Positions 1-64,000 of a stretch of DNA of 64,000 bases are shown here, one piece after another. Source of the DNA: Branchiostoma floridae (lineage: Eukaryota; Chordata; Leptocardii; Amphioxiformes; Branchiostomatidae); NCBI RefSeq assembly GCF_000003815.2, contig NC_049981.1, positions 20,826,505 to 20,890,504 on the forward strand. The letters are read 5' to 3'. Position 1 is the first letter of the stretch. The number at the start of each line of letters is the position of its first letter. The notes under the pieces are model-generated. The model made no database searches. It had not been told where the DNA came from and saw nothing but the letters and a program-made list of their open reading frames with translations. Made by a program: the position numbers and the translations under genes.

Positions 1-1999
1 TGATAGTTTGTTATCAATACTTTCAATGGCGTGTCATGTCTCTTTGAAACCGAGACCTCGGCCGACGGGGACTGCATTTGATCAGTGGTAATTTGTTCAA
101 CTTAGTTAGATGGGTTGACTGGATATTTAGTCATCTATTTATCTGTTGTCTTGGCTGTTCAGAACGTTCAGCCGGAGTCGAACAATATAAATTTGACAGG
201 AACAGGGTGTTGATAAGCCCTTTCACAGAGTTAACAACGCATGTGCCTCGACAGAAATTCTAGGTAATATGTCAAAGGTAAAGTCCCACAAAAAGAGACC
301 AAAGCCCGTTTGGTCGTTGTTATGCAAATCGAAACAATGGTGGAGACAAGGACTGTTTTCTTTTTCGAGGCCTTTACCTTTGGCATATTACTTAGAATTC
401 CTGTTGTCCACTTCTCTAATGAGGGTTGTTGATATGCTCTCTGCCTCTTTTAGTTCTCTCAGTCATCCTCTTAATTGTTCAATATTCTAGCTTTCTGCAA
501 TGTCGTTTGGATTCAAAATGAATGTGCTGAAAGACCTCGGAGTCCACAGAACTGGACTGTCTATATATGTTCTATATACATGTATTGTTCTAGAAACCTG
601 GTCTTAAAAGACCGTTCAGGGTCACCTATGTACGACTATTTGCAGGGTCCATCGATGTTTTGACCTGGTACGGGATGTGATAAACGACACCACATCTGTT
701 TGACTGGTTGCTGATGTCACGGTTCCGCTCACGGGACGTGACGTATGCTTCGGGTCATTTCAACTTGAGAAGGACCAAAGTTTTTTTAGTAAGAGCTTTT
801 ATTTGCTTGTGTTTAAAATTTTTACAATGTTAATTACTGTCACGTATATGACTTTTTATATGTAGATAGCTTAAATAATGACGCACATAATAAGATACTG
901 ATTATGAAAATAAACTATCGTAATTTGCATAATCAACTAGGAATGTTTATAAATCCACTGCACCACAGGATAGGACTTTAAACTTGTTAATTCATCAACT
1001 GTTCTAATACGTCTGTTGAAATATGCTTGATAAGATTACAAAGCCCACAGGTTGTTCAAATGACCATAAGAAAAAGGCTGATTCTTTTCTGAGCTGGGCG
1101 CCCAGTGATGATAAGTAAACCTATCATGGTAGTGTGTGTATTCATTACATTGTGATCTCAGTGGTTGCTTACCTACACATAGACATGGTAAATGGGCCCA
1201 ATCGTTTTATCATATATTGACATTGTTTGCCAGCCACCCTGCATACAGATGTTGTACAATTCAAAGTTTTGCTGAAAATTCCGATTCACTGTTACAGTAG
1301 CAATCAATGCCCAGAATCCAAATTAAATTGTGCCCTTGCAACTCTTACTTGCCAAATATAGGGCAAGTTGGTAATGACAAGAAAGAAACGACAGGATTTA
1401 ACCAATGTCCCCAAAAGTGCTTTCTAAACCCTCATTACCCCTGTGATGGTCCTTTGTGGGATTCAATTGGATTCATCGGATTTAAACATGGGGACCCTGG
1501 TTAACACCATAATGAAATAGAGATTGTATAACGTTCATAGCGTCCATACTTCTAGCAGGCCTAACCTGGGGGCGGACGACGTTGTACGTTAGTATTGTAG
1601 CTTTCTTGGTACTTAGTATACAAAGACTAAAGAGAACAAGACTGCTCCGACTAAAAGAATAATGAATGAATATGCATGCAAAATAAAATGAATACCCTTG
1701 TCAAAACTCTTTAGAATTAAGTATTTGTATTACTTAATAAGTGTCTGATGTAGGGAATATGGGTTCTATCAATCTACAAATTTCAGGTCTCTCTGTTGTA
1801 CATACTGCATTCTACCTCAAAATGCTGTTCATCTTGTACTCTATCTTGGTTACGTTATCCGCATATTTGTTGTTCGAGAGAGGTGTGATTGTGTCTTCCT
1901 GTTTCAATACGTAATTTGTGGCAGCTGATTATCAGTTTCGTTATAATGTAGCCCAAGAGAAGCTTAGTTAAATACATTGGCTGAGCTACAGATCATTCA

Positions 2000-2101
2000 G
2001 TCACTAACGAAAGACAGTGGATGCTACTAAAAAGTCTGCCTATTTTTGATATCTATCCAGCTGCTTGAGTAGCTGTTACCTGGCGCAGGTAAACACTGTA
2101 T
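2000..2101 (+). repeat. Interspersed repeat, copy 1
   Basis: Contains CTAACGAAAGACAGTGGAT, ATCTATCCAGCTGCTTGAG and CTGTTACCTGGCGCA in this order. The same series of blocks occurs at 31995 and 36581. No open frame is kept. Confidence 0.6.
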
Positions 2102-5100
2102 GAAATGGACTCAAGTCAATTGACTCATTGTTGTGAGTATATCAGGACCTCTATGTTTTATTTCACGACTCTAGTGGGAGCAAAAGGAAGGATTACGGTT
2201 TACGATCTACTTCCCGGGTAATAATTCGCCATTTGTGCACATCAAATAGCTTACAGGCCGCGGCTTTATAGCCTATCAACTCGTTACATGAACGTTATTG
2301 CCATTCTCAGCCATGCACAAAATGGCTTAAATGCCTATAAACTAATATTGTTCTCAGACCACATCATGTCCTCAATATATTGGTCCTCAGGATATCGTGC
2401 AGTAAAAGTGGCCGAAGGATAAAATCTGACGCAACGGAAAGATTGGCTAAAGAGAAAATGTCTCGTATTTTGAACACAAGGCACAACACGAGTTTGTGGA
2501 AAGAAAGTTGGAACCTGGAACTTTTCCGTCTGTTGGGATGCAGTTATTTATCACACGACACTTTGTGAGCGTATGTCGACAAGAACTAATGCTCCACATA
2601 TGCTTCCGAACTCAGTAAAGTATGTGTTAAGCTGTTAAAAGCGATATCTTTGACAGCATGTCATCCTTTGAAGCTGTCTTATTGGGTCAATCAATACTGT
2701 ATCTATTCCAGCACATTATACAGGAACGCTGACCTCAAATCGGTAATACTCAAGTCTGCACAGGACTTTGTTTGATATCCGCAGGGCAGACTTTAATGGG
2801 AAGGGGTGGCGGATGTCCAAAGCGTCTTCATCGAGTGGATTTTATCTTGAGAGGCCGTGTGCTCGGGAGGTTATGACATCTTCTCTAAGATGTCTTGAAG
2901 TGAATCAGTCTCCGAAATCGCCAGACACTTTGATGAAATATAAGTGTCTCTTTAGTCCTTATCTTTAGCCTAAAGCTGGCTTATGGTCATCCCGAGAGCT
3001 CATGATACATGAAACATACATCGTTGGCGACAAAGATAACTTGGGTTTGCCGTGCAGATTGATGCGTTTCGTGTTCCAGCAACATGAGCTTATCGTTTGA
3101 ATTATCACAGTAAAGACTGCGTTATGAAAACCATGGCACGTTGTCTATGCGACCAAACTTTTGTTATGATGCAGATAAATGAATTTTTGAATTTATTTCG
3201 TGATGTAGAAACTGAGAAAAGGGTGACGCTTATCAAGTAAGTTGGTCTTTTTTCCTTAAATTCCGAAGAATGAAGATTCCATTTCCCATTGTGAAAGGCA
3301 TTTTATATGAAATATCACTTCACCTAGGTGAAAATTAGTCCCTAGCTTCAGTTAGGGACATACCTAGAATAGGAGGTCCGGTGTTTAACGAGGAGAGACA
3401 TTTGAAGCACTTAAAAGAACCCACTAAACGTATCGTAATTTGACATAAAATGTCCATGAAACCAGCATTACTGTTCACATGTTGTGTAACAATGTAACGT
3501 TACATTCATCGGTACAAGTAGAGAGCCTTAAATGAATACTATGATGAATGCGCCGTCAAGTTCCTGTCTGCTTGGTTATGCTATGCAAAGAGTTTAAATC
3601 AGATACAGCTAAGAGATAGTGTTTGCGCAATCATTTCAGTTGTCACATCGTACATGCACCATCGATTATAAGATCAATGCAAGACAGTGAAAGATGTAAA
3701 GCATGGAATTGCATTTGACACATTAAACTTGATAGTAAATCGCATATACGCGTCCTCTCTGGCCTTAAAGCACCGACGTCTTGGTGTGAGCAAGCATACG
3801 AAGTGACATGGACTATAATGATACGTTACCCCAGGCTCGGATTGCCGATTGTCTCGTAATATCTTATTCATCCTCACAATCTCATTGTAATGAGGGATTT
3901 TATGTTATGTAATATATAATCTTTGTTTATCGGTTCGTCTGTTGCTCTGTTCTCAAGTCGCAAAATCGTTTGTTCATTGTTTATCAGCATATATGCTGAC
4001 ATTAAGTCGTAAAGTAATAGCAGTAAAGCAACATACATGGAAAGTCACCAGCCTATGATATAGTTTACGAGTATGAGAATACTAGCATTGCAGTTATAAT
4101 GTATACATACATAAGCAAGAAAAAAACATGAAATCATGAAAACATGAAAGAAACAAGTCAAAGTTGTATAACAAAGTAATATCCTTTCTAGATATTAGAT
4201 TCCTGAATTCATCCCGGCCACTCTGTGTCTTAACGATGAAAACTCCTACCATTACAAACGTTAGGTCGATAAAGGATGGCTTTCACTGAATCTCTGGAGA
4301 CCTGATATGTAGGCATGGTCGATGAACGCAAATGAAGAATAGTCGGGGTGTAGGACATATTGCCCCGGCGAGCCTTTCCTCCATTCGTCCGAGACATGTA
4401 ACGTTAAGGAACGTGTTACATTTTCCAGTGAGATATGACCGTGATTACTCCCAAGTGTATCCAGTAAAGTATCTAGAAGCCTGTATTAAAAAGAAAATTA
4501 ACGGCAGCTTCAAAGTTTCAAATTCAGTTATTTTTTAACCAATACGGGATAAGATTGCCTTAAAATAGGCAAAACATGTATCGTTCAGAATGATCAATGT
4601 GCATAGCGGTAGGACTAATTGTGTTAGGACTATTTTATGAATACGTTATTTACTCAGATAATAGATGTTATAAAAGTCTAGATGCACCAAATACTCTGTC
4701 AAAAACGGCAACCAATTAACTGCCAGAACAGCACAAAAGAATCAGATTTATAGTAGCTTTTAGCTTTTAACATTTGGTCTCTCGATGTATGTTATTCAGC
4801 AACAGGGTCATGAAAATGTTCCCAGACATGAGTGATTTCCACCACCGGTAATGAGAAATGTTTCTTACTTGCCACGATGTACCACCTTTAGCCTACCCAT
4901 GAGAAAGTTTCTAAATCAAATATTAAAGGAAACCCCACAAGATTATCGGGGTATTGCCCTCTAACGGACCTCATGGTCATATATCTAAGTGTATTAACGT
5001 TCCCTCGCAGTCAAGATTTAATTTTGTGAAAATGGTATCAGGTTGCTAAGGTATGGGCTGGGGAACACTTTACCCACTTATCGTCCTAGATCCATCGCGG

Positions 5101-6753
5101 ATGTATCGGTCATGCCCTGTACAATAATGGAGTATTTTCGGACATATTTTGTGCGGAATCTAGCGTTACCTTCAGTCAGTCAGCTGAGGACATTAATGTA
5201 TTTGTTCCATGGTTAGATGTCTGCTCGGGAGGCATTCCTCTCTGTTCTTTTTCAGGATCTTAGTTCTGCTGCTATCCCTGTAAGACTAATGATAAAATGT
5301 AACTAAAATGTAGTCTTGTAACCTTGAATTAGAAACTTGGTTTGTCGCAACTCGTGGGCAAGTTGATGATATGCATGGCAAGGAAAAAAAGACACATAGT
5401 TGGAGATGTGGTGATATTGTTTAACAATTTAAAGTTTAAATTGATATTTTTTAAACTGATAAATAGATATTCGCTACTATGAGGAGGGGGCAAATTCGAC
5501 AGATGGTTGCGATTTATTTGGGCCATTCCATATTCACCTTGCCCTCTAGGTCACAACATTCATCAGCGTTAGTACACAGTGTAGCGCGTTACTGTTACAT
5601 ATTCCTTAAACGTATCAGCCAACCAAGAACCAAGTAGGTAAGTAGTAGAGATGTGGTCTATGGAATACTTAACAATAATCAGATAGTTCATAAATGCGGT
5701 CACTAGATAAGTATTACAGCAACATCGTGAAATAATCTCCTGCAGAAACTGCATGTTTCTTGGTAACCGGCTGCACCAAAAGTATAGAGCTCTTGATGTA
5801 TGGCAGCGTCATGCGACACCGACCGTTGGACCTAATGGTCGTTGAAAACGGATGACAACATTTGGTGTGTAATGGTGAAGAAAATATCCACAGGTTGCTT
5901 ACCTATTAAGCAACATGTGATCTTATACATTATGAACTGTGAGTCTATCCAAGACGTATTACCTTTTGCAGATCGACCTTATAAGCAATATTTGTCTTTT
6001 CCAGTCTGCCATTTTCTTCTCGTGTGGTTGTGCAAGGAATTATAAGAATTTACTTTGCTTTTCTTAACGTGCGGATGCACCAGCCAATAGAAAACTGCGG
6101 CAACTCTTGGAAGTGTGTTAAAGCCAGTGTACTATAATTTGACCTTTCATGTGTTGACGAAGAGACGCATGTTTTTCTTAGCACTAATCTCTATTCAGTA
6201 CAATGCAGTTATGTCAAAGCAGAACACTTTCAAGCTTCTGATGTCATACATGAACGAAACAAAAATGGCAAAGTGTGTAGTTATGTTTCCATGTGTTTCA
6301 AAACGAGAGCAGAAAATATTGGGTGTATAGATAAGCAATAGTATATATTGTTAAATGCAAAGTGTGTAAAGTTCACAATAATGTTATGCAGTGGCAGTGA
6401 TGGGCCTTTGTGGCAGTGGCGGGCCTTAGAGGCATGTTTGGGCATGACGCACCCGCTATTCACGAGTCAAGGGGAGGAGGAACCCATTACATCCTTGGCC
6501 GGAAGTCCTCCTAGGAGAAGGAAACTCCAAACAAGAAACTGGAGAAGGAAGTGCACACCCCTCCTTCACCTTAAAAAGTCAAGTGCAGGCCAGGCAGACG
6601 GGTTGCCGAACCCACCATGTCTGCCTACCATTATCTTCCAAGACTTCCAAGTATCTTATATTGTTCCTTGCCTTATTGTTTTACATCCTTTAGAACACGT
6701 GCGGTCATATGTGAATTTAGTCCTCTTTGCGTGAATGTGCTCTTTCCCTCTCT

Positions 6754-6778
6754 TATATGTATATATATATATATATAC
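6754..6778. repeat. (TA)n microsatellite
   Basis: A run of alternating A and T of about 20 bases. Confidence 0.9.
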
Positions 6779-7251
6779 TTATATGCCATTATCCGACACC
6801 GTTTGTAATTGTAATGTAGTTATTACCGAAAGCACAACAGCTTAGGTGTGAATCTTGTCTTTCTGCTATTCAAGTCAATTCCACCATCACTGAAACTACA
6901 GCCTTCAGTTTGAAACCACTTACGTTGGCTGAAAGCAGGCCCTCGGTGTCTAATGATATTTTAGAGGACCTCTGCAAAGGAGAATTCCATTCCAGGGCTG
7001 TTACAAACGAGATATGGTCGCCAACTAGGGTGCAAGTCGCTTGAATCATACGCAATAAAGGCAGCCAATTTCCGCTGCATGTTGCTGAGTTTGTCGATAA
7101 AGCTAGGCTGCATTTAGGGAAATGTTTCTTCCCAAGGCCATAGGAGTAGGCAGTGCTCTTTTAGCCGTAGGATTATGTCCGCCGGTCCAGGAGAAATAGC
7201 AATCAAGGAACGTAGCCGCTGGGTGATAGCATCATTGACAAAAACTCGAGT

Positions 7252-7308
7252 CCCATTCCTGTCATGCTCACCCATTCCTGTCATGCTCACACATTCCTGT
7301 CATGTAAC
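7252..7308. repeat. Three-copy 19-bp tandem repeat
   Basis: The unit CCCATTCCTGTCATGCTCA is repeated three times; the third copy is slightly changed. Confidence 0.8.
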
Positions 7309-7808
7309 AGACATGGAGCAGATATAAAGTAATATTTTTGGCTGCTCTTGCGTGCACGAATACAAAATAAGGGGTTATGATTATCAGACTGATTTTTGCA
7401 TATACATAAAAGGACTGTTGTATCTTTTAAAATGCTTTTGTGGCTTTGGGACTTCCTTATCATACAATAGGTCTATTTGTAAGTTCTTGCTCGAGGACTA
7501 ATTACAGTCTGTAACATACAGTACTTAGAAAAAGACACATAAAATATCATACAAGATAATTTTATTAACAAGTGGAACAAGGGCCTAACATCTTTGTGGT
7601 AGCTTAAGTGTCTACCTTTTTGTAAAATGAATGTTACCAATGTTGTAGTTTTCTTCAGTAAACCTTTGGAAATTGTGATGGTTTTTAATTTTATCATTAT
7701 TTTTTGATACAGTAGAAAGGCGACAGTTGTATGTTTTAAACTAATTCTGTGGACATTTGTGCCGTTCCTTGTTTTGATTATTAATAATACCGATTACGTT
7801 TGTTTTTG

Positions 7809-8042
7809 CAAGTTCTAATTGTACTCTCCAAGCAGAGGTTAGGCTCCGGCTATTTTTTTAACGTTTTTCAATTGTTTTTATCGGGCTTTCTATTTTGTAT
7901 TTTATCTTGCTGTGTCAAAACTTAACTTTGGCTGGCGTACTTCAAGAAAAATCACAAAATAGAAAGCCCGATAAAAACGTAAAGAAAACGTTAAAAAAAC
8001 AGCCGGAGCGTAACCTCTGCTTGGAGAATAGGCTAATTGCAA
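7809..8042. mobile_element. Foldback (MITE-like) element with 90-bp inverted arms
   Basis: Left arm about 7809-7898 and right arm about 7954-8042 are imperfect inverted copies, with a 55-nt loop. The best matching blocks are CCAAGCAGAGGTTA against TAACCTCTGCTTGG and GGGCTTTCTATTTTGT against ACAAAATAGAAAGCCC. No open frame for a transposase is present, so it is non-autonomous. Confidence 0.7.
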
Positions 8043-11000
8043 CATGAAACAGTATTCAGAAACGTATACATGCAGTACTAATGTACAGCGCAACATATAA
8101 GAATGCTTACAAGTGGAACGAAGAATATAATAATAAGATACTACTGCGCTTTACTTATTTTTTAATGTCTAAGGCGATGTGCGCTCATATCTGATGTCTG
8201 GTCAGATCATTGCCATTAGTGATCATCGATGGTAAAATTTGTTGAAAATCAGAGCGTCTTCAGTAGGAAACATAAGTTGATAATGATTACAGCCCATGAG
8301 TCGATAGTATAACGAAGCGATGCTAATTCATGAGACGACTTGGCACCATCTCAAGACACAGTCTCTGCACATGTATTCATGACATAGACTCGGCACGTCA
8401 GTCACATGGATATTCCTACGACCATTTCCTTGGGCTTTTCACATGACACGGAATTACTAGGACATGTGAAATGATAACGATTAATACAAATTTACATGTC
8501 TGGTGCATGCATTGACTTATTTGTGCAACTACATTAGAGTTCCAAGTAATATTATGTTTTGCCAAACTTTTCTTCTAATCGGCAAATCAGAAGGGCAGCA
8601 TACAAGCGTCACGGTGTGTTGTGTCAGCTTTTGCAAATCTCTCAGCTTTCCATTAGTGTGAACCTAAAATCAAGGTACTAGTATTTTGTGTCGCTTTTGG
8701 AAAATTCCTGCTCCACAAACATAGTGAAAATGCCGGTTTTCACACAACGTTAGAGACAAAGTTTCTGATTTGGTCACATCGTTTTGCAGAAACTGGCTAA
8801 CGCTTGAACCGCAAATGGCTCCCTACTGACATTGACATTTGACTGTTTCAAAAGTTTGCAAACAATGCTACCCCATTTCCTATCTGGCAGATAAGGAATG
8901 ACATTGAAAAATATAATGACAAGTCATCGGATGTTGATTATTACGTGAATGCCGGCATGCGACAAAATCAATACCTAAAACCCCAACGCGATTTCCCTTG
9001 ATAGAGAAGCCATCTGTTGTTGAAAACTGTTTGCATTTGTTGACGAAAGGTGCTCAGATGCGGGAGTTAGGGATCAAAACAAAAAGTATTTTAACATCAC
9101 TGAAATAACACATAGCTTTTGTGTGTGTGAATAAGTTTGGAAAGTCTTGTATATCAATGATTGTCGACAATTTTTTTGTTCCTTTCTTAACGATGTCAGC
9201 ATTCATAGAAGAGCTATCTCAAGGGATCTATTAAACGTGAATGACTAATGAGAGACAATACTTCAAAAGCATAATGTTGGCAGAACATGGACGTGCCCTT
9301 GGTTGTAAATAAGGACGTAGGCAACACACGACGGAGATAAATAATGAAACAGCATTTGTTTGTTTTTTTGTTTGTTTTTGAACCTTTGTTTACAGAAGAC
9401 AAAGCATGTAAATAGTTTTGACAGTGTAGCTCTGGTCATAGCCGAGTTACCATGTCCAAAAGCATCAACTATTCATGTATTCTTATCTAACTAGAGCATC
9501 TCTGTTCTGGTAAGGAAAATGTGATTGTACTTGCAACAATCGATGGCAAAGTCGTTATGCCACCGTCATCATTGATTGCAGAATAAGGCAGTCCAACACT
9601 GGTATAACTTATCTTTGGAGATAACTAGTACAGGTTTTTATCCCGTCTTGTTCGATTGTCCGATTTGTATATTTAGTTCAGTATCATTAGCGGTTACTGT
9701 GCCAATTTGCTAAAGGGCTATGCACAATGTCAAGCATCAGATTGTACTGTTTTGTGGGTCGACTTGGCTTTATGCTGATGTGTATTCCATGATAGTAGCG
9801 TACTAGAACTTTAAGGCACTTACATGCTATTGGTGATGCGTAACTATATAAATAGGAATCTGAATCTTCAACTGAATCGTTGATGCAAAGAAATATCACC
9901 AGTCCAACACTTCATAACTTAAGGATTTGGGGACCTCGTGCTTTCAATTACTTCCAAGATATTGGCTTAGCCATTTTCCTAACGTATTGAAGCAAAGGTA
10001 TTATTGATTGTTTACGGACAATTACCTTTCATGTCGGCCTTGCCGTCACCTTGCCGTCAGCGTCAATATCACGTCACCCAGCATGACTAAAGTGCGTGTC
10101 TGCCTGTTCCCGGATCCCGCCGTTTGAAATAAAACTACAGAAATGCTGTCCACATTGCTGATTCCAATGACGTTTCATACCAGTGTCTCGACAAACTGGT
10201 AATTTTCTGCTCTGTCAATTTTGTGCTTGATTTTCATGATAGTAGCTTTAAAGTATAGCGCTTAATGACAGCGGTATGACACCGTTAGATGTGAAATTCA
10301 TTAATACAAATTGAGCCAGTCGTTACTTTGAGCTTGTTGGTACCCTGCATGCAGTGTGTGATAAAGAACTTTGTTTTACGGTATGTCGAGGGTTCCTTCA
10401 AAGCCTATCTATTTTGATTCATGTAACTGCTCCCCTGTGATGGCGCGTGAAAAGCAACTTCGTGATAGATATGGCTTTTACTTTCGTTATGCATGGCCGA
10501 TGCACTTGAAACACAGATATACCCCACTGGTTCATCCGGAAACACCTGTGTGTTAAATGTGTCAGGAAGTTGCTTGAGCCAATCTTTACCGATTCACACC
10601 ACCCAAATCAGGTCATGAAACGATTGTTCATTGTAAGAGAACGCATGTTCTAAAAGCATTAGGGTGGCATTGAAGAATAGATCTAAAATGTTCATTAACA
10701 GTGAGACTTCTAACAGTGAGACTTCTAACAACGTAACGTTTGATAACTCGACTGTTCTAATGCCACGTCTCACTCTAGTACCAAGTAAGTGTTCTGTTGC
10801 CAAGACGTCTAGGCTGTTCGTGGACACCATTACGGAAAGTCGTCATGGTTCGACCGGTGGCTTTGAATCTGATAGAAATTGAACATTTGCTGTTGACGTT
10901 TCCTGGTAAGGCTTCAGGCTCTTATGCAGATTACAAGCTGATCCAGTAATCTACGATGGGTCGGTCGATGTCAAATCTCCGCTCAAGGCACGTATAGAAT

Positions 11001-11207
11001 GAGTTACTGCTTTGGCAGCGGCTCAAGCTACTAGTTGTGTGTGTGTCTACTGATTCGGATGTGGCCTATCTGAATTTAGCAGTTTGTTCTTTGCAACTAC
11101 GCCTCTAAAGAATTAAATCAGACTGTTCGGTTGTAAGAGGGTGTTGTTTAAAACGAAGACCAGGCTTCAGATACTTAAAACTTTCATATCACAGTTTTCG
11201 TCACGTA
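8043..11207. other. Intergenic, downstream of gene A; nothing recognised
   Basis: AT-rich sequence with no family motif on either strand. A 15-bp duplication (AACAGTGAGACTTCT) near 10697 is the only structure noted. Confidence 0.6.
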
Positions 11208-11213
11208 TTTATT
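11208..11213 (-). terminator. Candidate polyadenylation signal of gene A
   Basis: AATAAA on the minus strand about 310 nt downstream of the TAA stop of gene A. It is the first perfect hexamer I found after the stop, so a 3' UTR of roughly 330 nt is suggested. Confidence 0.45.
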
Positions 11214-11524
11214 CAATAAAGGAAATGGAAATCCATACAACATTAGTAAACTTTATGTCATTATGACTTCGCATGTGAGGCCCATCATGGCTTTAACATA
11301 TTGATAACACATTCAAACTTTTATAACATCGTCGTTTTTGGTAACTGTCTAATAACAGTTACCATACAATATTCATACAAGGCTGTGTTGTTTTCTCTGA
11401 ATATTGTGAGCTAAGTAGAATAATCAAGGTTAAACGAATCCGATTAATAATAAATCATTTTTGTCGCCCTACGGTTGCTCAGCTATCGCCACCCATTGAC
11501 TGGACAGGGGCCTTGTGAGTTGAA

Positions 11525-13306
11525 TTAAAACCTCCTCAGCACAATGTTTATTGGCAGGGAAAAATTTGATGATTTTCGTTCGATTACACCTTTCAGCTTC
11601 TTCCATTCTTGGAAATCTGCGTCAAAGTCTTTGTTAGAGTTGTTGTTACTGCCGACGACCTTGGCATTGGAGAAATCTGCGATGAGAACCTTCAAGTGTG
11701 GCTCCTGGAACAGATGACATAAACAAACGATCATTGTCATATGGCCATAGGCTAGTTTGTACCACATATCCCGTAAACCACCTCATGGCGTAATACACCA
11801 GGTTTGTGCTGAAGAGAAGCTGCATATGCGGACTGATTTATCATTTGATTCACTCACACCGGGATGGATCCCTACTATTTTCAATAAGTGTGATAGGTTC
11901 TTTAACGTGCTTAAAACTGTTAAATGCCTTTCCTAAGGGCCCATTAACAATATCGGTGCCTGTCAGGGATTTGGACTGCAGTATCTCTAAGTTTTGAGTC
12001 AATTCATGCAACAGCCATGATCACAAAGCCAACGCACTACCTATTTATTCAAGCAAAGTTTAGGTTGGGGGTAGAACTGGTTCGGATTTCTTAAGGGAGG
12101 TAGCCGTAAGAATCCTGGCCACTATCATCTCCCCTTCTAAAGCTCTGATTGAGAATACATGACATCATCTTATGTCAAAACTCCGATGATATAAAACAAA
12201 TATTCATGAATCCAAGAATTGCCAACTGTGCTACCCTTTGGTAATGAAACGTAGCAGACAAACCTTTTCAACCAGGAGAGCATCTAGAGACATTTTCCCA
12301 AGAACGATGTCGTTTTGGTGAAGGAACTTCAAGGCTTTCGTCATGTCCAAGTTGGTCGTAAGCAAGTCTTCAGATGTTAGGTCGGTCAGCACCTCTCTCA
12401 GTTTGTAATGATGATGGAGCGTGTACAGGGCCCTGAGGAAGCGAAACACAAAATTTAATACTGTAATCACACCAACATTGTGTGTTTTACTTTTTATAAC
12501 ATACGACACTTGCAGTTACATGTGCAAGGTTAGGTGTGTCAGGTCGTTCAGTGTAACATAACCAGCTGCTGCCGCGTCGCGACGCTGTAACAGTTGTGCT
12601 ATTCCGAAGGGCGGTCGTACTGGAGATACAGAGACATGTAGGAAAATTCGTCAAGAATCGTATAGAAGAAAATGAAATGTACCATTTCATTGCGTCTTTG
12701 TCAGCAATGGCACACTGTCGGACAACATTCTGGTGTCCCCCAGCTTGTCCTATCCGCCTCAGTATCATCATTTCATTTGTGATAGCTGACTCTTGTTGTA
12801 TTTCATACTGGAAAGAAAGACAATAATGCGATACATGTCCATGCGATAGATGTACTTGCATTACTTTTTTCTGTCAGTTCACTCTATTGACGCCTAAGAT
12901 GTCACTCGAACCATCCGGAAATATATCTCGAATTCTAACGATATTGAAATGCCTGGGAATATTGTTAACCTGGATGTCTAACCTTCGTCAATGTTAGTAT
13001 AATACGTGTTGCATAGATAGCGTTGCTATCACATATTATGGCTCTATGAAATGTCTATGTAATAGTCATTGTAAAAAAAAAGTAGCAGACTGAAGTACAG
13101 TGGATGGTTGACTTCATGTACTTTGAATTCGTAGACCTTTGTACTAGACTGTTTTGATACTAATACGGTGTGTACAAAATCATGACGTACCCCTTTCCTG
13201 AACTGAAGAAGCACTTTAACCACGTGACTGGGTACTATGTCACCGGAAAGGCATTGCAGATATGACTGTATGAGAGTCCCTTCTGAATTCTCGTCTTTTT
13301 CAATTG
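11525..13306 (-). CDS. Gene A exons 21-24: truncated pseudokinase tail
   Basis: Exons 13191-13306, 12683-12807, 12264-12432 and 11525-11704 (residues 1406-1601, stop TAA at 11525). The order of kinase landmarks is kept: degenerate glycine loop SEGTLIQSYLQC, beta3 HVVKVL with lysine K1436, helix C NEMMILRRIG with glutamate E1456, HQNVV, hinge/helix D to E, FLHQNDIVLGKMSLD in the catalytic-loop position, and IADFSNAKVV at the DFG position. HRD reads LGK, the loop asparagine is alanine, DFG is DFS, and the protein ends about 47 residues after DFS, so most of the C-lobe is absent. Catalysis is therefore not expected; a scaffold or nucleotide-sensing role is inference. Phases match from the 7TM exon to the stop codon. 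Donors are GTACGT, GTACAT and GTTTGT. Confidence 0.8.
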
Positions 13307-16300
13307 CTGGAAATAAAATAGTACGTATTATACCAGATTTCAACCAGGTCATGTGGACTCTAAAAGTCGGCCAGAAAATATCTTGTCACAATAGTTAACG
13401 CGTAGTACCTTGCCATGGATTAAATGATTAGTGATATGCACCCCCATTGCTTTACTTTGAGATTGTACATGCATTTAACCAATGGGCATGATTTGTAAAA
13501 CACAATCTTTTATACTGGGCATACATGTAAAAGCTATTACAAGTACCGGTTATATTTGAAGCTTCGTGCAGACTCCTGCAAAGTTGTTCCACTGTTTCCA
13601 CTTCAACGTCGTCCTTGCACGCAACCTCTCTCTTCATGGGCCATCGTTGTGTTGCTGCAGCTACTTGAATCATCGGATTGAGTCCACACGTCACAGGCAC
13701 AACAAACAGAGCAATCCATGGCGTCAGTGTGACAAAGATATCATCCTGTACCGTGGAGAACATGCCAACAACAGCAACGATTATCCAGCAGATGAAGTCT
13801 GTCACGATGATTGTCTTGGTTGTTCTTTGTTTTTCATAGTGTTTTACTTTATTCTTGCCATCGTTCGTGCTGTTCAATCCCTCTACATAGCAGCTTAAAC
13901 TCCAACATGCTACAGATGCCAACGTCATGATGGTTGGAAGAGTGACGAACAGTACAAACCAATATTTCCACCTTCCTTGCTTCTGGATAATGTCTATAAA
14001 TGGTGAGCACGCAGCAGTCGTTTGCACGTCAAGCAATCCAAGATGAGGTATGTTCATCGTTACAACGGTGCACATAAAAGCGGACATCCAGCACGTAGCT
14101 ATCATAATAGCAATGTATCTGTTCTTAAATCTCCGAATGGTACTCGGGAGGCGAGATATGAGGTGGATCTGTACAACTATTGCTACTACTAGGAAGAGTG
14201 AGGCCATTTTGGAAAACGTCACTAATCCCGTTGCAATAGCACAGGCAGCATGGGAACGCCATCGTTGTTCGTTTAGAATATAACGATCTTGATAATAGGT
14301 GTTTGCAGAGGCTATGATGATCATGTATAATCCAGTCAAGGCATCTGCTATGGCAAGATTGCAAAGAAAGTGCTTTGACGGTCCGCTTGTTTTGCTCCTC
14401 ACTTGATATATTAAAATGGCCGGATTGCCAACTATTGACACTACTCCAAGGAACCACGTTGTTACTGTTAGGCTGTTGCTTCCGATAAGATGCTCACACG
14501 AGGAGACATAATCCTGCTGAGCAGAGCAGACGTTGGTCTGGGGTGCCATGCAGCACAGCTTGTATTGATTGGTGTTCCTGGAACACAGAAGGAGACAGCA
14601 AAGGCATGTGTAACCCAGGTGTCTCTTAGCACGCCAGTCTGGATTTTCCAATTATGAAAACAGACATAAAACTTAGTGAACCGGAAAATTGCTGATCCTG
14701 GGCACCCTGATGTGATACATCTTGACTAATGTAGATTTGAACGCAGTTTAGATTTTACTGCAAGAAATAGTGCATTGCAAAGTAGTCGGCAATATAAAGT
14801 GCATTGCAAAGGCTGCACCTTTTGTTTTGTGAAATTCAGTATGCTCAATATTGTAATGCGGAATACTCACAGCTTGTAAAGATCAGGAAGACCTTGAAAT
14901 GCATCCATTGAAACATCATTCACATTGTTACCTGTAAGATCACTGAAAGAAAATAAGGTCGCGTTAAGTACTAGTATAAGGCAATCATAAAGTGATTATC
15001 GTACAGTAGAGTGGTCCAAGGTAATTAAACACATTATGATTTCCGGCAATACAGTTTCAAACGTACACTTTACGCAATGGTGTCTGTACGAAAAGATGGA
15101 TAAAGCCTATAATTGATGTATGTTTATGGAAAAGTACAAGCTGGTATATAAAACTCACAGAACGTGCAAGCTGGCCAATCCTTTAAATGTCTCTGCCGTT
15201 AATCTGTGAATGAGGTTGCCACTGATGTTCCTGTTACGAGCAAAAATCACAGAACATCAATGCAGTGAATATTTGATAGCTTTGGCGACTTCGAAGGTGG
15301 AGGTCCGGAACTGTAGTACTGTAGCTAGTGGCATCACTGTAAATTTTGACAGCAGCTAGCAGCAATCAAAATGAATATCGGACGTTTACGTGGGAAAACT
15401 TGTGAATACAAGAGTGCAAAGTGTTGGACTGTCCAGTGCCATGATGACTACACTTCTGTACTCTGATGGGTGTGTTCGAAAGTGGTATATGTACTGCGTC
15501 TTTGACACTCTGTGTTCTTTGTTCTGAAATGTAAATTGTCGCAAGATACCCATGAATTCAGATGCTTTCTATGACCATGCTGTGGTGGTTCAGTTAGAGC
15601 TGATAGAAACAATTTGTCTTCATCGTGTCTGATTGTGCTATGTGGTGTTTGTGACACAGATACTCACGCTACTCACAGTTACTGTTACAGAATAGGGCCA
15701 GCATTCACTTAAAGTAAAATGTGGGGGCACATGCTCAAGATCGATCCGTTTCTTCAAGATGACGTGAAATTGGCCACAGGGGTGATGTACTTACAGGGCT
15801 TTTAGACGAAACATGCTGGAAAATGTACCAACGGGAATTTCCCTCAAGGAATTTTCACTGACATCCCTGTGCAAAAAAAAACAACGAAGCAACATTAAAG
15901 CACAGTATCCAATCGATATAACGGCTATTGTGCAAACTGCTAAGTTCATGACACATGACAAGCACACTCATCAGTGATTTAGACGTAACCCGAACCTGTT
16001 AGTGCTCCGAGGCAAGAAAAATCAATACACATTCTAATCTATCGTCTATACGTATGGTATTATCTGAAGAGCTTTCAAGCCATACACGGCAATGGCAATA
16101 CGTCACCACGGATAAGGGCGATACCGGGAAAGAACTGTGATGATGTTTGTCACATTTCCAGATGTATCTATTCCCTCATCTTTGTTTGAAAGGAGGCATG
16201 GCTGTCTCACTGACGTGTTAATGCTTCATCGATCGGCGATCGATTGCGTCTTTGGATGAGGAAAATACTCTCACTATGTATTGGATATGGGCCTATTTCA

Positions 16301-19300
16301 TTAGCAGATGGGTCGTACAGAAGGGAAATCCCTCCCGGTGGTATGTTATTTGATCGTTTTGATGATAGTACTCACAGGGTGGTTAACAGGCGCCATGTTC
16401 TCAGGGAGTCTTTTGTCAGGTTGAGCCTGTTGCGAGCAAGGTACCTTTGGGGTTGGAAGGAATTGGATGGTGTAAGTATAACATTTAATGAAGATTGGTT
16501 CCTTTCTATTATGGAAACGGTTCAAATTCTGTCCAACTCAAGAGCAGAGAAACATATAAAATTTAAAAGAAAACTCAAAACAGTGTGTCTGCAGATATTG
16601 TACTAAGGGCTTTACCAACTTACATACATGTAGCAATAAAAGATATGGCTATCATGATGCAATAGTAGCAAAGAAGTAATAGAAAGTTTAGCATAATAAT
16701 TATCGAAATACAACCAACATGAATGGGATACAACGACGTTTGCAGCGACCACTACATATCAAATGCGACAAGCTTATCCTTAGAACCCGCTATAAATATG
16801 TATCATACGATGTATGGATATTCATTAATATCTGATAAAGGTTACATTTGATTGAAATGTCATACCAAAATCCACATCGTTTGGGTGACTTTCAAGTTGC
16901 AACTGAAGATGACAGACTGCAAAATTTGATAAGGGTTTTGTTTGTAACCTAGTATGACGTGCACTTCCATGAGGAGACACTCGGAGCCGCCTAGTCTACT
17001 GCATGGGGTATGCTGCTTGTCACTTACAGTTCTCGGGTTGTTCTTGGGATCTTGGCTGGGATCTTGGCAAGGCCTTTGTTTATACAGCTAACGACTCCAT
17101 CTGAGCACTTGCAGGAGGAAGGGCAAGTGGATGCTGCAACATACAACAACAGCGTTTTTGACCCTACAAAAGACACAACAAGACTTCCGTAGGATCTAGT
17201 GCATCTGCACATATATAAATACAAACAAATAAACAAGTACATACAAATGAATTAACCAACGAACAGGTATAAGAATAACTCAGCATATCTGTCCTTTACA
17301 ATACTAGTTCTAAGGTCAATTTTTATGTATTTGCCTACGTGTACACAAGAAGAGTATCTCCAATCACTGAATTTATCTAAAGGATAGAAGATATTTTAAT
17401 CTTTTGAGCATGCAGAATACGACATACACGAGTATTGCACAATACTTCAGTTATTGGCAGGAAGCTCTTTCTTTAGAGTTGATGGTTTCGAGTTATTGAG
17501 TGCACATCTATTGATGAGATAGCTATGAGATATCTGTTGGGCTGCTTGCGGAACAGCCTTTGGGTTACTTTGATAGCCATATACTCTGTTTTAGGACAAG
17601 TGACATGGTGTTTTGCCTTGAAAAGGTACGTTGTCAATCCATATCCATATATACATGATACATAGTATATCTAACGTTACATCTTCCCTACACCTACCAT
17701 CAACTCGCATAGAGCATAACACCAGATTGGGTCTGCGAAATGCACAGTCAGTTCTTGGAACGATCCAACTATCCCCCTCGGTATCGTAACGCCGCTCGAC
17801 TACACCACATGTATCTGATCCATCATATTTGATATTCATATAGACACGCGGTCGGGGATAGACTGGCCACATATTTTGAAGGTAACCCTGAACGCGGAGA
17901 AAATCGATCGAAGAGTTGACGGTTGCAACGGATGAGCCTGCCTCACTGCACAACCGATCGGCCTGTCTAGATGGATTTGACGGACGGGAAGACAGCTCGT
18001 AGGGCCTAAGGCAGGCGAATCCTACCATGGTCCAGTCCTTGTTGCAACCTAACAAAGAATAAGAGCTTGTCAGTGATTAAAAGTCTCAGAAAGCAAACAG
18101 TTCCATAAATCTAAGAACTGACCTGATGACTGTGCACAAGGCACTTCGTTTGTTAACGTTGCACTTTCTGCATGATGCATTACTACCTTCGCCAGGAAGG
18201 TTAAGGTTTAGGTAGCGTGTGCGTTAGTGTGGGACCGCTATAACTCGAAATATGTCTGAATGGATTATCTTTATACTTATGTTATACCATGAATAGTATT
18301 GTTGACCTCGACAGTCGTTTCCAAGTCCTCATGTAAGACAAATATAACGCAGTGATTACATCCGTGTCTTTGTGAACTTCCTTTTTATCTTCATTCCCAT
18401 TCGTAAAACCTTAAAGACGCAATAAGGCTTTAGTTTCCAAACATAGCAAACCATTAGTAAAGCCTCTTAGGACTTACACCTAGCAGATGAACGATGCCTA
18501 GACGACCTTGATACAAACTTCAAACGTCCTTGCTTTATGAGTAAAGTTCAGCGTGCCCAACAGTGGGAGCCAAAAACTGAATTAATGCCGGGCCAGGGCA
18601 TTACATCGAACTAAAACCATTGGGTCGAACAAATAAATTATAGCAGATATTGAAAATAGCACACATACACTCAGTATAATCAACGAGTGTTTTTAAGCCT
18701 CCTCGGTATAATGTTAAAATCTATGTGCGCATCAACAATAAAATTGAAAATTAAAAACAAATGGGGCCACGGTGCTCAACATCATCGTTCTTCATCTCGC
18801 CAACACTAGCAGACGACATACAAATGCATCAAAGGGATCTCGAGTTATAGCTGCGAACACACAGACACAATCAACTGGAACACCCCCGTATAAGGTGAAC
18901 CGCCTTCACGTAGCTAACGACAGTCATTCGTTGCGTAATCACACTTCTTTATTCAACGGAAAATATATAGCATTGAACTATAGGACAGAGCTGAGTCTTT
19001 GAATACAAATGAAGTTGAGCTGGTGACTAGTCAAGTTACTTTGGACTGCTTTCAAAGGCAGGTTCTCAATATACTAGTATATGAGGGTCGAATGAAGAAG
19101 GCCTATCGGGAAATTCACAAGACACCTTTTAGACAGAAAATAACTCACATTGAGTGAAAAATCACCAGGCCGATGATGAATAAAGACGAGAAATTTAAAA
19201 CTCATATTGGTAAGGTCTTGAAGAAATTACCATCATCAACAAGGAGTTGACAATGATTTACTTAGCAAACTTTACACGAAAGCAAAGTTGTACTTTAAGA

Positions 19301-22300
19301 TAACATCAAGTACAGCAGTGACGAGATAGGAAACATGCCACAGTCCTAGATGGTAAGATAACTAGCATAGATCCTAGTATAAGGTTGAATTGTCTTTGGC
19401 ACGTGAATTTGAAAGTTCTAGACGTAATGATAATTGCAAACTACCTCTGGCCTTGGCCTTGCAGATATAGGTCCTAGTAGCCTCGGGATAGTTACAGGGC
19501 ACGGTGAACCACTTTGTCTCCGTTTGGCCAGTCAGCATCAGAGCGCAACTCTCCGTATTCTGTCCAGCTGGCAACGGGGTTGTCCCTCTCCAATATGTGA
19601 AACTAGAGCATTTAGAAATGTCAACATTAGACAACCTTGAATGGCTTCAGAATGTAAACTTTTTTCAATGACGAAGCAAACAGCATGACGTGACATCAAG
19701 GTAACATATGAGCTTACATGAATGACAATGTCATAGTTGCTGCAAAAGCCTGGATATTATTACACGAGAGCTTCAAGGATTTTGGTAACAGGTGCTATGC
19801 GCAAATGTTTTTACCAACTTAAGCAACTAGTTCCAAATACAATGTTTTCATGTAGATGCATATGGTGCCATTGCACTCGCAAAATTCTCCATGAATAGCA
19901 CTTTTTTTTGCCCAAATAGGGTACCGGACGTCCTGTGAGTTAAGTTCCATGCCAATAAGGTAATCATTGCTCCCTCTTGGCCCATGCCAACAATTTTACT
20001 GCGAAGTTATTCTCACACAATTACGTTGTCATACACGAAATGAGCGCCCTTTAATCCCAAGAATCGTAAATGGTTTTACAGGCAGAGAGTGCTAAAACTA
20101 TGACACTTGACAACGTGGCACTTACAGCACTTTACTGCCATCCACCCATGCATATTTCGCGTCATGACCGGTCGTCATGAGACCTATAAAAGCCGAGATG
20201 GTGCTATCCCTGTCTACAGCACCCGTCTCTCTCTCCAGAAGTTCTTTTACGTGTTCCATCTCTTCTGGGCTGGAAATACTGGCCAGATCCGAACCCGCCT
20301 CCGTGCATCTAAAGTAATGGGAATATCTATTTTCAATAAAGTTGACTTACTTAGGTACTTCTACTACGGGCACCAATGTACAATTCGTGGCAGATGGCAA
20401 CTGACAGAGAAGAATAACATACTTAAGCTTCAGATGAATTATAAAAACCGTTCGAACATATGTCATGTCACAAGATGTGGTCCCTTGTGACCCATCGGTT
20501 CAAAGGTCGCTACGTTACTGAGGCAATTCCAAATGAGACTGCTGCCACATTCTTTCAATCTTTTCAAGCATGACATAGTTTGAAATAGTTTCTATTTGAT
20601 ATTCAAATGATGGGTTTTGAATATAAAAATAAAGAAAATATTGTTAACAATGTGACGTTGCTCACCTTTGTTGGGCTGTTTCCCAAGATAACGTTTCCTC
20701 GTTGACGACCACACGGTAACAGTTGCTCCGGTAATATTGAAACCCACTTTCACACAGCTCCTCTGAAAAAACGGGAATCAAACCGAACATATTTAAAGCG
20801 TGCCTGATCCAGTTTAGCGGCTTAGCCGCAATAACGATGAATTCATCTTCCGTTTACAAGGTACATCATATGGTTTCATAGGCCATCTGTTACCGTTTTA
20901 CACTTACGTATTCGGACCTTTATGCTGTCATCAAATGCCTTTCTTAGTAGCTTAATTCAAGGGAGAAGATTTGATGCCTGGGAATATCCGTCCATAGCAT
21001 ATAATTGGTGGAATGGACAGTATTGGAAATAAAACGATGATGGTGGGTACTGTTGCTGTTGAGACAATAGGAAATATCTTTAGATCCTGAAGTAACAAAT
21101 TTGTGGAAATAGCAACCAGGTACTGCAAGCTACTGTGTGTGTTGCATACTGATTCTCACTTGGCTTCTTCTTAATGATCCTTAATACATCCGGCAATCCA
21201 GTCTTTTACAGATTCATTCCAACATTTTAATTACAGCTTACTTATATTTGTATTAAATTGGTTGACTTCGGCTTACCCATTTCAATTGGTTCTGTGTTTG
21301 GAGTTACAGCTTTGGTGGTTGTGTAAAAGGCAGTAAACGTCGGGTCCTTCTTTGTGCCTATTCTGTCCTTGACAAACTTTACCATCACCTGCGAACTTTT
21401 GAGCTCCACTGAGAACAATGGATAACTTTGCCGTATATCCAGAACTGTTCGAAATGTGCCATCGTCTTCCAGCTCTTGGATTAAGATGAAGTCCTCTCCT
21501 TTCTGGTCCGCCGTTAGACTGAGGTTTTGGAACGTTAGCACCGCCTTGTTTCCTGGTGGAGGTGATATGTGCCAGTCGCATACTAACGGCTGCCTGTCCA
21601 CGTCACTGCGGGGAGGTGGTTGAAAGAACCCGCATGGTGCCTGTAGGTCCTGTTGCTGCTTACAGCTTGTTGTTGGTATCTGTGTGCATTCTAAACAAAA
21701 CATGGGGAAACAACGCTGCATTGTTTTCAATATAGACAAATTGCTTTTTTAGAATTTCTGGCTAGACTTTGTGTCATTGGAAAAGGTACTGAGTTCATGG
21801 AGGGGGGGGGGTGGAAGGAGAGGGATGGGTTCCCCCTCTGCCCCCGCCTTAGACAGTGAATAACAAACAACGCACTGTCCTTACTTCTTTAAAAAAAGCT
21901 ATGGAACAGCCTTTTTACTTCGGTGGTACATTTATCAATTGATGTCTTACCCGTCGTCCTGAAATGGAAATAAAATCCGCTCCTAGACCAGGTGCAGAAG
22001 GACCTGTAGACCATCTCAATTGCGTGACTAGATGACGTAATCGTCTTCCAGTCCTCCTCTGCTTCCCGGCAATACGAGTAAATCAACACTGGCGAATTCC
22101 CTTGTAAGTCGTAAATCTACGAGATGCAAAAACGGATGTAACATGTAGCTGCAGACCATTCGTAAAACTAATTGCCGCTACTCAGACATTATGCCGTGCA
22201 TTCACAAGCAATTGCGACAATACTCCCTTATTTTGCACTTGTAATTTGAAAACTTTTATGTCTGAGAGCCATTGTGCCATACATTACGTAGAGACTCGAG

Positions 22301-25300
22301 CTTTACGGTCGCAATCTTTGACACGGAATGAGCAATTAAGATCGTGAACAAACGACCTGTGAATCAGTATTTTAGCTGAAATTGCTGTTTCTAAATTGAA
22401 TGAGTTGCTCTCTATCCCTAAAGCTTCTTGGATTACCCTGAATTACTAAGATATTTTGCAGCGCCACATTGTCGAGGGGTGCTGTAGACACGGTCCCCAT
22501 GTGCATACTAATGACAGTAACATTCTTTGATAGTAGGCAATAAAGTCAAAGTGTACAAGATCTAGACTTCTTTCTACCTGTAAGTCCTCGTCGCATCCAT
22601 CCTTCATTCCTTTGCACATGAATCTGATGCCTTCGTACCTCGATAGTGGCGGCATAAGAATCTCTATGAACATATTCTCTTTCATTTCAATACGTATTCG
22701 ATAGTCATAGTTGGTGAAGTCATGGTCGGGGAGGTGCTTGAATATGCCACAAGGTGCTTGGATAGTCGTGGTTCCATTCTTCGTGAGGTGGTGCGATAGA
22801 TCTCGACAGCCTGAACGAAAAACAACGTAACTTACAACTTTGCAATGGTGTCAGCATTATGTTTCATTGTTTTGTTGAGTAATGATTTTTTATCATAGAC
22901 GTACTTATTTGATTTCAACCTTAAAAGTTTGTTTTATGTTTGTTTACGCAGGGTACTTATAAAACCGTTACTTTGTTAAAATAAGATGTATGTATGGTTT
23001 ATTATTTAAAATGAAAGGTATATATGGTTTACTTTTATCCTGCGCTACACAACTTCTAGAGGTCAGAGGCTGATTGTGCCTCCCACCGGAGGAGTTCAGG
23101 GTTCTCTGTCACTATGGAAGCCAGTCATCGCAGCCTCCAACACCATGGTAACAGACCGTTCTCAGCCTGGCAATAATTGGTCCATATTATAACCTCACCT
23201 CACCAGTCCAAAAACCTCATCGGCCTGGGGGCAGCAATAAAAGCCTTTCACGCCCTGCTCATGTTATTACATTTTGCATGAATTAACAGGACTAGGCCGG
23301 ATGTTGTGAACTCTCCTAACTTAGAGGTGCTGGGAGCTGCCCAGAGAAGGGGCTACTAGACATGAGATTTATATAGCCAAGTTTGATTTGAGATAATATT
23401 CAAATCCAATGTTTAACTATGTACACGAGTTATGTATCAAGCAATGTACCTGTTGGGCTGTACTGAATCTTAGGAGTCCACTGCGCACTTTGCAGGTTTG
23501 CTGAGTCTTTCCACAGTATGATCAAAAGCTCATTTCCAGAAGTTAGAGTTGGGAGCGGAAGAGTCACGTAGGGCGCTGGCCACATAGATCCTAGCCTCAT
23601 CGTACCATCATACAGGTCGACTCGAGCGTTGTTGCCGTTTATTTGTTGTCGAGTTGAAATTGTTGGGCTTGTGTTGACGAGGTCCATGCTGGCCAGAAGT
23701 TGCTGATCGCTTGGAGCCTTTACCGCGATCTTGCAATGCACGTGTGCATCTGCGATAATTGACAGCCGTTACGATATGAGCTATTTCGTAGCGTTAAATT
23801 CTGGTAGAAAGACATTATGCGGCACATTCAAAGCAAGCCTTGGTTGAAAATGGATTTTTCACGATAAAACAGGGTGAAGGACACGTTGTACCATATCCGC
23901 TATATTGACCTAAAAGTACCAGCGGTAACTAGGATACTTTCCTCATACCGGGATTTGGAAAACATTCTGTCGAGTGTGAAATCAATAAACGAACAGTGAA
24001 CCGGGTTCTACCAAGTAAACGTACTTACCATCTTGTCTTGGATGCATATTTTTACCAAATACCACAGACCCAACGTTGGTATTTTTCGGGTCAGGAAAGC
24101 ACAAAGGGAGTTCATCGACAACATCTGAAACGATATGAAACAGAATTGTATTTTCACATAGTCTTTAACATAATGGTTACGATGTTCAGAAACGTTGCCC
24201 ATAACTCTCAATAAATCTATTATTGACACCCGAATAAATTAATTAACTGATACATTTATATCTTTAGACGTGGTTTGACCTCACTGTTATACATATTAGC
24301 ATCAGCATGTCTTCGTGCGTAAGAATGTAAACAAAGAAAAGGTAAAAATCATATTTAAAAAGTGAAATAAAAATAAACCTAAAAAATAAAGAAATGTCAG
24401 GCATTATTTAGCTAATCAGCAAACTTCGCAATATCATTGAATTTTTAGTAATGACTTTACTACCTTCAATGAAGCACTGCATGAAAACACCGCCGTCTCT
24501 GTTCCAAAGATGGAGTGAAAGTAAGAATTGGTGACCTTTAGGACTAAATGAGCGAGTCACTTTCTGTCTGAAGTTGTCATCTACGACTGGCGTTGTATTG
24601 ATGTTGTTGCCTTCGTATATCTGAAATGGAATAAATATTGTCATTTTTACCAAAGAGATAAATACTGCGTATATGAACTAAAGTGGAAGGAAAGATAAGG
24701 CACGTTCACGGTTCCGAGTACACATGTACGCAGCAACATGAGTTGTGGGTAATATGTCAAAAGTGAAGGCCCCTGAGACAAAAAGCACGTCCGTGCATTG
24801 TTATACAAATCGAGGCAATGGTCGAGACGAGAGATTTTTACAAATTTGGAGCTTCATCTTTGGCATACTAATAGCCACACTTCCTGTCGCTGCACGTTCG
24901 TACTAGGAACCGCGAATGTGCTTATTGGTAAATGTTTCTAGTGTATGACATTCACCAACCCGTAAGTAGCTTTTGTCAACTACGCCCCAAGGGTCCCAGG
25001 TTATCCACATCCGCTCCCTCAGCTCGCTCTGCAGGGTGAGCTGCAGTGGTATTAAGGCCATCTCGTCCCCAGTGATATTCAACGAACCCGGGCACGGGAA
25101 CGTCTTCTGGCCCATGTCAACAATGGCTTGGTGGGCCTCGTGCCCTGCTTCTGTGTGACATAATACAAGTCATAACACATCATATCAAGTCAAAAGAATA
25201 TAACCTCAAAGTAAACGTTTCAGGATGACATTGGGGAAATTGAATGCTTCCAAAATTCAATCTGTAATTAGCTTATAATACAACAAATTGAGGTTACCGA

Positions 25301-28300
25301 TGGATTATCCAGCTTAAGCCAAACTTACCTTCGGAAACGTATGATGCGTAGAAACCTGCAGCAGCCATGGATGCGTCAGAAGTGAACTTGAGGTACAAGT
25401 GGTTTCGGCTGGAGAGGACTTTGAAAGAATCATACCTGCCGCAAAAAGTCCCTAGCTTGGGAGCTTTTTCATTGACACCATCGTGGATAGACAGTTGGTC
25501 ATACTCACAAGTTTCGCCTGCAGACATAAAATAACAATACTTCCGTTATATAATACATGTGATTGTTACCAACCTACTTGTCAACCAGCCAACCAACAAG
25601 CTAACCTACCAACAAGCAAACCACTAGATGTACCGTATATTCCAATGGTGTGCAATATTCGGTTTCGGTTTAAATCACGTATGCAATACACACAAAACAC
25701 AGTAATGTTTTTCTATTTCCCAGTGGGGGGGGGGCATGTTGCTTCTTTCAACGCACCCTAGGTGAAAACCTCAGACATAACACATCAACATCAAAGGTAC
25801 GAAAATAACAACCATCAACGCAACTTTCCAATTTAAAACAAGTAAAAATATATAAGATACAAAAAGGGAAATCAATGATGCAAAGTCAAGATAACTAGAA
25901 TAGAATGAGAATATAATGAAACTTGCCAAATACCAATGACAATGTCAAATACGACAACAAATGGATTCTAACACAATTTAACTTTATGCCTATTAAAGAA
26001 CAGCTTTTAGCACGCCCAGCAACACATATATTCTCTACGCAAGGGTTAATGCTCCCCTTGGTGATTAAGGTGTAAAAAGGTTAAGTTGTATATTGCCTGG
26101 AGAATATATTTCCTTTGCAGCAATATTGGATTAGTGGGTATAGTAGAGGGGTACAATGTGAAATATTAACTACTGGTTAGGCGCAGATTTCTGTAACGAA
26201 ATCCGCTGCTTTGCGAAATGTTGTGACACCAGAGAGTGCTTGTGGGCAACTGAACAAAACTCACAGCATGCTTGTGGGCAACTGAACAAAACTCACAGCA
26301 TGTCACGGGAAGTATGCTGCAGAACTAGTCCGTTCTAGAAGTTGCTGACTTTATCATTGACAGCTTTGTTGTGTTTACTACAACACATCACGCAGTTTTT
26401 CACCGTGCTGAAATAACCACCGTCTGCATGTGTACACCGATGTCGTAAAGAGTTCATTGTTTTTGCCGGCAATTTGTCAACAAATACGAGTAGTTCTTTG
26501 GTAATTGTTTTCATTCAGTCACTTTCATTTGCAATGGGTTTATCTAGGGTCACATGGCTGACATTGATGAATATAAAAAAATCCATGCTGTATACTTTAC
26601 TTCATGTTGATCTATTGGTACCACGCCTACTCAAATTATACCCCGGTCTACTTATTAGAATTGGGTAATGTAATATTTTGCAGCAGGTTTGACAAATATG
26701 TTAAAAGATTGCAAGGTGTAGTCTCAGAGTTGTAATTGGCAACCACAAGCTGACTGTTCACTTTGTGTCCGACTGGTATGAGTCCTGGCTACTGCATACA
26801 AAGCTGGTAATTTTGGGATATGCTTGTTCTCAACTGATATTTAATCATGAAAAATCTTGCACTGTATATTACTGATTTGACCACCTGCCAAAGTATGAAT
26901 TGACCACGCGATTGCAATTGGTGATATTCTACAACTTTAGCGGGTTTCTCAATGGACGTTGGCGGCGTCGCTGCGTTGTGTTACTCTTGACTTTATAATG
27001 GAAATATCTTGCAAAATGTACAAGTATGCCTAAAAAGACAACAGACACACAAAAATGTAAACCAATGAGTCTTTATCAATGGATTTTTTTTAGCACTTTG
27101 TCAAATCCATCGACCACAGCGCTAGCGACCCCTCTTCAGTGAGATAACCCCTTTACAGGGCCGAGGCATTTGTTGCAGGCACTCTAACCTACCTGTACAT
27201 GAAATCATCCTACGTGCAAGGAGTCTTACAAAAGCAGACAAATATCTAAGCAGACGTTTTTTGGGTACCTGATTCTTCCAGCTGAAAGCGGTCGAACACT
27301 AGCACGATGCGGTGTCTTGGCCTAACATGGATGTGCCATTCACACACTGTGTCGTTCTTATACGGCGCAAGTGGGAAACCAGCGGTTTGGATGTGACCAC
27401 AGTCGGACAGCAGATTTCTGAAGCTATCACAGCCTGAGTCTCCGAAACCCTCTTCCAGGCACAGCCCTTCGAAAGGAAAGTACACATGGTTGGAAACATT
27501 TTAAATGTTACTTTAAGTTAAAACCAGGATTTTCCTTATCAGGGTAATACTTCTGTTTGGATTACACACTGCAGCTAAGGTGTCGCTGCTATCAGGGCAG
27601 TCCGAAACTAACCTTATATCCCATATACATATAGCTACTAGCTGGCTATAGAAGACACTAAGACGCAAAGAATGGATCACTGTATGCTTGGTGACCATCT
27701 CGTCATGTGTTCATGTGTATGGACATCTATACAAACAATAACCGGGGAAGATCTAAGCGAACGCCAGATAAAAGGCAATCATCATCAACATGTAAATATC
27801 ATCTTAGTGGCAAAATGAGACGATGTTGACACACTGGGGCACCAAATCCGTAGGTGTCTTTGGCACCCTTTTTGACAGATTAGCCGTGAGGCTCGGTGGG
27901 CGTCACTCCACCGTCATGAGGGCAAGGGCATGGCGAGTATCGAACTCGGGACCACTTATTGCGATTCCAGCGCTCTAGCCGTTACGCCACACAGACACCC
28001 CTGATAAATGAATAAAATAGAGGTAAGTGAATAGATAGAAATAAATGATTAAAGAAATAGACAAACAAATGAGTCATCGTTATGTTTTTGTAATGATGTA
28101 TTTACTTAAATCCATTTACCATGGATAATTCAATGTTTTCTACAATATACTGAATTTTATGTCAACTCAGTTTTGGCCAAACCAGATATTGAAATCATTT
28201 GTCAAAGACTTGACAGATCCAGGGCACCGAATGTCAATATGTTCCACTGCCTTCATTGCTGCCATCAACATGAGTCAGGAACTATACCAACTACAATGTA

Positions 28301-31300
28301 GATTTGATTATGATATGTCTTCGGGTTACATCAATGGAGCATAATTCACCACCTTACACAGGGCAATATGATAGAATGAGTTGTTCGGTCGCCGGGTGAG
28401 GTACAGAAGCTTCAAAGGCTTGGTGGTGATTTGTTTCACATATTGTGCAGGTCATCGCAATCGTTCTAACGAGCGTCTCAAAGGACTGTCAGCTCTTGAG
28501 ATGAATGCGCACATCGGTGTGTTGATTAGGGATCAGTCCCACGAGTGCGTATATTCGAGTTCGTATGATTTCTGTATTGACATCTTCTTGGGCTTAGGTA
28601 AAGTTTGCGGGAAAGAAGTTATTCTTTACATTGACCCACGGTTGAGTTAAAATAATGTCCAAACGCAATTTACATGGACTTGAATATATGCACTTGTTTG
28701 ACTGATGCTTAACGAAACACATTTTATCTCCAATAGTTAGTTCATCAATCACGTTTAATTAAAGAACCACATCGTTTATAAAGTTAAAATCACAGAGCCC
28801 AAAAGTTATAACAAATTGCAGGGCTTATTGTCTTTATCTTAAACACTAGCGAACACTATAGCCAACATTATATTATTTTTCGTCTTTGTTACGATGCCGT
28901 CAATCAACTTCCCATTGTCATATGTATGTCTTCTATATATGTGTACTTGAAATTAGCCATCGGGCATAAATGCGTTCCTTATAATAATACTTGTATGTGC
29001 TACCGCTTGTTTTGGATGATTTCTGTCACTGAAGTCTAAACTGTGTTTGAAATTTGGAAAACATCAGATCTCCATGTATTAACTGCCTGTAGATCCGTAG
29101 GCAATATGCTTCTTCAAGACAATTCCATATGATTTCCCTTCTCAGAAAGAACAATTTCACGGACTAGTTGGAGACGTATGAAATCCAGTCGGTGGAACAG
29201 CTAGCCACCCGGGAACTCTCCTGCGTACATGATGGATATGCAGTCGGGCTCAGACAAATAACATCGTCCCATTTGCCGTATTTGAAGGTAATTTATAGGC
29301 TACATGCTGATCTTTCCCTTGCTAGCTGCACTGCCGTGGCCATGTGACTCTTTGTGTAGATGGAAAGTGCAGATGCGTGCAAATGAGAGGTGTCAGAATG
29401 TGTTAATGGAACACAATAGAAAGTATGATTAACAGCTACATCATTGGTGACCGACAATATCAAAACAATGCTGCCACGTTTTTCCCCGGTACCAAGCTCA
29501 ATTAATAAGCTTTCTGATGATAAACAAAGAAGAAAAAATGAGTTTTTTTTAGACGTTTTGCATGAGACTGGACAGGGACGATATACAATACCCCATTCCA
29601 CTAGGGCGGTGAGTCCGCTGCGAAAGCAGAATTTAGTAGAGCGCTAAAGGGTTTCAAGGATAATATAAGAAACATTTGAGCTCTGTGGTCTTTTCAGTCA
29701 TACATATACATTAACATTTTGCATGATATAAGTTAAAAAGTCAAGGGCTATACAAATCCTACTTGGGTTACAGAGAGGTTGCAGCTGTTAGAGGTTGCAC
29801 CTATTAGTAGATAAACAAGAAAAGTTGGACAAACTTTGATATGGCGATGTCATGGCAGAAACCGTGTGTGCGTGTGAACAACATGTCAGCAGATGTATAC
29901 TACGGCAACTTAGCATATTTGAAGATGATTCTTAGCGGTTAGTGAGACAGTCAGACTTTTATGATATTTTTACCAAGATGTCTCAGACTAATCTATGGAC
30001 ACCCCCATACCATTGCCTATGTCCATGAGTTCACAACTAAAATCATAGACATGTGTGTTCGTTCATATATCCGCCATTCTGTGATTTCAATATACTGCTT
30101 CAGTTCCAGCACACACACATGCACTTCCTTTACTGTGTTTGGATTCAATTAGTTCTAGCAAAGAAGAATAGTCTCTATCTGTAAGCTATCGCGCCCTCCA
30201 TGTGTTCTACAACTGGAAAGCCTTTGATAGCGCTACACCGGAAATTTGCATTTGCAATCTCTTAGACAGCGCCATTAGAGATAAAGCACAGGGGTCTGTG
30301 ATCCTCTAAATGCACATCCTGTTATATGCCTTTCCGCGGAAGCCTCAGCCATTTCGTGATGAAAAGTAGTGTTAAGACCCTTATGTTGGCAGGATGAAGA
30401 CGTGGTTCCGTTGTACATACACAAACTCAATGTCACCTTGGAACGTCTGAAGCAGTAGTTGCTTGTGAATATGAAGCGAACGGATCATCCCGAAATACTG
30501 CGAGGAATTTGTTTAAGATAATACATAAAAGAAGCAGTAATCTGTACCCGTCTGAGCATATGATCAGGTTTATCAGATCATGGGTTAGCTTTTGTCGATA
30601 CCTACGAGCGGAGCATTCTTTACTTGTCTTACTGATTTTAATTACAGACATGCACACGGGAGACTCACTTAGATTTCCCAATAGAGTGTCAGATGGGAAG
30701 GAATTGACGATCTCTGTGAAACAAACGGGAGATTATTTTTCTACTGTTATGGAGTCATCCCGCAAAAGTTCGGAACTCGTGTTGGTTATGTAATGTGTCA
30801 TTCTGCTTGCTCGGATAAAAAGAATGTGACATTTATTATTGATTAAACACGTTATACGTTCGTTAAAAGGATGACAAAAGTTGCTTACACGTTTGCGATA
30901 GCAGCAGGCTGATTCGGACAATTACGATGCCGTAGACGAAATCTACGTTAATGGAATTATGGTATTAAGGGAGCCGTATCATACTTTAAAGGTCATAGGA
31001 AGACGTATTGAGCGACTTTACTTTCATATCGTCATCCCGACTACTGGAACGAAAAAGGCTATTTCACAGACGGAGTAACCTATCAGTCTGGCCACGCATG
31101 CATACCCTCCTGACTGCTAAAGATGTCTGCAGTCGGGACCATTGTGTCCGGTTAAGCCGTCATTTGCTCACCCAATTTCCAGCCCATATTCCGCGTAGAG
31201 TCGTTCACATGTTCACAGCACAGCCACATCCATCACCTTTCTGGCTCCTAATAGTTACCTCAATGAAAAATGGATGCATTCTTTGGGGTTTGTCTGAGTG

Positions 31301-34300
31301 TCTGGTTGTGGTCAGCAGCATGCAGAACTCATGACAATTGGATGGATTGTGATGATACATGGTACTTGGATAGGGTTTTAGGAATATTGCAGTTGAGGGT
31401 CGGTTTGGGGGCCCGTGGCATGTGCCCTTGGTACTGCAGCAGAACTGCTGTTATTTGTATAATTGGACTGGATGTGGTATGGTCTTGTCACCAATGCTTC
31501 CAAGTCGTTACATCGTATGCCTCTTTATTGTGAGTAAAGGTACTTACTTCCATCTTCCTACGCGCCATTGTATCAGCTCACACCAATTTGTGAACTCAAG
31601 TAACGTAACGTTAAGGGCTATATTAATCATACCACCAAAAATTCGATACGTCTCGAGTTATCAGATTTCTAATAAGTAAAGGGGAATTGAAGGCCCTCAA
31701 GCCAACCGACACCGTTGTGCCGTAATCATCCTTCATGGTAACACCAAAGCCGCATAAGTTTTGGTTGAAACTTGATTGATTATGCCGCACAAACTAGATT
31801 TGCTGTGATTAGCTTCTCTCAATTGGTATGTGGAATCAAACTAACGAATACCTCGATATCGTGCCAGATCCCTCACATTTCTAACATGTTATAAATAGGC
31901 TAGAGAATTCATACAGAAAAAGAGTAATTGTACTTGAATTAGTTGAATAATTGACATAATAGTTATGGTATAAAACCTGCTGTTCAACAAGATGTCATTG
32001 ACGAAAGATAGTGGATTCTATCTGAAACGCACAGACGTTTTATATCCAGTTGCTAAAGTAACTGCTATTTGGCGCATCTTATTACCTGAATGTCTAACCT
32101 TCATCGACGAATTGATATCTTACTATATTGTGTACTTGTCTCTAACGTAGCTGTGCATTTCATAAATGTATCCCGCCACGAATATCAATCCATACATACA
32201 TCCCGTCCACAAATGGACTGCTACATCCTAAGTGTGGGGACCTACAAGTAATCACTATAATTCATTCGACAAACGCACAAAGGGAATGCTGGTTGCTCGG
32301 CTTTCAAGTCAGCGGCATGGCCTAACCCCGTATTGTACACACTAATGGTCGAGTTTTACAGCGGGTAATCCAATCTTTCAATCAACATCCTTATGGACTT
32401 CAGGTCACTTCCAGGAACAGCTGTGTCCAGGAAAGCGTTCATGTAGCATATGCCGGGACCTGCTTGTCGAAGCATGACCTGTTTTGTCGATAATCAGTGA
32501 CTGCATGGTCTATGCTAAGATTTCCACTTTGCTTTTATGCAAAAACGTATTAGATCATCCAAGTGAAAGGGCAATGGAAATACATAAACCTGGGAAAATC
32601 GAATACGGACAAACATATCAAAACGGTGTATTGTAGTTTAACTAGAGAGGTAATCCATTCAACAGCATTGTATGAAATTGAAACAAAACTTCCAACTCGC
32701 TGTAGGACTTATAGGTTCTTACAATAGTGATTTCAGAGAGAGAGAGAGAGAGAGAGAGATTTCTCACAAAGCTCGATGGTTAGCTGATAAACACTAGGAC
32801 GTAAAACCACTTTGTTACAATTCCTTATCAGCCTACCTCGGAGCTAACATCCATCCGCAGCCCAAGGTTCAGAGGTACATTAATGGGTTTGTCCATGAAA
32901 TGATGTCTAGACTGTCGGTATCAAGACTGTGGTCAGACGAATGGACAGCGCCAGACAAACGGTCATGGCTCATACTTGGCTTAACAACAGAAGGGGGAAT
33001 GCAAAATCTATATACATATACAACTATGGGATTAGATTTTAATCCATGATTGCCCTCGATCCTTCTCAAGCTACCCGTTGCTGCAGCAAACAACGCGGAG
33101 GTCAACGGCCCATGAAGTAATATTTGTACCCTGACGTCTTTGTTCAAAACAGAGCACAGTTGTGTAATTGCTTATGCCCGAAGGCTTAATGAAGCTGCAA
33201 TTAGGGACTCATTAGTACTGTAACGCATTCGGGACGGCAATTACCTGGTCGTGGTAAAACAGTCTTCATTTATCGGATGCAAGTAGTCTTTACACCTTTA
33301 TCAAATGGCATCCACCGTTGGGGGATTTCTCAATTCACAGAATAGCATTTTTGTCTAATAAGATAAATCAGCATTGCATCTCATATAGTGAAACTATCAC
33401 AGCTAGCATCTTAGCTTCCAGTAGCTTCAGATATGATTTAATTTGGTTTATTAGTAGCTTCAGATATTGCAAGTTTAATGAATGAATTGATGGATGGATG
33501 TTATTACGTTTGATATGACTTCACCACTTTCTGGCAGTTAAACGGTTGGGTAAATACATTTTGAAATTTCATTTTCACATTTCAAAATAAAGTATCGGAT
33601 ACACACTGAACAAATCACTCTACTTGTCTATAATTATAACTCTATACACAATCCCCGTGTCATCATTCACAATGGCATTATACACATCAACCACGCAAAT
33701 CCTTCAGGAATTTACATGTCTGTACAAAGTTTCTGTTTTACAGCTGTTTTTCACATGGGCCCAATAAACACCTTTCAGGCGAAATACTTCGTCATGTGAC
33801 ACATGGCATAACAATAAAGTTTCATTCGTCTGTACTTCAATAAAGTGGTCCCAGAGAGTAGGAATATTTATTGGTGACATGAAACGGGCGGACAGCAATT
33901 TCCCACATACATGGCTGGTTGAGGTCCTTATGAAGGCGCCATCTGTTAGCTTGTCTAAAGCGTTTTGTTGTTTGCTTCGTTTCACGGTGCTTTGCAGACA
34001 ATTTCTAATAGACTGTAGACGTTAAAAAGAAATTAATCGGTAATTTAAAAGCTAGTTTTTGTTTTAGAATGTTCACTGTACACAGACAGCCGCAAATTTC
34101 ACTGCCCTTCAACTAGATCATAAATATGCGCATGCAACAAAGTTCGAAATGTCCACGTATAATATGTCATCTAAAACTACAATTTAATGGAAAAAACATG
34201 TTTTAAAGATGGAAATGGCTCTGCAGATTCAGACGGAATGTAACATAGCCTCTTTACACTTTTACAAGTAGGTATCTAACTCATTGCACCATATTGTAAA

Positions 34301-37300
34301 CTCTGAGTTGCAGCAATATACACCATAGAGCAATAAAGTGGACCGAGAAAACTTTTGGTTTTGTATGATTGACCATGGCATATGATAATTCCATGTGTGA
34401 AACCGTGAAGCCCCGGCATTTGCTGCACTCTGGCACCCGCGATGAAGTTTTATGGAGAGTGGTGGACCTTCCATCCTCAACAGATCAGTATCGATTTATT
34501 CATGAGGCGGTTAACGTCCACACTCCTGGAATATTCGACGCGGGTGAAGGACCGTATGTTTCATCACGTCTCTTTTCTCTGTTTTAAAACTCCTGTTCCA
34601 GGCCTGGTGACGTCAAAATGGAGATGGCGGTTTTCTAGGATTGTGTCTGGACATTAAAGTCTGGACACTCCGCGATTGCCAGATTGAACTCCCACTGGTC
34701 AGTTTGATTCAAGAGTCTCTAAATGTGTGACAATCAGACCCATGATTACAAAACCAGAAAATCACATTTACTACACAACCCTAACTACGCCTCAACAGAA
34801 AGTCGATGTACATCTGCATATATAGAGCAGCAATATGCAGCTTAGCTAAAACAAGCGCACATCCTTCAAACAGACTCTAAACTCAGGGCCAATTGGACCT
34901 CTGACCCTTCCAAAACCGTAAAATGACCATGTCTGATGATTTGTCTGTTGAGTTGCTATTGTTTGGGTTATTTTAAGTTGTTAGTATGATCGATGACTCA
35001 TTTTGGATATATTATTTGTTGTTTAATATAGTTAAAGTGATGTTCGCTTGTATTCTGATTACCTCCAAGATACCGTAATGACCTAACGTTACATGTAAAA
35101 TAGTGCTAAGAATGATAAGGGAAGAAAGGAACGACAGATTTTCATGATATCTAGTGTGCAGGTTTCTTAGGCAAAAATTTGCATAATAAAGTGCAAATCG
35201 GGACTTAACCTACATATTTCATGAGGAAAATCTATATTCACAGCGTTTTCCATCAAAGGACTCAAATTTATGTAACAAATGTAGATTGTGGCAGGTAGAA
35301 GATAACAGGTGCCAATTATGCTCTTCTATTATGTCTAAGTAAGTTCTTAATTTGCATAATTAATTAAGAAGTAATTCTAAATAGTTACCGTAAGGGGTGG
35401 TATAACCCCGTCGTGTGTAAACATGTGCGAACATGTGTGATCACGTCGACCGATGATGATGATGATGATTGGACTGTCAACATTGAAAGCGTAGATTATA
35501 CCAATGCGAAAGTTATTTGCATAATCAGAATATTTCATTGGGAGATATTAGGTCTCCGAACATTTGCATAATTTGTGATGAATATAAACATGGTATTATT
35601 GCAAACTGAATTAGATTCACCAAACTGTATGTTTGGTAAGAAAAGACCACCATTTGCCAATTGCAGTCTTATTTGAATCATCGACGACACAACATCAATC
35701 AATAGACCTACGAGGGCTAAAACAAGTGTCACTGATGTATAAGGTCTCTTGAATCTTGTTCGTTATGATTTTGTATGCTTTGGAAATCACTCGCTCTGTT
35801 CACTGAAGGGGTTACCCCTAAGATTCATAAATGAATAGAATAGATAAATACATGTTGAGCAAAAATTCCAAGCATTGTCATTGTCAGACCTGGTTAGCAG
35901 GTAACTTATCTATCATATGCAGTGGCGTTTTCGTCATCTGGAATTCAATTTGGCTGTACTCATCCGTTGTACCCTGCCATAAGCACGGGTGAAAGGTTGC
36001 CTCTCAATAATCCCCGCCAGCACGTGAAGACCGCGGGGTGACAGGGGACGTGTCAACGGCTCACTTTGTAGGATTAGGGCATTACAAGAAGTAGATTTTT
36101 CTACCATTTCCTCACAATTGCATCCGATTTTGAAATGAAAAGATGGGAGTGTTTCCAAATAAGAAGGTCTTGATGATCGTCTTCATATCTAGCCAGTCAG
36201 GAGTTTGCCTAACTGTTTACCCAACCACACGTAGCTAGTGTATATGTTTACAAATAGTTATTGTATAGTTCATTCACATTAAGGTTTTGCTCTCGACAAC
36301 ATTTTCAATCTTGGGAGCCAAATCTCACATAGTGTAAAAAGTAGTGTTAATATTGCAGGATCCCCTTGTCATTTGGATGTACTTTGGAAGGAAAATGTAG
36401 ACCCGTGGCTTCTTTGGTTACCAACGTTCACAAACTTCCAATACCCTCACATGCCATTTTGGACAGGGTTATGCGAGGGCTGCCTGTGATTGAGCTGTCA
36501 GCATTCAACCTTGTCTTGATCTTGTCCTCTCTTCAACCATCTTAGAATTGTCCTCCCCTCATTACCATACATCAACCGGTTAGTCTCTGACGAAAGACAG
36601 AAACGTCTGGCAGTTTTCAAATTCTATCCAGTTGCTTGTGAAGGTGTTACCTTGTGTATCTTATCACCTGGATGTCTAACCTTTATCAACGTATGGGGGA
36701 TGTTTTTGTAGTGCTTATGATCTTCTGCCGTGTAATCATCTTAGCCGCAAAGCGTACTTACGTTTCGTGTAAGTAAGACAAAACAAGATGCACTTCTTCC
36801 GCTTTGACAAGTTAAGCCCCCGAGGTGGCTGATGGATTTCAAAGAATTTGGCACGTTAAGACCCTGCATAGCAATGACATTTTTAAACAAATGAAAATGG
36901 TTATCATTCAAAACTGAAGTAAATCAAATTAAAATAGAATAAACTGGAACTGAACGTATAATTAAACTAAACTAAACCATAAACGTAACTTAACTAAACT
37001 AAACTGCAATGCGGATATTTAATCTTTGTCACACAGCAGCGAATCATTTGAATAATTACCAATTAGTTAGTACCATAGCAACACATTATATCAATAGCAC
37101 TAACATTCTGGTACATTTGTGCTTTGACTAGATTTCTTACTGTCATCAAAATAAAGGAGTAGGTAAGGTATTGTTGCCGGCGGGTGTAATGAGAGCATCA
37201 TTTCTCATTTCTGTGTGAATAGAATATCTCAAGCAGACACATTCCAGAACAGTTCCCGTAAGACTTAGCACTACAGCTGCCGCGTGTGCCGCTCGTCTGC

Positions 37301-40300
37301 CATATTTTATCACATGTAAATGTCTGTCTCTGCTATCCGTACAGAACATTATCTTGAGGAAAACAGATGACGTGTCAGACACTAATGCTTTGTACATTAA
37401 AGTCTTAGGATCAAGTAGGCAGTGTTTCGGAGAATCTGAACGGTGTAAGGCAATATGGACTTGCATTGATACATTGTTTCGCGTGGGTTAAAATGGGGAT
37501 TTGCGAATGATGAATTGTTTAGATACTAGATAGGCTAGAGGTATTTGCAGACGAACATGCAGCGTGGGAATGCAACCGGAGATAAAGTTTCATTTATAGA
37601 CGCCAGAAGAAATAGTGAAATTCATTGGATATTTCAAAATTGGTGATCATTAATGTTGCAGCATGATGAAAAGGTGTATTTTTACCTTTTTACAAGTTGT
37701 ATTTTACCTTCGGTAATAATCAAAGAAATAAAAACTATTAAATTGACCAACTTGTGGGTATTCTACCTTCATACACCGTTAATACAACATTTTATTCTTC
37801 CTATTTCCGTTTGCAACTGTAATTTCACATCGGTGAACCTGGGTGTCAGAAGCATGTACACCAGAGCATATCGAATCTGTGCTGGTGGATCGGAATGGAA
37901 GATTAGCGCACATGAGAACCCCTAAAACGCAGAAGTGATAAACAGCAAATTACTTTTTGCTACATTGAGCACGACTTCCATCATACAGATCTATTGACCG
38001 AGGGAAGACTTTAAACCAGATATTGAACTCACACTGAGAGGATATAGTTGTACTTTCGATTCTCCTTTAATTGCCAAGAGCAACTTATTATAAGCAATAA
38101 TAATGATCTTTATTAATTTGCACACTCATGCCCAAAGGCCAATTGCTAGGGAACACGCAAATGTGATAACACAAAAAACATAGTCCGGCGACCTCATACC
38201 TCCATGAAATATTTATTCCTATCATTGTCACTAATCTGTTTTGCCATTTTTGTATATATTATGCAAACTAGTTCCTAATTATGCAAATAAATTACACATT
38301 TGCATAACTTGTATATCATTATGAATATCTTTGCCTAAGCTACATGCAAGCCTAAAATGATGGAAATCGGTCATTCTTTTCTCCAGTTATCTTCTTTGTA
38401 ATACCCTGACAAAAACACGCCTGCAGTTCCAAAATTAAACGTTAGGGGGCTCAAATCTTGCTCTGACGTCGAAGGTCTGGGACAAGAGATACATTGAAAA
38501 AACTGCTATGATAAAATATTCTCATTATTTATGTAAATTTATACAGTTTGCATAATTGGTATTTCATTTTGTACAATTTGGTCTAACCTACCTACAAACC
38601 TAAATTCATGAAAATACGTTATTCCTTTCTCGAGTTATCCTCTTCGGATCTTTCTATAAAGATGCCCCTGCAATTTCACCCCTAATGATAACTACTAGAG
38701 GGCCCAAAATGTCTTTACTTCTTTCAGAGCACAAGAACTATCTAACGCCCAAACATCGTGTCCATGGCTTGTGCAGAACATGACATATCAAGACATGAAC
38801 TTCCGCTGCAGTACCAAGGAAAGCCGCTGAGGGGCCCAACATATAATCATTTCTAGCTTTTGTCCTGCCCCACCAACACATCAAGTATGAAAACAATCCA
38901 TCCAGCCGTTCTTGAGGTATCTTGGTTACAGATAGACACATACACACAGACGCTACATGAAAGTATAACCTTCATGAATATTTCATGGTAGTAAGAAAGA
39001 GTAAATGTCTATTCTATACTCTATAATGCATACTCTATGTGATATACCTACATACATTACTGAGGGGTTTCATTTCTTCCTTGGAGGCGATGACTATCAA
39101 TGTAGTTCCACGTTATATTACTTCCAGCAACTAGCCATTAGACAAAATCTTCACATGCATATGCTTGAGGGGTATGTGCTACGATAATGGTCCACCCAGG
39201 CTCTAGTGTCGGTACTAAGGGCAGTATTTAGTATGCATCAGGACAACGTCTACGGCGCACTTGACGTACTTTGAAAATAATAGGAGGCACTTTTTCTTCC
39301 GAAATAGATTCAATCCGGACAAGCGAGTACGCCATGGGTGCTAGTCAAGCTGATTTCGATTCTGTTAGTTCGAAGGTTGGTTAGTAAACAATATAAAGTA
39401 TAAAGGTTAGACGTCCAGTTGAACAATTTAATTTCTACAACGCTACTAGAATGCACTGCCATATCAAACCAATAATAGTTCATCTACCTGGCAAAATTGT
39501 TGAGCATGTCAAAGTCACTAACGTATGCAAATGTCACTTATGTGAAAACCATGTTGGGATGGTTGTAAGATGTACTAGTATTGATTTGTTCTGCCAGTCA
39601 TTTTAGTGACCCTAAAGAGCTAAGAATGTAACTCGAAACGTCCTGAAGTAAATCTCATAATTTTATCTAGTTGAAAGAGAGAGAAATGGTTTATTATTAT
39701 TGCCATTGACATTGAAAACATTTGAGGCACATTTACAAATGGCTAAATTGCCGTTTTTTTCAGACTCAGTATTACAACCTCTAACTCAAGTTAACACTTT
39801 TAAAATGATCGAGTCACAACATAACATCTACTGTTTACAAAAACTGGCCAGTTACTACACAAAGAAAGATTTGCTATTATTCACAAATTACCCGTCTTGG
39901 TTCAGGAGCTTTACATAGTACGGTAATGTGCTATTAGCAAAACGAGAAGTTCTACACCGGAAGTGAGAGAGTTTGTCTTTGTTTCTTAGAGACCTATCAT
40001 GGGTATCCCCTCGTCTAGATGGAAGCCAATAACTGAATCTTTCAGAGTTGAAGAGATTGAATTGTTTTTAAATAGACAATAACGTTATACATGTAACTCA
40101 CGTATGGATACACGTTTAAAAGTGATGTGCCTTCCTAACAGAGGGTATTCGGTGTTCATCTTGACTGGTGGTACACGATGTCGGACCACATAACAGATTA
40201 TCAAGCTTTAACCCCCATTTAGGCTTTCACTTCGCTTCTCAGTGCTTCTTATCAACGGATACCGATAGGCGACGGATTGGTTGCACAACGACTGGCCTCG

Positions 40301-42190
40301 GGGCATTATTCCGATTCCACGTAGATACGTGCAATTTAAGCATAGTTCCTGCTTCAGTTTCCGGAGATATATCCATCAGATAAGAATTTAATATCAGTAA
40401 TACCCCCACTCCACTGGGGCGGCGACCTCGTTACGACCGTGCTGCAACCGAGAGATTTGACATTTTTGTAGAACGAATTTCATAGATAAAAGAATTGAAT
40501 CGTTTTGTTGCTTTTTCGGTCAGTATCTTAAATTTTACCTAATGATTACAATCATGAAGTCAAGTGTTAGACAAGTGCAATTTAGGTCACAGCGAAGTCG
40601 TGGCGCGATCGCCGTCTAGAACAGTGAATGAGGGGCTAAGAAAATCTATCAGTTTCATTCCTGGTAAACGAGTACACACTTGCAATAGAGAGATAAGATT
40701 ATGTTACTATTTTGTGAGTGTTTTAACGTTCGGGTTTATGAAAATCGCACTCTCTGCGCTGTAATTCATGTTTTAGTGAAACTGTTTATTGTTAAGCAAA
40801 ATAACTAGTCGATATGTTGGCCCTAAAAATGTGTCGATATTTTAACCAAAATAACTACTGGATATTTTGACCATTTTATCGCGTAATCAAAATAAACGAT
40901 ACACGATTAATAAAAATGTATTTCTGTGCGTTCTGACGCTCATAAAATGCCAAATAAATGCGATAAACGCTTGGTTGATATCTAAGACCTATGCCAGAAA
41001 CTGTCTTTGTGCCACGTTAATTTTGCACACAACCAAACTGCATTGCAAGGGTCTAATAAATTTTCCTTTCATGTCGTCTTGGCAAACGCATGAGAAGCAA
41101 TGGACCAAACATGAAATATGAGCCGTCAAATATGAAAAATTTCAGCCAATCAAAAATATATCTGTCATTACAGCTACCCACGTGAGGAGAAAAAGAAATC
41201 GAATATGGTATTAGTGCGTCTTTCTTTTACGACAACATTTTGCATACGGCGACATATGAGTGATATACACACGCCTTGGTGCAATCGTTATCATTACCTA
41301 GGCAGAAAGGTTGTACTGATGGGCAATTACATCGCTAAAGTTCAAATTCTCACGCACGAATGCAACACGGTTTCGCCTGACGTGTGAGTGACAGTTGCGA
41401 ACGCTCCGAGATGCAGGGGCAGTATTGTTAGCGCTGAAGAAACGACAGAACGTGACCTTCTCTGCGCCGGATGGTCGGGAGATATTATGCCGGTGGAAGA
41501 AATAATTAGAAAGAAATAGATTCCAACGCACTTGAGAAATAGATCAATCCTGAAATCGTAATTATCTGGTCCGGACGAGCAGTAATAGATACCCATAAAT
41601 ATCACATGTCCAATTCCTCACTAGAAGCCATTCATTTGTGGTTAACTCCACACCGACGTATTGACAATGGTCAGAGAATGGCAGGGTCTGGGGGAAGACG
41701 ATTCGTGATTAGTATGCCGAATGAGGTGCCATTGATTACGTATCTTAGATATTTCACAAATGACTAGATACATTGGGTTTTCCTAAGTCTTTTACGTATC
41801 TCCCGCGTATTGTGGCATGTGAAGAAATACTGATTTTCAACAAAAATACACAGCACTTGGGAAACTTTGCAATATACTGAATTTCCATTGTTACACATGA
41901 TAACTTATGAGAAGACTATATAATGCAAGACAATATTAAACTTCTTCGGTACCATACCTCATACTAATTTGGTGCAAGGTGTGCTCGAACTATTAAAAAT
42001 AAGGATTGCAAAATGACACAAGTTTCTATCACATGTTTCATAAAAATCATACGTTTCGACGGCGTATAATATATATAATAATGCAAAACGTATGTTTTGT
42101 CAATGATCAAAACCAAATTGCTTGCATACCTGAAACGAGTGGTTCGGCAGTGAAAAGGAAGAAGAGGAGGGATATGGTGAGCTGTCCCAT
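11525..42190 (-). CDS. Gene A: CUB-CTLD-LRR seven-TM receptor with pseudokinase tail (24 coding exons)
   Basis: A multi-exon gene predicted to encode a 1601-residue plasma-membrane receptor. Coding exons in transcript order: 42130-42190, 27269-27466, 25329-25517, 24960-25150, 24464-24620, 24029-24124, 23450-23749, 22578-22810, 21951-22116, 21277-21690, 20666-20762, 20126-20308, 19445-19602, 17698-18048, 17028-17133, 16376-16444, 15795-15866, 15159-15230, 14871-14942, 13547-14577, 13191-13306, 12683-12807, 12264-12432, 11525-11704. Every junction uses GT-AG and the phases agree throughout; total coding length is 4806 nt, an exact multiple of three. Domain order: signal peptide 1-20, five CUB or CUB-like domains 43-655, two C-type lectin-like domains 669-931, LRRNT plus four LRRs 932-1062, LGR-type 7TM about 1100-1370, kinase-like tail 1406-1601. 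The 7TM is closest in pattern to relaxin-receptor/GRL101-type LGRs. The ligand is unknown. The chain from exon 2 to exon 24 is well supported; exon 1 is less so. Whether all modules are in one mature mRNA is inferred. Confidence 0.82.
12965..12992 (+). repeat. Terminal fragment of the same interspersed repeat
   Basis: CCTGGATGTCTAACCTTCGT matches the 3' block of copies 2 and 3; it lies in an intron of the pseudokinase part of gene A. Confidence 0.4.
13547..14577 (-). CDS. Gene A exon 20: hinge and seven-TM domain, LGR/GRL101 type
   Basis: A 1031-nt exon (residues 1062-1405). It opens with the LGR hinge: YKLCCMAPQTNVCSAQQD then SSCEHL. TM1 has SIVGNP (1109-1114), TM2 NLAIAD (1135-1140), the TM3 cysteine is C1174 and its ECL2 partner C1252, TM6 has TDFICW (1321-1326, matching the TDxxCWxP of LGRs) and TM7 has GLNPMIQ (1360-1366). 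Three activation motifs are altered: the DRY/ERW position reads QIH (1198-1200), the TM6 proline after CW is isoleucine, and NPxxY is NPMIQ. The short cytoplasmic helix-8 region (about 1371-1405) is acidic and runs into the kinase-like exons at a GGTACT donor in phase 1. Family assignment is by motif pattern only. Confidence 0.9.
14871..16444 (-). CDS. Gene A exons 16-19: four leucine-rich repeats, one per exon
   Basis: Four exons, each exactly one LRR, in transcript order 16376-16444 (69 nt), 15795-15866, 15159-15230 and 14871-14942 (72 nt each). They read YLARNRLNLTKDSL..., DVSENSLREIPVGTF..., NISGNLIHRLTAETF... and DLTGNNVNDVSMDAF..., each ending in an aliphatic block such as LPDLYKL. All boundaries are phase 2 within the same leucine codon, as in vertebrate glycoprotein-hormone and relaxin receptor genes. 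Residues about 967-1062. Four repeats is short for an LGR ectodomain (usually about 9-17). I looked for further 72-nt phase-2 exons between them and found none with good splice sites. Confidence 0.9.
17028..17133 (-). CDS. Gene A exon 15: LRR N-terminal cap
   Basis: Encodes a classic cysteine-rich LRRNT: STCPSSCKCSDGVVSC followed by INKGLAKIPAKIP (residues 932-967). The Cx3CxCx6C spacing is visible. It caps the hydrophobic edge of the leucine-rich repeat solenoid. The exon enters in phase 1 and leaves in phase 2 at the leucine codon of the first LRR, so it converts the phase-1 modular part of the gene into the phase-2 LRR part. Confidence 0.9.
17698..18048 (-). CDS. Gene A exon 14: divergent C-type lectin-like domain 2
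   Basis: A single 351-nt phase 1-1 exon (residues 815-931). Starts GCNKDWTMVGFACLRP, then CSEAGSSVATVNSS (matching the helix-2/strand motif 'C...gs.LA.i.s'), and ends DSWIVPRTDCAF with LVLCSMR. The WIGL core is replaced by a VYMNI strand and no EPN or WND motif is present, so it is a structural CTLD without the canonical ligand site. Intact exon structure against the three-exon CTLD1 suggests independent acquisition or loss of introns rather than a recent tandem duplication. Acceptor TTTGTTAG at 18049, donor GTAGGT at 17697. Confidence 0.78.
19445..20762 (-). CDS. Gene A exons 11-13: C-type lectin-like domain 1
   Basis: Three exons (20666-20762, 20126-20308, 19445-19602) encode residues 669-814 and form a complete long-form CTLD: CESGFQYYRSNCYRV, then SWETAQQRC, GSDLASISSPEE, an AFIGL strand, AWVDGSKV, ESCALML and a final TRTYICKAK. 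The six-cysteine pattern and the conserved W are visible. The calcium/sugar signature is not: the EPN/QPD position reads PLP and the WND position reads WFT, so calcium-dependent sugar binding is unlikely by the usual rule. Both internal junctions are phase 2, the outer ones phase 1. It sits between CUB5 and the second CTLD. Confidence 0.88.
21277..21690 (-). CDS. Gene A exon 10: CUB domain 5
   Basis: One 414-nt phase 1-1 exon, residues 531-668. A cysteine-containing lead-in (CTQIPTTSCKQ) is followed by a CUB starting APCGFF, with LVCDWHISPPPGN and KAVLTFQNL, then EDFILIQE and a C-terminal TFTAFYTT. The first cysteine pair is clear. The exon ends in a short linker leading directly into the first lectin domain. 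The whole domain sits in one exon, unlike CUB1, 2 and 4. Confidence 0.82.
21951..22810 (-). CDS. Gene A exons 8-9: CUB-like domain 4
   Basis: Exons 22578-22810 and 21951-22116 encode residues 398-530. After a linker starting CRDLSHHL, the CUB begins at APCGIF (about residue 417), continues with a YDYRIRIEM strand and the EGIRFMCKG segment, and ends GFYFHFRTTG. The exons join in phase 0 inside the domain, in the same place as in CUB-like domain 2, which supports a common origin by duplication. Splice sites are TTCAG / GTAGAA and TCGTAG / GTAAGA. Confidence 0.75.
23450..23749 (-). CDS. Gene A exon 7: CUB-like domain 3
   Basis: A single 300-nt exon (phase 1-1, exactly 100 codons) covering residues 298-397. 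It begins with HVHCKIAV, then ARVDLYDG (matching the core 'v.vyDG' strand of CUB domains), and ends LTSGNELLIILWKD followed by WTPKIQYS, which resembles the last two CUB strands. Only one of the canonical cysteines is evident, so it is a divergent CUB-like module. Acceptor and donor are ATCGCAG and GTACAT. Confidence 0.7.
24029..24124 (-). CDS. Gene A exon 6: short linker exon
   Basis: A 96-nt symmetrical (phase 1-1) exon encoding residues 266-297, with one cysteine in the phrase ELPLCFPDP and an asparagine/proline-rich remainder. No known domain. It joins CUB-like domains 2 and 3 and keeps the frame on both sides, using acceptor TTTCAG and donor GTAAGT. Being symmetrical, it could be skipped without breaking the frame, which makes it a candidate for alternative splicing (inference). 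Confidence 0.65.
24464..25150 (-). CDS. Gene A exons 4-5: CUB-like domain 2
   Basis: Exons 24960-25150 and 24464-24620 encode residues 150-265. The fold is recognisable by its hydrophobic strand spacing: a FPCPGSLNITG start, ERMWITWDPW in the second strand, and a C-terminal block LLSLHLWNRDGGVF typical of the last CUB strands. It is more divergent than CUB1 and lacks a clear C-G pair in the middle. The donor of exon 4 (GTTGGT at 24959) is weaker than the others, but it gives the phase-0 join needed by the next exon, which starts IYEGNN. Residues 150-168 form a linker from CUB1. Confidence 0.72.
25329..27466 (-). CDS. Gene A exons 2-3: CUB domain 1
   Basis: Exons 27269-27466 and 25329-25517 encode residues 21-149. 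CUB1 starts at the DCGH cysteine (about residue 43) and carries the usual pattern: C..I.(T)AGFPL near the start, VCEWHI, a hydrophobic strand, then CEYDQLSIHDG, the TFCGRY segment, and a C-terminal GFYASYV. All four canonical CUB cysteines are present, so this is the most typical CUB in the gene. CUB domains are extracellular beta-sandwich modules that bind proteins or glycans. A short cysteine-containing N-terminal segment (residues 22-42) precedes it. The intron between the two exons is phase 1 and about 1.75 kb; it contains a 32-bp tandem duplication near 26237. Confidence 0.88.
26237..26302. repeat. 32-bp tandem duplication in a gene A intron
   Basis: Two perfect copies of a 32-bp unit starting TGCTTGTGGGCAACTGAACA lie head to tail in the intron between CUB1 exons. 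Confidence 0.85.
27830..28003 (-). mobile_element. tRNA-derived SINE
   Basis: On the minus strand, an A-box-like stretch TGGCGTAACGGCTAGAG (27989-27973) is followed about 26 nt later by a B box GAGTTCGATACTC (27947-27935), the internal RNA polymerase III promoter of a tRNA. The arms do not form a complete cloverleaf and the sequence runs on for another 100 nt of unrelated body, so it is a SINE, not a tRNA gene. It sits in intron 1 of gene A in the same orientation. Confidence 0.65.
31995..32110 (+). repeat. Interspersed repeat, copy 2
   Basis: TGACGAAAGATAGTGGAT, TATCCAGTTGCTAAAG, TTGGCGCATCTTATTACC and GTCTAACCTTCATCGACG in order; the most complete copy in the window. Confidence 0.65.
32735..32759. 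repeat. (AG)n microsatellite
   Basis: Twelve AG units in intron 1 of gene A. Confidence 0.9.
36581..36692 (+). repeat. Interspersed repeat, copy 3
   Basis: TGACGAAAGACAG, GAAACGTCTGGCAG, CTATCCAGTTGCTTG and CCTGGATGTCTAACC with the same spacing as copies 1 and 2. Confidence 0.65.
38170..38960. repeat. Diverged repeat related to the 52.4-53.5 kb array
   Basis: Shares with the larger array the ATTATGCAAATAA / ATTTGCATAA pairs, the phrases 'CTGCAGTTCCAAAA' and 'CTAGAGGGCCCAAAA', and an end of the type TTCTTGAGGTATCTTGGTTACAGA followed by ACACAC. About two degenerate units are visible. It lies in intron 1 of gene A. Confidence 0.55.
42130..42190 (-). CDS. Gene A exon 1: start codon and signal peptide
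   Basis: Encodes about 20 residues starting MGQLTISLLFFLF, a hydrophobic stretch of the kind that directs a nascent receptor to the secretory pathway. The ATG (42190-42188) is followed by G at +4. The exon ends in phase 1 at a good donor (GTATGC) at 42129, so its last G completes a glycine codon with the first two bases of exon 2. This exact phase match and the otherwise missing signal peptide are the reasons for joining it to gene A. It would make intron 1 about 14.7 kb, far longer than the other introns. An acceptor (TGTTTCAG) ends one base before the ATG, suggesting a 5' UTR intron. The alternative is that this exon belongs to another unseen gene and the true first exon of gene A was missed. 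Confidence 0.55.
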
Positions 42191-42191
42191 G

Positions 42192-42403
42192 CTGAAACAG
42201 TAGACTATGACTAGGGGGTTCCCATCCATTTCTCTTGGACTCGTAACAACGTCCGTAATGTGTGCTGAGACGAGGAAATTCAGCGCAGAGTGGTCGTTGT
42301 GTCAGCCGGTAATTTCCTCAGTTCGTCTGCTCGACTTTACTGCCGGCGTGGGAGATAACCTCTGCTGCTGTGATGTGGAGAGACTAGACTCCTCTTGTCT
42401 CAC
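42192..42403 (-). other. Probable 5' UTR intron of gene A
   Basis: On the minus strand a strong donor (GCAG followed by GTGAGA, boundary at 42404/42403) and a pyrimidine-rich acceptor ending TGTTTCAG (boundary 42192/42191) bracket about 212 nt. If used, the upstream non-coding exon lies just above 42404 and the coding exon starts one base before the ATG. I see no decisive TATA box above it, so the transcription start is not placed. Confidence 0.35.
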
Positions 42404-44833
42404 CTGCATATAACAACCGCGACTGGCGCCTATCTTAGCGGTTGGACAAATACTAGTTAAGCCCAGAAGGACATGAATATCCAATGATGCCACCACGGGC
42501 GCGTTGATTGGCGGTTGGAGTCTTCATGAACCCACACTCGAATACGTGGGGTTTAATCCATTCGTGTTGCCTATGCCCGACAACCTGGCCGGGGAGAGAC
42601 AAATTTTACGTTGCTTGCGCAAAGGGGAAATGAAATTGTCAACAACATTTAGAGATTAATCAATCATGCCGAAATGGTGGACGCCCAGGAGGCTTGCACG
42701 GAAAATGAAGTTACCCAAAAGTATTTGAGAATCTATTCATTGCTGACGGGTTGGGATTTGACCACATTTTTTTTCAGTACAGTAAATTGCCATCATCTGC
42801 TGACAGTGAACCATTGCCTTACTTCTCAATCACAAATACAGAAATCCAAGAGGAATATTTCGGACTAATACTTGTTAGGTGTACGTAACCACTTTTGGAA
42901 ACTTTCCGAATGATTTTAACGTTAAGTGAGTGACATTTGGATAAGATCCTTATACGTTAGCCTTCTTTGACATGTTTCATCTTCTTTCCAATTTTCCAGA
43001 TTTACTAGACTAAGTATTGATTTGTTCTTCAAGCCAGTCAAGTCAAGTGATACCGAAGAAGAGTGATGGATGTCCCGCGATGGCAAAAGGTGGTCATTTA
43101 TGTCACGTGCATCGAGAATGATGTCTTTATTATGTGACGACGTATATATCAGAGACATTCATCCTCGCAGAAATGCATTTATACGATGTCTATTCCAACC
43201 AGTAATTCTCAACACTAGATTCCGTTTGAGAAAGTCATAAGGTCCTCTTACCGATCGTTGAAGGGTAACACGGGACATCAATTACCGGTCACCCAAAAGA
43301 CAATGGGCTAGGCTTGTTTGATTGATGCTGTCAGTTGGTCGATGACTCGATAAAGTAAGTTGATAAGGAATAAGCAATTGGTCATTTTGATATGAGCATA
43401 TTCGGAACAACAGTGAGGTCATGGACATGGTTATGGTTAAGCTTATGGATAAACACGATAAGCTGGTAACAAGTGCGGATTACTGTATACTATAATCAGC
43501 GAGTTACTCAAGACAATACTTTCTTGTCGAAGCAATTGGATCGCTTTTGTAAACGGTTAGATGTTTGATGTAGCATCTACATCTTTTCTCAATCACCAAA
43601 GAAATGTAGTGTGTGCTACCTGAAAACTGCCTAAAGCCATGCAGTTGTTTGTATGAGGAACTGTTATATCGTGTATATTACTAATTGGGCGCCTAAACTT
43701 CATCGACATACAGGTATTAATAATGAGGTACTCCTCGATGAAACCAGTAGATGCCCGAAGTTTCTCTACAAAGGACGGGAGACTGACTACCTACCATGCA
43801 ATGTTTGGAATGATAGAAATGTTTAAGAAGTGTGGAGTTGCGAGGAGAAGAAATTCCTCCAAGTTCACTAAATGTGTTTTCCGTTGGGTTCGGAAAGGCA
43901 GGGAACTGTACAACTCGTGTTACACACTAAAACGAATGTGGTCCAAATGGTAATCATGCTTCCTTTATCGTGACTCTTGTATGTGGCATTTATTTCGGTA
44001 TTTTTTGACAGATACTCTTGTAAGCGCTTCCCGCCTGGAGCATTGAGAGATAATCAACATTAATATAACCATGGGGGGGGGGGGCAATAAAGTCTATAAT
44101 CAACAAGACAAATTTGCACATTTTCTCGTAGACCCCCGTGAAGTTTACATTGTAACAGTAATATTCAAAGTAAGTAAGATTTTAAATTTAGATTTTAGTC
44201 TTTTAAAACATTGCTATCCCTTTATTAAACGATAGTGCCTCGGAGGGTATCGGGGTAAGTGGGTAACATACGACTGTTTAATTTGTATGGTATCAGGATT
44301 TAGCCATTTCTTGTGCCATTTCGAGTGGACATACTGCAAAGGGACGCGTTATAAAGTTGATATTAATATTTGTAATATCTCTTTTTTTGTTTATGTCAAC
44401 TAAGACTAGATTAGTTATCTTCATGTTATTTCCTATGTAAAGTGTGTAAAACAGAGTAATACGCTTTTCCACTGTGCTGTCCCAACGGTACCTGTGACAG
44501 ACAACCGTGCCGGTATGTCGTCCCTCGTGCTGCGGCTTGATGATAAAAGCTACAGGTCATGTGAAGATGATCAGACATTTTGCATCCTCCTAACGCCCGG
44601 TCCCCAACGGCACTACCTTATGGGGCCCTGCTGTCCCAGGCCCTACCTACGGGTATTATGATTGTCGCCACAAACAAGCTGTCAACCAATCAGAGAACAG
44701 GCCTTCCTTGGGCTTCCTTGGGCTTGAAGCTGTCTCGCAAAGGCCGCTGGGAAGCTATCAGCCAATCATGTTACGTATTACCATGACTTTGTTTGCTCAC
44801 CATGCCAACGCCCGATCCCCAACGGCTGACTGC

Positions 44834-44843
44834 CCATATAAGG
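44834..44843 (+). promoter_or_regulatory. Perfect CArG box / TATA-like element with upstream CCAAT boxes
   Basis: CCATATAAGG fits the SRF consensus CC(A/T)6GG and also contains a TATAAG. CCAAT motifs lie upstream at 44686-44690 and 44762-44766. No coding exon follows on the plus strand that I can recognise, so this is only a promoter-shaped cluster. Confidence 0.3.
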
Positions 44844-44902
44844 GCAAGCTCATTAATATCTAATAAGTAGGGTGGGTAATACCGCCGGCAAAAGGGAAGG
44901 AA

Positions 44903-44944
44903 AGCAGAGTACAGTCAGGAATAAATGACTGACGGTACTCTGCT
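44903..44944. other. 16-bp hairpin
   Basis: CAGAGTACAGTCAG (44905-44918) pairs with CTGACGGTACTCTG (44929-44942) with one mismatch around a 10-nt loop; two more outer pairs extend it. It starts 60 nt after the TATA-like element at 44836. Confidence 0.45.
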
Positions 44945-45555
44945 GTAGGAGAATGACATTTTGATGACGAGGGAGAAATCTTGCGGCCTTTACCCGAAGC
45001 ATCAGAGAAGGGCAAGCAGAACGTAAATGTAAATGTATATCGTGATAAACCCTGTGGTACAAAGTAAATGATGAGCACAGTGGATGTTGGAGCTGTTGCA
45101 TTACGCCACATTAATGGTTGCCCTTGATGAGCAGAATCTGCTTCAATATCTTTGAATAGGAGGGGGCCAAGTGACTTATGTATATAGCATGCTATATTTT
45201 TATTTATCTATGTTGTTATGTTTTTTTCTGTTTTTACTATGGAACGGTTATTAGTAGCTGCAATGAAGAATAAGAAAGAAGTAATTGACGTAAATGAATT
45301 GGGCAGACAAAGAGACGCGAGAGGATATAAGGGGATAAGGCGGCGGATGTAACGTGTCCCCTGGCTTGATAGCAAGCATATAATCTAATTTGTTTTCATG
45401 ACCGAGGCGACAAAATTTAGGTTAAACAAATTTTAGAGCACAAATAGGTCTGCTTAGTCTGCTCAAGTCTGCTAAGTCTGCTAGATAAATGTACATGGAG
45501 ATGTGGATTGCGCTGATGTAAGGAAAGAAACAAGCTATATTTGTTGCATCTAGTG

Positions 45556-45765
45556 TACTGTAATTGCAGAAATGTTCACGGTGGTTTTATATTCGCAGTT
45601 TTCGCGAGGAAGTCTTATCGCGAACTTAACGACCGCGAACATTTTTTCCATGTCAGTATGTGACACCAATGTGTGACACTACCGCGAACTTATAACCACC
45701 GTGAACACTACATTTTCCCGCTAAAGCGAAATTAAATCCCCGCGAACGTAAATGCATCTACAGTA
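45556..45765. mobile_element. MITE-like palindromic element
   Basis: About 210 bp with terminal repeats TACTGTAATTGCA and TGCATCTACAGTA, and a perfect inner inverted pair TGTTCACGGTGGTT (45573-45586) and AACCACCGTGAACA (45694-45707). The interior is rich in CGCGAA/TTCGCG. No coding capacity. Confidence 0.6.
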
Positions 45766-48700
45766 TTTTATGTTATTTTCTCATGCCACTTAATGGAAAA
45801 TACAGAAGTCAAAATTGAAACATATAACTTTGTTCTTCCCATCTTGAAAGCACAGAGTTACCTCTATCATGTCAGTTCATGAAAATTTTACTCCCCATTT
45901 AGTTATCGATACTTGATGGGTCGAAGGGAAGATTGCTCAATTACAGTCAAAGCGTGCAGAACTCGCAATTGAAATTTTCTCGGAATCGATAAAAGTCCGC
46001 ACGTCGTCACTTTAAGTAAGCCTATTTATCCATTTTAACTAAGGCGTGATGGCAAACACTACAGGGAATAGGTGTGAGAGTTACTCTAATCACTCTATAT
46101 AATCAGTTGATTAAGGAACAGGCCATTGGAAAATGGGAAACCCTTGCATGAAATAAGTTGTGGACCTTTTTGACCCGAGCTTCTATTTCATGCATCCCGG
46201 AGCTTGAGGTGACAAGAGCTCTAGCTGAAAATGTATTTGCGGCTTTAAATCACCTTGGCAGGACAGGCTATTGGTATAATTTGTGATCCATGTAATATAA
46301 AAGAGGTTGGGCAGCGGCAAGCGGTTACAGATCTATGCTTGTGCATTGGAGGATGCAGTGTTTTCAATTTAAGCTCTAAGCTATGTCCAGAGTGTGGATT
46401 TAACGTCTTACCGTGATACGTTCCCTTAATGTCAGTTGGACGATCTCATCAAAAGTCTGGATTATATAGAAGCTATTTGTGTGTGGCTAATGATTCTGTA
46501 AATGGTAAAAATATCACCGTAACTAATTATAGCGACGGTCAATGAAGAAATGTACAATATTCGGGGATATTTCTGTTTACATTGTGTAGACTATATCTAA
46601 CTATTCATGATTACTTAGGTGCATTTATGTTCATCACCCGACATAATTGTGTTACTCAGATATGCGCAGCTGAAAACGCTGAAACGCCGCGTCATCTAAT
46701 CAAATTACTGTCACGGAGAGTTGCATTTGCCAGTGTATAGAAAATCTATAGCAGCCTCGGTCGACGTCCAGCAGAACGTAATTGGGTCGATACGACAAGG
46801 CGGATTTTGACTGTTCTTGAAAGCTAGCTGTGTTTCATACGGAATAATCCCTTACATTCCTTTAATAAAGTCAATCTTTATAATGCTTTGATATTCTACA
46901 TAATCTTTGCAGACAATTTCCACAAAATTGCATTAAAGTTGTTGGGCTGATTTGTACAATTGACTCACCGGTGCATTCCTTCACGGTTCAGTTTATTCAG
47001 ATCCACAATCAGCAATGTACGAGTACATTGTAACTTCTCGTTATATTGCAACATACATAACCAGACAAAAACGCATGGCACTCAGGAGCGTAACATGGTT
47101 TATAGATAAAATAAGTCATTCTTAGTCAGGGACGTCTGTCAGAGAACGCCATATAACCTGGGATCTACTATCAGTTACACGTCGGTAACGTTGACTTGGA
47201 AACACCACAATTACATCCCGGCTTCATTTCTTTAACAGCATCAGGCACCTTCGTGACCTGACGCCCGGAGCTGACTCTCATCATCCCACCTTTCACACAC
47301 AGGGGCTCATGGTTACGGGGAAGGGTCATAGGTATTTGCGGTTGGTGAATAAAACGCCTATACAGAGATGTGTAGGTTGAAGGCAGCGTCCAATGAGACT
47401 TGTGATTGGCATATCATCACCAACGTCAGACTTGGATACGAAGATGAGCTTTTGATAAACCTACATGGAAAGTTCACAGAATTACCAGAGATGTGATACT
47501 CGCAGTGATCACAGGTTTGGAATACTTAAGTGAAAACGGAAAATCGAATGGGTCATCTCAATTCATCATAACATGACAAACATACTACGACTCTTAAGTG
47601 TAACTTACGTTTTGATAGCTTTTGTTGTAATGAATAGGAAATGACTATATGCATGGATGCCATGAAACAAAGTGAACTTAGGGCTTCTGTCTCAATGGTT
47701 ATAGTAAGGCCAATGTTATCGGGGTCAGGAGAGAGTTTCCACACGCCAACTGCGCTAGGCTCTTGCATCACACCTCCATCAATTGTCTACCATATATCCC
47801 AGTCTAGGGAGTCTGATTGTCCCGATTTACTGTACAGTAGGCGAAAAACATCATTCATCGCCCTGGCTCCCTTTAAGTCACCGGTATGTGCTCGACCACA
47901 CGGGTATTCCAGCCTCGTTCTCTTACCAGAGGTCCTAGATGCCTTTCCCCAACGTGACACCAATGCATTCCTCCTCATATATTGTCACGGCACTGTCTGC
48001 CTTTAGATAACGCCTGTTGTATGTGCGGTGCCTGGAAAATCTCCAAAAGGTCATGGCTTGGAGAACATTCCCCTTGCAGAGGGCCCATCATGGCCGTTCA
48101 GATTCCAATGAGAGAAATTTGCATTCAGACAGACTGGTCAGGAAACGGGGTATCCAAAAGGCTTGAACCTTTCCCCTCTAACTTTGACGTTACCTGACTG
48201 AAGTTGAAATGTAACGCTTACGAACGCAACAGTCAAGGAGTTTGGGGCGCAAAAACATGTGAATGTGTTGTCTTCCGATACCATCGTGTTGCATAATTGC
48301 CGAGAAGGATATGATACCAACACCAGCATCTGGGACTGAAACGATATTACATTAAACATGAAACCTTTCTTGATTTATAGGCAATCTTTTCCTAAATGTG
48401 GCTTCTAGATTTTGTATATTTCGTCTTTCAAGCAGGTATTGTCTCATAGCAAAGGTGATATTCTGCAATGTGATATAAGCACAGCGACTGTGATCACTCA
48501 CTCAAAAGAAAATATAACACTATCTTCTGTGGAAGTGACTAAGGTCGGCCAAGCGAAGATATTGCTATTGACAAAACGTTACCGTTGCATGTCCTGTGAT
48601 ATCACTTAAGGTTTTTAAGATAATGTTCTTGGTCAATGGGTAATGCCTGGATACTTGACTCCACACGAACGGGTTGGAAATGATACATGACCCACAATAC

Positions 48701-49788
48701 TCATTCAAGTTCAGTTATAAAAAGTTTTTGAATTCTACATCTCCGAGTTCAACTGAAATAAACATATCATATTTCCTGTCATATTCCACTGGGCGTATAT
48801 AACTTTTACAACATAACAATATCAAGTGCATCTGTAGTTTTTATATTATTATTTTTTCATTTCCATTTAAGATAAAATCAAAGTAGAATAAAGTGCTTGG
48901 GGTTAAACAGACGCCGGTCTTAGCGTGACCATCCCCTGTCCGTTTTACCGAACAACTTATAATAAGTGAAACAACTGAATGAGTGTAAAACGTAAGCAAC
49001 AATCTATAGATACGGAATAAGTAACAACTTGAAAGTAAGACAACTACAGCGAATTATAACGATGATAGATTCATAGACAACCACTAAATAAATGCAAAAT
49101 CTTGCAAAAGGTGATGGAAATGAATATTTTTCAGTTGAAAAGGAGAATCGCTGATTTACGTAGGCTTGTTCGAACCTGACGGACATGAACTTTCCTATTT
49201 GACATGCTTGTAGCGATCTTCTCTGACATTGAAAGGGTCCAAAAGGCAGAGACACTTTGCAAAAATGCAAAGCGTATCACGAACACGACTCAGAGGACAC
49301 AGTATTCTTCACTCCTGTGGTTAATGTTGCGTAGCTAATAACACAAGGGAATCCCTGACTATCCTCACCATTAACTCACCAGTGATTCATTGCCATTCGT
49401 TTCCCATTTGACGATGTCTACGTCAATGTCGACTGCTGAAAGCAATGTTGTTCAGGGTCTATTGGGAAGGTTAGTAAGCTGGAACAACTGACGTAGTCGC
49501 CAGCTTAGCCGGAACCTTGAAATCGAGAAACATCAACATTATTTCCGAGTAAAAAAGGAAATATGACTACTGTAATTTAATCTGCCAAAGATGTTGATGT
49601 GTCATCAGAGGATGTTGACAGAATGAGTTAACTATTGATTTTGATCGCCGCGTAAACTTCCCTTAAAACCAGAAGCAAGTTTTATGTTATAAAACTGCAA
49701 CTAATTAGAAAAAATCTTGTGTTTGTTGCCCGTCCTTCCATGCGTAAAGTTGGTACCGTCCTCCTCCCGACGAGCTTTGACCCGGGGC

Positions 49789-49802
49789 TGACGTCACACG
49801 TG
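49789..49802. promoter_or_regulatory. Abutting CRE and E-box
   Basis: TGACGTCACACGTG contains a full palindromic CRE (TGACGTCA) directly followed by a CACGTG E-box, in a locally GC-richer patch (49735-49870). A frame from ATG 49740 to a GTGAGT donor near 49883 is open but matches no family I know. Confidence 0.3.
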
Positions 49803-51184
49803 CGAAAAATCTACATCTACACGCATCTACAGCACTCGGGTCAGAGAGCTATAGCGGACCGAGAAATTCGGTCGAAAATTCCAGTGAGTAAAATTCTTGA
49901 GTTGGAAAACACTCGATTATTCTGATTGTATGTAATTCGTCGAGTCAGATGAACTTTCGTGCTAAAAGAAACACAAACTTTGTATTAATGGTATCTCCGA
50001 GCATTATCGAGGTATGCATTAGACTACATATGTCTTGCACGGGTCTATCGGTCTAAAACAACATGCGTGCTTCACTACTTGTCGCTTGTTGAAATGATGT
50101 ATACCTAATACAGTCATAATTTCAGTTGTTACAGAAAACTGAAGTGATACAGCCACGCGTCACGTTCATTGGCACTAGTCAAACTATCCTGTAGGGAACT
50201 GTCCAGGGAGGGGGAAAGCGGGATAGTCGACAGAAAAGATAAGAGGATAATATCGAAGAATTAACAGGTATAACACTAAGTGAAAAGCTAAGAAAACAGA
50301 AGACCATTGAAGAAAGGTGGAGAAAACTGGTTGCCGGATCTTCTGTAGTGCCCCAACGGTGAAATACTTAAGGCATCAAGGGATAAATGAGATGAGATGC
50401 GAGTTACGATAAAGGTCTGTGATTGTCCTGACAATATATCGTCTCGCCATACACATATCGGCTGGAACAGACATCGGCGCGGTGACCTTCCACTTCTAGC
50501 TGCCCTCTGTCTCCCGGTTTGATCGCCAGTTGTGGTTGATTCACGGCGCGGCGTGGACTCCGTGTGTTCCGTCGGAACTTCTCAATGTTAGGGGATTACC
50601 AGGACAAACAAGGCGTCACTGCCAACAATAGAGCCCATCTAGCTCTCAGTCTGGTCCTTTCTCATTTCACTCTTGATCTGCTCCAATTGAAAAGTTCTCA
50701 ATGGTGCACTTTCTGTGAATCTCTCCATGGACAAAGCAACCCAGACGTTAAATAAGATAGGGGAGAACTGTGTTCTAGCTACTGAATGGTTGAAGAGCCA
50801 TACTCCTCTTCAGCGTCAAGATACTCCATTTAGCCCTAATCGATAGGGCAATTCAATGGCCTTTGCCGTTACGTCAGGGTCACATTTCCAACAAATGAAA
50901 CCGGGCCGGGCCGGGCCATTTGTCAAGAACAAGAAATACACACAAAAATTTTGAGATGTTTTGAAGAGTCACTGATTGAAGAATTACTCTATTAAGAAAT
51001 ACACAGAAGTAGTGCCAATGGCTACTCTCTTTTACAGTCCTTATGTTTTGTTGACTGCAAGAGCCCAAGTTTGAAAATGTTACCCTACCGCTAGCTGCAA
51101 TTTCATCTCATATCTCGTCCTCAGCAATGGTATCCTGTCAACTTATTGTAATGCAAGGCCGATATCAGTAAGCAAGAAGGTCAT

Positions 51185-51335
51185 ACATAGGGGGGGGGGG
51201 CGTTCAAATTGACCTTGACCCTCGTCTTGCCAATACCTATTTACCAAATATCATTTAACGTTAAGTCCATTTAGGAGTTCTGATATTATTCTGACTACAA
51301 ATACACGGAAGCAAAAACAGACACACAGAAGACAC
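51185..51335. repeat. Fragment of the same interspersed repeat family
   Basis: A G-run followed by CAAATTGACCTTGACCCTCGTC and TTACCAAATATCATT closely resembles the right end of the 52.4-53.5 kb array (53465-53520). Ends in ACAGACACACAGA. Confidence 0.45.
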
Positions 51336-52439
51336 AGCCAATGCAAAAGTATACCTTCGTTTTTTGAAGGAGGTAACAATACACTCGAGTAACCGAGGCA
51401 AAGGATCTGTTGGATGCCCTTTAAAAACCTCAAATCAAGTTCCCGTCACTTTTCAGGGAATAGGAAAGAGTGCTCTCGTTGCTCCAGGCAGAATTATGTT
51501 TTCTTCATGGAGACTAGTTGTACATTTATCCAATGGTACACAGCACTTGATCGGCAAGACCGAGGTCCCATCAGACAGTTTCCTTCCGCTGGCAGCTGCA
51601 GTAGAGTAATCGTCTCAACAGTAATGTCTCCCTGGCGCCGAAGTGCTGGATAGTTGATGTGGTGTGCCCTTGGCTTTGGCCTCCACGGAATGTACTGTGA
51701 CTTTAGCTTGGGGGGAAATGTTATCTAACAGTTTTAAAAGAGATACATATGAACCTCTTGGCAACGTTTAGTTGGAGTCTATTCTGTCGGCAAAGACGAC
51801 CTAGAAAGGATAACTACTGTTAAAATCTGTGATAATGGGCATTTTTGTAGCCCTCTCTTATGTTTTTGAATTCGTCGTCCATTTGCAAGACATAAAGATG
51901 AAATCAGCACACAGATAGGCACTCCCCATTGCAGGAATATAGAAATGGTGGAGTGCAGGAGCAATTCTTCACATGGCTGGAAAAAAAACTGAGGTTCTTG
52001 CTTTTAGAATTAAAAGGTACATCCCATATCTAACGGTTATCATCTGAGTTTTATTAGCACTAGGTCATACCAATTACTTGTTGTGCACAAATATTCCGCT
52101 AGTAGTCCTACTAAAACTATGTTGGTTGGAGAGGGACTTTTCAGATAAGACAATGCTCTTCTCTTCTCTTCTCTTTAGATATGCGTCTCATGACGGAAAA
52201 TAGAATAAGTTAGATTCATAGCCGTGTTCCGTAGGTTTTAAACAGTATTATTATAAACTAGAGTTCCACGAACACATACCTTTGCCAAATAAACCAGGTT
52301 TGTTATGTAGAATGATGTCTGTAGACATAAATGTGTTACTCATTACATTTTATTTTATATGCCCGGAGTTGGTTCATAACATTTCGCCATTGCTTATACA
52401 AATTAGATCCCTATTTACATAATGATATTAAATTGTATC

Positions 52440-53580
52440 AAGCATCACTTAAGCTATCAGCATACCAAAAATCATGATGATCCTTTCATCCCTTTTTGAC
52501 TTATTCTCTTTCAAAGTAGGAAACTAAACCGGCTCCTGCAGTTCAAGAAAAGATGTTACCGGACCCAAACATACACCTCTTACTCTCTGCCATCTTTCTC
52601 AGTTCCATATGTGTCAAGTTTGAAAGTCCTATCACGGAATGCAGTGGATTTATCAACTTTCCGCATTAATTATGCAAATTGTTAATTTATATAATTATTA
52701 TCTCATTGTGTAAGTTGTTACTTAGGATATCTACATACCAAAAATCATGACGATCCGTCAACATGTTCATATTTTGCCATTAATTATGCAAATGAGATCA
52801 TCATCTGCATAATTAATATATATAAATATTTCTTTCTTTCTCAGCTACAAATGTGACAAGTTTGAAAGTCCTATAAAGGAATGCAGTGGATTTACAAACT
52901 TTCCTCATTAATTATGCAAATTAGCTGTTGATTTGCATAATTTGAATTCCATCATGTAAGTCTTTCCATTGGCTATCTACATACCAAAAATCATGACGAT
53001 CCGTCAACACGTTTATATCTTCTCATTAATTATGCAAATGAGGTCGTCATTTGCATAATTAATATGGATTGATTTTTCTCTCTTTCTCATCTATATATGT
53101 GACAAGTTTGAAAGTCCTATCATGAAATGCAGCGAATTTATAAACTTTCCTCATTAATTATGCAAATTAGTTGCTGATTTGCATAATTTGTATTTCATAA
53201 TGTACATTGTTACTTGGGCTATCTACATACTAAAAATCGTGACGATCCATCAACACGTTCTCGAGTTATTCTCGTCCAAAGTTTGAAAGGAAATCGGCGA
53301 CTGCAGTTCCAAACAAGCCGCTAGGGGGTCTAAACTTATAGTACTTACTCTCTGCCCCAAGGGCTATCTACCACTCAAAAATCATAACCACAGCATGTCC
53401 AGAACACGAGATAGCAAAAATTGAGATTCTGCTGCAGTACCGTAGCAAGCCGCCAGAAGGCCCATTATCGAACTTGACCTTCGTTTTCCCGAACCCTACC
53501 CACCTACCAAATATTATCGGGATTCATCCAAGACTTCTTGAGTTATGCTGTTAACACACACACACACAGACACACACACA
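52440..53580. repeat. 246-bp tandem repeat array rich in ATGCAAAT octamers
   Basis: Units marked by CTACATACCAAAAATCATG recur at 52731, 52977 and 53223, exactly 246 bp apart, with a more diverged unit to the left near 52459. Each unit carries a hairpin built of ATTAATTATGCAAATGA and its complement plus a second TATGCAAATTAG / TTTGCATAA pair. The right end runs into GAGTTATGCTGTTAAC and a (CA)n tract (53552-53580), like the ends of other interspersed repeats in this window. Confidence 0.8.
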
Positions 53581-54254
53581 GACTCACAAGCCCCAAACAT
53601 AACCTTAGCCATTCTGGCAAAGGTAATAACCATCAGGAATGGAGTCAAGCATTTACCTCTCGTGCAATACACATCACATTGAATACGTACACGCATTTCT
53701 GTAATCCTAACATCATGGCGACACTGAATTTTGTGCAATTAGTTTTGAAGTCTGAAAAATGATAACTCTGATAATGAAAAGAATCCCTCTGTGAGCAAAA
53801 AAATCAAGACTGTCGTAGGTGAATGGTGGCTAGCGTGATTTGGTGTTGATCAGTTCTGTGACTAGTGATGCGTCAGAGTGCAATAGGCACGGAATGCGCT
53901 TGGGGGCATTCTTATCACTAAGCACGATGGTGCCATCCCTATCACAATTATACGCAAGAAAGGATCTGCGTCAGAAAGGTGCAAGATGTTAAAATAAGCA
54001 TCTCAGATCTTTACATCTTATCGGAACTAATTTGTCTTCGCTAGATACATGCACAGATTGGTCTACATTCATTTGACAGCTATTTACTACTGGTGCTTAT
54101 TTTGTGTTTGCCGGCCAGAGGCCAAATGCTGACGGATTGAACGTGCATAACATTGTGTTTATACAGATGCGATCTTTATTTGAACAGCAATTTTAAAAGC
54201 GCCGCAACGTTTGTGTGGTCTTAAGATCTTTTACAACAAACAAACAAAGAGATA

Positions 54255-55165
54255 CAAATGAATAAAGTCGCACATCATCATCATCATCTCCAGTACTGCT
54301 TATCCCACAACAATGTGGATTATTAGCAGCTGCGCATGACGTAAGTGCATGTGAAAATAAAGGGTAAAGGACATGGACCTGTGCAGACAAGACAAGTGAT
54401 ATTACAACACATTTATTTACACTATGTACAATGGACGGGGGGCAGCTCAGTGCAGCGAAGCCCGTCCCAGCTCAGTTTTGAACTGGGAGAGGGACTCCGC
54501 CTCCGCCACACTAGGCTCAAGTTCATTCCACTCTTTGATGGTACGAGGGAAGTACGAGAGCCTGTAATAGTTGTTCTTACTCGCGATGGTCTGCAGCTTG
54601 AAAGCATGATTAGTGCGGCGGGAGCACCGAGCTGCTGGGACGAGACTCGAGGTGTGTGGGACGGAGATGGTGTTGTGTAGGATTTTGTGCATTGTGGTCA
54701 GCCTGGCCATTTTGCGGCGTTCCGACAGTGGCTGCCATCCAAGGTCTTTGAGCATTGAGGTTACGGAGGCCGTACGCTGGTAGTTATTACATACATACCT
54801 GGCAGCTCTACGCTGCACAGCCTCCACCCTGCTCACCTGTTCGGCAGTGTGGGGGTCCCAAACCGAAGCACCATACTCAACAGATGGTCTGACCAGTGCC
54901 ATGTAGGCTCGTTCTTTTGCCGCCACACTGGCAATCCGCAGGTTCCGTCGTAGCAGTCCTAGTGTTCGGTTTGCTTTGGCAGTGATGTTGTCGACATGGC
55001 AGTTCCAAGAAAGGTTTGCAGAGATAGTTAAGCCAAGGTACTTTGCTTTACTTACCTTAATCATGCTGCTGCCGTGAAGTGTGTAAGGGTGATTGAGGGG
55101 TTTTCTTGATGAAGGGATGGACATAACTTCACACTTGGATGGATTAAATTGCATGAGCAACTATG
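54255..55165 (-). mobile_element. 5'-truncated LINE (non-LTR retrotransposon), ORF2 C-terminus
   Basis: An open frame (55160-54447, 237 codons) matches the C-terminal part of a LINE reverse transcriptase in the jockey/CR1-type style: QFNPSKCEVMS, KYLGLTISANLSWN, NRTLGLLRR, VEYGASVWDPH, VQRRAARYV, then SVTSMLKDLGW. The catalytic palm motif and everything upstream are missing, so this is a dead, 5'-truncated copy. The frame itself is intact over 237 codons, which suggests a fairly recent insertion. After the stop, about 190 nt of 3' UTR runs to a (GATGAT)n stretch at 54275-54290, a plausible 3' end. Confidence 0.88.
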
Positions 55166-55169
55166 TATA

Positions 55170-56925
55170 TGGATATGTCAGTATGCCTAGTTTTCATATC
55201 GTTTATACTACGGATTCTAAGACTAAATTCTTATATTTTTCGAGAATGCCACTATTGCTTACCTTAAAGTGCCTAAGGTAAGTAAGTGCCCTATTCAACT
55301 TTCTGTGCACAGTAAGGGTTATCTAGATCTGTTACCTAAAGTGTTGTAGGCGCCAACCTCCGTGCAGTCAACAGTGCAGATGCGCCATCTATTAATCAAA
55401 TTTTGAACTACAGTCTCCCTCCATGTCTGCAGTTTCCCTCCACGTCAGGTAAATCATTATTTCGGTCTATTCTCTAGTATGCAGTAAAACGTTTATTCTT
55501 TGCCATATTGGTAACATCGTACATAACATCTAACATAGTCCAATACAATAACCTATTGTGCTGTATATGCACATAACCTTTTGGTTTCTATTTGGGTTTC
55601 TTTGGTATCTATAAACCACAATTTTAACTATACAGTTATGACAATCATTCTTTTTTTTAGTTGAAGACCGATACAATGAAGATGTTTTCCAAGAGATATT
55701 GTCGGGGAAATTGATTGCAGCACTTACAATTCAAACAAAACACAAATGTGTTACGTCATTTCCGATTAATTACGCATGCCTGATATCACATGACGCACGA
55801 GTACTGGACGCTTTTAATCTATCGTTTCTTGATAACTATACACACTTGAAGCATATATTTCCCATCTCTCCCTCTCTAGACAAGTAATTACAAAATACTT
55901 CATCTGGACAGAATCCCTTACATAAGACACGATGCTTTTCTTCAATATTTGCATAATGTAGAATCTGATGTACATTTTGTTTTCAAGATATTTCTACTTA
56001 CTTGCCGCTTCTACTGCTTACAATCTTGCATTGTTCCTTTACAATGGATCAAGGCTAAGTCAATTACTAAGAATACATATATCATCACAATATAAATCAA
56101 ATATGAATGTTGTAAGTGTAGCGAGTATATTTTGAGCTCAAAACTAATCGTTATTAGTCATGTGTTGATGCTCAACTTCTAATTGCGTTCGAAATTATTA
56201 TCCTGCGTTTCGGCATTTCTAAGACATCTTGATAAATATTTCTACAATAACAAGCAATTATTACTTGACTTGATACACAAACACTTGCATTTTCGCATAT
56301 TGTTATCCAAGTTCGAGCTTTATCGAAAACACTTGTCACTGCACAGATATACTGCACAGATGTGTCATTTTCCGGGTCTTGTTCGGCCGTATCCTACTAA
56401 ATCTCTATAATATCACAAATACATTGCTCTTTAACGTCACACATAATCCATTTGACCAGCTTACTGTGTATGCCTATGTGCATGCTGAGAGTATACTGTC
56501 TGAATTAGATTACAATGTGTTGTGATTGTATATCCCTTACAGAATTGTGATAAAAATGTATGTAGCAAAGACTGTACTTTGCCTAATGCACTATTGACGG
56601 TCAGAAATAAGGTACAAATGACCATCTCCAGCTGCAATTCTTAACTACATCTTTGACCACTACTAGCACATTTATATTGTGGTTTGAGCGCAATTATCTG
56701 TGAGAATAGTATATATTGTGGCTCACCCTTTTTATTTTTAATATGTTTTTTCGGTATTGTGTATTACATGCATGCAAGTTTCAGATTCGTCACTCACTAT
56801 TTCAGAAAGATATTGGGCTCTATGTTCTCTGGCAGGCTCCAAACATAATTAATTAGAAGCGGATTCACACACAAACGTACGAATTGTCACCTCCACGTGT
56901 CATGTGAATGAAATGACAGACAAAG
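55170..56925. other. Intergenic, nothing recognised
   Basis: AT-rich sequence between the LINE fragment and gene B with no family motifs on either strand. Confidence 0.6.
56731..56736 (-). terminator. Candidate polyadenylation signal of gene B
   Basis: AATAAA on the minus strand about 380 nt after the gene B stop codon, beyond the inverted-repeat element at 56930-57106. If used, that element lies in the 3' UTR. Confidence 0.35.
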
Positions 56926-56929
56926 GGTC

Positions 56930-57106
56930 CGGTCACATTCGTCGGACGATCGTCAAACGATAGTTGGCGATGTGTTGTACAAATTTCATACAAGTCTTTT
57001 ACTAAGAAAACTTTCTTAGATTCATGTCGGTGGTTGGTTATGTCACAGCCTGCTTCAAAACTCTACTGTATCGAAATTGTACGACACCCTACGGTGAATG
57101 TGACCG
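56930..57106. mobile_element. Small inverted-repeat element beside the gene B stop codon
   Basis: Ends are CGGTCACATTC (56930-56940) and GAATGTGACCG (57096-57106), a perfect 11-bp terminal inverted repeat around a 155-bp interior with further ACGATCGT-type palindromes. It begins 12 nt beyond the stop codon of gene B, so it probably lies in the 3' UTR. No target-site duplication was clear. Confidence 0.5.
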
Positions 57107-57117
57107 TAACTTAAATT

Positions 57118-58792
57118 CTAGTCTTTTTCATGCCTCGTCGTGTGAGACATTTCACTGAGGCCATTTGCATATCGTCTCGATATAACCAGTGACTTGAACC
57201 CTTGACGAAAGTTTGGATTAAAGTACCCGTATATGATGGGATTGACGGAACTGTTGAAGTACGATAACCAGTGGGCAATAGGGAAAGCGTAAATGTAGAC
57301 GACGTGTTTCTGACTTGCTGACAGCTGAGTAAAGTCATTCAGCAACATGATCGTGTGCAATGGCAACCAGAATAATGCAAACAAGACCACCACAACAATG
57401 AGCATCTTGATGACTTTGATTTTCTTCTTCAAGAGTGCGTTTTGTGCCTCCACAGATGCCCTCTGGCCTGGCGCTGATTTGTACCAGACTTGATATCCGA
57501 TGATCATGTACAGGACGAGAATGATGCTGAGTGGCGCCAGGTAGCAGATGATGAAAAGGGCGAAGGAGTAATACTTGCTGATGTCGTCTTTTGTCCATGA
57601 ACCTGTTGTGGGCCACTGTTCATCACAGTAATGTACCAGGTATGTAGCGTCCTGCTGAACGTCCTCGTATATCTCGTCACGGTTGAAGATCATCAGCGGC
57701 AGGCTGACCGTGATGGCGAACATCCAGATGGTGATGACTGCCTTGGTCATAACAGTGACCTTGAGTTTGGGTTTGGTAGGGAGGACAACAGCATAAAACC
57801 TGCAACAAAGAACACCAAACCTTAAGTTTTGTTTAGCTGCATCACTTTGATTCTATTCCAAGCAGAACCAGAGGTTATGTTTGGGGGACTACTAGTGGTT
57901 GCTTAGAAGGAAAAACGTAAAGAATCTTGAGGCCTGCAAGCCCCCGACCAAAACCACTGTTTGGATAATATTTCAATGCTGTTGCAACTTTGCGACTCAC
58001 TTAGATAGATAATGATAAAATAGATAAAGGCGAGTTGAGCAAGTTTACCTGTCAACTGCAATCGCTAGAAGAGTGAAGACTGAAGCCACCACGGACGCAG
58101 TGGACATGAAAGGGACCAGACGGCACATGACATCTCCGAATGGCCAGCCTAAATAAGAATTGGAAGTCAAGACGAAATATTAAATATATAGATAATACAA
58201 ATTAACAATACTTTTGTAAGTGCAAGTTTGACACTTCACCCGTGGCAAAAATTGTAGCAGTGATAAATGTGTCCAATAAAAAAGATTTGGAAATTTTTGG
58301 GAATATGAATTTAGTGGGCGTCCTCGAGGGGAGATTTAGGTAGCTTGATAGTAAGTGCTAGAAGTTTGCTAGTTTACCAAGGAGAGGTGACCGTTTATTG
58401 GAAAAATGTAGATATGGCAATGGAGTAAGAAGTGTAAGGAGGAAACCCGATATTGATGGTGACGTGAACTTGCCCATCACAACGTTGTCCGCCAGGGTGG
58501 CTGGCATACAGAAGATCCCCACCAGGAGGTCACTCACGGCCAGGTTCAGGATGAAGTAGTTGGTCACCGTGCGCATGCGCGGGATCTTGATGACGACGAA
58601 GCACACCAGGGTGTTGCCGACCACACACAGGGCGAAGATCAGGAAGTACGACACTCCAAATAAGGCAATAACCGGTACGGACTGTTTTAGTCGTGTGGCG
58701 GTAGATCTGTTTACATCGTCTGTCAAATTTTGACCTACAGTGTCGTTCTGGTCAAGATCTGTAGAATTTTCGAATATGTCGAATGCAGCCAT
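57118..58792 (-). CDS. Gene B: neuropeptide GPCR, NPFF/QRFP-receptor-like
   Basis: Three exons, 58474-58792, 58049-58148 and 57118-57799, give 366 residues. The start ATG (58792-58790) has a good ACAATGG context; the N-terminus carries four N-glycosylation sites (NST, NDT, NLT, NRS). TM1 has VVGNTLV, TM2 LNLAVSDLLVG, ECL1 WPFGDVMC with the disulfide cysteine, DRF (139-141) replaces DRY, ECL2 has the partner HYCDEQW, TM6 FALFWLPLHT, TM7 NPIIY (326-330) followed by GYFNPNFRQGF. The AHW..FNSSVNPIIYG block is typical of NPFF-type receptors, so RFamide-like peptides are the expected ligands (family knowledge, not shown here). Exon 1 ends G|GCAAGT, apparently a GC-AG intron; exon 2 to 3 is a normal GT-AG phase-2 join. 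It is probably a plasma-membrane receptor in neurons. Confidence 0.92.
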
Positions 58793-59000
58793 TGTAAAGC
58801 AATTATCAATATTTTGAATCACGAAAAATTGTTATTTTATTTTTAATCTGGTACTGGCAAAATACGTCTGTCTATTAGTATAGAATATTAAAAAAACCTC
58901 TAGGTCTATTTTGCCATTTTCAGACTAGGTCCGTCGGATAATAGTTTTGGATTATGGGTCAGTAGTCTGTATTGCTCAACGATGCTGGAGACGTGGTAGC
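58793..59000 (-). other. Possible 5' UTR segment of gene B
   Basis: A minus-strand acceptor CTGTTTACAG lies just above 59000, about 210 nt before the gene B start codon. It may mark a non-coding 5' exon running into the coding exon. The matching upstream donor was not found. Confidence 0.3.
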
Positions 59001-62000
59001 CTGTAAACAGAAGAGACAAGTTGTATTTTTTCTGTCAAACCCATTTTTTTTTTTATTTATTTATTGATCTTTAGGGTAGTCCCTTCAGTTAACGTGGTAA
59101 CTGATTTCCAAGGGAGCCCTATAACAATAATAATAACTCAAAGTACAAAAGATAAATACAAACATAGGATTGAACATAACAAAGCAATAATCCAATTCGG
59201 GTTTGTAAATCATACAAGCAACTTAGGAAAACTCAAAAGAATAACAACTCATACTTAATAACAAAAACAACTCAAGATCACAAACTCATAGGGTCATTGG
59301 ACGGTCATTGCGGTCAGAGGTCAGTGCCATTTGTCCCATCTCTACATACAATACTAACTACCTTTGAACGAGATGCCCCGTCGTGTAACAAAGAGATTAA
59401 TTAGCTAGCTCTGTCCCATAAAACATGTAATTAAGGCCTTTACGTGTTACGTGTATTTGTACATCACAGTGTCCCGCAAATGTGACTATCTTTGCAGCAC
59501 ATTCTTCATGTCCTTAATGGACTGCTGATGGGACCACCTCCTGCCCAGTCTACGATACCGCCATTACCAGGGTTATTCTGGGACATCCCCTTATGCAAAG
59601 TAAGGTCACCGGCTTCTACACAAGTTCCGAATCATCCACCTTGATCTATTCATGAACGTTTGTTTATGTTTGGCACAAGCATCCATCCCTTGTTTCCCAC
59701 TGTGTCCCTAAGATAACTGTTAGTCCCATTGCCTTCGGTTTGCCACGAAATAACATTCACGAGCATTGTTGCGCCATTATAGATATTAGCATTTTCAGCA
59801 GAGTCCCATAGTGGTTGCGCCCTTTTGTAAAGGCTAACACTCCATCCGAAATCTTGTTAATTTGCTTCGTCTTTCAAGGGATAACTTAAAAATAGATTGA
59901 GGTTTCAAACTACTGGATGGCCATCCCTGGTTGACTAGTATGGTACACTTGTAAACGTCAATTTCTTCTTTTATCAAGGGATGGTTTAATGCAGTCAAGA
60001 GAATTTCTATTACAACACATGGTAATGATATTTTCCACGGCAAGGTCTTTTTCCAACCCTCAGAGGTACTCCGGTAATAGCTTTAGTAAAATATTCTATT
60101 GTCAACTGACCCTGTAACCTCCAGAAGAAGCAACTTTTTAATGACCCCTATTTAGACATATGAGGATAGTCCCACAACCATATACGACCGTGACCCGGGA
60201 GCCAATGTAATAAATAGAAAGCCTGTACTTAACGTCATGATGTGTTTCATGAAGGACACTCACAACGAAAAGTCCATTATACATTCCTCGGTAATGGCCC
60301 CAGCGCCCGGGCGGTCCATGGCCAAGTGCGCACTGTTACTTAGTGGTTGAATATGGCACCGGCGCTAGGATATAATCAGAAGAGCCAGGGGGTTAATGCT
60401 TTTATACATGCTTAATAAGGATACTAATAGCTATAGGCTGCAACTGTCGAGAACGTTAACAGCATTTCTCGTTAGTTTTCGTTATTGTCGGTCGTCTTGA
60501 AAAATAAAATGAATTTGTCAAAAGTTGTTTTTTACATTAGACGTGCCCCTTGCTGTTGCCGTGAGTAGCAAACGTTTCACATCGACCAAATTCGCATATC
60601 CTGGTCCCCTTTAGCTGCTGTTATCAAAGTAGTTTCGACTCATTGTCGTTTATGTATCTCTTGGTAAATCAGGCGAAATGGAACCGTGTCCCTTATGACA
60701 CGGAAATGAAGGCAAGACCTCACTGGCACTAGGCATAGAGTAACGGTAATGATCATATAGCGGTTCTAAAGTTACCATCGTTGGATTCCTCAGAGTGTTT
60801 TCTTGGAAAGATTCCAATATGTATGTGACTCTTGGGCATCCTATCTGGACCGTATGTAGTGACAAGAGACCTATCTCGTGGATCGAAAAGAACTTCTAGA
60901 CAAATGTTCTGTCAACTCTGAGAGCATTCTCGAAAGGGAATATTCGTCAACGTGGGTTTTGTACTGCTTTTATTGTCGTCAAAAGACATGCTGTAGACAA
61001 TGATCAATGATCATGACCTACAAGTCAACAACACACATCCATCGTGAAAGCTACCACGGGGCAAAGAGTCTGTGCAACGAGAAGAGTTAGCCCAGTGTTC
61101 TCGTAATGGTCACAACTGCTCACATAAAGCACACGTCACAAACTATATTTACAACCAGACAAACGTCAGTACCAACAGACTCCTTCAGGAGTAAAACTGG
61201 TAATCTAATGTCTTGTCTTGTCTAAGCATCGACTCGCACACAGAGATCGCCTTGCATTTGCCTTTTCTATCTTAGTCTTGTTGCCAAGTGAGTCACCGGG
61301 CTTCTTGTTAGATTAATGCTGGTATCGATCGGTGACGGTAGTGTCGGGGGTGCTACATCAACTTCGGTCCGCCTCCCGCGTCAGGGAAAATTACTCTCGT
61401 GTGTCAAAACAGCCAACTTTTAAAAGACCGAATGTTAATGTGAATGTCGCAGTGACAGATGCACAATCAGCCGTATTGATCGCAAGTTACACTAAGATCT
61501 GAAGGGACACTTTGGTGTAACGGTAACTTTGTTTTTTTATCACTGCTTACGTACTATATGTTCTAAGAAGCTAATGCACTGTAAATACTGTTTTGTTAAA
61601 ACTATCATTGGCACAGCAATTTAGTGGATGTTCTTAAACCTCCAGTTCCACAGTAACCTGTTCCCTACCATTTTATTAATTAAGACGTTCTGGTAGTATT
61701 ACAGTTGCACACTGTCAATCAAGCAGTCGAAGGGAATACCCCATCCTGACGTAAGTGTATTGCTGAACATACGCAAGATGCGTCCAAAAAGAGTCCATCT
61801 ACACAGGTACACCAGAATTTCGGTCGGTCAGGTGACCCCGGTATTGATTTAAAAGTTTCAATTCTAGACTAAACATGGACAGAAATACCCATGAGCCAGG
61901 GCTGAAGACAAGCTATCCATTATACCATCCAAGGGCGACCAGAGTCAGTTGCTGGCATGTCTGGCGATCAGCAAGCCTGCATGAAATGTGTGACCAGCTG

Positions 62001-63779
62001 CACCACAGATGTCCGATAACGATGATGAGGCTCCCTCAGAATTACATGTACACTCACGTTTGCGTATCGGGACTATTAACTTACCAAGCACTAAATTCTA
62101 TTTACAGTGGATAAGATTCACAGTCACACTCAATATTACGCATGATCTACTCGCTAACAAGCTTACACGTTTTGATGTGATAGTTTGCAATGGCTAAAGC
62201 AGTCAGTTATCATATGAATACAATATTGCATGTAGATTCACGTTTGCCATGCAAATGAACACAATCAACAAGAAATACCCGATCTTATTATGAACCAGAT
62301 ATTTTCAGATCAAAAACCAGGTCATTTGATACAAACAAAACGTCAAATAAAGCGGGCAGAATTTTGTGCGATGTGATAAATAGACCATACTTTCTGCACA
62401 ATTACACCGCTTCCATTACAGTCATTGCTGTACAAGACAATACGTACGTGATGCCATCTAAGTACAGAAATTATGTATTGATACTTCAAAAATAAACGTT
62501 GTGATGCCTCTTGCGTACATATAGTGGCCCTAAAATTCAAACAGCCTGGATGGCTCGAAGACCTCAATCAAAATTACTGCCCGCCTTGCGAGACATTATG
62601 GTTACGTAATACGTCGTTACGTTGTCCTGAGCATGTAATTTATGAAAGCTTTGCATGCTACGAACTCTGTGCTGCAAACAACGCCATGGTGCTAAGTAAG
62701 TGTTGCGCAGTCTGAATAAAAGTTCTAAACTGGAACTATGCGGCTCCAGATGTATTGCTGCCTGAAGGATGAATGCAGACAATGTGCTTTTGTCTGCAGG
62801 GTTGTTGACAGTTTGGAAAATAATACGCATGGAAGTTGGGAGAGGCTGATACATTTTTGCACAGACGCAAGAAGAATGTCAGCCAGCAAGGGGGTACGTT
62901 ATGTACCAAGTATATCATTTTCACTGGATGAAATAAGCAAGTTTTCATAGGATTGTTGATTACCATGAAACAGTGGGAAACTTTTTTCAATAGAATTGTT
63001 ATTCAGACATTTTAAAAGGTTACCTCTATACCTCTTGATCAAACATCTTCTCCCAGCAATCGCATCTTTATGCACCGTGTGCTTTCATGCTTGATTTCCA
63101 GAAAGGGTTTTATAACTATTTTATATCTTTCATGACATTTAGACGTTGGTCCAGAAATGATATCATTCTTCGCAGGAGTGACCTCTGCTTTGTGTTTTCT
63201 GCCCTGTTACTTGAAATGTGTGCGTCACCGATAGATATGGTGATGACTTCAAGTATAATAAAAGTAATGCCAATTTTCCAGCGTGGCCATGAACCGTTTT
63301 ATTGTCTATCTCTGGGGGGAGATAAGGTGATCGGCATTGTCATTTAAGCCCATCACAGCCGTTCAACACATCACTCGTCAAACAGTTAAAGCCCACATCC
63401 CGTCAGCTACATTGGTTTGCTAGATGAAACATGTCTTTGTAGCACAATAGGCGTGTTGTGGTTCAATGATAATTGATGATGCGTCTTTTCAATTCGACTG
63501 TCAGTCCAAATGCTTGTATCTTGGCACATCTCATGGGAATTATCAGAGGAAACGCTGCGGTCTATCCACCAGATTATCTCAAACGTCACGCTGATTGGGT
63601 TATTTGCTGACGTAACACAAAATATTTTCACCCCAGAGCCAAGATAAGTGTTTAGGAATGGTAATGCGCAGTCGGATATATGACTAGTTTTTTTGAAACA
63701 AAGTTGACAGAATTTTGACCTTAAGGTTGTACAGGCCTAGACTTTTTTTACTCACTACCCCCATTTAAAGAAGGCAAAG
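59001..63779. other. Upstream of gene B; nothing recognised
   Basis: May contain 5' non-coding exons and the promoter of gene B, but no start site, TATA box or coding exon could be defined. Confidence 0.5.
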
Positions 63780-63930
63780 TTTTGAAATATGTGTGCACGT
63801 GTCCGGTGTAATATCTTCAGACCCTCTAGATTGATATTGATATAGACTGATATTTTACATGTGGGTGCAAGTTCGCCCCCCCTCCTCCTAGCGGCTTGCT
63901 ATGGAATTGGAGGGGCTTTTTTGTTAAAGT
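63780..63930. repeat. Inverted fragment of the same family at the window edge
   Basis: CCTAGCGGCTTGCTATGGAA is, in reverse complement, like the TACCGTAGCAAGCCGCCAG block of the array at 53440-53460. Short and diverged. Confidence 0.35.
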
Positions 63931-64000
63931 CTTTCATTTTCAGTTGCATATTACCAGCTGACCAAGACCATCTTACAAGCCACGCAATGTAATGAGCATT

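Follow-up and report, generated by a model that had tools for sequence, protein, structure and literature searches.

The window analyzed here is a stretch of 64,000 nucleotides from Branchiostoma floridae (C3:20826505-20890504), and the genome searched comprised 513 Mb in 431 contigs. On the minus strand of the window lies a receptor gene which, rebuilt from the sequence, consists of 24 exons running from 42190 to 11525 and encodes 1601 amino acids in 4806 nt with a single terminal stop. The three minus-strand frames were inspected and splice sites scored; two boundaries were then set by homology to paralogues. Before the paralogue comparison, the draft chain of 24 exons measured 4905 nt and yielded a translation of 1634 amino acids. 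Two paralogous loci, denoted P1 and P2, place the end of exon 21 at 13191 and the start of exon 15 at 17133. All junctions are of the AG/GT type, and splice phases match throughout the chain. An earlier note on this DNA had given 24 exons, 4806 nt and 1601 residues with matching phases, which our rebuild reproduced exactly, including the step from exon 20 (end at 13547) to exon 21 (start at 13306). Elsewhere in the window, on the minus strand, two open frames at 57121-58831 represent another class-A receptor, neuropeptide-type by eye, whose 57121-57849 piece matches 7tm_1 with 103 bits; a 237-codon frame at 54450-55160 (minus strand) resembles, by eye, the C-terminal part of a non-LTR retrotransposon reverse transcriptase.

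The earlier note had divided the ectodomain into five CUB domains, two C-type-lectin-like domains (CTLDs), an LRRNT and four LRRs. A candidate exon 1 (42130-42190) would provide the ATG and a signal peptide (MGQLTISLLFFLFTAEPLVS); it is one of two signal-peptide-like first exons of the right phase (phase 1) found within 36.5 kb upstream under the thresholds used. Pfam searches of the 1634-residue draft returned CUB with 110.8 bits over two stretches, Lectin_C with 57.5 bits, LRRNT with 26.4 bits and LRR_8 with 58.4 bits. CUB1 is split between exon 2 (27269-27466), whose P1 homologue is 75% identical, and exon 3 (25329-25517); exons 2 and 3 of P1 together score 90.7 bits for Pfam CUB and exon 3 of P2 alone 48.2 bits. 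CUB5 occupies exon 10 (21277-21690), with Pfam CUB scores of 23.7 bits in the window and 28.9 bits in the P2 homologue and an hhalign value of 95% to CUB1. CTLD1, which accounts for the Lectin_C match, is encoded by exons 11 (20762-20666), 12 (20308-20126) and 13 (19602-19445). On these profile matches the predicted CUB1, CUB5 and CTLD1 are firm; two CUBs and one CTLD thus exceed the Pfam cut-off in the window, and the five and two given earlier are, on present evidence, too many. Exons 8 (22810-22578) and 9 (22116-21951) probably form CUB4: Pfam gives no match in the window, the P2 homologue scores 17.6 bits for CUB, below the cut-off, and hhalign to CUB1 gave 30% over 114 columns. Similarly, exon 14 (17698-18048) is a probable second CTLD, with 62% identity in P1 and 38% in P2, a sub-threshold Pfam match to the C-type-lectin-like UL45 model (13.8 bits) and an hhalign value of 28% to CTLD1; a single-sequence AlphaFold prediction of the exon alone reached a pLDDT of 51, too low to be of use. 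Exons 4 (25150-24960) and 5 (24620-24464), the former CUB2, have homologous exons in P1; Pfam matched them in neither the window nor P1, and hhalign to CUB1 gave 4.7%. Exons 6 (24124-24029) and 7 (23749-23450), the former CUB3, have no Pfam or hhalign profile support, and the assignment of exons 4-7 to CUB2 and CUB3 is unproven. The LRRNT in exon 15 (17028-17133, its start set by P1 and P2) and the four LRRs in exons 16-19 (16444-16376, 15866-15795, 15230-15159 and 14942-14871) hold as proposed on the scores above; each LRR fills one exon of 69-72 nt, and the exon sizes are identical in P1.

Exon 20 (13547-14577) encodes an LGR-type Cys hinge and seven helices (7TM); the earlier note had already predicted an LGR-type 7TM. 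It scores up to 49.3 bits for Pfam 7tm_1, its hinge CC..SSCE aligns with those of other lancelet LGRs, and seven hydrophobic peaks are seen in the window gene, P1 and P2. The remaining four exons, interpreted by paralogue alignment, encode a kinase-like tail of 196 residues. Exon 21 (13191-13306) comprises a linker and the start of a kinase-like N-lobe with a candidate beta-3 lysine in VVKVLL, exon 22 (12683-12807) the segment from alpha-C (Glu in NEMM) to beta-4, exon 23 (12264-12432) the hinge, alpha-D/E and a degenerate catalytic loop in which LGKMSLDALL replaces HRD..N, and exon 24 (11525-11704) a DFG-like ADFS, an alpha-F-like segment and the stop codon. Exon 22 measures 125 nt in the window, P1 and P2 and 128 nt in a third paralogue, P3; exon 23 measures 169 nt at all four loci. 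Two alternatives within the tail were rejected. An exon 21 end at 13122, with VYEFK providing the beta-3 lysine, disagrees with P1 and P2, which splice at the equivalent of 13191. At 12619-12520, a further in-frame exon ('QLLQRRDAAAAG...') and the beta-5-like stretch beside it have repeat matches genome-wide, misfitting phases and no counterpart in the paralogue models. Both fall in a repeat-like stretch of intron 22 (12519-12660) that is not an exon: it is dispersed, with many translated genome matches, is skipped by the paralogue models and by eye mimics a kinase beta-5/hinge region.

With the 7TM exon as query, a genome-wide search returned at least seven matches at E ≤1e-5 (the match counts of our genome searches are lower bounds, the best candidates alone having been scored). 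Four belong to genes with the tail, namely the window gene, P1 (C3:20966483, plus strand), P2 (C14:11274312, minus strand) and P3 (C3:26543185, plus strand); the remaining three lie on C4, C18 and C1. An initial tail search yielded at least 143 matches, 16 of them in the four loci, and nearly all of the other 127 overlapped the repeat-like stretch in intron 22. With the P2 tail as query, at least 12 matches were obtained at E ≤1, all 12 within the four tail-bearing loci; the P3 tail gave at least 10, seven in these loci and three at E 0.04-0.93. None of the tail searches of the genome detected a tail beside the C4, C18 or C1 receptors, nor was one recognized by eye among the downstream open frames of at least 45 codons in the region neighbouring the C4 receptor. 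The C-terminus of this tail-less LGR (C4:28028139-28029113, minus strand) is a long Gly/Lys/Pro-rich repeat (GGKK...), and a comparable low-complexity tail is found in the C18 relative. The window gene (C3:20838029-20868694, minus strand) and P1 (C3:20955101-20970032, plus strand) are arranged head to head as an inverted duplicate pair, with about 86 kb between exon 1 of the former and exon 2 of the latter.

Exon-by-exon tblastn revealed the window exons in unchanged order and orientation in both P1 and P2, with matches to the CUB, CTLD, LRRNT, LRR, 7TM and kinase-like exons. Of the 24 exons, 19 were modelled in P1, 16 in P2 and four in P3 (exons 20, 22, 23 and 24); exon 21 of P3 was not found. 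The P1 model lacks exons 8, 9 and 12, which abut gaps in the assembly, as well as exons 1 and 6. The P2 model lacks exons 1, 2, 5, 6, 17 and 19, and a single unbroken stretch there corresponds to exons 11 and 12 together. P3 shares the 3' half of the window gene and combines LDLa repeats, CTLD-like pieces, LRRs, a 7TM and the kinase-like tail. Its ectodomain contains four LDLa repeats above the Pfam cut-off (40.5-49.9 bits), two Lectin_C pieces (17.7 and 16.1 bits) and an LRRNT (18.0 bits), all three below cut-off, and LRR exons recognized by eye; its second CTLD-like piece has no Pfam match. A pattern scan of the gene's strand found four LDLa repeats in P3 and none in the window, P1 or P2. 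The modelling had imposed the window's splice phases, and the paralogue exons were therefore modelled again near the same places with phases left free: the entry phase equalled that of the window in 39 of 39 cases and the exit phase in 36 of 36. A colinear structure is present, wholly or partly, at four loci, and a chance chain of exons is excluded because the paralogues are colinear.

Against a 7tm_1 cut-off of 30.5 bits, the seven-helix core of the window gene scores 46.7-49.3, P2 48.3 and P3 67.9 bits; the P1 core (C3:20966479-20967533) has no Pfam 7tm_1 match at a maximum E-value of 10 despite 52% identity to that of the window, a sign of its extensive drift. Several class-A switch residues are gone, a loss on which the earlier note is silent (residue numbers are Ballesteros-Weinstein labels placed on the alignment). 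In the window, P1, P2 and P3, respectively, the R3.50 position is occupied by I, M, N and R, the P6.50 position by I, S, V and L, and the Y7.53 position by Q, Q, H and Y, which amounts to loss in three, four and three of the four tail-bearing genes. Accordingly, the window gene reads QIH, CWII and NPMIQ in place of DRY, CWxP and NPxxY. P3 retains R3.50 and Y7.53 in DRV and NPFLY. Among the tail-less receptors, those on C4 and C1 keep all three residues, and that on C18 keeps P6.50 and Y7.53 without R3.50. Switch loss therefore tracks the tail imperfectly, since P3 keeps R3.50 and the NPxxY motif and the tail-less C18 receptor has lost R3.50. In an unrooted tree of the seven 7TM sequences, the window gene, P1 and P2 stand apart from the rest with support of 100, and a support of 81 sets the three tail-less receptors off from the four genes that have a tail.

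Each of the four tails has a kinase-profile match at E ≤10 (best 1e-11). For PK_Tyr_Ser-Thr (cut-off 23.1 bits), the window tail scores 30.0 bits (23.2 in the draft translation), P2 26.0 and P3 30.6; the P1 tail, with 21.2 bits, stays below both kinase cut-offs. For Pkinase (cut-off 31.7 bits), P3 passes with 45.2 and the window tail falls short with 27.0 bits, and the tails of P1 and P2 align from profile position 17 onward. A search of PDB chains with a profile of the tail alignment gave 659 distinct sequences at E ≤1 (best 3.9e-5), many of them kinases, the best 60 of which indicate no single kinase family; the P3 tail alone gave 32 sequences at E ≤0.01, likewise of no one family. The candidate beta-3 lysine is kept in all three genes in which exon 21 was found (VVKVLL, VTKVLL and VVKLIL). 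From the Pfam start positions and the kinase consensus, it may correspond to the VAIK lysine; one HMMER alignment puts the lysine of a true kinase two residues past it. The alpha-C glutamate and the DFG aspartate are conserved in all four tails. HRD is replaced by LGK, LGR, LGK and LNG in the window, P1, P2 and P3, the aspartate becoming K, R, K and G; the position of the catalytic asparagine holds A, S, G and N, so that asparagine is present in P3 alone; and DFG becomes DFS, DFS, DFT and DFS, with the glycine lost throughout. All four tails end shortly past the alpha-F-like segment, in which alignment positions D167 and W171 are invariant, and none has a C-lobe beyond it (APE to alpha-I); the window protein stops about 50 residues past DFS. 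Because the HRD aspartate, the DFG glycine and, outside P3, the catalytic asparagine are lost and the C-lobe is cut off, catalysis is very unlikely, and the tail is best described as a putative half-length, degenerate pseudokinase. What had been noted as a kinase-like tail is thus upheld as a kinase-fold match and not as a kinase.

Between the window gene and P1, dN/dS is 0.16 for the ectodomain, 0.15 for the 7TM and 0.13 for the tail, at dS values of 2.05-2.39 that are close to saturation. The tails are 60, 53, 42 and 35% identical in four comparisons, in which the 7TMs are 52, 37, 29 and 28% identical; over the modelled exons, the tail exceeds the 7TM in four of four comparisons and the ectodomain in all three that were measured. 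With the lowest dN/dS and the highest identity in every comparison, the tail is the most tightly selected part of the gene.

We consider it somewhat probable that these genes encode a surface receptor derived from GRL101-like LGRs, in which an attached pseudokinase has taken over the output from G proteins, with one gene encoding the whole and the dead tail acting as a scaffold or switch. The shift in output is suggested by the loss of the class-A switches in the branch comprising the window gene, P1 and P2. In such a receptor, which we infer to be read from a single transcript, the ectodomain of CUB, C-type lectin and LRR modules would recognize a ligand, probably glycan-bearing or microbial, and the LGR-type core would relay a conformational change inward. 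The kinase-fold tail, unable to phosphorylate, would then dock or allosterically control a cytosolic partner, either a live kinase or an adaptor, and signaling would proceed independently of G proteins. As to origin, GRL101-like LGRs may have gained the tail; CUBs may later have been added, and the class-A G-protein switches lost, in the branch of the window gene, P1 and P2. P3 has the appearance of an intermediate, given its GRL101-like ectodomain, its intact DRV and NPFLY and a tail that resembles a kinase more than the other three do. More tentatively, and as a possibility that we would not yet call probable, the family may represent a bilaterian class of pattern-recognition receptors without G-protein output, in which a switch-stripped core drives a dead half-kinase and which evolved stepwise in the lancelet lineage from GRL101-like LGRs via P3. 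If four lancelet genes do share a conserved kinase fold that is dead, 7TM-kinase fusions would also have arisen in chordates, and on an LGR-type 7TM. The tail-less LGRs, then P3, then P2, P1 and the window gene would form a graded natural series in which the handover of 7TM output from G proteins to a pseudokinase can be tested.

The same single gene might instead have kept G-protein signaling, with the pseudokinase tail serving only regulation such as arrestin or GRK docking or trafficking. The 7TM core is intact, its seven hydrophobic peaks being present in the window gene and in both P1 and P2, and the retained motifs of P3 fit such a role; moreover, some class-A receptors signal despite atypical motifs, and motif loss, as read from these sequences, does not prove lost G-protein coupling or lost nucleotide binding. 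Set against this are the loss of R3.50, P6.50 and Y7.53 together in the window gene, P1 and P2 and a tail better conserved than the 7TM in every comparison, and we regard retained G-protein signaling as unlikely, with some weight still attached to it.

We think it improbable that the locus consists of two adjoining genes, one for an LRR 7TM receptor and another that is kinase-like, co-duplicated as a block. Lancelet gene models are described as containing many false domain-architecture differences, among them convergent false fusions, and a truncated globular domain is given as one warning sign of gene-prediction error (PMC4967905). An unspliced exon 20 runs into its own stop, AATAAA occurs twice in intron 20 of P1 and once in that of P2, and one in-frame ATG (13352) precedes exon 21 in the window. 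However, intron 20, which measures 481 nt in P1 and 1581 nt in P2, leaves merely 240 nt between the two parts in the window and there contains neither AATAAA nor ATTAAA; an AATAAA follows 311 nt past the final stop. Neither P1 nor P2 has an in-frame ATG upstream of exon 21, candidate first exons within the window intron have poor donors (top score 0.8), the phase-1 junction fits in the window, P1 and P2, and P3 has kept the order despite its deep divergence. A single gene spanning the 7TM and kinase-like exons therefore appears much more likely, and the gene proposed earlier, with CUB, CTLD, LRR, LGR-type 7TM and kinase-like C-terminus, is the most likely arrangement, recurring wholly or partly at three more loci.

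An active 7TM-kinase of the GPCR-TKL/K or GPCR-TK type, as in choanoflagellates, oomycetes and sponges, would share the order of 7TM and kinase fold, but is very improbable given the replaced HRD aspartate, an asparagine kept in P3 alone, the missing DFG glycine and the absent C-lobe of all four tails. A decaying pseudogene family, which could account for motif loss in 7TM and kinase alike, is barely credible: 1601 codons are free of internal stops, dN/dS is 0.13-0.16, and those exons that were modelled have retained their splice sites.

Among the closest known systems are the type C LGRs represented by Lymnaea GRL101, with which the window gene has the LRR ectodomain, the LGR-type Cys hinge and the 7TM in common. 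The GRL101-like genes of the Biomphalaria SudRes2 region combine CTLD, LDLa, LRR and 7TM (PMC12297450, PMC4079206), and the term 'kinase domain' is absent from the accessible text of PMC12297450. P3 resembles them in its LDLa, CTLD-like, LRR and 7TM parts, and a CTLD in front is also found in the window gene. The latter differs from GRL101 in its CUBs, the absence of LDLa in the pattern scan, the lost class-A switches and the kinase-like tail; since it lacks the LDLa repeats that are the hallmark of GRL101, we regard it as GRL101-related and do not class it as GRL101. Lancelets have at least 664 GPCRs; among these are adhesion GPCRs that carry a C-type lectin or CUB domain (Nordstrom 2008, PMC2246102), which are alike in their lectin/CUB ectodomain and differ in belonging to the adhesion family; the word 'kinase' is absent from the accessible text of that study.

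The combination of CUB, CTLD and LRR modules with a 7TM and a pseudokinase appears to be unreported for bilaterians in the open PMC literature searched, and no bilaterian 7TM-kinase fusion was found among titles and abstract openings of the open-licence part of that literature. In the GPCR-TKL/K and GPCR-TK proteins of choanoflagellates, oomycetes, amoebozoa and sponges, too, a single chain has a kinase-fold domain after its 7TM; their domains are described as kinases, whereas the window gene has a truncated pseudokinase (PMC12716839, PMC6033456). According to the accessible text of PMC12716839, the taxon list of which includes Branchiostoma floridae, acanthoecids have GPCR-TKL/K, choanoflagellates and sponges have GPCR-TK, and further metazoan lineages have neither. 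The 7TM and kinase domains used as queries there came from choanoflagellates, so that the survey may have overlooked a degenerate half-kinase. Our gene model has the 7TM-kinase order of the GPCR-TKL/K proteins and lacks the catalytic residues. Unlike these fusions, the window gene combines an LGR-type rhodopsin 7TM with a CUB/CTLD/LRR ectodomain in a bilaterian host. A pseudokinase fold serves as a scaffold or allosteric switch in ErbB3, ROR, RYK and the kinase-homology domain of receptor guanylyl cyclases. There, a full-length fold follows a single membrane pass, whereas the predicted lancelet receptors cross the membrane seven times and carry a fold cut off past the alpha-F-like segment.
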